The notes under the pieces: generated by a model
Told to the model about the DNA's origin: nothing
The model's input: the letters and a program-made list of their open reading frames with translations, nothing else
Database searches by the model: none
Part shown: positions 1 to 64,000 of the stretch, one piece after another
Layout of the letters: each line of letters begins with the position of its first letter
How positions within the stretch are numbered: position 1 is the first letter of the stretch
Source of the DNA: Flectonema sp. DT1601
Taxonomy: Eukaryota > Euglenozoa > Diplonemea > Diplonemida > Diplonemidae
NCBI GenBank assembly: GCA_964019425.1
Contig: OZ025795.1
Span: 186,001-250,000 of the forward strand
Reading direction: 5' to 3'
DNA length: 64,000 nucleotides
Translations under genes and position numbers: made by a program

Positions 1-45
1 ATAACAGTCTTGTAGATAATACCTTCAGGGCTTCCTTAACATCAA

Positions 46-445
46 TTAGCGTTTCTTGCGAGAGATGAGGATCACACCGTCGCCTCGAACGTAGAGCATT
101 TCGACTTTTCGTGTTGTGGATTCCATAGTGTTTCCCTTAAAGTGTTTCTGTTTTGTTTTTTGTATTTTATTTACTCTCCCCCAAGAGATACAATGATAAC
201 TAGATAATAATAAACACCTCCACAGCAGGTGATAGCATCATATTCAAATGTTCATCAAAACCGATTAGAGTTCCCGTTAATTCTCTATCACCTCTCATCT
301 TCACAATTACATCCTTACCCAGAGATAGTCTGTTTGTTTATTATAAACTTTTTTAGTTGCATTTTTTTTTTTTTTTTATTAAAAAAAAAACTCATGTTAA
401 GACATACGTCACTAAATCCATCGGCGCCTTTACTTCCCCCTCCAT
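46..445 (-). CDS. lsm3: U6 snRNA-associated Sm-like protein LSm3
   Basis: I read three exons on the minus strand: 445-408, 329-218 and 147-46, giving 83 residues. The first intron has a GTATGT donor, the second GTGTTT, and both acceptors are AACAG. The product has the two Sm motifs. Sm1 contains [20 protein letters not shown], close to the LSm3 signature, and Sm2 ends in [13 protein letters not shown]. LSm3 belongs to the LSm2-8 ring, which binds the U6 snRNA 3' end in the nucleus, and to the LSm1-7 ring in mRNA decay. Human LSm3 is about 102 residues; this one has a short N-terminus ([12 protein letters not shown]) and a basic tail. The family call is firm. The first exon rests on splice-signal and phase agreement only. 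Confidence 0.9.
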
Positions 446-829
446 ATTTTAATCGATTTTTTTTTTTTTTTTTCTATTGGGGAAAAAAAAAACTTATTCA
501 AAAAGGTCAAAAATTTTGCTGCACATCATTTTTTAAAAAAACAAAAACCTGTAGATTATATAATAATAATAAAGAACAAGATACGGACAACAACAACTTT
601 TTTTCTCATCTATAAGTGTAAATTGGTTAAAGAAAAATAATGCAAACTGTAAAGAACTGCGGCAAATGAAAAAAAAAAAAAAAAGCCCAAACAGAACATT
701 GAAAAAAAACCAACAAAAGTCAAAAAAGAAAAAAGTTTAATTGCAAAGTAAATGATATAAAAAGAGATGAAGCAGACAGAAGAATGAAATAAAAAAAGTC
801 CTAAACTCAGGACTAGCCCAAAGGATCAT
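446..829. other. Intergenic, no gene seen
   Basis: Space between the lsm3 start and the stop of the giant receptor gene. It is A/T-rich with several A or T runs. The open frames here are low-complexity or antisense to lsm3. I see no RNA gene. Confidence 0.6.
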
Positions 830-3800
830 TTAATTTGATTGTGGTGTCGTCTCAGCTTTCAAGACGACATTTGACTCGAACGCAGTCTCTCCAGGGCTTT
901 CTTGCTTTAAAGTAGAAGCGCTGGGTGATACCAGCTGTTCGTTTGTTGGAGCAGTGCAGGGCCGTTCATCATCATCATCACCTTCCATCCAGTAGACGAA
1001 TCTTTTAGTTCCAACTGGATTAGTTGGATTAAACTCACTTAATTTATTAATATCGATAACCTGTTCAATGACTTCTATATTTCTCTGAGCTAAATACTCA
1101 TCTTCAGTAGCATCCTCAGGTGGTGGTGGGAGTGGTCCAGTATGAGTTTTAATATGTAGTTGTTGCTGTCCACGCATTTGAGCTAAAAGTTCTTTAGTTG
1201 CCAAGTGATGGCGGATGATTCCCCTTTTCGATTTACGTCTCTCTCCGGTATTTTCATTATAACTTCCGAATCTAATTGCCTTCTTAACTTTACCAACAGC
1301 ATCAGGTGGCATTTGAGATTTTCTAATTGAAGACGTGCGAGATCGGGATCGCCAAATTCTACTCGCATGTGAGTTACCTGGTGTGGGACTCTCATCCTCA
1401 TCAAAGGCTGACTCTTTTCGATATCGAAGATATTTCTTAATCGAAAATGCTGCCAAAACAGCCCCAGCAAAGACGGAAATACTAATAATAATAGTAGTCG
1501 ACTGCGTACTACTAACTCCACTAACCCTCTCACCAGATAAAATAACAGGTTCTTCAGGAGGTAGAACAAAGTCAGTAGACGATGGCATTGGAGTTGAGTC
1601 ATCAACAACTACTACGGGGATTAACTCTTCCATGAACGCGAGAGCGAATATACTAAAATGTGTTATTTGACATCCGTATGAAGTTTGTCTCAGTCCTGCA
1701 GGCATAATAAGAGGGTCAAGTCTGCTGGCTGATTCTATCCTTCCAACACCTACCCAGTCTCCCCATAGCCATGTTGAATCTTCCCAATAAACACAATTAT
1801 AAGATCTTCTGTAGTTTATATCAGAAGATAATGAGAACATTATAGTTGCTATTGGTTCACTAGTATTCATTGAAGCAACGTTAATGGGTACTTTAGTAGT
1901 CTGATCTCTTACTGAAATACTAATTATAGTTGATTCCAGTAACAGAGTGTGTGTCTTCCCATCAACACCTTGTATTGTGAATGATCGGTCAGCTCCTGGA
2001 TCGTAGCTGGCCATGATGAAATCGCCACCTAATGCTTTGGTAGGAAAATTTGCTGATGGATAAAGTGTTGTGTCTTGGAGTATGTATGATGTCTGACTTT
2101 GAAGTCGAGGAGTCACCCTAACATCAGTTGATGGTGTCTTCATACTGCTGGGTACTCTCATCAGAACTTCCTCTAAGAAAGATAGCCTCTCAGAATAGCT
2201 GCTTTTCTTTAGAGAAGTCTCAATCAAGGCTGATGCTATCTCTGTTGACAGAAGACTGTCTTGAACTTGATCCATTTCACTTTTAGTTATTTTATTAATC
2301 GCAATCCAAAGATAATTCGTTCTATTTTGATACAAGTCTGAAAGTACTGGTGATGGTGGTGATACACTCCTACCACATGATGGAAGAGCGAATGGTTGCT
2401 TCGCCATAATATTCATCTGTACTAATCCATCAAGAAGTAACATTGCGTAGTTTTTATTTGAAGCTTGTTGTAGTTCTTGTAGTATTTGATATAGGTCCTG
2501 TTGTTGTTATTGTTTTGTTTTGTTGTTTTTTGAAATAACAGTATAAAACTAACACGATTTAACATACGTCGAACACCGCAACTATAAATTCCCAATTCCA
2601 AAAAGCAGGTTTTAATCGTTGGCTTAGAAAAACAGTTGACAAAGCACAATCAACACCCAATAGAGTACCTGCCTGTAACTGTTGGTATAGCATTGGAAGA
2701 ATTTCCATTTCAGTAGTTGAATCGGATTGTTTTTGTAGTCGGAATTCAACTTCTGAACTCATCACTCTTACGATAACTGCTCCATGAGCATTTTGTACGA
2801 ATACTAAAAACTGAATAGTAGCATTGCTGTCTGTCACACTACAAGGAAGTACTGGTGCCGAAAAATTCGCAACAGGTTCACTTGTGTATCCGAATGTTCT
2901 TTTGTTGTTAATTGGAAGGGACGTCGTCTATTTTTATTATTATTATTTAAAAAAATTAATAATGAAAGAACCGAAAGAAAAAAAAAATATATATATAAAA
3001 AAAAAACATACCTGTCCAGAAGAAGTCACTATCACATACTCATATCGATAAAGTAAAGGTGGGTTATGATCCATCCAAAGCCCCGCATTTAACGTCACCA
3101 TTGTTGTTGTTTCTTGAAGGTAACACATTGCCATAACAGATTCTATGCGACACTCTGAAGTAGTGACTGTCGCTCCTGACACATATCGAGGAGCTTCTTT
3201 GATTTGTAATAAGAAGCCATCTTTTGCTACTGCCACGATGCCGTTGTATAGAGTCGCCTGTTTTAGATATTAGTTAAATGAAAATGATAACAAATAAAGA
3301 TGTTTGTTGTAAAATAAAATAATAAAAAAAAATCACAAACTTGTATAAAATATGAACACGTCGTTAAAATAGCATCAATCGATTCTTGTCCGTTTGGTGC
3401 TGGTTCTGGACAACGGAAGGCATTGCCAGCAAGTAAGACAGACATTTGGACTTCAGAAATAGAATCAAAGAGACCACTAGGTTGTGAGTTCCATTTAAAA
3501 GTGTATGTTCCAGATGGTAGTTGAGGTACGTTATTTATGACAGCATTCAGATTAAGTTGAAGTCCTTGCTGATGAAATGGAGGTTTCGATGGAATCGAAA
3601 CCACATAAGTAGGAGGAGCAACTGGATTGACAACATCACATGTTTGAGTTCTAAATGGAGACACACATTGACAAACACCCATTACAGTACATTCACCATG
3701 ACCAGAACAGGTTACTTCTGGTATACATGGGATGTTACAATTATTTGTATACCAGTTCTTATCACATATGCATTGAGCTGTTCCTGTTTCTATTGAACAG

Positions 3801-6800
3801 AATCCATGACCATTGCAATTACAGTTCGGTTCTATGCACCACTTCCCGGCCATACTTGTCCTGCAGATGCTTGTTTCTTGATTTTCACAATAGCTACCGT
3901 ACCAACCAGAGTAACAGATGCAGTGAGTGTCATCAGTACATAAACCATGACCTGTGCATTCTCTTAGAGATGGACAGAGTGATACAGATTCACAACGTGA
4001 TCCTCCATAACCTGGATAACACTTACAGTATGGATCAGAGAACTTAGTGTGATGTGATACTGCTACTACCCATTGATTCATATCAAAGAAACATTCTCCA
4101 TTAACACAAGACTCCAAACAGATTGGAGTAGAACACAATTCATCTTTCCACATTTGATCACAAGAACACTCTCCGTTAGTACACTCTCCATGACCATTAC
4201 AGTCGTCTAAATCAAAGCATTCAGATTGAAAGAAATGATCACTTTGATCATATTCAGGTATTTGATGAAAGTCTGAATTAAACGAAAGACTACACGACTC
4301 AGAACTATTTAACTCTTGAGGACATTTACAATAACCTACGGCACTACCACTGTCTGTTGGAGGAGGTACACAATAACCAGAGTACAAGCAATCTCTGGGA
4401 TGGCTGTTACAGTATTGAAATGATAAAATATACTCTGAAGCTGTGACTGATGAATCATTCAAAACAACAAAGTCTTGTTGACAACTCAACCTGTGATCGC
4501 TGTTTGTGATGTGATTGCATTCCATAACGATAGTAGCCTCAGGGAGATATCCTTCAACAGAGACCCGACTTACAGATTCGATTCTCAATGGAAGCAGGCT
4601 TTGATGAAGTTTATATAACTCACCCAAATCATGATAGTCAGCCCAAATATGTTTAAAAACCCTTCCACTGATTTCTGACACAATGTCATTAAATGGATTC
4701 CCATCAGGTGATCCAGCCAGTCCCGCGATGTCTGAAAATGAAGGAAGTCGAATTTGCAATAAAACATTAAAATAATAATATTGAAGTTCATTACTCCACA
4801 CGATTCCAATCTTTGATCTTAAAATTCCGACAATTTCAATGAAAAATACGATGTCAGTAAACCCAGGAACTGCATAAACGACAACTTCATTTCCATCAGA
4901 TGACATAAACCTTTTGTAACGCCATGAATATTCATCTGAATTCGGTAAGAACGGTTCGTTGTTGACGGTTATTTGCACTCGTCCCATTAAACATTGTGGT
5001 TTTTGGGTTCCAATGCAAACTTCGTTTGGTAATTTTGACCAAATTTTAACTGACGAAGACCCCACTGCGATAATAATTGAATCCGCGACCGATCTCTTTA
5101 TATTATGAAAATAGCGTTTAGAGACCTGGACTGTAAACTTTTGATCTGAATCGCTTTGAAGACTTCCTTCAGCGAGGAGGTATGCACCTTCTCCGTGGTG
5201 GACTATCTGGAGTCCATCCCAGGTTGTTAAATGTCCCAAACCGTGTATTGAAAAGTTTGCCCACACTGGAATGTCACACTTCTCTCCAATCCATTTTCTA
5301 TTGCAAAAACAAACAGCTAGATTGTGTTCATTTCTACCACAGAATCCATTTTTACTGCATTCCATTGGACATATTGGTATTCGACATTTTCCAAAGCGAT
5401 CTGTTGACCAATTCTCAAAACACAAACACTTCAAGTCAGGTAACAGTAATCCATTATAACAGGTAGTCACTCTATCACTGCAGGGACATGACTGCCTTCG
5501 AATAGACGAGTCTAATCGAAGTGTTGAATACAAACTTTGAAATAATCTATCAGAAGATACCTCTGACACCTCATCCACTAACTGTTGTACTCCTAAGAAT
5601 GCAACACATCTGAAGGTTGTGGCAATACAAGATAAGAATTCAGTATTACAATTAGCTACAGGTATCTCACAGTCTTGATAACATTTAAAAACTGAAGAGC
5701 AACACAACTTTGCTTCAGGTGAAATCCACTGATCACAAGATGGTAGAACGCTTTGTTCTAATGTTACTTTCATAACAAACGAACTAATAGGACACGGAGC
5801 TGCTACATACGGAGAAGGTAATTGAGAAGCAACAACTTGACCACCAGATACCTTACAAGGATGTAACAAAACATTAGCTAAAGATCCCAACACACAAGGA
5901 GCTCTGTACTGTGCGAGAAACTTCCATATGCTATCCCTTTGATGATTAACACACGTTGGATCACATCCACACTGTGATCTTGCTTGGTTATATGCTGCTT
6001 TATGATATGGAACCATGTTTGTGATGTACCACTCAACTGTTTCTTGAACTTTTCGTTCGTAAATTGCGACTTCGGTGTTATTGCAACAAGGATCTCCTTC
6101 ATCACAACATTTCTTTAATTGAGATAGTCGAGTAGTTCTCGAAACGTACTCTGAGTTTGAGTCTCTTGCCTGCTGCTGAATAAGTTCAGTTATGATATTC
6201 GAATCAGAAAAGTACATCAACATCGATTCCTGAAGACAACTTCCCATTTCATCTCGAGAGTATTGAGCTTCCAGAACACAAGCACATTGATAGTTACTTG
6301 TGAGGTCAGTAGTCATCCAATTCCACTGACCCCATTGTTGATTACAAACTACTACAGGATCTAATACAGGAATCGTTGCTGTTTTTATATAAATACTTTC
6401 AGAAGTACTAAACGTCGTCGTGTCGCTCGACGTCATTGTGTTGGTTGTTGTTACCGCCATCAGTTTCCTACCTCTTCTTTTAACTTCATCATCACCATCA
6501 TCATTATCGAGTGATAATTGTAAGCAATCATAATAAAGAGAATTATTAAATCCTAGTTCACTTATTTTAGAACAGTTTACAAAATTAACAGTTTCCATCC
6601 CTCGATCAGTAGTAGTTAACATCCTCAGCCTCTCTAACGGATGTATTGTTGAGAATCCAATGATGCAGTTTTTAAGTTTAAATATTTTTTTATATAACTG
6701 ACTGATGCCATGATTGGGAGCGCTGCAGACATGTTTCGGGGAACCTGTTGGGGAGTACGCTCCTGTGGAATAGTCTCCGGGGAGACATTCGTTTGTGACG

Positions 6801-9800
6801 CTGCACCAACCGCATCCGTGTGAATTTATACAGGAGTCGCATGTTTTGTAAATACCACAAATAGATGATTCGCAGTTTATTCCTGTCCAACCATCTGAAC
6901 AAATGCAAACTGATGGCTCACTGCAGAACCCATGACCGTAACACGTTCGTCCACCAGCACACACTGGGACAGTACAGTCAGAGCCATCCCATCCGTGGTC
7001 ACATTGACATTTTCTACTTTGTCGATTACAAATACCATTCGCACATGGGTATGGACACAGTGCTACTGATATATGCATTCCTGGTTCATCAGCTACAAGA
7101 CACTTCGTCATTTCACATTCAGTATATCCTGGGCCTATGCACTCAAATAAACAACCAGCTTTTGTTTGACAATTATCTGAGAAGTAACCCGGATAGCAGT
7201 TACAAACCTCTGGTAACACACAAATACCTCGTTGAGAACATTCATGTACACTGGGACATCTAGCGATGCAAGTTCCTGAGATCATTTCATACCCAGGAAG
7301 GCAATCGTTGCAGTCGAGTCCAGTGCTCGGATAGATACATTTCCTACAGAGATTAATATTAGCACATTGAGGGATGTCACATGCGACATAGCTGCAATCA
7401 GTGCACGTAGGACCTGAGAAGGGCTGACTGCACATGCAAAGTTGACTAGAAGCAGTCTGCATGATGTCATAGACGTATCTCATGAATGAAACGTAAGGAG
7501 TGAATCCCCATTGCAAGAAAATAGTTGCTCCGTTTACAAGATTCTCAACGATAATTCGTTCTTCTGTTTTGTAATGTTTTACTCCTTCGTAGTGATTTAT
7601 TGTTGACTTGTTGAATGTTGCGAAGTCGGTGTCGCTGATGTGAAATGGTACCACAGCGAGGTGGACTTGTGACATTCCTCCAGAAAATGCGTCGACTAGG
7701 CCACGTGCAGAATTTATTACTACGGAAATAACTGACTTCTGCCTTTTAAATATGAAAGGTTGATATCTAATTTCTGAAGAACGAGGTTCTGCTGAATAAC
7801 TGTAATTCCCTCCGAGTGAAACTGAAAATCGATTCGCTTTATCACTGGAACGACTCTCGTTAATAAATATTTGAAAAATTCCAAACTTCATCACGGAAGT
7901 TAAAACAAATTTTACACCACTGAGAGACAATGGCCAAACAGTAGTTTGGTTTCTAGCCGACAGCTGAATATCACTACAAGCAGCTGTTTCGTTTAAGCAG
8001 ATACGAAGCTTGCCATAACGATCAAATGTCTTTTTGGATTCAAAACCATTATTAGTTTTTAACAATCCAGGTCCTTCAGCAAAGTAGCTCACTCCGGTTG
8101 AGCTTTCATGTCGTAAATCTGCAGCAATTGCTAAATTTTCATTCATGTTTACACCTTTTGAAAAGTCTGGTTGAATAACTTGAGACAAACTAGCCATCTG
8201 AACATGAGCTGTGGTGGTACACTCTAAGGAAAAATAATCCAGTTTAAGTTCTCCACCATCAGCGATTTCAATTTTCAAGACGTTGTATTCTCCCCATAAC
8301 AGTGTTTTGTAAGGGATCTCTATTTCTGTATCTAAAAACTTCTTCGTCTTTGTGGCCATCACAATACCGTTTACGGAAATGACGACATGAACTTCAGCAA
8401 TCGGAGGTATAAATTTTAATATTAAAAAGAAATTTGATTGCGTTTCAGAAAACGCATCAGACTTTGTAGCATCACCATGACAAGGTGCTTGAGTAAATGA
8501 TTGATTCTGTTTATGAAAGCATAATGAAGATGATTCCCAACGACCACCGATATTTTGACAACTAGAAGGAGTTGATTGGTGAGTAACGTACTGACCGATA
8601 CCATCTGTTGATACTAACCAGCAGTATCCATGAGATGATTTCTCTGGAAGCACAAAGCCTAAAGACATTGGATTGAATTCATTAGCGTCAAGTCCTTCTC
8701 CTGTTTGTGATGATAAATTAACACCAGCGATTGCTGAAGGGATTGATTGCCTGGTCATCGTCACATTTCCAAAAAATGGACCCTGAGCTGCTGCTCTCAA
8801 TAGTGGTAATCCGAACTCTTTATTACTAGAATCCCATATACCAACTTCCCAAAGTAATCTATAAAACGAATTACTCGGATTTGAACAGGTTCCAGAACCT
8901 CCGTTAAACTTCGCCCCACATGATGAAGACGTGCACGCTGCTATGTCACAGTATCTCCCTCGATTTCCAGCAAAGCATTCACATTGTCCTGTTTTTTTTT
9001 TTTTTTTTGTATTTTGCTTGGCTACTAATTGGTTAATTTTACATAAATAAAACATACCAAGAGGAGTACATATACCATTACCTGAACATGTAAATAATTC
9101 ATGGCAGTATCTGTCGCAGTCTGGCCAGTTGAAGTAGTCATCAATACAGGTTTCACAGAGATCACCTGCCCGATTGCCATAGCAAATACACTTTCCTGAT
9201 AAATCACATGTTTCACTACCTGCACATCCACATGTTTGATCACATTGAGGAAATGGAAATTGTCGTAGATGACATGTCTCACACCAGTTTCCTCCAAAAC
9301 GACCACAATCTTGACAGTAAGCCGATTGAGTTTGACTGGCTATTTTAAAAGTGAATAGAAACAGTTGTTCAGCATAGTCTTCACTAATAGAGTCAGATCT
9401 ATAAATAACTAATGTGAGTGGGGTACCAGTTCCTGATTCTACCTCAGGTGTTTTAATATGCTCCGCATTACTAGTGTCCTGATCAACTGTTACACTAAAC
9501 ACATCAGAACTTCGAGCATTACCAATTGGATGCGACACAGAAAAAGCAATATCTTGACTAACACTTTTATGTTGTCGAAGCACACGAGTTGCAGTTGGAC
9601 ATGTAGGACGACCTCCTGTATCAAGATTACTTAAGATATCTTGTGCGATATATGGTCCAGCGAGTTTACCACCAAATTCTATCCAGACTGGAGGTCCAGA
9701 GTCGTTTTCAATATTTATAATAATTAAACTATCGTCTTTTAGTAGTGTTCCACTCCACACAATTGCTGTACTTGTTCCTATCGATATTGGTGATAATTTA

Positions 9801-12358
9801 ATACCATGTTGTAGTGGAATCTGTAGACACAGTTTATGAGTAGTACAGATGCTGATATTTCCAAAACCATCAAAAGTGTCACCAGGACCATTTAACCATA
9901 TTCCGTGAGTTGCTATTTTAGTGTCATCGTTATTTGGGTGGAGAGTTGGTTTGTTAGGTTTTCCCCAATAGTCAGGGTGATTCTCTTCAAGACTTGTGAG
10001 AGTTCCAAAGTACTCAGATGCTGATAAAGTTCCACTTCTACAGCTGCCTATACCGTTGCATTGTATCTCTGATGAGAAGCACGTTCTTTCTTCACAGCGC
10101 GGACCCTTAAAACCCGGTTTGCATTGACACTTACCTAGCCCGTTGCATTCTCCTCTCCCTAGACATGTTGTAAACCCGTTACAAAAAGTAGAACAATTCT
10201 GTGCTGGGTACCAGTTGGATTCACAAAGTTCGCACTCAACTCCTCGATACTGCTTTGGACATATACATCTCCCAACAGGATCACATTGTCCAAATCGACA
10301 TTTACAAGGTCTGGTGCAATCCCCAACAGGAAAAGCATATCTTCCCATTGGATGGTACTGTTGACAACGTCTGTTATTTTGTTATAATTTAATGAAACAA
10401 GACTATCAAACAGGATAGTCGACTGTAAATTATTAACAGAAAACAACATACTGACAATAAGGATCCGACTGATCTATATAAGCAATCCCGGCTGTTGTAT
10501 TTGAAACACATTGACACTTGAATTCTTTAACAGTAAAAAGGTTAGCCGCAGCGTACTCAACGGTGCTTTCGGGAGTGCCATCACCACCAAATATTATAAA
10601 GAGGTGGTGTGATAGAAGTGGTGCACCCATTGTAATCTCATTATCACCAAAATATGAAACACGAGATGATTTCATTGTTGATTCCTTACAATACGGTAAC
10701 CAATCAGCTAGATATCCAGGAACGATTGTATGAGATATGAATCGTGTTTTTCTAGAACTGTCTGTGGTGTACGATGCAGTTACAACAAATTTATGAGGTG
10801 TTGACCCCTTTCTGTGACCATAACTGGTGAAGTATAAATCAGACTTCGAGAGCCTCCTTGCATCAATATCTATAACTATTTCTATGTCCTTAACTCCACC
10901 TCTAGTATCAGAATCAGAAGCATAGTCTGCTATGTAGAGAAGTCTTGTTTTTTGTTTACTTTCACCAAAAGGAACATGTCGGATGTTGAACGCCGGATCC
11001 TCTGAGAACGTCAAGTTTAATTCCTGGTTTTCATGCACACCCGTTGCATTTGCTGTTACGAAGAATGCGTGTTCACCAATCCATCCACAGCTTATATTAT
11101 AAGAAGAAATTGGTCCAAAGTGTTCAGAGTCAAGAGAGACTATCTGTGACTGAACTTGACCAATAAAAGGCGAAGGTGATATCTCAAGAAGAATACAATG
11201 AAATGGAGATTCCTGCAGAACACCTCCAGTGATATCAGTCAAAGCTAAGTCACTTAAATCTAATTCTTCAGTATGTTCGTTATCAGGGCAAAGGTGAAAC
11301 CATCCAAAGGCATCTACTCCTGCAGCAGATGTGAATGAATACTTACTTGAGATGTAACTGTTATTCCGTAAAGGCATCCAATCCTGCTTTGCAGTTTTCA
11401 CGTCACCGCTATTGCTGTCAACGGTGCTCATCCAACGAACAGGTGACCAGTTTGGATCTGCTCTGCCTGCATTTCCGGATTCATGTAAAGATGTTGTTGT
11501 TCGATTTATGATATTATTTGTTATCGTACAGAGTCCCCATTCACCGCACTGCTTTGAACCGCAGATCGCTATTTGACAGAACCTTCCTGTGTAGCCTTCT
11601 TCGCATACGCATCTACGATCTTGACGAGCATCAGCCGTGTTTTCAGTGTGGATGAAACAATTACCTCTACCAAAACAAAAACAAGGCAAGTCTTCTAATT
11701 CTGATGCCGTAGCTGTGAAGGTTGGTGTCCTCCAAAACGTTGGTGTTGGTGGTCGAAGGGACAGCGAAACTGAATCGGTTTCCGTCAAAGAAAAACTATC
11801 AGTTGCAGTTAAAGAAGACGTAATCGATAAAGTATCAGTCGGCAGTAGTGAATTAGAATAAGTTGCTGTCCTTGAACCGAATATATTATCACTCTCTGGA
11901 TTGATATGAGCAAAGGGACTAATATAAGTCCCAGTGATGTTATTCCAAGTTGTTAACTGAAGTCGGTATTCTCCGTAGTCACCAAATGATGAAGGAGAAC
12001 TGAAATTTTGAATCTCAAGAAACAAATATGAAACAGTTACGTTTCCAAACTCATCATCAGTTTCAATAAACAAAGTGTCATCGTCCCAAGATGATGTTAT
12101 TCGTAAACAACATTGGTATGAATCAATTAAAGAAGTTATAGCAGTACCAGATATCGGATGATCAAAAGTTGAATTCGGAAATCGAATCGACACATTAAAA
12201 CTATCACTCACATCCTCACTAAAATTAACCATTAGACGAACAGCAAATTCTTCTTGCCAGAGACGGCTCTCGTCAGGAATCAAATCAAATCCGCTGATAG
12301 TCACACCTGAGAACACACCTATTGTTGTTGTTAATAACAACAATAATAATTTAATCAT
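830..12358 (-). CDS. Giant EGF / REJ-like / GPS single-pass receptor-like protein
   Basis: Six exons join in phase: 12358-10452, 10370-9058, 8988-3341, 3257-3012, 2927-2568 and 2497-830. They give 3,714 codons including TAA. The start was chosen at 12358 because it opens a signal peptide (MIKLLLLLLTTTIGVFSG). Then come a Ser/Thr-rich stretch (about 165-215), EGF modules near 220, 640-1000, 1640-1780, 2290 and 2610-2850, and a PSI-like cysteine module near 1780 (CGIYKTCDSC, HGCGWC). A region like the REJ domain of polycystins follows (about 2870-3240), then a GPS-like motif near 3390-3440 (YNCVYWEDS through CQITHFSIFA). One membrane helix lies near 3490-3510, with a basic, then acidic cytoplasmic tail of about 200 residues. 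By family it should be a cell-surface adhesion or sensory protein. The intron at 8989-9057 is in frame, so a naive ORF reads through it. The function is inferred from domains only. Confidence 0.85.
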
Positions 12359-12872
12359 CTTGATATCCACATTGATATAAAAAAGAGAGGGGATGCTGTG
12401 TGAGGGGAAAATATAAATTAGTTGAAAATAACCGTCGAAAAACATGAAGGAAAAAACAATAAATAACATGAATCGCAGGAGATACTGTTCTACTGCCATA
12501 TAACAACATCACTACACTAGGCAGTAGGTTATAACTTTATAAGGTAATTTTCTTTTTTTTTTTTTTTTTTTTTTTTTCACTTTATTTACATTCAATAAAG
12601 TGATTTTTTGTGTAAGTGTTGGAAGGAAACATCATTAATTTTCTTTCTTTTTTAATTAAAGCTATACATTAAAGAGGAGAGGTAGGTTTGTTTTTCACCT
12701 TTTTCAATTAGTGTAGACCCAGGAATGAGCTCACTAGTTAAAGGCAATATTAGTTTCTGCTTTTGGAAAAGAAGAGAGAAGAAAAAGAATTGATCTGCTT
12801 GTTGAATATACAAACAAATTGATTCATTATATACATATGTAGTTGAAGTGCTGTTTGGTTATCTTCTCTTTA
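12359..12872. other. Intergenic between receptor start and LRR gene 3' end
   Basis: Contains the leader of the receptor gene, including a pyrimidine-rich CACACAG about 50 bases before its ATG, a long T run at about 12551-12577, and the 3' end of the LRR gene with an AATAAA on the minus strand overlapping its stop. No gene is seen. Confidence 0.6.
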
Positions 12873-15800
12873 TTAAACAATAGTACGTAAGTGTTTATCC
12901 TTTAGAGCATCCTGTAGGATATCATCATCCTGTTTGTTTGATTTGGTTAGTCTGACGATAGTACTAAAGTAGGAATCAAATACAACAGAGAGACTAATGG
13001 CAAACATCTTCCGAGGTTGTCTGGACCCACAAAACATAAAGAAGGTCGTGCAGGGGATTCGACTCGGCTATCCTTCAACAACAGGCAGGCAATACGATGA
13101 ATGGAACAACGCACTCACAACAGCGGGCAACAAAAGGATGAAGACCAGACAATCAGACAGCCCGTCGTTGTTTGTCACCAGATCTGCACCCAAAGGGAGC
13201 AGGTAAGGCATCAGCTTGCAATACGACTTTCTCATCATGTGTCTGAAATTACTTCAAAGGAGATACATCAAGAGATTCTTGTACACGTGGGTGTGCGTTA
13301 ATTCCATATCCGGAAGGAACGCGACCGTATTGCGTACTTTCTAAAAAGAGATTGGGAACTTCTTCAACAACAAAAAGGATCAGCAGAGAAGCAGGAACAC
13401 GGCAGAAAAAGCAACGCTCAGACACGAAAGCTACGTCAACAAATAGCATTCAGGTGACTCACGGTCTGCAGAACTATGAGATCGGCTTTCTATCTCGTCA
13501 ATCATTCGCGTTGCTATTTTCCCCTCTTTTCCAACTCCCACAAAAACACAGAAAAGATGTCGCACACACAGAGCTCAGACAGCAGGACGGTAGTTGCAGT
13601 TTGGTTTCATGAGTAAAGGTTGGAAGCCATCAAATATTATGATAAGGTGATCATCTTCGCTCTGAATGACGACAACTCAAATCAACGAGAAGAAGAAGAA
13701 AGAACGACAAGGAAGCACGAAGTCAGCAAGTTTTAAACCTTTTTTCAAGTCACGAGAAATCAGAAGCAAGACTGGCGTTGGAAAGGTTGTGTGTGTTATC
13801 CATCATGTGAATCATGTGAAGGAAGTGAATGTTCGAAGACCAGACAATCAGACAGCCCGTCGTTGTTTGTCACCAGATCTGCACCCAAAGGGAGCAGGTA
13901 AGGCATCAGCTTGCAATACGACTTTCTCATCATGTGTCTGAAATAAATACATAAAAAGCCAGGTGTGAGGCCTCCCACAATACATAGCACAGCAAGGCTC
14001 AAATCAGACAAAGTAGTAGTAAGAAGTTATCGTCAAATATAATCCGACATATGCTTGTTATGATATGTGATCATCATATTACTTTAGACAGTCAGTTTCA
14101 GAGAAAGCAACGCTCAGACACGAAAGCTACGTCAACAAATAGCATTCAGGTGACTCACGGTCTGCAGAACTATGAGATCGGCTTTCTATCTCGTCAATCA
14201 TTCGCGTTGCTCTTTTCCCCTTTTTTCCAACTCCCACAAAACACAGAAAAGATGTCGCACACACAGAGCTCAGACAGCAGGACGGTAGTTGCAGTTTGGT
14301 TTCATGAGTAAAGGTTGGAAGCCATCAAATATTATGATAAGGTGATCATCTTCGCTCTGAATGACGACAATTCAAATCAACGAGAAGAAGAAGAAGAAGA
14401 GAGAACGACAAGGAAGCACGAAGTCAGCAAGTTTTAAACCTTTTTTCAAGTCACGAGAAATCAGAAGCAAGACTGGCGTTGGAAAGGTTGTGTGTGTTAT
14501 CCATCATGTGAATCATGTGAGAAGTGCTGGTATTCCAAATGCATGAAAGGAATCGAAAAAGAACAACGCACTCACAACAGCAGGGCAACAAAAGGATCAG
14601 CTTGAAGGCCGAAATTACTTGAAATCAATAAAAAGGATTTTCATACGAACGAGATCTATTGGGTAATTTCTATAACATCATAAAGCAACAAACAGAGTAC
14701 CAGCAGACCAGACGTCAAGGAGAAAATAAGATAACAATACATACCAACTCACTGTGATATTGAATAGTAATGAATTCTGTTGGATCATCGCATGTGTATG
14801 GTCGAGGCCGACCAAACGGACGCTCTTTACGATCTGTTATGGGCTGGGCGTTGATTGTAATAGCTGTTGATATATCCTCAAGTACAGAAGGTGGGATTGG
14901 ATTCCCAGATAGATCTAACGAAGTTAAAGTGTGATTACTTCTCAATGTAGTCTTTAAAGCCATTCCTCCTTCTTCAGTAATTTTATTATTACACAAATTT
15001 AACCTTGTAATGTATGGATTGATACGAAGAACATCAGCAAGATACGATGCTCCCTCAGAAGTAATCAAATTAGTCGACAGATCAATAGATTCTATATGTG
15101 TGTGAGTTAAGAGACTAGTACATAAGATTCGTACTGCACTATCATCAAAGTATCTCTTTCCATCCCATCTACTGTAGTCTAATGAAGTACAGCTTGGGTC
15201 ATCTGAGGTGAGTACCCTCATATCTCTCTTTAATAACACAGATTGGTTATTTATCATGAGAGCGTATTGCAATTCTTCAAGTGCGCCTTCTGAAATATTA
15301 TTATCAGAGACTGAAACTTTCCAAACTACGTCGTTAATGGCTAGGGCAGAAACCAGTGCTTTGATACCTGTTTTTTTTTTTTTTTTTTGAAACTAAGAAA
15401 GAGTAACATCGAAAAAAAAAAAAGAACAATAAATATACCCTTATCATCAAACTTGTTGTTTGAGAGAGAGAGTCCAGCGATGGTGGTATTTTCTTCTAAC
15501 ATGTCAGCAAGGTATCCAACCCCAACACTAGAAATCTCATTCCGACTTAAATCAACATCAGTAACTGTTATGTTGTCTCGCAGCGCAATTGCTAAGATTC
15601 TACAAGAGACGTCCCCATACAACTTTCTAGGACCACTAGTAGATGGTTCTTGACTAGCACTTCCACGTGACATATCAAGTGTAGTAAGTGATTCAACACT
15701 CGAATATATTGAAGGCAGTGTTCTCTTTAGAGTGAGTGGCTGACTGTTTAAAGCGATGACATCATCCAGCTGGTGGAACAGATTCTTTGCAACGTCATTT

Positions 15801-18103
15801 CCTTCAGCATTTAGAGAGACTAAAACGTCATTTACTTGAAGTGCTTCAATTAAGGCTTCTACTCCACTGTCACCTGTTTTGTTAATTGTTATTGTTGTGT
15901 GCAAATTTTTATGAAGATGAGGAAAACGAGTCATACCAATTCCATTATCGTCAAGGTTCAGTCTAACTAATGATCTATTCTGACGTATAGTTGCTGCGAG
16001 GTATTGACATCCCAGATCACCAATGGTGTTTCCAGCAATATTAAGTTCTGTTAAAGTGTTGTTATGAAGAAGGTATTCAGAGAGTGCTTTCGCGCCATCG
16101 ACTTCGAACGTGTTGTTAGATAAATCGATACTGATAATAGTCTCATTCTCTTTTAATTCATGACATAGAATGATTACAGCTGTGTCGTCGTAGTACTTAC
16201 CATCTGCTAGACTACCTAATTGTAAGTCGGTAAGTGTTGGATCTCCACCTCGTAATCGAGGAGCCATTTGTTTTAGTGACACTGGCTGTGTATTAATCGC
16301 ACAGGCAATTTGAATACTATTTTGCAATTCTTGAGAAATTTTATTTCTCCCACAAGATATCGACAACAGCGTGTTATTCACTTTCAATACCGACAACAAC
16401 GCATTTCCTCCAGCCTCAGCAATGTTATTTCCCTTAACATCGAGCTTTGTAAGAGTAGTATTGCCCTTTAAGCATTCAGACAAGGCAATTATTCCCCTGT
16501 CAGAAATGCTATTATAAGCTAGTAATAAAGTGTGAATTGATCTGTTGTCTTGCATAACGTTTGCTAAATGTCGAATACCGATATCACCGACACTGTTGTC
16601 GCTTAGATTTAGAATCTGAACCTGACTGTTAACCTGAAGAGATCTACATAAAATCATAACTGAATCATCATTGTGATATCTGGACCCGTCATACTCACTG
16701 AAGTCTAAGCGTGTTAGATTCTCTTCATTTGATTCTAATTTCGGTAACACCAATTTCAAAGCAATCGGTTGCAAATTTATAAACAAAGTGTCTTCTAAAG
16801 CGAACATCAATTGGTTACTTACCTCATTCAGTTCTAGGTTTACTGATTTTAGAGAATCATTTGTACCCAGAGACTTGATAAACTGCAACGCACCATTGTC
16901 ACCAATTTCATTATTAGCAAGATTTAAGTCAGTCAGTGAGACATTATCTTTTATTGCGATGGCAATGGCTTCTCCCCCAGCAACAGTTATGTTATTATTT
17001 GGTAGTTGAAGGCTTACAAGTACACGATTTTGTCTGATAACCGTAGCGATGTCAAGAGCACCTTCATCACGAATATGATTATTCGATAAATTTAAAGTCT
17101 GAACTGTCGTGTTTGCCCTCAGTGCAGCTGATAGAATACTTGCGGATCTTGTCATTTCTGATATGCATGAAAAATCAATTGCTTCTAATGTTGGATCGTT
17201 TGCTTGTGTTCTTTGAAGAGCTTTCTTTAATTGTAATGGCTGGCTATTTAACAACAACGCCTTCGATAACAACTCAAGTGCTCCTTGAGAAACAGCATTG
17301 TCACTTAAATCTAAATTCGTTATCTGATCATTTATTTTTAATGTTTCAACAAAAATTCGAGAAGCGTCATCACCAATCTTATTCTTCCTAAGTGTGAGGG
17401 ATACCAATGATGTATTTTTTCGTAACGCATCTCCAAGATCACGAACACCGTGTAGACCAATACCATTATTTGACAAGTTCAAGTCCGTGATAGATTCACT
17501 TTTCCTCAGTAATCCCGAGATTAATTCAGCACCTTTATCCTGTGTGCCTACATTCGCAAGTGATAATGTTGACAATTGCGTGTTGTATTTTAAAACGTCG
17601 GCAACGAGTTGACAGCTTAGATTACAACCACCGTATTGTGACAAGTCAAGTGTTGTTAAATTGGGATCGTTGTTTACCAGTTGAGGCATTGCTTGTTTTA
17701 GTGCGAGTGGTTGAGTATTAAGAAGACATTTACTGTTGATTGACTCAAGTAGTTTTGGTGATACTTGGTTCATCTCAACGTGAAGTGCTTTCAAGCTGTT
17801 GTTTATTTCAAGTATAGATTCTAACTGTTGTGCTCCTGCATCTTGCAATCGATTGTTCTCAAGATTAAGTTCTGTTAACGATCCGTTTTCTCTGAGAGCT
17901 TCAGCTAAAAACTCACCAGCAACAGCAGTTAGTTTGTTGCTTTGTAAATCTAATACTGTTAGTGTTGTGCTATGTTTCAATGCATCACAAACTTGTTGAC
18001 ATTGTAGATCATCAAGCCCTCTACTTGATAATGAAATCTCTTTGTGAGACTCGTCATTTGCGAGGATCTGCTGAATAGCTGATTCCAAACTAGTCGCAAA
18101 CAT
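12873..18103 (-). CDS. Leucine-rich-repeat protein, ribonuclease-inhibitor (NLRC-like) type
   Basis: Exons 18103-15439, 15367-14745 and 12929-12873 give 1,114 residues. The product is almost entirely RI-type LRRs (units such as LTVLDLQSNKLTAVAGEFLA), with no NACHT, kinase or membrane segment, so it is probably an intracellular scaffold. At least six linker modules of the form N-x-QP-x2-LK-x3-P-x-L... -LDxS cut the protein into blocks of about 145-165 residues. The third exon (DDDILQDALKDKHLRTIV, then TAA and AATAAA) is my inference. Its acceptor (AAACAAACAG) matches the window consensus, and the phase is 0 on both sides of a GTATGT donor at 14744. The resulting intron of about 1.8 kb encloses a complete repeat array. 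If that exon is wrong, the frame instead runs past the donor to a stop at 14715. Partner and pathway are unknown. Confidence 0.85.
12996..14681 (+). repeat. Modular repeat array 1 (inside LRR gene intron)
   Basis: Module order on the + strand: end of long B, C (about 13139-13247), D1 (to about 13405), A (to about 13819), short B (AGGAAGTGAATGTTC), C (13835-13943), D2 (to about 14103), A (to 14520), start of long B. Copies are nearly identical to those in the other four arrays. About 64 and 63 bases of ordinary intron remain on either side, so the array looks inserted into a short intron. It is antisense to the LRR gene. Confidence 0.93.
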
Positions 18104-18285
18104 TATTCTTTCAGACTTCTTCTACTAACATGAAGTGTTGATCACTAAAGGTGGGAGGGGGGGTTCAGACCTGATTTGATTTTATAAATAAAATACCGAA
18201 AACCCAAAACACAAATAACTAAACTGAATAACTCATAAATTAAATAAATTAAATCATCAGAGACAGAACCTGTGGTAAAAACAGA

Positions 18286-20278
18286 AAAGCAACGCTCAGA
18301 CACGAAAGCTACGTCAACAAATAGCATTCAGGTGACTCACGGTCTGCAGAACTATGAGATCGGCTTTCTATCTCGTCAATCATTCGCGTTGCTGTTTTTC
18401 CCCTATTTTCCAACTCCCACAAAACACAGAAAAGATGTCGCACACAGAGCTCAGACAGCAGGACGGTAGTTGCAGTTTGGTTTCATGAGTAAAGGTTGGA
18501 AGCCATCAAATATTATGATAAGGTGATCATCTTCGCTCTGAATGACGACAACTCAAATCAACGAGAAGAAGAAGAAGAAGAGAGAACGACAAGGAAGCAC
18601 GAAGTCAGCAAGTTTTAAACCTTTTTTCAAGTCACGAGAAATCAGAAGCAAGACTGGCGTTGGAAAGGTTGTGTGTGTTATCCATCATGTGAATCATGTG
18701 AGAAGCGCTGGTATTCCAAATGCATGAAAGGAATCGAAAAAGAACAACGCACTCACAACAGCAGGGCAACAAAAGGATCAGCTTGAAGGCCGAAATTACT
18801 TGAAATCAATAAAAAGGATTTTCATACGAACGAGATCTATTGGGTAATTTCTATATCATCATGAGATATTGTGGAATCAATAACAACACAGAGAGGCGGA
18901 TCTCAGGCAAAGTCAGATGAGCGAATGGCAAACATCTTCCGAGGTTGTCTGGACCCACAAAACATAAAGAAGGTCGTGCAGGGGATTCGACTCGGCTATC
19001 CTTCAACAACAGGCAGGCAATACGATGAATGGAACAACGACCTCACAACAGCGGGCAACAACAAAAGGATGAAGACCAGACAATCAGACAGCCCGTCGTT
19101 GTTTGTCACCACATCTGCACCCAAAGGGAGCAGGTAAGGCATCAGCTTGCAATACGACTTTCTCATCATGTGTCTGAAATTACTTCAAAGGAGATACATC
19201 AAGAGATTCTTGTACACGTGGGTGTGCGTTAATTCCATATCCGGAAGGAACGCGACCGTATTGCGTACTTTCTAAAAAGAGATTGGGAACTTCCTCAACA
19301 ACAAAAAGGATCAGCAGGGAAGCAGAGGAACACGGCAGAAAAAGCAACGCTCAGACACGAAAGCTACGTCAACAAATAGCATTCAGGTGACTCACGGTCT
19401 GCAGAACTATGAGATCGGCTTTCTATCTCGTCAATCATTCGCGTTGCTATTTTCCCCTTTTTTCCAACTCCCACAAAAACACAGAAAAGATGTCGCACAC
19501 ACAGAGCTCAGACAGCAGGACGGTAGTTGCAGTTTGGTTTCATGAGTAAAGGTTGGAAGCCATCAAATATTATGATAAGGTGATCATCTTCGCTCTGAAT
19601 GACGACAATTCAAATCAAAGACAGGTTCTGGAAAGGTTCTCAAATCAGACAAAGTAGTAGTAAGAAGTTATCGTCAAATATAATCCGACATATGCTTGTT
19701 ATGATATGTGATCATCATATTACTTTAGACAGTCAGTTTCAGAGAAAGCAACGCTCAGACACGAAAGCTACGTCAACAAATAGCATTCAGGTGACTCACG
19801 GTCTGCAGAACTATGAGATCGGCTTTCTATCTCGTCAATCATTCGCGTTGCTATTTTCCTCTTTTTTCCAACTCCCACAAAAACACAGAAAAGATGTCGC
19901 ACACACAGAGCTCAGACAGCAGGACGGTAGTTGCAGTTTGGTTTCATGAGTAAAGGTTGGAAGCCATCAAATATTATGATAAGGTGATCATCTTCGCTCT
20001 GAATGACGACAACTCAAATCAACGAGAAGAAGAGAGAACGACAAGGAAGCACGAAGTCAGCAAGTTTTAAACCTTTTTTCAAGTCACGAGAAATCAGAAG
20101 CAAGACTGGCGTTGGAAAGGTTGTGTGTGTTATCCATCATGTGATTCATGTGAAGGAAGTGAATGTTCGAAGACCAGACAATCAGACAGCCCGTCGTTGT
20201 TTGTCACCAGATCTGCACCCAAAGGGAGCAGGTAAGGCATCAGCTTGCAATACGACTTTGTCATCATGTGTCTGATAT
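18286..20278 (+). repeat. Modular repeat array 2 (upstream of LRR gene)
   Basis: Order: A (18286-18701), long B (18702-19070), C (19071-19180), D1 (19181-19341), A cut short near 19618, a filler of about 20 bases, then the 3' two-thirds of D2 (about 19640-19743), A (to about 20152), short B, and C ending near 20278. The cut-A to partial-D2 junction is unique in the window and looks like a deletion repaired with filler. The array lies about 180 bases before the LRR start codon. Confidence 0.93.
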
Positions 20279-20344
20279 AAGTCAATTTAAAGAACTGTGA
20301 GTGTACATAACTAATGACATAAATATAAACAAAGGCTAACCAAA

Positions 20345-20587
20345 TCAGTTATTATTGCTCCACGTGGCTTCTTGGTATGTGCTGTCAAATATGGTAATTC
20401 GAGGACCCATAATAAAAACCTGGATTGTGTCAAAAAGTTTACCAATTTAAAACATATAAGTGCTAACACTTTCGCAACAGTCGTAGACGTTTCTAACTTA
20501 GCTGCATACATCAGGGACATGCATGTCTCTTGCCCTATCATTAGATATCTTTCGCCTGTCGACGAAACAACGAGTTCCCAATTATAG
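20345..20587 (+). pseudogene. Exon-like + strand open frame between arrays 2 and 3
   Basis: An open + strand frame of 80 codons ends at TAG and has varied, protein-like composition (VIIAPRGFLVCAVKYGNS..., KKFTNLKHISANTF). It has no ATG at its start and would need an upstream exon. Array 2 sits immediately upstream. The minus strand is open here too, so strand is not certain. I do not recognise a family. It may be a gene relic or a single exon of an undetected gene. Confidence 0.3.
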
Positions 20588-20746
20588 CAACCCCGTCACA
20601 CGTTACGTTTACAGAATCTTCTGATCATTTTACTCTTTCACTGAAAACTGTTAAAAAGAATAAAATTAAAATAATAAAAGGGAAATTGGCTTTAACTTAG
20701 TTTAAAAAAATAAAGTTAAATGACAAACAAGAATCGATTCAGCACT

Positions 20747-21018
20747 TTACACTTGCTGATTAATCGCAGCTTTCACAGACTCTTCAAAGAGAGCGCTATT
20801 ATTTTGAGGTAACTGAACAGATTTCAGGGTGTTGCAATTATAGAGGAAACCAACCCCAAATTCCGTCACATCACTAAGAGAGAAAGGTCAAGAGAAGTGA
20901 TGCGCGAACAAGAGGGAAAAAAAAAAGAATTTCTGAAGTGGAACATATTCTGTGGTTGCAATTTCCTTTAAAATACTATTATGGCTCACTTCCCTTGAAC
21001 AGTTACGGATATTAACTT
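20747..21018 (-). pseudogene. BspA-type (LRR_5) leucine-rich repeat fragment
   Basis: The frame ending at 20747 (TAA) reads SLSDVTEFGVGFLYNCNTLK followed by SVQL, a typical LRR_5 unit, then a charged tail ending INQQV. It is closed upstream by a stop. A further LRR-like piece (KLISVTVQG) lies at 21018-20990 and could be joined by GTGAGC...CTCTCTTAG splicing at matching phase. That acceptor is pyrimidine-rich, unlike others in the window. No N-terminal part is found before array 3, so this is most likely a truncated relic of a longer BspA-like gene. It is distinct from the RI-type LRR gene next door. Confidence 0.45.
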
Positions 21019-21258
21019 CTCAAGGATAAGAAATAAAAAGAGCAAGAAAAACTACCAAGCTGCCTCTTTCATTTTATTTTTTTAATTCCTTGCTGAGCAT
21101 TAAAACAGCTCAGAGGGAAACTCAACCTGTTGTTAAGTACTCAAAACACACGAGTGTGAATAAACATGAGCCGAGAAAGACGTGTAAAGAAGGGCAATAA
21201 TTACGGGGGATTAACTGTTCGATTTTGTACGTAAAATACAAATGAATTGCATCATAAA

Positions 21259-23686
21259 TGAGGCCTCCCACAATACATAGCACAGCAAGGCTCAAATCAG
21301 ACAAAGTAGTAGTAAGAAGTTATCGTCAAATATAATCCGACATATGCTTGTTATGATATGTGATCATCATATTACTTTAGACAGTCAGTTTCAGAGAAAG
21401 CAACGCTCAGACACGAAAGCTACGTCAACAAATAGCATTCAGGTGACTCACGGTCTGCAGAACTATGAGATCGGCTTTCTATCTCGTCAATCATTCGCGT
21501 TGCTGCTTTTCCCCTTTTTTTCCAACTCCCACAAAAACACAGAAAAGATGTCGCACACACAGAGCTCAGACAGCAGGACGGTAGTTGCAGTTTGGTTTCA
21601 TGAGTAAAGGTTGGAAGCCATCAAATATTATGATAAGGTGATCATCTTCGCTCTGAATGACGACAACTCAAATCAACGACAAGAAGAAGAAGTGAGAACG
21701 ACAAGGAAGCACGAAGTCAGCAAGTTTTAAACCTTTTTTCAAGTCACGAGAAATCAGAAGCAAGACTGGCGTTGGAAAGGTTGTGTGTGTTATCCATCAT
21801 GTGAATCATGTGAGAAGTGCAGGTATTTCAAATGCATGAAAGGAATCGAAAAAGAACAACGCACCCACAACAGCAGGGCAACAAAAGGATCAGCTTGAAG
21901 GCCGAAATTACTTGAAATCAATAAAAAGGATTTTCATACGAACGAGATCTATTGGGTAATTTCTATATCATCATGAGATATTGTGGAATCAATAACAACA
22001 CAGAGAGGCGGATCTCAGGTGAGTCAGATGAGCGAATGGCAAACATCTTCCGAGGTTGTCTGGACCCACAAAACATAAAGAAGGTCGTGCAGGGGATTCG
22101 ACTCGGCTATCCTTCAACAACAGGCAGGCAATACGATGAATGGAACAACGACCTCACAACAGCGGGCAGCAACAAAAGGATGAAGACCAGACAATCAGAC
22201 AGCCCGTCGTTGTTTGTCACCAGATCTGCACCCAAAGGGAGCAGGTAAGGCATCAGCTTGCAATACGACTTTGTCATCACGTGTCTGAAATAAATACATG
22301 AAATCCAGGTGTGAGGCCCCCCACAAATCATAGCACAGCAAGGCTCAAGTCAGACAAAGTAGTAGTAAGAAGTTATCGTCAAATATAATCCGACATATGC
22401 TTGTTATGATATGTGATCATCATATTACTTTAGACAGTCAGTTTCAGAGAAAGCAACGCTCAGACACGAAAGCTACGTCAACAAATAGCATTCAGGTGAC
22501 TCACGGTCTGCAGAACTATGAGATCGGCTTTCTATCTCGTCAATCATTCGCGTTGCTGTTTTTCCCCTATTTTCCAACTCCCACAAAACACAGAAAAGAT
22601 GTCGCACACGCAGAGCTCAGACAGCAGGACGGTAGTTGCAGTTTGGTTTCATGAGTAAAGGTTGGAAGCCATCAAATATTATGATAAGGTGATCATCTTC
22701 GCTCTGAATGACGACAACTCAAATCAACGAGAAGAAGAAGAGAGAACGACAAGGAAGCACGAAGTCAGCAAGTTTTAAACCTTTTTTCAAGTCACGAGAA
22801 ATCAGAAGCAAGACTGGCGTTGGAAAGGTTGTGTGTGTTATCCATCATGTGATTCATGTGAGAAGCGCTGGTATTCCAAATGCATGAAAGGAATCGAAAA
22901 AGAACAACGCACTCACAACAGCAGGGCAACAAAAGGATCAGCTTGAAGGCCGAAATTACTTGAAATCAATAAAAAGGATTTTCATACGAACGAGATCTAT
23001 TGGGTAATTTCTATATCATCATGAGATATTGTGGAATCAATAACAACACAGAGAGGCGGATCTCAGGCAAAAGTCAGATGAGCGAATGGCAAACATCTTC
23101 CGAGGTTGTCTGGACCCACAAAACATAAAGAAGGTCGTGCAGGGGATTCGACTCGGCTATCCTTCAACAACAGGCAGGCAATAAGATGAATGGAACAACG
23201 ACCTCACAACAGCGGGCAACAAAAGGATGAAGACCAGACAATCAGACAGCCCGTCGTTGTTTGTCACCAGATCTGCACCCAAAGGGAGCAGGTAAGGCAT
23301 CAGCTTGCAATACGACTTTCTCATCATGTGTCTGAAATTACTTCAAAGGAGATACATCAAGAGATTCTTGTATACGTGGGTGTGCGTTAATTCCATATCC
23401 GGAAGGAACGCGACCGTATTGCGTACTTTCTAAAAAGAGATTGGGAACTTCCTCTACAACACACAAAAAGGATCAGCAGGGAAGCAGGAACACGGCAGAA
23501 AAAGCAACGCTCAGACACGAAAGCTACGTCAACAAATAGCATTCAGGTGACTCACGGTCTGCAGAACTATGAGATCGGCTTTCTATCTCGTCAATCATTC
23601 GCGTTGCTGTTTTTCCCCTTTTTTTTCCAACTCCCACAAAACACAGAAAAGATGTCGCACACAGAGCTCAGACAGCAGGACGGTAG
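21259..23686 (+). repeat. Modular repeat array 3
   Basis: Order: 3' part of D2 (from 21259), A (about 21399-21815), long B, C (about 22185-22290), D2 (to about 22447), A (to 22861), long B, C (about 23230-23337), D1 (to about 23498), and A cut short at 23686. It contains two full cycles. One long-B copy holds a 98-codon open frame (21952-22248) that other copies do not keep open to the same length. Confidence 0.93.
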
Positions 23687-24639
23687 GGAGGCGTGTCAGA
23701 CTGAAGTGATCAGGTTAAAGAGAAGAACGAGAACAATAGTTGTTATTGCATAGCTGTTTGGAAAAATAGATATTAAAAGAAATAAAAAGAACTCAAGATT
23801 ATCATGTTCAGTATAAATAGGTTGTGTGTTTTTTTTTTTTTTTTTTTTTTTTGTTACTTGTGTAAAATTGCAACGAAAGTTTTAATACTTTTTTTCTTCT
23901 TCTAGTTAGTTTTTTTTCCCTTGTTTCTCTTGTTATTTTATTTCTGTTTCTTTTTTTGTTTTTCCTTCATTCTTATTTCCCTTGGTGAAGGGTCGTTCAG
24001 ATTGTTTTCACTCAAAAAAAGAATGATGCGAATACATGTTTTTGTTTTGGGGCAAAAAAATATGTGTCAGGCCGAACTCTAGCTAACCACAAAAACAAAT
24101 TAGCTTCTTTTAATTTACGTTTATGATAGATAGATAGGAAGGAAGTCCAATACATTGCGTACTGTGCATCGCTGATACAGCAAGCTAGGGAGCGTCGGGT
24201 TAACTCCCTAGAGCTACGAGGCAACAGCAACGTAATTATGCAGAGACATCTTATCCCACTAGGGTGATATGAGAACAACACGTAAAATGAAATTTTGATT
24301 GAAAAAAAACAGCAAAAAAGGCGGCAAGAAAAAAGGCAATGTTAAACACTGTTGGCGAACTAAATAGTCAACACCCGAGTGCTTCAGACATGAAGTCTAT
24401 TCAGTTTTTTTTTCATTATTATTATTTCTTTTTTTTTTTTTTTTTTCGTTCTTAGGCTGTTCTACTTCTTTAGTTTTATTCAGAAACTGAGAGGGCGACG
24501 TGACAAAGAATACTTCTTTGTACGCATTAAAGAGAGGTTGACATTCTGGTCTGTAATGTATTTGTGGGAAAAAATACTTTTTTTTTTTTTTTTGTTTCCT
24601 CTTTGTGGTGGGAGTGGGTCCTGACACATAGCTGAGTTC
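23687..24639. other. Low-complexity spacer, no firm gene
   Basis: T runs at about 23830-23852 and 24426-24447, and a perfect 8-bp inverted repeat (CTAGGGAG/CTCCCTAG, 11-base loop) near 24186-24212. A short exon-like minus-strand stretch (about 24560-24480, with PLFNAYKEVFFVTSPSQF) lies behind an acceptor-like ATTACAG. It could be a 3' exon of the small gene at 24640 through a weak GTAGGA donor, but I cannot confirm this. Confidence 0.4.
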
Positions 24640-24873
24640 CTACAGACATTCGTCACCGGCTTCACACAGGTGTCCAAATATGTCCATTCTTCCATCTGGT
24701 GCGTATTGTGTAAATGAAATATTGTAGTTAAAAGAAGTGTTGCCCATGTTGGATACGCAAGACAATTCACCTAATGTACCTGGCCGACCCTTACAAATTG
24801 GATCTTTAACTAGTGGAGCTGCCTTCGATGGTGAACCTGCCTGCACGGCCTTGGAAAGTCCTGCGTGTGGCAT
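24640..24873 (-). CDS. Small protein of unknown function
   Basis: An ATG at 24873 opens 77 codons to a TAG (MPHAGLSKAVQAGSPSKAAP..., ...HLCEAGDECL). The frame is open a further 27 bases upstream, to a pyrimidine-rich TCTCTCAG, so there may be a 5' exon or a trans-splice site there. Composition is mixed and not low-complexity, which supports coding. The 3' end may instead continue by splicing toward 24560. No signal peptide, membrane helix or known family was recognised. It lies just downstream of the Q-rich gene on the same strand. Confidence 0.45.
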   Translation of the reverse strand: MPHAGLSKAVQAGSPSKAAPLVKDPICKGRPGTLGELSCVSNMGNTSFNYNISFTQYAPDGRMDIFGHLCEAGDECL

Positions 24874-25087
24874 CTTGTGTAAGAGGTAATGTAAATACAA
24901 CTGAGAGAAAAAAAAACAATAATTGTTTATTAAAAAAAATTGAGTATTTCAAATTCAAAATCCTATAGTATCTAATATTGGTTTCTTCTACTCTAAATGA
25001 AGGTATGTCTGTAGTTCTGGGAAGGTGGCATACTGAGATGTCAGTACTGATGATGAGAGCAACTATGTGTAAGATTTCTATTAAGAT

Positions 25088-28000
25088 CTATTGGTGGCTG
25101 TCGCCACCGAGTCCCCCAAACTCTCGCTCAACAACACCGTCACACATTCCTTCTATAAGTTGTTCCATTTCCCTTCCGCTATCAATGAGAACGTTTTGTA
25201 GTATTGCGTCAGTTATTTTATTGACAAAAGGGGCCGGACATTTGTTAGCATGTTGCCACATTGTATATTCTGAATTATAATTTTGAATTGAGTCAGCTGA
25301 CGCAGCTGAGAGACGCTTTGGAGCAGCAGTAAGAAGAACCTTCTCAACAGTCTGCTGAGAGTTTCCCTTGGGAATTAACTCTGGCGGGATGTCAAGCGGA
25401 AGAGGTTTCGGAACTCTCGGAATTGAAGACAACGGCAACTGATGAGCTGATTCGGAAGTACTTTGCGGAGGAGCAATAAAAATTGCTGGCATCGTTACTG
25501 AGGGTGGTGATGGTGGTTTCTGTGGTCTCGGTGGGGTCAAATCTGGCATCTCTTTTTTAAGTATTTTACTTTCAAAGTTATTATTACTTTCAACAGGTTT
25601 ATCAACAGAAGACTTCTTTTTGAGAATCTGCTCCATTTCCTTACTTGTTCTATTCCATAACATTGCAGCATCCTGATCCATTTGACGTACTTTCTGTTTG
25701 TTGTAATAATAAAATAATGTCGTCAGTTTTATTAAAAACTCAACTGAGTAACAAGACATACCTGTAAAACTGTTTCTATGTGACTGTTGTATTCCCTAAC
25801 ATTTCTAAATATCTGACTGTCACCTGACGTTGCGGAATACGCAGTCTGTTTGTTATATTTGTTTACTTCTTCAAAAAGTAGGCAACGTATAAAGCAAGGT
25901 ATCAGAAAAGCTTAAAAGACTTCTTAGAAACTCTCGAACACGTGGGTGTGCGTTAATTCCATATCCGGAAGGAACGCGACCGTATTGCGTACTTTCTAAA
26001 AAGAGATTGGGAACTTCCTCTACAACAAAAATGATCAGCAGGGAAGCAGGAACACGGCAGAAAAAGCAACGCTCAGACACGAAAGCTACGTCAACAAATA
26101 GCATTCAGGTGACTCACGGTCTGCAGAACTATGAGATCGGCTTTCTATCTCGTCAATCATTCGCGTTGCTATTTTCCCCTTTTTTCCAACTCCCACAAAA
26201 ACACAGAAAAGATGTCGCACACACAGAGCTCAGACAGCAGGACGGTAGTTGCAGTTTGGTTTCATGAGTAAAGGTTGGAAGCCATCAAATATTATGATAA
26301 GGTGATCATCTTCGCTCTGAATGACGACAACTCAAATCAACGAGAAGAAGACGAAGAAGAGAGAACGACAAGGAAGCACGAAGTCAGCAAGTTTTAAACC
26401 TTTTTTCAAGTCACGAGAAATCAGAAGCAAGACTGGCGTTGGAAAGGTTGTGTGTGTTATCCATCATGTGAATCATGTGAGAAGTGCAGGTATTTCAAAT
26501 GCATGAAAGGAATCGAAAAAGAACAACGCACTCACAACAGCAGGGCAACAAAAGGATCAGCTTGAAGGCCGAAATTACTTGAAATCAATAAAAAGGATTT
26601 TCATACGAACGAGATCTATTGGGTAATTTCTATATCATCATGAGATATTGTGGAATCAATAACAACACAGAGAGGCGGATCTCAGGCAAAGTCAGATGAG
26701 CGAACGGCAAACATCTTCCGAGGTTGTCTGGACCCACAAAACATAAAGAAGGTCGTGCAGGGGATTCGACTCGGCTATCCTTCAACAACAGGCAGGCAAT
26801 ACGATGAATGGAACAACGACCTCACAACAGCGGGCAACAAAAGGATGAAGACCAGACAATCAGACAGCCCGTCGTTGTTTGTCACCAGATCTGCACCCAA
26901 AGGGAGCAGGTAAGGCATCAGCTTGCAATACGACTTTTTCATCACGTGTCTGAAATAAATACATAAAAAGCCAGGTGTGAGGCCCCCCACAAATCATAGC
27001 ACAGCAAGGCTCAAGTCAGACAAAGTAGTAGTAAGAAGTTATCGTCAAATATAATCCGACATATGCTTGTTATGATATGTGATCATCATATTACTTTAGA
27101 CAGTCAGTTTCAGAGAAAGCAACGCTCAGACACGAAAGCTACGTCAACAAATAGCATTCAGGTGACTCACGGTCTGCAGAACTATGAGATCGGCTTTCTA
27201 TCTCGTCAATCATTCGCGTTGCTATTTTCCCCTTTTTTCCAACTCCCACAAAACACAGAAAGATGTCGCACACACAGAGCTCAGACAGCAGGACGGTAGT
27301 TGCAGTTTGGTTTCATGAGTAAAGGTTGGAAGCCATCAAATATTATGATAAGGTGATCATCTTCGCTCTGAATGACGACAACTCAAATCAACGAGAAGAA
27401 GAAGAGAGAACGACAAGGAAGCACGAAGTCAGCAAGTTTTAAACCTTTTTTCAAGTCACGAGAAATCAGAAGCAAGACTGGCGTTGGAAAGGTTGTGTGT
27501 GTTATCCATCATGTGAATCATGTGAGAAGTGCTGGTATTCCAAATGCATGAAAGGAATCGAAAAAGAACAACGCACTCACAACAGCAGGGCAACAAAAGG
27601 ATCAGCTTGAAGGCCGAAATTACTTGAAATCAATAAAAAGAATTTTCATACGAACGAGATCTATTGGGTAATTTCTATATCATCATGAGATATTGTGGAA
27701 TCAATAACAACACAGAGAGGCGGATCTCAGGCAAAGTCAGATGAGCGAATGGCAAACATCTTCCGAGGTTGTCTGGACCCACAAAACATAAAGAAGGTCG
27801 TGCAGGGGATTCGACTCGGCTATCCTTCAACAACAGGCAGGCAATAAGATGAATGGAACAACGACCTCACAACAGCGGGCAACAAAGGATGAAGACCAGA
27901 CAATCAGACAGCCCGTCGTTGTTTGTCACCAGATCTGCACCCAAAGGGAGCAGGTAAGGCATCAGCTTGCAATACGACTTTCTCATCATGTGTCTGAAAT

Positions 28001-30423
28001 TACTTCAAAGGAGATACATCAAGAGATTCTTGTACACGTGGGTGTGCGTTAATTCCATATCCGGAAGGAACGCGACCGTATTGCGTACTTTCTAAAAAGA
28101 AATTGGGAACTTACTTAACAAAAAGGATCAGCAGGGAAGCAGAGGAACACTGTAGTAAAAGCAACGCTCAGACACGAAAGCTACGTCAACAAATAGCATT
28201 CAGGTGACTCACGGTCTGCAGAACTATGAGATCGGCTTTCTATCTCGTCAATCATTCGCGTTGCTATTTTCCTCCTTTTTTCCAACTCCCACAAAAACAC
28301 AGAAAAGATGTCGCACACACAGAGCTCAGACAGCAGGACGGTAGTTGCAGTTTGGTTTCATGAGTAAAGGTTGGAAGCCATCAAATATTATGATAAGGTG
28401 ATCATCTTCGCTCTGAATGACGACAATTCAAATCAACGAGAAGAAGAAGAGAGAACGACAAGGAAGCACGAAGTCAGCAAGTTTTAAACCTTTTTTCAAG
28501 TCACGAGAAATCAGAAGCAAGACTGGCGTTGGAAAGGTTGTGTTTGTTATCCATCATATAACGCGGGGAATGCACGACAGAAAACGGGAACTTTTTGTGA
28601 TTACACTTTAACTAATTAAAACAGAAATATAATCATACCTCTGTTGTGATTTCATCTTCATCTGTATGAGCATCTGAAACTGAAGATGATTGAAATGGTT
28701 TATTACTAAAAGATTGCTGTGTGTCAATAGGATAAAGAGGTGAAGTAGAAACACAAGCGTATTCCGGACTACGAGAATTAAGTTCATGTGCCAGAGGACT
28801 AGTTGCCATATTTACTTGTGTGAGGTTTGAGACGATCGGAGAAGTAGAAGTTTCCTGAAGTTGTTTCTTTTTAGGAACAAAGAACTCTGCGAGGTTAGAA
28901 ACAATCTGAGGAACAGGAACAGGTGTGTTTCTATTCGATGCTCGACCTGATCCATACTTCTTTGTGAATTGTCCTGGAAGTGTTCCTCTCCTCTTTCCAT
29001 TTGTTGAACTCCATTTTGAAGCTTTCGCTAACACCTTCTGTCCTTTTGGTTCCTTTTGTCCCGGACTTCCGCTTCGGCTTCTACTCCTATCTGGTGATCG
29101 TTCCTTCGAACGTTTTGCTTTCTCTGCTCTCGCCATTTCGCTTGCTTCCTTTTCTTCTTCTTGCTTTGCTTTTTCAGCTAATTTCCGAAGCATGGAAATG
29201 TTGTTTTGGATATCCTCATGAACCTTCCTCGTAATTGGAGATTGGTCACCGTCCTCTTGTCGAGGAGGGGGAACAAAATCAGAAGGCAGCGGCAATTGCT
29301 GCTGCTGTTCGGGAGTAAGAGAATGGAATATGAGCTCTAGCTGTTGGCGAACCAATTGAGGAGACGGAGCAGGGCTACCCGGAGTTGTATTCTTAAGAGT
29401 TTGTAAAACCTGCTGTGGAGATAGAGAAGGAGACTGGGCAGCCTGTTGAGGTTGTTGCTGTTGTCGTATAAATTGCTGTTGCTGTTCTTGAATCTTTTGC
29501 AGCTGCAGTTGTAAATCCTGTAATTGTTGCTGCTGAATACGACCATCGTGTTGTTGCTGTTGTTGCTGTTGTTGGTAAGGTTGCTGCTGTTGTTGCTGTT
29601 GGTGATGTTGCTGCTGAGTTTGTTGTTGCTGCTGCGACGACTGCGGTTGCTGTTGAGTTTGTTGTTGCTCACCAGAATAAGGAGCTGCAAGCCCAATTCC
29701 TGTCTGTTGTGGGTAAGTACTACTCCCACTAGCTACTTGATGTTGAGGAGTAGCTGACTGTGAAGCCATAAAAGTATTAGAAATTCTACTTTCAGTCTGC
29801 TTTGGATGTTTCTGTTGAAGAAGTGAAGCTCTGGTTGGTCTACTAAGTCTTTGATACAGAGGAGGATCCATTGGCTGCCTCCTTCCCATCCCACCACCAA
29901 TTCCTGGGATCTTCCCACCAGCTACAGCTTTTGATACTTTCCCTCTCATATAATTTGGAAGGTGAGTATGAGTATTTACCTTTCTGTGGTTGTTCAGAAC
30001 AGTGTTCAAACCATAAGTAGAGATGCATTGCTCAACATCAAGACGGGCTATTTCCTGCACAGTTTGCATGTATTTAAGACGCTGTAGAAGTTGGTTACCT
30101 GAGAGTCCTAATTGTTCGTACTGCTCGTAGGTGACGTTTGGGGTTTCAGGCTGTTGCTGTGGCTGCGTAGGTTGCTGTTGCTGCTGTGGCGACGGTGGCT
30201 GTTGCTGCATCGGTGGTTGCTGCTGTTGTTGCCGTGGTTGTGGTTGCAATGAAGGCGGAGGTTGAAGAGGAGAACTATCAGCTACAGGCGAGGGATTTAC
30301 TGCCGGACTTGGTGCAGCATCTCGGGCCTGACTCTGACTATTGCTAACTACCGTTTCATTAGGCGACTCGATCCTACCCGTCGAATCCCCACCGGCCTCA
30401 CTGTAACTGCTACTGGAGCTCAT
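25088..30423 (-). CDS. Gln/Pro-rich protein of unknown function
   Basis: Exons 30423-28639, 25845-25762 and 25693-25088 join at phase 0 and give 824 residues. Donors are GTATGA and GTATGT; acceptors are AACAAACAG. GTATGA is also used by the phosphatase gene at 63153, which supports it. Residues 1-110 are Ser-, Pro- and Gln-rich. A compact segment follows (YEQLGLSGNQLLQRLKYMQT). Long Gln tracts fill about 220-330, a charged Lys/Glu/Ser region about 390-480, and the C-terminal third has a possible coiled coil (MEQILKKK) and Pro-rich stretches before a conserved-looking end (WQHANKCPAPFVNKITDAIL). Gln-rich scaffolds of this kind are common in transcription and RNA proteins, but no family was recognised. 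The first intron is 2.8 kb and contains repeat array 4. Confidence 0.75.
25938..28557 (+). repeat. Modular repeat array 4 (inside Q-rich gene intron)
   Basis: Order: 3' part of D1 (from 25938), A (about 26064-26480), long B, C (about 26847-26954), D2 (to about 27115), A (to 27532), long B, C (about 27890-28000), D1 (to about 28158), and A cut at 28557. The flanking intron stubs are 92 and 81 bases, about the size of a normal intron. The array runs antisense to the gene. Module order is the same as in array 3 apart from the entry point. Confidence 0.93.
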
Positions 30424-31130
30424 TTTATGTTCTCATTACTGCCAGGAAATACTTTATAATTGTACTCAACTACAGGAAATACAACATACCCATTCAGAGG
30501 TAGTGAGTTGATCGAAGAAGTGAGAACACGACTTAGACACGTACGAGTATTAAACGGAAGGACGCGGACGCTTTTCTTTTTCCTTTTTTTACTTATTCTT
30601 TCTGGAGGTTGGAAGGAAACGCACTGCAACACTCGTGGAGGATCCATCTCCCGATCGGTCACAGACCGACAAGTATACTTTAACGTGACAAAAGACACAT
30701 CAGTCAGAAACTGTTGATTTGTAGCTGTAAACTATCGACTATTCGAGTAGAGTCTCCACCCTACTCTTTACGTTGATGTTGCTATAGCGATCTATAGTCA
30801 GCAGACACGAAATGAATTATCGACTCACACGAAGATGAAAACTCTTCCTCCGAGACAAGTCTCGGTGGACCTTTTCTAAAAGAGGAGAGAGGTGGAACAC
30901 TCACGAGTGTCCATTACTATTTTTTTTTTTTTTTGTATGTTAAAAAAAAAAAAAAAAAAAAAAGAAACTTATTCTCACTGAGATACTTAATCAGTAAAAA
31001 AAAGAACCAAAAAAAAAAAAAAAAAAATTATAATAACTCATCGGAAAGGGGGAAACGGGAGAGCTTTCTTTCTACCTATATCTAACGGGAAAGTTCCCTT
31101 TCACGTATTTTTTCGCATATTTATATGAAA
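30424..31130. other. Intergenic with inverted repeats, possible small RNA
   Basis: The stretch 30640-30935 carries several perfect short hairpins: CGGTC/GACCG near 30653, CCGAGAC/GTCTCGG near 30850 and ACACTC/GAGTGT near 30896. A long T run follows at about 30920. This could be a Pol III-type transcript on the + strand, but no family was recognised. The rest is A/T runs and leader sequence. Confidence 0.3.
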
Positions 31131-34100
31131 TCACTTCGGAGGAGTTCTAGCAAAAGATACAACGTTAGCGGATGATGATCTGGTAAACACATTTCTTATA
31201 AAGGTGTCTCTTGTTACGAGATTTCCGTCGTTACCTCGTAGGAGGGGTGAAGAATCTCCTGTGAATCGGAGGACGTATTCACCAGTTTCACCAGTTTGGG
31301 TACCAGTAATATCTTTAGCGTTAAATGTCCAACCAGCTTCACTACTCCAAGCTTCACCATGACCAAGTGATAGTCTGTCAGCAGTAATCCAGTCTTGCAT
31401 AGTGTATCCGTCTTGTAAAAATTCCCCTCTTGTTTTTGCTGTTCCATCCCGAGGATCTTTTCGTCTCTCTTCTTGGTCTCTAATCTGATCCCATTCTTCG
31501 TTAAATTTATCTAAAATAAACGACACGACTAAATTCAAACCTGCCAATGCACCCAAAACCCAAAAAACAGTAAAATAAATCCGAGCAGTTCTGTCGGTTA
31601 CTGCTACGTAGCCTGCAACGTATGAGTTCCAATTGTTCATAATAAGACACGCGAATAACATTACAAAACCTGAGCTTTGATCATTAAAGTTCATCCACAC
31701 CCAGGGAGTCATATCATTCGGTGGCATTTCAGTGTTTATTTTGCCTCCAAAAATATCGGTTCCGAGGTAGGAGAAGAAATACATCAGAGCAAAGAACAAA
31801 ATTGAGACCTTCTTAGCGGTGGGAAGAGCAGCGATAAACGTAGAGAAGATTACTGAAAACCAAGGGAGAATAGCCAAAACACGAAGCAGACGAAGCATTC
31901 TTGCCATCACAACGAATTTCAATAAACGAGGATCCTCATAAGTATTAGGGTAAAGAAGTATAGTTCCAGTGACTAGGGCGAGTACCGCTACGAAGAAGTC
32001 AAATCTGTTTTGATAAGAAGCCCAATACCTCTTTAATCCGTATATTCCAACCTTTATTATTACTTCTAAGACGTATATTATAGTGAACACGTAGTCAATA
32101 CCAGTCTGCCAACCATATTTGGTTATTTCATTTACTGATCCTGTTAGGTATCCCCAAGTCTCTGCTACTACAAGGACACCATTTAAGACAACAATAACGT
32201 CTACGACGAGATCGAATATCGAAGAGGTCGGTGGGAATATTTTTATTTGTTTCCATTGAAACCACTTACGCGATTTAGTGACTTGTTCAGTGCTTACAGA
32301 TGCTGCTGACCAGTAGGACGCTCTCGTTGATTTTGATGATCTCTTGTTGTCTCTAAGCAACGGCGCTGTTTCTCCTTCTTCTTCATCATCTGCAACAACA
32401 ACTCGAGTTCCAAGTTCTGATGATGATGTTGCTGCTGAAATTCGATGTTTAGCTCTGAGACTAGCTTCATTGATTTCTTCATCTCTAACATAATCAGCGT
32501 AGGCATCAAAAAAGTGATCTGGGCTTAAAGCCTCTGGCAAGTCACTTCTATGTGGTAGAGCTATAGACTCATCGCTGATTGGATCATTTCCTCCTACTCC
32601 ACTTCTTAGGTATAATTGACAAGTATCAAAAAGTTGAAATGATGAAGTCACAGGATGCCATACATCACACATGTCGTTGTGAATACAAAAATCGAGAATT
32701 TTAAAACCTCGAAAACCAAACTCCGCTATCAAGTGAGGTGGTAGAGCTTCTTCAATTACTTGTTTAGCCATATCTGACACCTCGTCTAGTTTGGGCATTG
32801 AGGCGAAACGTAGTTCGACATTAAACACTTTTGACATGCCTGATGAGCTTGGAGACCTTCCAAAACCAGGAACTCGAACAGCAAAGAAAATACAAATATC
32901 AAAAGAAGTAAAGAAATCGAAACAAGGCCACGGATACCATATTGCAACAGGAGAGAAAGTTGGACTTGAAGAGAGAATGTTTCTCATCAACTGGAAAACT
33001 GTTGATTTCCAGAGTCTGGGAAACCATCTTTGTATTAAGACTAAGTCAACTCTATTGAATTCACAATTTAACAAAACTGGAAACCTTCGAAACTCTTTTC
33101 TTGAAACAGAATGATCACCATCTCTGTCCAACAAACCGAATATGATTGCGAATTCAGGCTGAGCAATATATCTCACGTGAAAGTTCTGATTCAATGCCTG
33201 ACATAACTCTTCCAACACAGATGATGAAATATATCTCTCTCCAGTAGCAAGATCTTTAGAGACAGCACAGCAATTAAAGGCTGCGTCAATTCCTTCTTCC
33301 CTATGACGAATCATGTCCTCAACATCTTGTCTCTTAGCATCCTGATAGGCGCTGTAGACAACACCAGTCAGTAAATTGATAAAAAAATAAATACCACCAA
33401 TTGTGAATATTAAAAAAAAGAAGAAATATAATCTAGTTTCTGCATAAGCGGGCATCATTACATCGGGGAAGTTATTAGTGGTGAGAAGGATTTGGAGGTT
33501 CCACATTGCTGAACCGAATTCATGAAAATACTGTTTACCTTCTTCTCCATCATTGGGAAACAAAACAACACCAAACCAAGCAAAAGCAATGCAGTAACAA
33601 GTTAGTAGCAGCAGGACTTTAAATAATTCCGGAAGAGTTTTTGTCAAGAATTTTAATTCTCTTCGTAGTTGTGGAGAGTACAATGCTACGAAAGCGATTC
33701 TGAAGTATGGAGAGAGTCGGAAATCACCTGCAGAACCGAAAATGTTGATAATCAGATCCAAGACACTAATGAACGCGACACTGCTGTGTACTATTCTTGC
33801 TGACCATCGAAGGAAGTACTTTGATCCCAGAACATGTAACCAAAGTGCTAAGTCAGACACAAGAACTGTTAAGCAAATCGCTTCGTAAATCTGTGAAGCA
33901 CGCCATCCAATGAAGTTAATTTCCCATGATGGATACACAGCGTGATTAGAACACCTTCCGTCACCTCTACACCAACGTGGGTCTTCAATGAATGTGAGAA
34001 CTGCAAGTGCGATAACAGCCAACCATCTTGGATAATATAACTTTTGACGTATTCTATTAGATCTGTGAGGACCTTTCATATCACGATAAGGTCTAATTGC

Positions 34101-34364
34101 ATTACATTCCATCGCATCTTGAATATACAACGCTGCTAAGGATACTTTTGGTATAGAGTCTACGGGTAAGGCAAATCTCCCATGTCCGACATGTAGTTGA
34201 TTGCTTTTATAAGTTCTTTTCAGTCCATGAAATGCATTTCCTGTATTAGCACCCCATACTGATGTTCTCTCACGTATTCCTGTGTTTCTCTGAAGCAGTG
34301 GTCTTGAAGGTTCGACCCCATCATATGGTGCGTCGCTAGTTGACGATGATACACTTACACTCAT
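31131..34364 (-). CDS. Two-pore (TPC-type) voltage-gated cation channel
   Basis: A single exon of 1,077 residues, with two six-helix ion-channel repeats joined by a long linker, as in two-pore channels of endolysosomal or vacuolar membranes. The first pore motif is TTNNFPDVMMPAY near residue 295-310 and the second is MNNWNSYVAGY near 950. Both resemble TPC filters (TxxNxPDxM and NNW). An EF-hand-like loop (DRDGDHSVSRKEF) lies between the repeats. The second S4 carries spaced arginines (RMLRLLRVLA). The N-terminus has an acidic/Ser stretch, and the linker has a dileucine-like TAPLL that could serve sorting. It is longer than plant TPC1 (about 730), mainly because of the linker and N-terminus. 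Ion and ligand selectivity cannot be read with confidence. Confidence 0.9.
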   Translation of the reverse strand: MSVSVSSSTSDAPYDGVEPSRPLLQRNTGIRERTSVWGANTGNAFHGLKRTYKSNQLHVGHGRFALPVDSIPKVSLAALYIQDAMECNAIRPYRDMKGPHRSNRIRQKLYYPRWLAVIALAVLTFIEDPRWCRGDGRCSNHAVYPSWEINFIGWRASQIYEAICLTVLVSDLALWLHVLGSKYFLRWSARIVHSSVAFISVLDLIINIFGSAGDFRLSPYFRIAFVALYSPQLRRELKFLTKTLPELFKVLLLLTCYCIAFAWFGVVLFPNDGEEGKQYFHEFGSAMWNLQILLTTNNFPDVMMPAYAETRLYFFFFLIFTIGGIYFFINLLTGVVYSAYQDAKRQDVEDMIRHREEGIDAAFNCCAVSKDLATGERYISSSVLEELCQALNQNFHVRYIAQPEFAIIFGLLDRDGDHSVSRKEFRRFPVLLNCEFNRVDLVLIQRWFPRLWKSTVFQLMRNILSSSPTFSPVAIWYPWPCFDFFTSFDICIFFAVRVPGFGRSPSSSGMSKVFNVELRFASMPKLDEVSDMAKQVIEEALPPHLIAEFGFRGFKILDFCIHNDMCDVWHPVTSSFQLFDTCQLYLRSGVGGNDPISDESIALPHRSDLPEALSPDHFFDAYADYVRDEEINEASLRAKHRISAATSSSELGTRVVVADDEEEGETAPLLRDNKRSSKSTRASYWSAASVSTEQVTKSRKWFQWKQIKIFPPTSSIFDLVVDVIVVLNGVLVVAETWGYLTGSVNEITKYGWQTGIDYVFTIIYVLEVIIKVGIYGLKRYWASYQNRFDFFVAVLALVTGTILLYPNTYEDPRLLKFVVMARMLRLLRVLAILPWFSVIFSTFIAALPTAKKVSILFFALMYFFSYLGTDIFGGKINTEMPPNDMTPWVWMNFNDQSSGFVMLFACLIMNNWNSYVAGYVAVTDRTARIYFTVFWVLGALAGLNLVVSFILDKFNEEWDQIRDQEERRKDPRDGTAKTRGEFLQDGYTMQDWITADRLSLGHGEAWSSEAGWTFNAKDITGTQTGETGEYVLRFTGDSSPLLRGNDGNLVTRDTFIRNVFTRSSSANVVSFARTPPK

Positions 34365-34466
34365 TTTGTGTGCATCACTCTGATAAATAAAATAAGTTAT
34401 TTGAGTAGTACTGTGAACATAAACAAGCTTCCTGAAGCATACCCTTCTTGGTATAAAGTAAATAGG

Positions 34467-34868
34467 TCACCATTCGAATCCCTTATTAGCAGCTGTTGCT
34501 TTCAAGTCACTGGCCTCTAACACCCATCCCTCTTTAATCAGTTTTGAGTGAATTTCTTTACAGATTTCGTTTGTTAATATTTCGTTACAAAGATTACTTT
34601 TTATAATTTGATAGAATAAACTCATAACCAGAGACGTTTCATTCATTTTTAAAGCTGCTTTCAGTCCTTTACTGAATAGTTGCTCATCAAAGCTTGCTTC
34701 TTTTAAGAGCGATTCCATTCCCGCTGTGCAGTTTATGGCAATACAGTCATCAAGTGCTGCTCTTCTCTTTTCAATGGAAACATTTCCTGATCTTTTTGTA
34801 TAAAGTTCGAAGTTACTCAATTTCGTAATTCTTTTATAATATCTCTTACTTTGTCTCAATCGGATCAT
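34467..34868 (-). CDS. Small basic helical protein, unknown
   Basis: 133 residues. The start is the ATG at 34868, just after an A run; the frame upstream of it is only poly-Lys. The N-terminus is strongly basic (MIRLRQSKRYYKR). The rest looks alpha-helical (RRAALDDCIAINCTAGMESL, LKAALKMNETSLVMSLFYQI) and ends in KGFEW. There is no signal peptide or membrane segment. I do not recognise the family. It might be the last exon of a longer gene, because GTGGGTAAT and an A run lie just upstream. Composition supports coding. Confidence 0.55.
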   Translation of the reverse strand: MIRLRQSKRYYKRITKLSNFELYTKRSGNVSIEKRRAALDDCIAINCTAGMESLLKEASFDEQLFSKGLKAALKMNETSLVMSLFYQIIKSNLCNEILTNEICKEIHSKLIKEGWVLEASDLKATAANKGFEW

Positions 34869-35035
34869 TTCTTTTTTTTTTTTATTACCCACAAAAAAAA
34901 AAATCTGTTGAAATGAAGTACAGTTAAACTATTATTTAGTTGAATAAAAAAGTCATCAATCCCCAGAGTAAAAGTGTAATTACTGAGCCAGAATGTTGCT
35001 ATTACGTGATGGTATCATCGACAAGGATAACGACT

Positions 35036-35809
35036 TTAGTTTTCAATGTAGATTACTGATCCATCAGTTATGTGAAGCTGTCCTAATATAACAAAGTCTG
35101 AGTCCAAAGGTAATTCGTTGAATGTTAAACGAACCTCCTGAGGTTTACATTGCTTCAACTCAGCAACAACCGAACGAAGCTTACAAACCTGCTCATGAAG
35201 ATGAATCGATGTTGTTAGTACTGAACCACTTCTAGATTTTATATAAATATTAGCTGGTTCATACTTTGTTGGAACGATAAACAGCAGAGATCCAGCGACC
35301 ACGTTGGCATCCGTGAGTGTCATGTGCTCTTCGATACAGTTACCTTCAAACATAACTTTATTAGGTTGTGGGATGTTAGTTGGGAATTTACCTTTGACTT
35401 CACTCAATTTTGATCCACCGTTTACATTAATTTCAATTGTTCTGTCTTCAGTTATTACTCTCATGTTAATCATAAATGAGTCGGTTTTTGGTGGAGATAA
35501 GATACTCGTAGATGCGGTGGAAGTTCTTAACTCACCAGCTCTCTTTACGATTTGTTTTTTTACCAAATTAGGAAGTTCACTTGGAAGGTCTTCGTTACAG
35601 TCGACTAACTTCAATGCGTCGAGTGATATCAACCCGCAACCTCTTAGTGAGGATTCCCATTCCGTTAGTCCCATCGCCTGAAGCTCATCAGTCAAACAGC
35701 TATCAGGCGACATTGTTGGGGCTGATGGAGCGCTTGCGTTTGGGTACTCATTTCCGTATCCCATTTCGTTTTTTTGTTGTAAAACTCCTGTTTCAATAAT
35801 TAACTTCAT
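35036..35809 (-). CDS. SAM-like plus tandem ubiquitin-like domain protein
   Basis: 257 residues from the first ATG; an alternative start is M at 35764 (MGYGNEYP). A SAM-like helical segment lies near 40-95 (MGLTEWESSLRGCGLISLDA). Two ubiquitin-like folds follow. The first is at about 113-182 (MRVITEDRTIEINVNGGSKL, ...GSLLFIVP) and the second at about 187-257 (NIYIKSRSGSVLTTSIHLHE, ...LHITDGSVIYIEN). Neither ends in a GG, so they are probably not conjugated and act as interaction modules. Another ubiquitin-like gene occurs at 60371. The process is unknown. The first 16 residues may belong to a 5' exon. Confidence 0.7.
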   Translation of the reverse strand: MKLIIETGVLQQKNEMGYGNEYPNASAPSAPTMSPDSCLTDELQAMGLTEWESSLRGCGLISLDALKLVDCNEDLPSELPNLVKKQIVKRAGELRTSTASTSILSPPKTDSFMINMRVITEDRTIEINVNGGSKLSEVKGKFPTNIPQPNKVMFEGNCIEEHMTLTDANVVAGSLLFIVPTKYEPANIYIKSRSGSVLTTSIHLHEQVCKLRSVVAELKQCKPQEVRLTFNELPLDSDFVILGQLHITDGSVIYIEN

Positions 35810-36449
35810 CGTGTTCTATTGATTTCCGTAATAACTCGTTTTTTTTTTTTTTTTTTTTTTGAGATAGCATCTCTGTAAAACAAATCCAGAAAATAATAAT
35901 AAATAAATACCGCTTTAAAAAAAATACGACCGTTGTCTTTTTTTTTTTTTTTTTTTTTTTTCCTTCTTCGTAGTTAAAATAAATTAATTAACGAACAGAA
36001 TGAGTCTTTTTGATTAACAGGATTGAACTCACAGCATTTTTTCTTTTTTTTTCCAATTGAGTGTTAACAGACCAACGCGTACTAACTTAGTTAATCAAAA
36101 CAGTACAATCTCAATAGAAGCTTTTTGATCAGCCGCTGTGTTCTCGGATGATTTAAACAAACATACTTGATAAGTCAAATATTCTTCGTCTTATCACAAA
36201 AGTGATTGAAACAGACGTCTACCTCGATCAGTCGATAAGCCGAAGTTATTGCAAACACAATATTCGGCTACAAGTTAAAGTCTTCCATTCATATTTTAAT
36301 AAGAACAAGTTAAATAGCTCCGACCTAATGCAGAGAATCGTTACAATCGTTACAAACAACAATAACCTTCAGTCACACTCGAGTATCAGACGTCGTAAAA
36401 CAACAGCAGAGCTGTGAAACATTTTTCTCTTCATTAGAAGATATACAAC

Positions 36450-36480
<31 letters not shown>

Positions 36481-37132
36481 GATGTTACGATTCCCTTGGG
36501 ATAATAATTCCTCGAGTTTCAGGATGCGAGAAGCCGATCTCAACAGATTCCGTAATCGATGTTACAATATACGACATCAAACAAAAATACAAAAACACAA
36601 AAACACAAAAAAAAAAAAGAGAAAAAAACGCCGTTATAACGGTTCCTTTTGGAATAACAATTCCTCGTGTTTCAGGATGCGAGACCAAAGATTCCGCAAT
36701 CGATATTATAATTTATAACATCAAACAAAAAAAAGAAAATACAAACACAAACACAAAAAAAAATAATAACATAATACCTCTCTACTTGCTGATGAAGTTA
36801 CAAGCCAGTCAGGCGTCATTCTGTTCCATTAATAGGTAGTCGGTATTAATTAAGAACAACCAAAGGATAGAGAGCCACGACGAACCTAATCTGATAGAAG
36901 AGTATTCCGAAATAATAATTTCAAAAAAAAAAAAAAAAAAGGAAAAGAAGTGTTTGATGAGAGAGGAGTGAGATGGCAATTGCATCGGCTGCAAATACCT
37001 TACCCAATAAAAAAAAAAAAACAGCAGAATACAAAAAAAACTGATCACCTCTCGAAAGAATCCGTCACGGAGATAATATCATTAAATGTTACCTCAAAAA
37101 AACAAAGACGAGATCCATCTCAAAGAACCGAG
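35810..37132. other. Intergenic, A/T runs and a diverged tandem duplication
   Basis: Long T runs at about 35840-35860 and 35938-35961, and an A run at about 36450-36477. The + strand frame at 36202-36417 has no ATG and no recognisable product. A diverged duplication is listed separately. No gene is supported. Confidence 0.5.
36480..36735 (+). repeat. Diverged tandem duplication
   Basis: Two related units, about 36480-36585 and 36635-36735. Both carry TTCCTCG-GTTTCAGGATGCGAGA and a later CGCAATCGAT-like or GTAATCGAT stretch, then a poly-A-rich ATCAAACAAAA tail. They differ at many sites, so the duplication is old. The A-rich tails could mark retroposed copies. No coding function is seen. Confidence 0.55.
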
Positions 37133-38374
37133 CTAATAAACTTCTCTCCAACCAGCCCAGAAACCATAACAGAGAGCGAATATAAAACCATAAACAAGAA
37201 TACATCCATGGAACCTCGGAGTTAATACAATATAAAGATGCCAACCACGAGGATCATGAAATGATAAATAAAAAATAAGATACAAACATCCAAGAAGAGT
37301 TGAAATAAACAAATCCGCTGACGTCAGGTGTCGACGACCTCCACCAACTCCCATGTGATCCATTCCAGCGATGATGATATTCAAAAAGTGAACGTTTACT
37401 GGAAACCAATCAGTTTGCCATTTTAAAAATTCAATTCTTTGATCTTTCGTTTTCAAAATGAAAATTAAAGCAATTGGAAATATAACAACCCACCAAATAC
37501 CAACAACTGTTGACGCTCCTGTTAATGCTGGTGATCGAAGGTATTCGGCTACCCTTTCATATGGTTTTATCCATGTTCCAAGACCAGATAAGATCAATCG
37601 AAGTGTTAGTATATTCCAACTAGACATTGTGTAAGATGTCATTAGTACTTTTCGAAACATCTCTTTATCAGTTGTAAAGAATCGATAGATAGTTAAGCAA
37701 AGCATGTATGTTCCAAGAAGTAATCTCCAAATACCTCCAGCTGTTGTATTCCCTTCAAGGTCTTTACCTGATGTTCCTATAGGATATTGATCATAGCCTT
37801 CTTGAAATAAAGCAGCTATAAGAATTCCACAAAGAAATAATGATATAATTGCTACTGGAGACCATGGTCCTGCTCTTGCCCAATATGGTATGGCATTAAA
37901 CTCTGGAAACTCGTACACATCAATCCTCGTTTTCTTTTCGAATGTTGAGTCTGGTGTTTTCTTCTTCTCCTCCCAGTGAGGGTAAGCAGAAGGATTATTT
38001 TTAGTGTTTTTCACTTTCAAGGGAGTTCTAAGTACGGTGTTTATCTTACCACATACCCAAGCTCCTCCCTTTACAGTCATCCAGCCAAGATCACCTAATT
38101 TTGAATAAACTGGATATCCGTCTGACACTAATGAAGTTTTTACGTAGTTTCCGTCCATTCCAACTCGAGTGTTGTATACGCGCACCTCCGACGGTAGCTG
38201 CATTTCATGATTGATGGCAGCTTCTGTGAGAATCGCTAATCCTGCTTTGTAGCCGTTAACCTTCGGCATGCTTGATATTTCAACATCATTACTTTCTTGA
38301 GCATCGCCATTGTGTCCTTCTTCTATGTCATTCGGTGATTCGTCTTCGTCGGGTGCATTCTTTGTTTCGCACAT
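37133..38374 (-). CDS. Multi-pass membrane protein, unknown
   Basis: 413 residues from ATG 38374 (MCETKNAPDEDESPND). The frame is open upstream, but there it looks like leader sequence. An acidic cytosolic-type N-terminus of about 140 residues is followed by six or more hydrophobic helices: WSPVAIISLFLCGILIAALF, IWRLLLGTYMLCLTI, an STVVGIWWVVIFPIALIF stretch, LNIIIAG and LFISTLLGCLYLIFYLSF, and a final helix ending ALCYGFWAGWREVY. The late part, with conserved-looking HFLN and WHLY, faintly recalls FAR-17a/AIG1-like proteins. I would not assign that family without a search. There is no signal peptide. Confidence 0.7.
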   Translation of the reverse strand: MCETKNAPDEDESPNDIEEGHNGDAQESNDVEISSMPKVNGYKAGLAILTEAAINHEMQLPSEVRVYNTRVGMDGNYVKTSLVSDGYPVYSKLGDLGWMTVKGGAWVCGKINTVLRTPLKVKNTKNNPSAYPHWEEKKKTPDSTFEKKTRIDVYEFPEFNAIPYWARAGPWSPVAIISLFLCGILIAALFQEGYDQYPIGTSGKDLEGNTTAGGIWRLLLGTYMLCLTIYRFFTTDKEMFRKVLMTSYTMSSWNILTLRLILSGLGTWIKPYERVAEYLRSPALTGASTVVGIWWVVIFPIALIFILKTKDQRIEFLKWQTDWFPVNVHFLNIIIAGMDHMGVGGGRRHLTSADLFISTLLGCLYLIFYLSFHDPRGWHLYIVLTPRFHGCILVYGFIFALCYGFWAGWREVY

Positions 38375-38601
38375 CTTCTGATGATACAATATACTGAATA
38401 ATGATGTAATGATAGAGAACAAACGATAACAATAATTGATTATTTTGATGCGGATTGGCTGCAAGAAATTAAGTAATTTATTTCAATGAAGCCACCAAGT
38501 AGGACTCTGTGTATGTTAATAAAAAGACTAAATAAAAAAAACTACAGTACAAAATAACAGAAGGGGGGTTAGAGGATATAAATAACATGTTAGGGATGGT
38601 T

Positions 38602-39060
38602 CTATACTCCAGCTATGACATCGACCTTCGTACCTCCTAAAGAATGAACTCGGCATTTATGCTTCTCAAGGAACGTCTGCAGTCTATTGAAGGCATATAT
38701 TTCATCCCGAATACGCGTTCGTTCCTTCAGTTGACTTCGCCTAAGCTCAGCCTGAGATTTGGTAAACTCTTCAACGCGCTGCTGCTGTGTTGCAGCTCTC
38801 GATTTTCTTGTTGGAGATGCATAAGAAGCACATGACTGCTCTACCAAACTGCTTGGTACTTTATAAAGTGTTTTAGGTGACAGCAATGCCTCCTTAACAG
38901 GAACTACATCATCACTATACACACTACTACTGCAGCTTGATGTAAAGTCAACAAACTCACTGAACTCTGATCCAGGTGGTGATGGTGTTGTCATCCTCCC
39001 CAATGGGGGTGACATCGGTGGAGGTATTTCATCATTACTTCTGCTGAAGAAATTTCCCAT
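38602..39060 (-). CDS. Small protein with MGN start, possible N-myristoylation
   Basis: 152 residues. MGNFFSRSNDE fits an N-myristoylation start (Gly2, Ser6), followed by a Pro/Ser-rich stretch (PPPMSPPLGRMTTPSPPG). A likely coiled coil lies near 90-140 (QQQRVEEFTKSQAELRRSQL, RTRIRDEIYAF). The end, RVHSLGGTKVDVIAGV, is compact. Membrane attachment is inferred from the start alone. I do not recognise the family. Confidence 0.6.
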   Translation of the reverse strand: MGNFFSRSNDEIPPPMSPPLGRMTTPSPPGSEFSEFVDFTSSCSSSVYSDDVVPVKEALLSPKTLYKVPSSLVEQSCASYASPTRKSRAATQQQRVEEFTKSQAELRRSQLKERTRIRDEIYAFNRLQTFLEKHKCRVHSLGGTKVDVIAGV

Positions 39061-39253
39061 TTATTTATCTTTAAAAGATCATTTCTTTTTTTTGAGAGAA
39101 GAATATAACATAAAATAAAAACTCTTATAAGCTTTTCAAATAAACTGAGCTACTCTTCACCAGTGGATCTTGTGATGGATGCTTAAAAACTAAAAAGTGT
39201 AAATCAAAAATTGTACTCGGAACGCGCAGTGCCGCTCCTCGCAAATAGCAGGG

Positions 39254-39282
39254 TAACTAACTAACTAACTGACTGACTGACC
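39254..39282. repeat. Tetranucleotide microsatellite
   Basis: (TAAC)4 followed by (TGAC)3, a short simple repeat in the gap between two small genes. Confidence 0.9.
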
Positions 39283-39337
39283 ACAAAACAATAATAGTAT
39301 GAAGGAATAATACCGCAACACTGTTGAAGAATTATTC

Positions 39338-39684
39338 TCAAGGATGCCATTCACAGTATGATAAGCCAGATGCTTTCTGTTGTGTTGTTGAATGGAATGT
39401 TGTTATTAAATTGGTATTCCTTTTAATAATAAAAAGTATACCTTTTCTACTAACCTGCCAGCGTGTTTGTCTTCTTTGCTGTAAAGTGGAACTGTCGCAA
39501 GAAGACCCGACAATGCACCGATTGACGCTCCAGCAACAGTAGCGCCAGTTGCTATTTCACCCATCATGAATGCAGCTGCTGATCCTCCTCCCATTGCGCC
39601 ACCAGCCATTCCAATCGCATTCTCAGGTTTTGCATTGTGAACTACACACGGACTTTCCTTTGTACATTCCCTACCGCATCCCAT
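39338..39684 (-). CDS. Small glycine-zipper protein with MGC start
   Basis: Exons 39684-39442 and 39376-39338 give 93 residues. The donor is GTATAC, the acceptor CAACACAACAG, and the phase is 0. The N-terminus MGCGRECTKESPC could be myristoylated and palmitoylated. The middle is a Gly/Ala-rich helix with small residues every three to four positions (GMAGGAMGGGSAAAFMMGE, GATVAGASIGALSGLLA), as in glycine-zipper membrane proteins. It ends KASGLSYCEWHP. Without the intron the frame runs on to a stop at 39406. The function is unknown. Confidence 0.6.
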
Positions 39685-39955
39685 GTGTGTGGGTTACCCT
39701 TCTCTTTTTGTTAATGTGTAAATACCAACCTGTTTGATGGGAAATAATATAAATTAGTTTACAGATCTTCGTCTTCTCTAATTGTTGTCTGCATCTCATA
39801 CTACGACCTGGTTAAGTTTAAATTATAAAACACAAAAAACCTCACTATGATTACCCAACGAGTAGTAACGCCCGCGTGTTTAGCAATTGTACCGCAATAG
39901 AGAGGCATACAGGCTAGTGGATAAGAAACAAAAGTTACTGATTTTCGTTAGGCGG

Positions 39956-42881
39956 CTACGAGTCTAGAAAGTTCTGTGTTGGGTTGGTGTTGTTTTATTT
40001 ATTTATTTTTATATAACATAACAAATCTCAAACAGTAATGGCAAACCTTAATGTGGTCTGAGGCAGATGTTGTGGTGACTTCTCGCAATTCTGATAGAGA
40101 GTCGATCATTGAGTTGATGTCTTCTTTTAGTGGAATCCATCTCCTATGTTTGTTTAATTTATATATAAAAAATGTTTTTTTATATTTTTTAAAAACAATA
40201 ATAAAACAAACAAACCTATCAGTAGATGCCGTAATTTTTGTACTAATCGGAATTTCGTCAATATTTTTATTATTCGTCGGAGATGAGATGGTAATTGGTT
40301 CTATCAGGTCAGTTGGTAACATCGATTTCAAAACAGAAATTATTTGTATTCTCAATTCAAACAGTGTATTAGTTATAGACTTTGACTCATCTTGTTGAGA
40401 TTCTCTGAGTGAACTGCGAACCACATGTAAAAGTAATCCTTTCAGTGACACCATCAGAACGTCTCTATATTTATACGATTCAAAATCAACGTCTTTCGCA
40501 CCTGCTTCAAGAGCTTGTGCAACACCACGTGCTGCTAACGGAAGTGTAAGTGATGCTCGTGGAAATTTTGTTAGGGCTGAAAGGGCCCAACAAGCCTGTA
40601 TACGAACTTTAAAATTAACTTCTGTATGTAATATCACACACAATCTTGATACCAATCGTGCTAAAGACTCGATGCTGGCATCAGTCTGACGCAGGGTAGG
40701 GTTGCGGAATATTTGTGCTACAGCGTAAGCTGTATTCCAACGAACTTTAACGTTTGGGTCGTCAAATTCCATGAGAAGAGCCTGCAAGACTTCTTCAATT
40801 TTTCCCTCGTAGAGGAGGCCGCTGTTTCCGAGTGCTCGAACGACGTTCCAGGGAGTCTTACCATTATACTTTCCTAGTTGGTGGACACATGTGTGGACTA
40901 CTTTTGATATTATGTGTTGATCTCCAACTCCCATTGTCTCACGCATCTGATCACAGAATGACGCTATTGCCCAAGCAGCCTTCTGATGAAGACCTTGTTG
41001 ACTCACTTCAAACATACTTAATAATACATCCGCAACTACCTTTCGTCTTTCCATTATTCTTTTTGAAGGAGCCCAGCTTCCTAATACTCTCGCAACTGCT
41101 CCACGTGTGGCGGGATTACCAGAAGAAGAACTAATTACAATATCAAATAATGTACTAAATTCTGTTTCAGGAATAGAATCAAGTAACGAAGGTGGGATGT
41201 TTCCGAGAACAGCAATCGCATGACTTTTAACTGCGGCTACGGCATCATTACAAAGAGGAACGACAATAGAGAGCATAATTTTGATTAGAATTTTAGGCTT
41301 TCCAGCTAAGACACATCTGTTGGTGACCATTTCAGCTCCAGTTGGTCTTCGCTGAAGAGAACCAGCCTGAGTTATTGTATCTGACGAAGCACCTGGTGGT
41401 AGAATCGCTGGTCCAAAACAACTAAAATCAATAACAGGTATCTCATCACTTGATCCCAACACAGTTGGAACACCTTCCGAAACTGTACTTAGAAATGTTA
41501 AAGTAATCAACCTCGAAGTCTGATCAATCCCTTCTTGTAACACTCTTACTAAATCTAATAATGTTTCCCAATGTTTCTCAACTACTTCTGGATAGTTGTG
41601 TGCTGCTGCTGTCCATAACTTTATTGATTCGTATCTGTAAGCAACAGGAGATCCCTGTCTTGCTATAGAACAGGTCTGTTCATGAAGATAAGTACAAGTT
41701 TTGAAAGACAACTCCATCTCCGGAAAGGGTCTTTTTGTTCCAAGCATAGCAGCCAGTAGTTGGATTGCTGCGATGACGACTCCCTTTTCTCTTTGCAACG
41801 GACAAACCAACGCTGCAATCGTTGGTAGTAATTCAGAACAGCTTTTAGCTAAGTTAGGAAGTGAATGGAAGGGAGTAACATTTACAATTGCTTGTAAAAG
41901 ATGCAAGACTGCTGTCAGGTATTGAGGACTCGTATCTGGTTGTTTAACAGCAAACACTGCATTCACATGAGCCTGATACAAAATGCATCCTAATTTCTCA
42001 GAGTACGACATATAAGAACGTGCTTCAGACATTGGAGCTGCTTGAGTCATAATCTGTGTGGTATGTTCTATTAAGTGACATGCAGCATTACTTGCTTGTA
42101 TTCTTACTCTGTGTGAAGGATCGTACAACATCAGTCCCAACAGTGTTGAGTCACCAACACTTACATCATGTTCTGGTAATAGTGATAATGAATGAGCTAG
42201 GATTCCTTGTTTCTTCTTTGGAAAACATGATCTAAAGAATGTATTTAGTGAATTAATTGCATGATAACGTGTTTCTTCTTTAGAGTCTTCGTCTTCCCCA
42301 ACAGATTCCTTAGAAGGAGCAGTCAGAGTATAAGGTCTTAAAGTAGATAGCAGCTTCATGGTTTGCTCATCTGACAACGATGGACACCAAGCAAGTGAAA
42401 TACCTAAAGCTCTAAGAAGGATGGCACAATGTTTATCAGTTAAGTTTAGTTCGATTCTTTCTCTAATTAGTTGCATAGATTTAGTAACAGTTTCTTCACA
42501 AAGAGATGGTGATCGTCCTGCTAGTGTTGGTAGTTGAAGATCAATTCTATAGTCTTGAAGGAGGAGATTAACTTCACTGACAGCGTCTTCAGTGAATTGA
42601 CCTCCTCCGAGTAGAATTTGATCTGATTTGCTTATAATTGAACTTCCTCCTCCTCGAGATTTTCTTTTATCAGATCCGTTTGATCGATAACCGTCACTGC
42701 TGTAGTATCCTCTCTTGTCGTTAGGCTTTCCATCTCTCCAATTATCACTGTCCCAACCCGATTTCTTTACTGGCATTGGTCTTCCTGTCTTCTTTAAAAC
42801 TGTTTCTGCATCCACTACTTTAGCTTCACTTTCTTTCTCTTCTCTTGCTTTCCATTTTGGTTGCCACGAAGGTGTGGTCAT
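39956..42881 (-). CDS. HEAT-repeat protein, HEATR6-like
   Basis: Exons 42881-40216, 40143-40047 and 39973-39956 give 926 residues. Donors are GTTTGT and GTTTGC; acceptors are CATAG and AACACAG. A low-complexity basic N-terminus of about 85 residues precedes an alpha-helical domain (about 90-260) like the N-terminal HEATR6 domain (DUF4042), then ARM/HEAT repeats. Landmarks are LMLYDPSHRVRIQASNAAC and the late run VRALGNSGLLYEGKIEEVL, DDPNVKVRWNTAYAVAQIFR, NFKVRIQACWALSALTKFP, which match the HEATR6 C-terminal pattern. Human HEATR6 is about 1,180 residues. The product is probably a soluble scaffold; the biochemical role of this family is poorly known. The last six-codon exon (NFLDS) is inferred from splice signals. 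Confidence 0.8.
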
Positions 42882-43510
42882 CGTTCCGGCTGTTTGAGAA
42901 CAAAATTGAAGGAGAAAAAAAAACCATCCAGAACATCAATACCCATTGACCCAAATCAAGAAGTCACACGAGATTGTTCTTCAGCTGGTTGTGAATGAAA
43001 TAATTAAATAGAGGAAGAAGAAGGTATTCTGGGGTGTCAATGTGGTTTATTAAACGAATTGTCTGTCCAAAAAAAAAAAAAAAAAGTAAGAAAAATCAAA
43101 CGGTTCCATAAAATTCAAATAGTATTGAACTCAGGTAAAGCATCATTTTGAAAATAAAAACAAACTGATGACAAACGAAACACAAAATTTATAAATACCA
43201 AACGCGGAAAAAATGTGACTACTCGTAAGGCGTCGTATTCGTAGGCTTTGAAAACTACGATAAAATAATTTAAAAAAAAGGTTTTGTATTAAAAAAAAAG
43301 AAAAGAACAAAAGAAACTCAATACAATCAATACACATAGGCCGAATGGCAGTCTTCGCTAAATCGCTCGTAGATTTTTTTTTTTTTTTTTTTGAATTTAA
43401 TCTCACAAGGATCGGCACTGAGTTGAAACAGCGATAAAAAAGAACGAAGAAGAAAAGAGACATAAACACATTGTACCCTGGTGATGTTTACAGTGGTCAG
43501 CTTAAGTTAA
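42882..43510. other. Intergenic, no gene seen
   Basis: A/T runs at about 43064-43085 and 43374-43392. Open frames on the minus strand (43143-43469) are low-complexity Phe-rich readings of T runs. A pyrimidine/AAACAG site 10 bases before the HEATR6-like ATG may be a 5' intron or trans-splice acceptor. Confidence 0.5.
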
Positions 43511-43733
43511 TATTAATATTTATCAGTCAATCAAAAAAAAGCAAAATTTCGTAGGACAACAAACAAGTTGGTTTCGGGCTAAGATTAAAAACAATCTTTC
43601 TTCGGACCATTCCCCTTACCCAGCCCTCTTCAGCGAAGAAAGCAAGGGGGACACTGCGGTGTCCTACTCATCGCGTTTGCCCTTCTCAGCCAAGGGCAAC
43701 ATGGTTATTTCTTTCACCATTTAACACAGTCCC
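43511..43733 (-). ncRNA. Candidate structured RNA or SINE-like insertion
   Basis: A segment more GC-rich than its surroundings, with three clean hairpins: TTGCCCTT/AAGGGCAA (43677-43699), GGACAC/GTGTCC (43649-43664) and AAGATT/AATCTT (about 43581-43598). It is flanked by 13-bp direct repeats (CAGCTTAAGTTAA at 43498-43510 and 43734-43746), as target-site duplications would be. Read on the minus strand, it has an A-box-like TGGCTGAGAAGG and ends in T8, a Pol III-type terminator. No known RNA family was recognised; spliceosomal RNAs, SRP RNA and U3 were considered. The strand is inferred from the T8. Confidence 0.35.
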
Positions 43734-43912
43734 CAGCTTAAGTTAAATAGTCACCAACACGATGAAGTGGTAGCGTAAGTATGACAAGAAAATAGAAATA
43801 AATCAACTATAACTGGACGACCAATGTTATCATTTTCGATAAAAAATTAATAAAAATACAAGTCTGGATTTATTTTTTTGTTGGAATCAAATAACTACAA
43901 CTTCAATACTTC

Positions 43913-46078
43913 TTATCCAGAAGGAAATATTTCCCTACCAGTTGATATGTCAACGACAAGAGTAACAGCAGCTCCCAAACACAAGAACACTAACACCGCA
44001 TAAAATGCATCAGGAAGAGTAATCGCATTCGCAATTTTCCATCCAATTGGAGTACTATTCAAAGATGTAAAGTAAGACAGCGTTGGTGACCATGTGCTGG
44101 GATCAAATTGGATTCGTAAATGAGAAGCTTGCTCTGAAATCCTCCACTCATAGTGATTCAAAAAGTTCGTAAGCATTGATTGTCTTCGGGAATTCCATCC
44201 GCAAAGTAACCAAAAATACACACCTCCTGTCACAAAAAAAGAAGCCAACAGTAAGTCAATATTATCTGACTTATTTTCGTATCGGAGTCTAACTCCCCAT
44301 GCGATTGCTGACGTACAGTTTAACATCAGAAACAATAATATCCATCCCCAAGACTTATTCATTTCCAATTGGAGTAATCTCATTGCACTGCTGCTTTCGA
44401 TTGCAGATCTCCATCCTTTGCCTTGTGAGACGGCGAAGTCGAATCTTGCTTTTGCCTGTTTTGTTGTATGTGTTTATTCCGATTGAATAAAAACATATAA
44501 AAAATAAAAAAAAGAAGAACTGTAATAATCACATACCGTTACTTCAAGTGGCGGTACGGTATCACCAAGTATACTCCATTGAATAACTGAAGTTGATCGG
44601 AAGTGAAGCATTGTACTGTACATCGTCAATAACCCTAGTGGGAGTAGAATCGCTTCAGAGACTTGTCTGCTGTTATCATCAGACATGTTAACGATTACTA
44701 CAACCAGTGATGCCGTCCAATGGCTAAAAACAAATGCTAAAAGAACATAATTTTGATATGAATTGAGAAAATGAACTGCTTGCTTACAACACTGCTTATT
44801 CACCATATTATTTCTATGAGACAACGATGCAAGAAAGGTTCTTGATATCGAACGATACTTATACAGAGATAGGATCTCTTGAAGAACTAACAATACCCAC
44901 ATGGTTCCCAGTAAAGCAGGTCCGTACTCCTTTGGTAAGGAGTGGTGAGATACTGATGAGTCAGGAATAACCCATAAAATTAACAATGAAATATAACCAA
45001 GAATTCGAAGTACTATGACTGCCGGATGATTAATTGCAAAAACTATTTTTGAAAACACAACAGACCATGCTGATGAAGGCCAACGTCTCTTAGCCGACAC
45101 ACTCAAAGGGAATCGACCTTCATTCATGGCCACCGGCAGAAGCGCTTCAGCCTCATCATCCGTCAGGTCATACGAATCGCGCTGTTTCTTTTCTTTCTTC
45201 TTTTTTCTAGAGTCTCTTTTACTTGCCAATGAGACATTTGGAAGGTACGAAGCTGGGGGAGTTACACTTATTTCTGTTTGAAGAATAGGCCTATCAGCAG
45301 TTAAACTCAACCCTGCAACAGGCTGCAGTGAACCATTTCCATTATTAACAATATCATAATTAGGTGGTGGTTGAGACGTAGGAGAAGGATCAAATGAATT
45401 GTTTTGAGTGTCGTAATTATCGATGTCATCATCCGATGGGTTTGGTGAGATGACACCACCGTGTTTCTTTCTTGTGATCTCAATATAGTATAACGTAGCA
45501 TCAGTACATCCTTCGAAGTTCGCATCCCTAGCTGGAGCTGCGATAAATAGCCGTTCTCGTTTTTTCGAACCCACAAGCTCAGCTAAAATTGAATTCTGAT
45601 CTACACACTCTGCTAATGACAGCTGGCATTTTTCGTTAACTTTTTCTTCTAGAGAGAAGCACCAGCCTTCTCTGCGGATGTCAAAGGCAATCAAATTAAC
45701 ACGAAGGAGATCTTGCTTCGTTAGTGGTGGTCCAACTCCAGGCTTATGAGTACATTTCATCCTCGCTATACTACCACTAGCTAACCAAGAACAGACGACG
45801 TATTTTTGATAGAATTCCATTCCCTCATCGTCAAAGTAGACTTTCACTACAGCACCTCCGTTCATGGTAAATTCAAACCAAAGTTCTTCTCCAGAACGTA
45901 ATTCTATTGGTGTTGGAGGGTTGCATTTTCCTGATATTTCTAACGTGTGAGTTAATCCGTCAGATGATATCGACAGCGTGTACACACCTCCCTTTCGATA
46001 TATTACTACCTCACCTTCTCTTTCTCTCTCAAAGTTTACCAAAGCGAGGGAGTTGTAGAGGTCAAGTGTATCATCCAT
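43913..46078 (-). CDS. Multi-pass membrane protein with large soluble N-terminus
   Basis: Exons 46078-44537 and 44455-43913 give 694 residues. The donor is GTATGT, the acceptor ACAAAACAG, and the phase is 0. Residues 1-205 look beta-rich and soluble (GGVYTLSISSDGLTHTLEIS). An Asn/Pro-rich linker and a very basic stretch (KRDSRKKKKEKKQRD) follow. From about 330 on there are eight or so hydrophobic helices, for example VIVLRILGYISLLILWVIP, LLGTMWVLLVLQEILSLY and GWILLFLMLNCTSAIAWGV, with VLVFLCLGAAVTLVVDI near the end. There is no signal peptide. Transporter, receptor or sensor roles are all possible. No family was recognised. Confidence 0.7.
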
Positions 46079-46284
46079 TTTTGTTACTTATATTTGTTTT
46101 GGTGTTTTCTTTTTTTTTTCGCGTACGATACTCCCAGCTGGTTGGTTAGAAAGTTAACTTTAGAATTTTGACATAGTAAAAAAAAAAGAAATACGAAATT
46201 ACTCTCTTCTCTTTTAATGACAAAAAAGTTATTTAGACTAATCTAAATAATGAATTGTCAAAAAAAATAATCTCTCAAAAACTA

Positions 46285-46665
46285 CTATTGAATACGTATG
46301 CTAAGAGCATCCTTAAGGTAACCTTTCTCATTCTCATGGAATATCTGATTAAGTTCATCCTCTACAGGTAATATAGGTTTTGTAAAACTACTGTCACCCC
46401 ACAACACTAACCATCCAGCTGTTTCTTCAATCCATACTTTTTTTCCAACAAGGCTCTCCCACCCGCTTGTTTCTATTAGGGCTGTCTTTTTATCTAACAA
46501 ATGACACTGTCTAGCGCAGTTATAGTAACCAACTACTCCAGACTTCTCTTGACTACCATGGTGACCAGGAGCGTATATGTGCTGGGCTTTGTATGTATCA
46601 TCAGCTATGGTCAGGGACAGTGACACTACCAACATCAATACCCTTACTATTGACGCGAACTTCAT
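46285..46665 (-). CDS. Small secreted or luminal protein
   Basis: 126 residues from ATG 46665, chosen because it starts a signal peptide (MKFASIVRVLMLVVSLSLTI, then A-D-D). The mature part is about 105 residues with two cysteines (YYNCARQCHLLDKK), a Trp-rich centre (ETSGWESLVGKK, VWIEETAGWLVLWGD) and a charged tail. The longer frame upstream has no better start. The function and family are unknown. Confidence 0.6.
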   Translation of the reverse strand: MKFASIVRVLMLVVSLSLTIADDTYKAQHIYAPGHHGSQEKSGVVGYYNCARQCHLLDKKTALIETSGWESLVGKKVWIEETAGWLVLWGDSSFTKPILPVEDELNQIFHENEKGYLKDALSIRIQ

Positions 46666-48066
46666 ATTTTTGAAATCAACGCTTGTGTAGAGAATAGAAG
46701 GCAATGGATAGAATACAACTTTGTGCACTAAATCAAAAAGATAGAATACGTAGCCCAGTCCACAAGATCTGATTTCTTAATGTCCATCGGTGCTCGCCAT
46801 GACTGGCTTGCATATATTTACTGATAAAAAGTTAACTAATTAAGAAGCAACACTACACTACATTCAATCTAAGGACTGTACGACTTATATGGATGGCTAT
46901 GATTTGATGAAGCCGTCGGGGAACTGGACACCAAAAAAGGGGGAACTACGTGCGGGTGAAACAAAAGACAAATAAGTTGTTCATCACAAGAACTCTGTGT
47001 CTTTTCTTAAGTAAGGCCAATACTCCTTTAAGTATCCAGGATAAGGCTTCTTCCAAAGATATTGATCACATCAAAAAGAAGAAAAAAAACGAGAAAAAAA
47101 GGACAGAAAGACCCTCTCTCAACAAGCAGAATTAATGAACCTAAACATACCACCTCACACGCCCACAAAAGCCAATAATTAGTTCTTTTTTTTTTTTTTT
47201 TGTGGGCACAGTGACCCCGGTCCGAAGGAGTGAAGTAACAGAAATGCAAATGGGATGGGGAAAAGGTCTAAAACACAATTATTAGAATACGCGCTGAACA
47301 GCGCCTCGAGAAAGCCGCTCACGTAGCGGTGATCAGTAGAAAGTTACAACACTCACTCGTATTGCTGAATTGTAAGGGACTTGCCGAACAGGTGTATCAA
47401 CACCTATTTGACACACCGCTAGAGGTGACGCAAGAGGCTCAACAGATATTATTGTGTTAGCCTATTCTCTAACGTACGCAGATTCAATTCAGAATTTACT
47501 CCCAGTCGACTGCTTTGACATAACTGTTCAGTTTCTGGACGAAAACTGTAAATCCGGTTAGACCGCAAGAACTAGCATACAAAGGTTGTTCGGTTTTTTA
47601 AAAGAAAAAAAACGTGTTATTATGAAATGTTGAAATTTTGCATTTTTGGTGTTCCAGTCCCCCACATGATTTTTACGGGAGGGAGTGGTGAAACAGAATC
47701 GAAGAAAGGAAAAAGATTACACTATAGAAAAGGAATGAAAAAAAAAAAAAAAAATGGGGGGAAAAAAAGAAACAATGCCGAGGAGTCAGCTCTCCTCCCA
47801 CAGAGGTAAGGGATACCTTTCCTCTTTCTTGTCTATCTAGTTATTTTTCTCTCCTTTATTTGTGTTGAGTCAACGGCGAATGTAAACACTTTCAAGAATA
47901 GGCACAAATCTACACAAATAGCCATATCTACTATCTACCTGGCTTTCAACTGTACTGCTTCGTGGGTACTCCACGATGGGCAGCTCAGCTGCAAGACTGA
48001 CTAGTCTTGTGCTTGGCTATCCGTGAACTAAGACAGTTTTAGTACTACGCTGTCACAAACATATTA
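46666..48066. other. Gene-poor stretch with exon-like + strand fragments
   Basis: No complete gene. Two + strand stretches read like protein. At about 46878-46974 the frame gives MDGYDLMKPSGNWTPKKGEL and ends TAA. At 47276-47461 it gives RAEQRLEKAAHVAVISRKLQ, then HSLVLLNCKGLAEQVYQHLF, and ends TAG. Neither joins the other at matching phase with window-type splice sites, so they may be relics of one decayed gene. The remainder holds A/T runs. Confidence 0.35.
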
Positions 48067-51000
48067 TCAACGAATGCGACGTCCACTCTTTACCGCCACT
48101 GTTCTTGTACGGACGCTTGGAGCACCTCCGGTAAAGGTGAAAGGTCTGTTTTGATATTATTCTTTTTTTTTTGAATAAGAATTTTCCAGTCGCTGACTAT
48201 AAGAAGGAAAATACATACCCTGCTGCCTCTCCAGGAGATGCGCTACCTCCTCCCCCTCCAAAATTAAAACTCGTCGTCGGTGTGTCGGAAGGATTTCCTG
48301 TTTGGTTTAGTCAGCTGTATGACTAGGTACTCCGAGGCAAAGAATTAAAAAGGATATCAGATCTCCCTACATTATTGAGAACACGACAACTATCAAAAGA
48401 GCTGAACATGCCCTTCTGATGCAGGTCACACAGTTTACTGATCAAAGAATCTCGCGTACTTGGGAGACCCCAAACCCATTGGCTATCATTAGGGCACATG
48501 TGGGGGACTATGAAGACACGCTGAACCATAACAAAGCATCAGATCTCCCTACATTATTGAGAACACGACAACTATCAAAAGAGCTGAACATGCCCTTCTG
48601 ATGCAGGTCACACAGCTAACCGATCAAAGAATCTCGCGTACTTGGGAGACCCCAAACCCATTGGCTATCATTAGGGCACATGTGGGGGACTATGAAGACA
48701 CGCTATAAAATAAAACAGTTAAGTAAATATAATTATAATAACATACCAAAGGAAAATGGAGCTGGAGGAGTATTTACTTGAGCGGCTGGCATTGTGAATG
48801 CGGATCCACTTGCGGGTGGAATAGGTGGAGGAGCGAAAGCTCCAGGCGTCCCACCAAAAGCAACTGTTTGAGTATCAGCAGCAGCAGCAGGCGCACTAAA
48901 TGCACCAAAAGGTGTTGCAGCAGCAGTATCGCTTCCAGTGGTGGCGAATGCATTCGCAAACGGTGTCGCTGGTTTTGCTTCGCTAGAGAAAGCACCGAAT
49001 GCCCCAGAAAATGCCGGAGCTGCCTTAGGTTCTTCTTTTTGTTCCTCCACGGCAGCTGGAGCAGGAGCAGCAGCAGCAGGAGTTCCGAACCCTCCAAAAC
49101 CTCCAAACGGCTTGTTTTCCTTTTTATCTTCTGCTGCTGGGAAGGATAAACCTAATAATGGTTTTGCTTCTCCATCAGCAGGTTTGGATTCTGTAGCAGG
49201 AGTTCCAAACCCACCAAATAATTTGCTGTTGTCAGTTTTTGGTTCAGTTGCATCACTCGAGGAACCACCGAAAGCACCAAAGGCACTACCAAATGGGCTG
49301 GGCTGCGATTTAAAGTCGGTACCAAAAGCTCCAAAGGAAGTAGCAGCAGATGATGAAGCTGCTTCCATCGATGGCTTTGACTCTTCAGTCTTTGATCCAA
49401 GTGCCCCAAAACTAAATCCAGAAAAGACGCTGGCTTCAGCTGGTTTCTTCTCATCGTCATCAGATACACTTCCCGCGTTGCTCGCAAAACCATCCTCGAA
49501 GTCAATTTCAACTGGTGCCGCACTTGGTGCTCCAAAAGCCTTGAACCCACCTAGTGGAGCGAGTGCAGGTGCAGCCTCTGCTGGCTTTGGGGTTGCTGGT
49601 TTTTCGACAGTATCTTTTTCCTGTGCTTTTACAAATCCGAATCCTTCTGATGGAGTTACAACTGGTTTGTCCTTTGCAATATCACCAAACGAGCTGATTG
49701 GCGGAACATCATTCAAAGGTTTGTCGTTATTCTTAAACGAAAACGCACTCTGCCCTTCAGGGACGGCGGCACCGAATCCTAAGAATGGTGCTGCTACAGG
49801 TTTGTCTTCTTCGTCATCGTCGTCTGTTTGTTTTCTCTTTACTTTCTCTTTTACAATCTTTTCAGGCTCCTTTGAGCTTAAGGCAGCAAAGGCATCAAAC
49901 CCACTGCTTTCAGGCTTTTTGACTTCAGCACTCTCTGCTGGCGCCCCGAATCCAGCAAACCCGGTAGTCGGTTTACTCTCGGCATCGGTTCCGAATCCTG
50001 CGAATCCGGAGACTTCAGCTGGCTTGTCGTCGGTAGTGGTGGTAGTAGTAGTGGTGCCGAAGCCTGCGAATCCGGTGACCTCCTTAGGCTTTTCCGTCTC
50101 GGAATCCGTTGCGAAGGCTCCGAATGCGCCGAAGCCGCTGTCTTTTGGCTTTTCCTTTTCAGCATCCGTATCAAATCCTCCGAAGGCAGACTTTTCTGCT
50201 GGTTTGGTCGGTTCGAATCCAGAGAAAGCTGATTCTTTTGGTGCTGAGTCGGTTGTTCCGAAACCAGAGAACCCAACGGACTCCTTTGGTTTCTCTTGCT
50301 CAACATCTGAAGTTAGGGAAAAGCCAGTTTCCTTTGGCTTATCTTTGTCACTGTTCGTTGTTGTTGTACCAAAACCGACAAAAGTCTCTGTAGGATTATC
50401 GGATATCTCTTCGGTTGTTCCAAATGCAGCTGTTGACTCAGCAGCACCAAAGAAGCTTCCGATTGGCTTATCAGATTCTACGACTACGTCAGTTGTTTTA
50501 TTGTCATTGAAGGTACTGACCTCTGTAACTGTTTCACGAGTAGCTTCAGAATTACTGTTACCAGACATGTTAAGAGTTTTAAGGTCTTCCTTACGGCGTT
50601 TAATCGACTGAGACGCAGCTAACAAGTTCGATCTTGGCTTTGGTGTTGGAGGAGCTAAGAATGAAGCTGGTGAAGCAAATCTTTTTAAATAACCCATAAC
50701 AACATCGCTTCTCTCATAGACGTTTGGTGATGATACAATATAAACTGAACCGTCGCAGGTTTTACCTCTCTTTTGAGCTGCGGGTTGGATTTCACGGGAG
50801 CGTTTTATTTGTTCTTGGAGACGGTTAATTTGAGTGTCTTTCTCCTGAATGATTTTAAGCGCTAGCTCCAGTTGACGTTTTTCACGTATTCTTTCTCTTT
50901 TAATCTCGTCAGTATCTTGACGAAGGCGGTCGATTTCAGCTGATAGCTGACCAGCCTTGGAAGATTCGTTCCACGGCGCTGCCATCTGATGAGAGGAATT

Positions 51001-51177
51001 TTCATACGATGCGAACTGTGGCAGTCTTGAAGTCTGTGCTGGACCGTCAAACCCGTTGTCATATGTCTTTCTGGTTTCATCCTCTCTCCTTATCGATGCA
51101 GGCTTCTCCTCACTTGTTTTCCCTACGATGCCATTTAATATTTTGCTCAGGAATCCCTGCTCGCCGGAATCACCCAT
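48067..51177 (-). CDS. FG-repeat nucleoporin (Nup1/Nup60/Nup153-like)
   Basis: Exons 51177-48747, 48297-48219 and 48145-48067 give 862 residues. Donors are GTATGT and acceptors AACAG; phases match (1, then 2). The N-terminus MGDSGEQGFLSKILNGIVG can form an amphipathic helix. A coiled coil follows at about 75-130 (SAEIDRLRQDTDEIKRERIR). From about 240 to the end there are dense FG repeats (GFGTT, AFGAF, GFAGFG) separated by Lys/Glu/Pro/Ser linkers. The last exon gives PFTFTGGAPSVRTRTVAVKS and ends GRRIR, a basic tail like those of nuclear-basket nucleoporins that bind importins. By analogy it should anchor at the nuclear basket and bind transport receptors. The first intron, 449 bases, contains a 182-bp tandem duplication. 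Confidence 0.82.
48356..48704 (+). repeat. 182-bp tandem duplication inside nucleoporin intron 1
   Basis: Two cores of 167 bp (48356-48522 and 48538-48704) are separated by a 15-bp spacer. They differ at only about three bases (TTTACTG versus CTAACCG), so the duplication is recent. On the + strand each core is open for about 54 codons in one frame (YIIENTTTIKRAEHALLMQ, then VTQFTDQRISRTW, then IIRAHVGDYEDTL). The period is not a multiple of three, so the two copies are in different frames. No family was recognised. Confidence 0.9.
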
Positions 51178-51247
51178 AACTGCGTTCCTGACTTAAAGAA
51201 TGAATTAAATATTGATGTCAAGGCGTATTAAATTGTCTTACAGTAAT

Positions 51248-51463
51248 TCAATCTCCTAACAAGTAATCATATTGTATAGTGTGATGGGGTGAATAAATGA
51301 TAATTAAACAAACAGAAACAACAATACCGATAAACGTGGCATACAGATCCTTAGATAGTATTGGCACCAAAGCCAAAAAAAAGAAGACACCAAAACTCTC
51401 ACAACTAATGAGTAAAGGTTTGACACATTCGTTTATTTGGAAAAACAATGCAATCCAATTCAT
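51248..51463 (-). CDS. Small membrane protein ORF
   Basis: 71 codons from ATG to TGA, with two likely membrane segments (FGVFFFLALVPIL and FIGIVVSVCLIIIY) joined by a short polar loop. The layout recalls small ER membrane subunits, but no motif identifies one. It lies between two minus-strand genes in the same orientation. It could be chance in AT-rich DNA, although codon composition is not low-complexity. Confidence 0.35.
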   Translation of the reverse strand: MNWIALFFQINECVKPLLISCESFGVFFFLALVPILSKDLYATFIGIVVSVCLIIIYSPHHTIQYDYLLGD

Positions 51464-51785
51464 GTTTTGAATGAGTTTCTCTTTTTTTTTTTTTCATTAT
51501 CTTCATAACTGCCGACCTGTCAGGAGTTCGGATCGATATGTGATTCTTTTTTCTTTCGAATTCGTAGTTCTATTGGAACAGAGAGTTCGAAGGACACCTT
51601 GTTACAAAGCTGCTAATACTTGAGTAGAGATTACTGTTTCTCTTCTTCGTTGCTCGCTTCGCTACATGATCACTTGTTACTTGTTGGATGTTTTCATGAC
51701 AGATGCATTTACAATTTCTTTTTTGTTGTTGTTGCTGAAAACTGTTTATTCTTTTCCACCTTTTCTCGTTAACTGCTTCTCCTCA

Positions 51786-52304
51786 TCACTTTCCAGAACC
51801 TCCCAACATGTCGTCAAAGGCATCGTCAGCCGCGTCTTCTTCCTCGGCCTCTTCTACTTCTGCGGCAGCACGATCGAGAATTGCGTTCTCTTCAGCGTCC
51901 ATGCGCTCTTGTTCACCACCTGCTTCGGTATCAATTCTGATTTGATGTTAAATTATTATTTTTCTTTATTTTTCACGGCTAAAATGAGAACTAAAATAAT
52001 ACCTGTCGTTCATCCCGGCAAACATGCATAATTCTGCCAAGTGTTCCAGCGCTTCGTCTTCGTAGTCAGATGGAGGGTCCTCGTAATTACCAAATTCCTT
52101 TGTTGCTTCTTTTGTTCCAGCTTCAACCTTTGAGTCTTCTTCTTCTTCTTCATCCTCTTCTACTTCTTCAATTTCTTCTTCCTCCTCGCTCTCTTCGATT
52201 TCCTCAACTTCCTCCTCTTCCGCGTCATCGTCAGCTTCCGCTGCCTTAGCGTCTAACTTTGTCTCCTCCAACTTCTTTGCCAACTCATCGACTTTCTCAG
52301 TCAT
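51786..52304 (-). CDS. Very acidic small protein
   Basis: Exons 52304-52003 and 51936-51786. The donor is GTATTA, the acceptor CAAATCAG, and a codon is split at the junction. They give about 150 residues. A short coiled-coil start (MTEKVDELAKKLEETKLDAK) leads into long Glu/Asp runs, a middle motif (DEALEHLAELCMFAGMNDR) and a second acidic stretch ending FDDMLGGSGK. Such acidic proteins often bind histones or basic ribosomal proteins, but no family was recognised. Reading through the intron would end after HFSREK. Confidence 0.65.
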
Positions 52305-52454
52305 CTTATGCTGCGATGATAGCTGCGAGGAATATCAAACACTAATAAATCACAAAAGTTTGTGACATAATCTAAAACAACTAATAGACGGTTCCTAAAC
52401 GTGAGCTAGTCGCAGGAAAGATACTAAAATAATAGCACACAGTTTACCTGAAAA

Positions 52455-55400
52455 GAGAATCGAAACTTCCTCAATCATAACAAGATCAGCAGGGAAGCAG
52501 AGGAACACGGCAGAAAAGCAACGCTCAGACACGAAAGCTACGTCAACAAATAGCATTCAGGTGACTCACGGTCTGCAGAACTATGAGATCGGCTTCCTAT
52601 CTCGTCAATCATTCGCGTTGCTATTTTCCCCTTTTTTCCAACTCCCACAAAAACACAGAAAAGATGTCGCACACACAGAGCTCAGACAGCAGGACGGTAG
52701 TTGCAGTTTGGTTTCATGAGTAAAGGTTGGAAGCCATCAAATATTATGATAAGGTGATCATCTTCGCTCTGAATGACGAATTCAAATCAACGACAAGAAG
52801 AAGAAGAAGAGAGAATGACAAGGAAACACGAAGTCAGCAAGTTTTAAACCTTTTTTCAAGTCACGAGAAATCAGAAGCAAGACTGGCGTTGGAAAGGTTG
52901 TGTGTGTTATCCATCATGTGAATCATGTGAGAAGTGCTGGTATTCCAAATGCATGAAAGGAATCGAAAAAGAACAACGACCTCACAACAGCAGGGCAACA
53001 AAAGGATCAGCTTGAAGGCCGAAATTACTTGAAATCAATAAAAAGGATTTTCATACGAACGAGATCTATTGGGTAATTTCTATATCATCATGAGATATTG
53101 TGGAATCAATAACAACACAGAGAGGCGGATCTCAGGCAAAAGTCAGATGAGCGAATGGCAAACATCTTCCGAGGTTGTCTGGACCCACAAAACATAAAGA
53201 AGGTCGTGCAGGGGATTCGACTCGGCTATCCTTCAACAACAGGCAGGCAATACGATGAATGGAACAACGACCTCACAACAGCGGGCAACAAAAGGATGAA
53301 GACCAGACAATCAGACAGCCCGTCGTTGTTTGTCACCAGATCTGCACCCAAAGGGAGCAGGTAAGGCATCAGCTTGCAATACGACTTTTTCATCATGTGT
53401 CTGAAATTACTTCAAAGGAGATACATCAAGAGATTCTTGTACACGTGGGTGTGCGTTAATTCCATATCCGGAAGGAACGCGACCGTATTGCGTACTTTCT
53501 AAAAAGAGATTGGGAACTTCTTCAACAACAAAAAGAATCAGCAGGGAAGCAGAGGAACACGGCAGACAAAGCAACGCTCAGACACGAAAGCTACGTCAAC
53601 AAATAGCATTCAGGTGACTCACGGTCTGCAGAACTATGAGATCGGCTTTCTATCTCGTCAATCATTCGCGTTGCTATTTTCCTCTTTTTTTCCAACTCCC
53701 ACAAAAACACAGAAAAGATGTCGCACACACAGAGCTCAGACAGCAGGACGGTAGTTGCAGTTTGGTTTCATGAGTAAAGGTTGGAAGCCATCAAATATTA
53801 TGATAAGGTGATCATCTTCGCTCTGAATGACGACGATTCAAATCAACGAGAAGAAGAAGAAGAGAGAACGACAAGGAAGCACGACGTCAGCAAGTTTTAA
53901 ACCTTTTTTCAAGTCACGAGAAATCAGAAGCAAGACTGGCGTTGGAAAGGTTGTGTGTGTTATCCATCATGTGAATCATGTGAAGGAAGTGAATGTTCGA
54001 AGACCAGACAATCAGACAGCCCGTCGTTGTTTGTCACCAGATCTGCACCCAAAGGAGCAGGTAAGGCATCAGCTTGCAATACGACTTTGTCATCACGTGT
54101 CTGAAATAAATACATAAAAAGCCAGGTGTGAGGCCTCCCACAATACATAGCACAGCAAGGCTCAAGTCAGACAAAGTAGTAGTAAGAAGTTATCGTCAAA
54201 TATAATCCGACATATGCTTGTTATGATATGTGATCATCATATTACTTTAGACAGTCAGTTTCAGAGAAAGCAACGCTCAGACACGAAAGCTACGTCAACA
54301 AATAGCATTCAGGTGACTCACGGTCTGCAGAACTATGAGATCGGCTTTCTATCTCGTCAATCATTCGCGTTGCTGTTTTTCCCCTATTTTCCAACTCTCA
54401 CAAAACACAGAAAAGATGTCGCACACAGAGCTCAGACAGCAGGACGGTAGTTGCAGTTTGGTTTCATGAGTAAAGGTTGGAAGCCATCAAATATTATGAT
54501 AAGGTGATCATCTTCGCTCTGAATGACGACAACTCAAATCAACGAGAAGAAGAAGAAGAAGAAGAAGAGAGAACGACAAGGAAGCACGAAGTCAGCAAGT
54601 TTTAAACCTTTTTTCAAGTCACGAGAAATCAGAAGCAAGACTGGCGTTGGAAAGGTTGTGTGTGTTATCCATCATGTGATTCATGTGAAGGAAGTGAATG
54701 TTCGAAGACCAGACAATCAGACAGCCCGTCGTTGTTTGTCACCAGATCTGCACCCAAAGGAGCAGGTAAGGCATCAGCTTGCAATACGACTTTGTCATCA
54801 CGTGTCTGAAATAAATACATAAAAAGCCAGGTGTGAGGCCTCCCACAATACATAGCACAGCAAGGCTCAAGTCAGACAAAGTAGTAGTAAGAAGTTATCG
54901 TCAAATATAATCCGACATATGCTTGTTATGATATGTGATCATCATATTACTTTAGACAGTCAGTTTCAGAGAAAGCAACGCTCAGACACGAAAGCTACGT
55001 CAACAAATAGCATTCAGGTGACTCACGGTCTGCAGAACTATGAGATCGGCTTTCTATCTCGTCAATCATTCGCATTGCTATTTTCCTCCTTTTTTCCAAC
55101 TCCCACAAAAACACAGAAAAGATGTCGCACACAGAGCTCAGACAGCAGGACGGTAGTTGCAGTTTGGTTTCATGAGTAAAGGTTGGAAGCCATCAAATAT
55201 TATGATAAGGTGATCATCTTCGCTCTGAATGACGACGATTCAAATCAACGAGAAGAAGAAGAAGAAGAGAGAACGACAAGGAAGCACGAAGTCAGCAAGT
55301 TTTAAACCTTTTTTCAAGTCACGAGAAATCAGAAGCAAGACTGGCGTTGGAAAGGTTGTGTGTGTTATCCATCATGTGAATCATGTAAAGGAAGTGAATG

Positions 55401-55952
55401 TTCGAAGACCAGACAATCAGACAGCCCGTCGTTGTTTGTCACCAGATCTGCACCCAAAGGGAGCAGGTAAGGCATCAGCTTGCAATACGACTTTCTCATC
55501 ATGTGCCTGAAATTACTTCAAAAGGAGATACATCAAGAGATTCTTGTACACGTGGGTGTGCGTTAATTCCATATCCGGAAGGAACGCGACCGTATTGCGT
55601 ACTTTCTAAAAAGAGATTGGGAACTTCCTCAACAACAAAAAGGATCAGCAGGGAAGCAGGAACACGGCAGAAAAAGCAACGCTCAGACACGAAAGCTACG
55701 TCAACAAATAGCATTCAGGTGACTCACGGTCTGCAGAACTATGAGATCGGCTTTCTATCTCGTCAATCATTCGCGTTGCTATTTTCCCCTTTTTTCCAAC
55801 TCCCACAAAACACAGAAAAGATGTCGCACACACAGAGCTCAGACAGCAGGACGGTAGTTGCAGTTTGGTTTCATGAGTAAAGGTTGGAAGCCATCAAATA
55901 TTATGATAAGGTGATCATCTTCGCTCTGAATGACAACAACTCAAATCAACGA
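52455..55952 (+). repeat. Modular repeat array 5 (longest)
   Basis: Order: end of D1, A (about 52517-52930), long B, C (about 53298-53406), D1 (to about 53569), A (to 53985), short B, C, D2 (to about 54265), A (to 54690), short B, C, D2 (to about 54970), A (to 55388), short B, C, D1 (to about 55676), and A cut at 55952. Five A copies occur here, and short and long B and both D types are mixed in one array. The + strand frame 55398-55880 is open for 160 codons across C, D1 and A, the longest in any array. The array lies between the acidic-protein gene and the SPFH gene. Confidence 0.93.
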
Positions 55953-56620
55953 CCCAACTGAATAATACATTTTTATAACCTAATTATGATAAGTAATTAA
56001 TAAGACAAATTGCCATAGGAAATAAAGTTTCAACCCGTTGTAACATCACATCAAAAAACGAGGGATCACAAATATTGAGAAAAACAAACTAAAGTCAAAT
56101 CAAGAAAGAAGGAAATATAACCAGCGACCAATGGTTTTTAATTTTTCTAATAAAGGACTTGAATGAAATTGAGATAGAAAAATATTGAGATAAATCAACG
56201 TGCGTTTTTGACCGTAGCCTTTTAATGAAAAACCTTTAACAAACTAAGCAGAGATAAAGTTAACCGAGGAATAAAGCAGGGAGGTGAAACTTTGACAATT
56301 AAAAAAAAAAAAAAAAAAAAAAAAGCAACAACTTTTTTTTGGGTGTTAATACAAAAATAGTATAAAGAAACTCGACTGAAAAGATTTTCTTTTTGTAGTA
56401 GTTATAGTAAGAGGGATCTTGATAAAACATGTTGCCTTTATATTGAAATTGTCAACGGAACGTAAAATAAAAAGAAAGAAATCGGATATAGCCTTTCCAT
56501 GCAAAAACGTTTTTTTTAATTCCATAGTTTCGTTCCTTTATAACGTAAGGTTGTAATAAGCCTCGTGAGGAAACAGTAGCAGGAACAAGGAAATAGCTTT
56601 AACGCAGTATGGTGGAATCA
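55953..56620. other. Intergenic, no gene seen
   Basis: AT-rich sequence with an A run at about 56300-56325. It follows the truncated end of array 5 and precedes the SPFH stop codon. No open frame of interest and no RNA gene recognised. Confidence 0.6.
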
Positions 56621-58231
56621 CTACTTTTCAGTATTAAAGAAAACAGTCGATCCATGCAATGCTTGACCAGTCCTGTGAATTTTATTTAAATCAATCGCAA
56701 CTTCCGACTGTTCGATCAGTTTTGCTGCGTTGAGAGCACCTCTAGCGTATTCTTCCCTAGCATTTGCTTCTGAGGTTGCTTCCATCAAAATGATGTCAGC
56801 GTTAGCTGTCGCTTCAACGATTGAAGAGTCAGCCAATGCCTTTGAAGAAATAATTAATGCTTTTGCTTCTCCTTTTGCTGCGGTTTCTAGTTGTTGGGCA
56901 TCGGCAGCTGCTACAGCACCTTGGGATAGTTCGTTTGTTAGTTGTTTACTCACAGGTTTCGCTGATATGATATTAATCGAAATGATTGTAACTCCGTAAG
57001 TATTTGTTATCAAGTTTGAATGAGAGACGCATTCAATGAGTTTTACAGTATCGAACAACTCATTGCTGTTAATGGCTCCCGCTTGAACTTGTGACTGAGG
57101 TGAAAACGAATCGCTAAATCGCATTGTTCCTATAAAAGCAGCGAGAGATGCAGCTGCTTGTTTCAGAACATTGTTTCGAAGTTTGCCGCTGTTTTGATTT
57201 TGAGTGTCCGCGGCATTGACTGCTGCCAAACTTACGTCAGAGATCATCCAATTTACAGTCGCCTTAATTGACATCAATACATTGTCACCCGTTGATACTT
57301 CAATAGCTTGAAGATCATCTGTTTGATGTTTTGTGGTCATTAGTCGTTCAAATTTATGATTTCTGTGAGTTAGCAGGTGAACAGATCCACCACCTTTAAT
57401 TTCCTGTCGACCGTTGTTTTGAGTGACAGCTGCATATCCTTCATCTACTGTTAAAAGGGTGTAGGGACCTAAAAAAATAACATCATCACTGAGGTCAATA
57501 CTATTCTGAAAACGGAGTGTTGGTGATCTCCAGTGATGAAATCCTGGAGGTAGTAACACAGGTTGTCCCTTATCAAGAGCAAAGCCAACATGACCTTGTT
57601 CAATAATTGCTATCCCCCAATCACCATGTTGGATATAACCCGATGAGTAATCAAACTGATTCTGGGAAAGTCTCCAAAATGGTTGGCAGTGACAGTGAGC
57701 TCCCTCACCTGCGACTTTAAAACCTCCTTCTCCATCTGCAAACGGTTGGATATGACCTTTGCGAACCTCAAATACAGATGTAAATGGAGCAAAACAACAC
57801 AAAGCTCCCCACAACGCATTAGTTCCAGCAGATGAGTTTGCTTCAATCCAGGCCTCAGGATTACTTTGTTGTAGTAGTTTACAGATATCAGTTGTCTTGC
57901 CATGTCCAATTCTGTAGTTCGTACACAGAAGAGAAGATGACGAAGCTTTTTGCCATTCAAGTTCTGTTTGTTCAGACGGGTTTCCTGATCTTCGCATATA
58001 GAATTCTTTCTTTCCTACTAAGTCACCTCTTAATGGGTCTATTCGCGGTTGTAGGGCTGAATAACTCTCAGAATCTTCACCGTCTACTGCGTGATCATCT
58101 CTCAAGCTTGCTTCCCGCATACTGTCGAGAAGGTGCATACGTTCAGTGTCTCTCGTCCCTCTAGCCGAGTTTTCATATTCTACACCCAGACGGGAGAATT
58201 CTGGTCTCGACCCGTTGACATTTCTGTCCAT
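56621..58231 (-). CDS. SPFH/band-7 (stomatin-prohibitin-flotillin) domain protein
   Basis: 536 residues from ATG 58231 (MDRNVNGSRPEFSRLG). The N-terminal 200 residues are polar with a Cys-rich spot (GAHCHCQPFW). A band-7 core covers about 210-420 (GDWGIAIIEQGHVGFALDKG, RSPTLRFQNSIDLSDDVIFL, ATVNWMISD, TYGVTIISINIISAKPV). The C-terminal part is an Ala/Glu-rich coiled coil (AAADAQQLETAAKGEAKALI, NADIILMEATSEANAREEYA) typical of SPFH oligomers. There is no clear N-terminal membrane hairpin, so attachment may be by acylation or partners. Members organise membrane microdomains. The exact subfamily is not assigned. Confidence 0.82.
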   Translation of the reverse strand: MDRNVNGSRPEFSRLGVEYENSARGTRDTERMHLLDSMREASLRDDHAVDGEDSESYSALQPRIDPLRGDLVGKKEFYMRRSGNPSEQTELEWQKASSSSLLCTNYRIGHGKTTDICKLLQQSNPEAWIEANSSAGTNALWGALCCFAPFTSVFEVRKGHIQPFADGEGGFKVAGEGAHCHCQPFWRLSQNQFDYSSGYIQHGDWGIAIIEQGHVGFALDKGQPVLLPPGFHHWRSPTLRFQNSIDLSDDVIFLGPYTLLTVDEGYAAVTQNNGRQEIKGGGSVHLLTHRNHKFERLMTTKHQTDDLQAIEVSTGDNVLMSIKATVNWMISDVSLAAVNAADTQNQNSGKLRNNVLKQAAASLAAFIGTMRFSDSFSPQSQVQAGAINSNELFDTVKLIECVSHSNLITNTYGVTIISINIISAKPVSKQLTNELSQGAVAAADAQQLETAAKGEAKALIISSKALADSSIVEATANADIILMEATSEANAREEYARGALNAAKLIEQSEVAIDLNKIHRTGQALHGSTVFFNTEK

Positions 58232-60370
58232 TTTATATTTTTCTTCTCGTTGAACCCTCCCTGCTGTATAATAATAAAATAAACAAAGAGAGAGAGGGGA
58301 AAAAAAAAACACACACACAAATCACAATCTACTTGACCCCCCATATTATATTGTGACACTTATTGTTTTAAGTTCCAAGAGGTAAAGCAAACCCCATCAC
58401 AATCACAATAAATAACTAATGGCAACAAATAGGATAGCGAGAGCAGATACAACCACAAAGACGGGGTGCGGTAGGGTAATTTTGTTGGAGTGGAACTGAA
58501 TAAAAAGAAAGAGAAAGGGAAAAAAAAAAACCGGTCTTATATTTTTTTGACAGTAATACTAACGCACGGGAACATAGATAACATGTCAATAATAAATAAA
58601 CTGTTTTCTCTGAATAGTTTCTTCTCCGACTTCGTCGGTGGAAATAGAAAAGGGCACGGCATGGAAACACATGTAGAAAAAGTTTATCGCTCTGGTTTTG
58701 CTCCGATGCCATACATATTATAATGAAGTTCGGTCTGAACTTTTTTTTTTTTTGCGACTTCGGTAGAGACCGTTTTGCAAAAAAAACAGCAGCAAGGGTA
58801 ATAGTTTGTTTTTTTTTCATTTGTTTTTCCCCTCGTTCCGTACGTTTTTTTGTTGGAAACCATGGTTTCCAAAACACACACGCAACACACACAAACCCCG
58901 ATCCCAACACAAAAAAAAAAAAAAAAAAAAATCAGCGAAAGCTAATAGAAATATAGCATCAGTCAGATATTTTTTGTACGCTATTTTACATAAAACTAAA
59001 AATCTGAAGTGATGACAATAAAGTTGAACTAAGATCACAAACTTAAATTTTGAAAATCGAAAAAGGAGGGATGAAAAGAATTTAAAACAAAAATGAACCA
59101 AAAACTACTATAAGTCAGGTAGAATTCAGAAAACAATTTTAATTTCTTTCAGTATTCGTATGCCTCAACTACAACATATCACAGCCCACAACATACCTTC
59201 TGAAACAGAAAAAAGAAAAATTGAGAGAGAAAAAAAACGATGAAGGCACAAAAAAGCATTTGACGACAAGGGTAAATAAATAAATAAAAAAAATAGAAAA
59301 GGAAAGAAGAAAAGAAAAAATAGTCCTGCTACCAGGCCATTCACCGTTATATAATATAAAAAATAAAAAATAAAGGAAAAATGGGAAAAGAATAGGGTAA
59401 ATATGAACCAACTAGAAGCACACGGGGGTTAGTCACCGAAAACCCTCCTCTATTTGCCTTAATGCAACTCACAGAGAGGGAAGAGAAAAAGGGGGCTGAA
59501 CCAAAAAAAAAAACCTCATACTCACACAAGACAATTCGTTATGTAAATTTTTTTTTTTTTTTTTTTTTTTTTTTCAATGTGGTAATTGTTTTCGAACGGC
59601 ATAGGAAATTATGATTCACTTAAATTAAACAGGTGGATCAAAATATTATAAAACAACGTCTTCGGTTCACGAAGAGCTCAAAAGACTTGATTCGTCAAGA
59701 AGCATTTATTAACCGTCACTATAACAGGACAAAAGATTTATTCACTTTTATAGCACGTTCGACATACGATATTAGTTATCAGGTTTTTTTTTTTTTTTTT
59801 TTTTTGGAGGTTAGAGAAGGGGAGGAATAATGATAAAAAAAAACATTGAAACAGCAAACAAACAAGAGCAAAAAAAAAAAAAAAAAAAGCCATCAAAAAA
59901 AATGGAACAAATAAAAAAATTCAAAACTTCTTTGACAAGAAGTATCAAAATTTTAAAAAAAAAAAAAAAAAAAAAAAATAGTAGTAATAAAAACGACTAA
60001 GGGTTATCATCCAGAGGGCAAAAGCTTTCTCCATAAATAAATAGAGCTAATAACACACTGCCGTCTTACCACTAAAAAAGATTGTAGTAACTAATTACCA
60101 CCGAAGGAAACCCTTTGCGGGCGGTTTGCAAGTCACAAGAGCTCAACACTCTGAAAAAAAAGAGACAAAAAAAAAAAGCATAATCGAAATTTCGATAAAA
60201 ATCGATTTTTTTTTTTTTTTTTTTTTCACTAAAAACCCAATTGATTTTGATGAAGCCATACCAAAAAAAAAAAAAAAAAAAAAAAATAGCGAATAGCCAT
60301 CTCGGAATATTTTTTTTTTTTTTGAACCGCATCATGAGAAGTATGCTTGACCTAATCAAAAACAGAGTTT
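58232..60370. other. Gene-poor AT-rich region
   Basis: Dominated by A and T runs (for example about 58909-58931, 59549-59574, 59785-59806, 59955-59979, 60208-60226, 60261-60286). Open frames on both strands are Phe/Lys-rich readings of these runs. A minus-strand frame of about 98 codons (start near 58711, MASEQNQSDKLFLHV) is possible but unsupported. Confidence 0.5.
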
Positions 60371-61129
60371 CTAAATCGAAGGAACTGGAAGCACCACCTC
60401 GACAGTCGAGGGGTCATCAAGGCATATGATAGGGTATCCAGAACACATTCCGTAAATCGGTCTAGGACTACACTCCAAAATCTCTCTCGTTATGTAGTTT
60501 TGAAATTCGCATGTTAAAGTCTTCATTGGACCATTAAACTTAAATTGAATCACAACACCTTCTTGTGGTGTGTACGGAACAGATCCCGCAGAATCATCAC
60601 CGTAAATAGTTAGATACGAACCAGTATTAGACGGGGCTGTTAATCCAGTTATGTGCCACACAGAATTCTTAGTATCAATACCCCGACAGTGAGTGTTCAG
60701 ATCCAGGCTTTCTTTTGGTGATATCCCGAAATCGATTCTAGGAGAACCTCTTATATGCAATGCCCATTCCGATATTGTCGTTGGTTCTAAAGGTGGTTCT
60801 AACAACGCAACAGTGTAGTCGGGTCTTGCTCTGACTAGTGAGAATTTCATATCACCATCGGTGATTTCACCTGCGTCTCCACAATTTCTAAACCTAAATT
60901 GAGAATAATGTTCTATATAAAGTGTATCATCGTTGGTTAATTCTGAATCACAGATTAACATAGTGTCGTCATTCAGCATTAAATTATCAACATTCCTGAG
61001 CATTATTGACCTTGGATCCATTCCCACTGCCTCTGCTGCCCCTTTTTTTATATCATCAACACAACCATCAGGGTTCACTTCAACACAGTGAGTCTCCCCG
61101 TTGATATCTCTTATGTATATTGAGATCAT
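60371..61129 (-). CDS. Ubiquitin-like plus SPRY-like domain protein
   Basis: 252 residues, single exon. Residues 1-75 are ubiquitin-like (MISIYIRDINGETHCVEVNP, ...TNDDTLYIEHYSQ). Residues 80-245 look like a SPRY/B30.2-type beta domain (MKFSLVRARPDYTVALLEPP, ISEWALHIRGSPRIDFGIS, VVIQFKFNGPMKTLTCEF, RPIYGMCSGYP), the usual layout of Trp, FGI and a late F/L-rich strand. It has no RING or B-box, so it is not a TRIM. It may act as a substrate or peptide-binding adaptor. The SPRY call is from pattern only. Confidence 0.7.
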   Translation of the reverse strand: MISIYIRDINGETHCVEVNPDGCVDDIKKGAAEAVGMDPRSIMLRNVDNLMLNDDTMLICDSELTNDDTLYIEHYSQFRFRNCGDAGEITDGDMKFSLVRARPDYTVALLEPPLEPTTISEWALHIRGSPRIDFGISPKESLDLNTHCRGIDTKNSVWHITGLTAPSNTGSYLTIYGDDSAGSVPYTPQEGVVIQFKFNGPMKTLTCEFQNYITREILECSPRPIYGMCSGYPIICLDDPSTVEVVLPVPSI

Positions 61130-62933
61130 GGTTTTTTTTTTTTTTTTTTTTTTTTTTTCCTTGATCAGGCGAGGGGCTGTATAAAATGATAATAGTAAAA
61201 ACTGAGAATACCCTAGAATAGTTTTTTTTTTTTTTTTTTTTTTTTCTATTCTCCAGACTCTGACTTATTGTCCAGACATACTGCAAACAGGGATGACCCC
61301 CCCCCCAGGATCTGGAACAAAAGAAAAAAAAGAAAAAGATAGTAAAGCAAATATTTTATCCTTCCGACAACTATATAAAAAACAGGAGACACCGAAAATA
61401 TAAAAATAAGATACTCATATATATTCGAGGGGATTTAATTGTTTTTTTTTTTTTTTTTTTTTTGGAAAAAGAAAGAAGAAAAAAGTGGAACTTTTACTTG
61501 CAATGGTACAGTGACTTAGAAAAGGCGAACGACATAGGTCATTCTACATTAATATTTTGTAGAGGAACCTCTTTATAGTTGGATTAAGAAACTACTCAGA
61601 AGATGTTATCAATGAAAAAAAAAAAAAAAAAAAAAAAAAATAGGGAAAGGGAGCTTTGTTGTAAAAACACCCATTCGGATCCCCCCTTATAAGAAGGTTT
61701 TTTTTTTTTTTTTTTTTTTTTTCCATCGAAAATCGACGGTATTCACGCTGATCACCGATTGTAAAAGATTTTTTTTTTTTTTTTTTTTTTCCTCCGACCA
61801 TTTAATAATAGACATTCTTAATGCAATACAGTTTTTCAATAAATCCCCAAAATCCACGTCTGGAGGAGTGGGCGGGGGAGGAGTGAGATGGGAACATAAA
61901 ACTGATGATATTTTATCTATCATCCGACGTAGTTTTCTTTTTTTCTATTCCCTTGTGACTTGCAATTAAAAATTAATTAGAGAAATGCAGTCAAACAAAA
62001 AAACAATCGTAGAAAAACCCCAACTACACTACCCCCCCAACTTTTCAACTACCTCATCTTCAGATATAAAATCAAATGAGATAATGTCAATACGCAATCA
62101 CAGTTACTACGAATAACAATAAAACCTAACCCATAAAAGTTAGGCTTTCTGCTGTTGAAGACAACTGATCTTGCAAACAAAAAAAAAAACAAAAAAAAAA
62201 AAAAAAAAAAAACGCTACATCACTATAAATACAGGAGGCTCTCTCAATGCAGCTACAGTTTCTGAGAAACTTCTTTTCTTCTTTAGATGTTTTCTTTATT
62301 TTTTTTTTTTTTTTTGCCTATGTAAAAAATTCGAATTGGGTTGGGGTGATGTGTCACGGACAGGTGGCTGATAACCAGTCACCAACCACTAATTTTCTTT
62401 TTTTTTTTTTTTTTTTTGTTGTATTTACATGTTGGAGAGTTTTGGGATTCGGAGGGTAGGTGAAGGGGGGAATAGAATATTAAAAAAAAATTAATTTATA
62501 ATTTATAATTTTTCCTTTTTTTTTTTTTGTTGTATTTTTTTCTATCATTCTTATTTAAATTGTTAAATGCTTTCTTTTTTTTTTTTTTTTTTTTTTTTGG
62601 TTTGGTTTTTTTTTTTATTTTTTTAAAAGTTTTTTTGTTTTTTTTTTTCCCCGAAGCCATTGTTCGGTCCCTCTCACCTTCTATATACTGCTTTTTTCCT
62701 GCGATCTTGATGCAGAGATGGCACAAGTGAGGATAAGAAAACACCAAAAATGGTACCAAAATCAAATACGTTTTCGGTAACCAGCTTCGAACGTTCTCAT
62801 TAAACTTGATATTCTCAAGGTTATCTAAAAAATCCTTGCTATTTATTCTAGTGTAATATAATAACCTTCACGTCACGTGAAGGAATTCTCTCTCTCTCTC
62901 TCCCCTTGTTGCAATGAGTGATGCTCGGTATAC
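61130..62933. other. Gene-poor, homopolymer-rich region
   Basis: At least eight A or T runs of about 15-26 bases (for example near 61133-61158, 61221-61245, 61442-61463, 61616-61640, 61700-61722, 61770-61790, 62191-62211, 62573-62598) and a (CT) run near 62888-62901. No gene is supported; open frames are Lys/Phe strings. Confidence 0.55.
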
Positions 62934-64000
62934 TCACGCAGGTGGTTCAGCCCTTGTACTGCAATGTGACAAGTTGTCACACAAAAAGGACTGGTTAACC
63001 ACAGAAGTAGTTAGTTCCACATGTTGCATGTTGATTACAAAAATGATCTGGGACCCTTGATTATTGCTGGGATGATCTGTTGTTTTATTTTATTTTTTTT
63101 CTTTAAAATTAAGATGCGGGTTTTTCATATTAAAAACGTGAAATATATCATACCGCAAACGAACACTGCAAGTTCTCATCTATATTCATGATGGCAGCAT
63201 CGTTGTCGAACTCCGCGCAGTAGTTAGGAGCCGAGAAAAGGGTCACCAGCTGTCTATCTGCGAAGAATTCATAACCGCGTTCCATTACCTGTTTATTGTT
63301 TTATTGTTACATAATATTTAATAATCCTTTTTTTTTTTTTTTGCATTTAACAAGTATTGCAAGAACGAAAAAGAATGTTGGGCAGCACACGTAAACCCCC
63401 TTTAGGTTTATCAGTTTAAGTCGGTTCACAGGTTTGGTGACACAAACAAAAAATCACAGTTGTTATATTACTATTTTCTGTATAGTTTAAGATAAAGCCA
63501 ATTCTTTTTTAAACATACCTGATGTGCTCTAATTATAAGGTCCATATCCATCAGGTTAAGAAATCGGGTAACTTCATTCTGTCCGAAGAGGTAACTTACA
63601 CCGCGATCGGATTCATGCCATCCCTGTTGGTATTGTTCGTTTTACTTATCGTAAAAAGTAATAATTTTTGTACAAAAAAAAAAAAAAAAAAAACATACCT
63701 CAATTTCAAATTCTGGATCTGCCCACAAAAGATCACATAAAAGTCCCTGATCAGGCACTTCAGTTGGTCTAGTGATATCCCTTATGTGACGGAGATCAGA
63801 AAGGTCTGGTGAAATACCCCCATGCATGCAGAGAATTTTCTCTCCAATTGTTGCAGCAGCTGGGAGGCAGTTAAATACATCAGTGAAACCTTTCCAAAGC
63901 TTAACGTTGTAACGTCTCTTACAATCATCATAAAATCCATACATTCGATTAATGGCAGCAGACTCATGGTTACCACGCAACAAGAAGAAATTTTCAGGAT
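62934..64000 (-). CDS. PP1-type Ser/Thr protein phosphatase catalytic subunit, 3' part
   Basis: The gene continues past the right edge of the window. Exons seen: beyond 64000-63699, 63623-63519, 63288-63154 and 63077-62934, all joining at phase 0. The protein shows [13 protein letters not shown] (metal-binding Asn and the catalytic-type His), [66 protein letters not shown] and [14 protein letters not shown]. These are the hallmark PP1/PPP motifs with both C-terminal metal His residues. The tail after NLQCSFA differs from PP1 ([18 protein letters not shown]...), lacks the usual ILKP end, and adds about 47 residues. The substrate depends on regulatory partners, which are not seen here. Confidence 0.88.

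Follow-up and report, generated by a model that had tools for sequence, protein, structure and literature searches.

The window analysed here, a 64,000-nucleotide stretch of Flectonema sp. DT1601 (C16:186001-250000 in a genome of 89.5 Mb and 92 contigs), contains five arrays built from the modules A, B, C and D (Table 1). A module BLAST of C16:86001-350000 shows that they belong to a set of 11 modular arrays, all in one orientation, at C16:114712-322545 (~208 kb). The arrays range in size from 1.2 to 5.2 kb and sit among protein genes: the surrounding 264 kb contain 76 ORFs of 200 aa or more that do not overlap, of which 75 lie on the minus strand, with the arrays between them. In two genome searches that covered all modules and give lower bounds, the sole match outside the 208-kb region was a 107-bp piece of the long form of B on another contig, C25. 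Module A measures ~425 bp, C 110 bp, D1 153 bp and D2 154 bp, and B is either 7 bp (short) or ~361 bp (long). Copies of a module are mostly 95-100% identical across ~100-425 bp, which excludes chance.

A sequence-only reading of the window had proposed five arrays in the order A-B-C-D, with two forms of B and two D modules alike in length and unlike in sequence. The order and positions of the arrays hold, both B forms are present, and D1 and D2 have no mutual BLAST match. The sixteen A copies counted in that reading correspond to 16 segments in the window, although only 12 are whole and four are cut (19336, 23496, 28154 and 55668).

Table 1. Window positions of the arrays, of the third recurrent unit form and of representative predicted snoRNA-like genes, with copy numbers of the latter
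Feature	Position	Strand	Composition or characters	Copies in C16:86001-350000 (identical)	Copies in window
Array	12996..14681	-	plus order: (partial long B) C D1 A C D2 A (partial long B)		
Array	18285..20278	-	A longB C D1 A[1-286] D2[54-154] A C		
Array	21259..23686	-	D2[22-154] A longB C D2 A longB C D1 A[1-191]		
Array	25926..28557	-	D1[22-153] A longB C D2 A longB C D1 A[2-404]		
Array	52448..55952	-	D1[92-153] A longB C D1 A C D2 A C D2 A C D1 A[1-286]		
Third recurrent form, 404-bp unit	19336..19739	-	A[1-286] + 17 bp + D2[54-154]		
snoRNA-like A1	27429..27512	-	box C/D; C box 6/7, D' and D boxes	28 (27)	13
snoRNA-like A2	27281..27360	-	box C/D; C box 6/7	34 (33)	15
snoRNA-like A3	27126..27213	-	box C/D; C box 5/7, terminal stem 8-10 bp	36 (34)	16
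snoRNA-like C	27904..27989	-	box C/D; perfect C box, D', D, 7-bp terminal stem	27 (12)	12
snoRNA-like D2	27016..27089	-	box C/D; SNORD27-like guide	15 (all)	7
snoRNA-like long-B gene	22938..23022	-	box C/D; weak terminal stem	18 (15)	7
D1 H/ACA-like RNA	28028..28089	-	single hairpin with pocket, ACAAGA tail	19 (17)	7

The modules are joined at fixed points, as had been proposed, and most junctions are identical to the base. Counting only junctions at which both alignments reach the module ends, and leaving out D1 and long-B matches shorter than 45 bp, the gap is 2 between A and long B (15 of 15), 7 between A and C (10 of 11), and 0 between long B and C (16 of 16), C and D1 (17 of 18), C and D2 (6 of 6) and D2 and A (14 of 14). 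The D1-A junction has a gap of 0 in 11 and of 1 in 7 of 18 cases. All four combinations of B and D are found in the window (long-D1 five times, short-D2 three, long-D2 two and short-D1 once); the array at 52448-55952, said to hold all four, has three of them, and long-D2 is found in the arrays starting at 21259 and 25926. Across the 11 arrays, the counts are 14 long-D1, 6 short-D2, 3 short-D1 and 2 long-D2. Long B thus tends to occur with D1, and short B with D2 (Fisher p 0.0099, units treated as independent), a pattern that recombination between two main unit forms would produce.

A third recurrent join, absent from the sequence-only reading, links A cut at base 286 to D2 across 17 bp. It was seen six times, in six of the 11 arrays and once in the window, with D2 starting at base 54 five times and at base 55 once. 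Because this join recurs six times, the two parent forms suggested earlier are too few, although exchange as such fits the recombinants present. A common monomer hidden beneath the unit lengths (~350, 700 and 1050 bp) was also considered and set aside once the cassettes were read as genes.

Small nucleolar RNAs (snoRNAs) are guides that direct the chemical modification of rRNA. On the transcribed strand, those of the box C/D class carry a C box (RUGAUGA) near the 5' end and a D box (CUGA) near the 3' end, which a terminal stem brings together, and they are bound by fibrillarin, NOP58 and SNU13. The guide, upstream of D or D', pairs with rRNA, and the target lies five bases from the box. Each module except short B holds one or more predicted snoRNA-like genes, which share the minus strand with the neighbouring genes: A has three box C/D candidates (A1 to A3), C, D2 and long B have one each, and D1 has an H/ACA-like candidate. 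Altogether, 177 predicted copies lie in C16:86001-350000, 77 of them in the window. What looked like a satellite thus resolves into 177 copies of snoRNA-like genes within a single region.

The C box is perfect in C (25 of 27 copies), D2 and long B, and CTGA is present in every box C/D type. Terminal stems measure 6 bp in A2, 7 bp in C and 8-10 bp in A3. In A1, a 6-bp stem passes the scan in one of four copies (two arrays), because it extends into a variable linker. The stems of D2 and the long-B gene are too weak for the scan to detect; the D2 gene was called by its boxes and by Rfam. Scanning for a C box, CTGA and a terminal stem gave 103 matches on the minus strand and none on the plus strand of the 11 arrays (28,750 bp), these being copies of a few types and not independent, versus 61 on each strand outside the arrays (235,250 bp). 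Four guides have presumed targets: ACAAGCATATG in D2 would be the complement of 18S CATATGCTTGT, the stretch ending in AACAACGACGGGC in C that of the 18S 3' end GCCCGTCGTTGTTT, ACCGTCCTGCTGT in A2 that of the LSU stretch ACAGCAGGACGGT, and AACGCCAGTCTTGCTT in A1 presumably that of an LSU stretch like AAGCA-GACTGGC.

Comparisons with Rfam point to the same class, with no family reaching its gathering score in the window. At a relaxed threshold, all eight matches to a 721-bp stretch (C, D2 and A) were box C/D snoRNAs on the minus strand, four on D2, two on A1 and one each on A2 and C; A3 had none at this threshold in this stretch. One control stretch of 721 bp gave two matches, both to microRNA families and neither to a snoRNA. 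All seven matches to a whole unit were snoRNA or scaRNA families on the minus strand. Across 15.8 kb, 12 of 15 were C/D snoRNAs, all on D2 and on the minus strand, and the remaining three were unrelated families.

D2 resembles SNORD27 (RF00086; 31 bits, E 0.0029); the alignment spans model positions 1-71 and includes the C box, the guide ACAAGCAUAUG before D' and a D'-like box. In contrast to the model, D' reads CGGA in D2, the 3' D box is unmatched (3-base deletion), and the match stops before the CTGA that we assigned as the D box. Since 31 bits compares with a gathering score of 52, we call D2 SNORD27-like and do not count it as a member. Weak likenesses, also below gathering, link A1 to two families. 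With DdR13 (RF01563), it agrees at 18 of 19 bases of the guide and D-type box, although the box adjacent to the guide is D' in A1 and the 3' end of the model in DdR13. SnoZ223 (RF00135) aligns with A1 over its full length and shares the guide and box. A further weak full-length match was to snoZ157, on the C copy at 26852-26953.

Module D1 appears to belong to another class. A single-hairpin H/ACA-like RNA has two stems, an internal pocket that pairs with the rRNA around the uridine to be modified, and an AGA or ACA tail. Folded as a single hairpin, a 68-nt piece from the nearly invariant block of D1 has the stems GUACGC/GUGUAC and GCGUU/AACGC, an internal pocket and the tail ACAAGA. Its energy of -20.1 kcal/mol, for a piece chosen by eye, compares with -12.4 (s.d. 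2.5) for shuffled sequences, none of 300 being as low. In the lowest-energy fold of the whole 153-nt D1, the upper stem is retained and the outer stem is not. The fold of this piece has the form that H/ACA-like RNAs of trypanosomes take according to the cited part of PMC2613932. On this reading, D1 and D2 would be two genes of different classes at one place, and their near-equal length looks like coincidence.

In A, variation between copies differs between predicted genes and linkers: among 27 whole copies, the three predicted RNAs together have 2 variable positions of 252, versus 53 of 176 outside, and only 2 of 427 circular shifts equal this. The constancy alignments left out 14 of 41 A, 2 of 20 D1 and 1 of 28 C segments. 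The other modules separate less sharply. In eight full copies of D2, 0 of 74 positions vary inside versus 15 of 80 outside (22 of 153 shifts as low); in seven short copies of D2, 0 of 74 versus 3 of 59 (56 of 132 shifts); and in long B, 3 of 85 versus 44 of 276 (70 of 360 shifts). The second half of long B forms an almost invariant block. Module C has no such constancy, with 8 of 86 positions variable inside versus 4 of 24 outside and 67 of 109 shifts as low. Its C box begins with G instead of A in 9 of 27 copies, which retains RTGATGA, and is altered to GTTATGA in two of 27. Pooled without the short D2 copies, 13 of 497 positions vary inside versus 116 of 556 outside (Fisher p 9e-22, for copies that share ancestry and may exchange sequence). 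Arrays of this kind separate near-constant from drifting bases, and so offer a cheap route to small-RNA genes missed by Rfam.

By their coordinates, the recurrent joins fall in linkers and leave the predicted RNAs intact; the third form keeps A3, A2 and D2 whole and drops A1 and C. Some array ends cut a predicted gene (A[1-191], C[51-110]), and single, non-recurrent joins in arrays 8, 10 and 11, outside the window, leave incomplete A pieces.

The piece shared with C25 is 93-94% identical and lies inside otherwise unrelated arrays. On both contigs, it reads ATGATGA ... CTGA on the gene strand, that is, the C and D boxes, and in 50 kb of C25 all 13 ORFs of at least 200 aa lie on the strand of the snoRNA-like piece. 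The C/D scan of the C25 arrays gave no match on the plus strand, the expected one, and 12, of another sequence, on the minus strand, so that the box C/D reading there comes from the shared piece alone. Rfam gave no match to these arrays up to E 2.

These observations bear on whether the arrays are genes at all. A composite satellite, centromere-like or simple, confined to one contig region and shaped by ordinary unequal crossing over with no gene function, would account for repeats that are tandem, multi-form and local to C16:114712-322545 and whose copies mix between arrays. We consider it highly improbable, since variation in A avoids the predicted RNAs, box C/D signals in the arrays lie on one strand only, the Rfam matches to the unit are all snoRNA families, one cassette recurs by itself in the unrelated arrays of C25, and the arrays are short and lie between genes. 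In its simple or centromeric form, a satellite is rejected on strand, constancy and Rfam matches.

The second alternative is a mobile element, non-autonomous and spread in tandem through template switching. It would fit eleven dispersed arrays with differing ends: in a same-strand comparison of 600 bp on each side of the 11 arrays, no flanks were shared, and the sole match was the DNA between two adjacent arrays. Such an element is scarcely credible given that 11 of 11 arrays have a single orientation and that only the 107-bp snoRNA cassette was detected beyond the 208-kb region, in searches that give lower bounds. In addition, Pfam gave no match to the sole ORF of at least 120 aa inside a window array (160 aa, 55398-55880, plus strand); this ORF lies opposite the snoRNA strand, and we also rejected a protein-coding repeat on these grounds. 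Mis-joining of similar units during assembly is just as hard to credit, since arrays whose unique flanks differ share the recurrent joins, and these respect snoRNA boundaries.

The copies themselves speak for exchange over the whole region. Among the 27 whole A copies, the mean number of differences is 18.2 within the same array and 18.1 between different arrays, and 1095 of 2000 label shuffles were as low. As copies do not cluster by array and flanks are not shared, cassettes appear to be exchanged or copied across the whole 208 kb. A site-specific process is unnecessary, because a join made once and then copied yields identical joins; the array flanks (600 bp) are also not alike, and we set site-specific recombination aside.

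We therefore read the arrays, with a probability of roughly 0.93, as repeated snoRNA gene clusters set between protein genes that form, in this euglenozoan, a polycistronic cluster read in one direction. They hold several predicted genes of both classes, the H/ACA class being represented by D1 alone, in repeated units on the strand of the gene cluster. By analogy with trypanosomes, a minus-strand transcript would run through the neighbouring genes and the arrays and be cut into guide RNAs. Module A would yield three box C/D RNAs and C, D2 and long B one each, and D1 would give an H/ACA-like RNA. Unequal exchange, together with copying between arrays over ~208 kb, would shuffle the gene cassettes, and selection, rather than conversion tracts, would hold most RNAs unchanged while the linkers drift. 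With selection on the RNAs and drifting linkers, the joins that spread would be those that fall between genes.

A bolder extension is a 'cassette library', in which fixed linker joins allow entire snoRNA genes to be inserted or removed, arrays provide different guide sets and doses, and a cassette, for example that of the long-B RNA, can pass from one cluster to an unrelated one on another chromosome. We regard this extension as unlikely; if it were true, array composition would be a changeable dial for rRNA modification.

The kind of cluster proposed here is itself already known, since repeated, mixed and polycistronic snoRNA clusters are established in trypanosomatids. According to the cited part of PMC2613932, trypanosome snoRNA genes are clustered, mix C/D and H/ACA-like RNAs, are processed from polycistronic transcripts and form clusters that are usually repeated several times, one T. 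brucei cluster containing a partial tandem repeat. Cluster repeats in trypanosomatids are also reported in the relevant section of PMC3091756, and two long-read assemblies of T. cruzi are credited with 1561 and 1024 snoRNA genes (PMC5994713, in the passage cited). The clusters of T. brucei, Leishmania and Leptomonas are thus similar to the present arrays in their mixed classes, with single-hairpin H/ACA-like RNAs, and in being clustered and repeated, and are polycistronic there (PMC2613932). They differ in layout: the cited part of that source describes no counterpart to a set of 11 short arrays spread along 208 kb, in which alternative cassettes occupy fixed places and several unit forms are mixed, even inside a single array (PMC2613932). 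In Euglena gracilis, modification-guide snoRNA genes are likewise said to be frequently clustered, and U3 genes are multi-copy (PMC2784804, in a section mainly on U3 and U5).

What may be new is therefore the host group and the cassette layout. In the genome paper of Diplonema papillatum, the section 'Structural RNA genes' lists rRNA, tRNA, snRNA and SL RNA and no snoRNAs, and the main text has no occurrence of 'small nucleolar' (PMC10161547). Among the matches listed for the open literature, supplements aside, we found no description of diplonemid snoRNAs, and the arrays may offer a first view of diplonemid snoRNA clusters.

Two further repeats of the genome were characterised. A 182-bp repeat in the window (48356-48718) was rejected as a snoRNA candidate, having no C/D scan match on either strand; a longer array of its family has no Rfam match, and the repeat folds no better (-46.0) than its shuffles (-46.6, s.d. 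4.0). Relatives of this repeat on contig C31 have one weak C/D match. The second is a tandem array of spliced-leader and 5S rRNA genes, with a 623-bp unit, at the end of C16. A spliced-leader 3' motif occurs 733 times with at most one mismatch, versus 0 for its reversed control. The spliced-leader genes mark the host as a euglenozoan, with the diplonemids as its likely group. Among published leaders, we take the table entry 'Euglenozoa 14' to be that of Diplonema. The leader found here, AACCAACGATTCTAAAGCTACAGTTTCTGTACTTTATTG, is two bases off this entry in the tabulated part of PMC3795323.

The second set of mixed-period arrays, found on contig C25 (loci L030-L032 in the table), has only one sequence in common with the arrays of the window, namely a single snoRNA cassette. 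A 70-bp piece of the C25 arrays is found again on contig C52 (263-290 kb), with 83-84% identity. The second half of long B, the ~361 bp form of the module that carries a snoRNA-like gene, contains a block in which neither a C/D nor an H/ACA RNA is evident.

The 182-bp tandem repeat belongs to a wider family, for which a sequence search of the genome recovered further members at 118-119 kb and 171-176 kb of C16, the contig of the window, and on C31, as well as one weaker match each on C42 and C54. In the C31 members, periods of 98, 287 and 385 bp are intermixed. The 182-bp repeat possibly represents another small-RNA cluster; no convincing snoRNA signal was found in it, and an Rfam search of a longer array of the family returned zero matches.

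Features within the window (window positions) and elsewhere in the genome (contig:positions)
Feature	Position	Remarks
Long ORFs of 2361 aa and 688 aa	3263-12499	EGF/teneurin- or jagged-like matches
Leucine-rich-repeat ORF, 920 aa	15341-18103	Adjoins the 2361-aa and 688-aa ORFs
Nearly constant block, second half of long B	23030-23228	
182-bp tandem repeat, 2 copies	48356-48718	
Mixed-period arrays, L030-L032	C25:817810-832388	Periods 143, 315, 584, 630 bp
Alternating spliced-leader and 5S rRNA genes, L038	C16:1439001-1441000	623-bp units; C16 end

Of the two long ORFs at 3263-12499, the first (2361 aa) has a clear EGF/teneurin- or jagged-like match and the second (688 aa) a weak one.

Spliced-leader matches also make up a 610-bp array on C20. 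Isolated spliced-leader copies also occur in the genome, for example at loci L034-L037 on contigs C1 and C2. All four lack the SL-RNA intron sequence after the spliced leader, and three (L035-L037) have an ATG shortly after it; these four appear to derive from trans-spliced mRNAs by retroposition.
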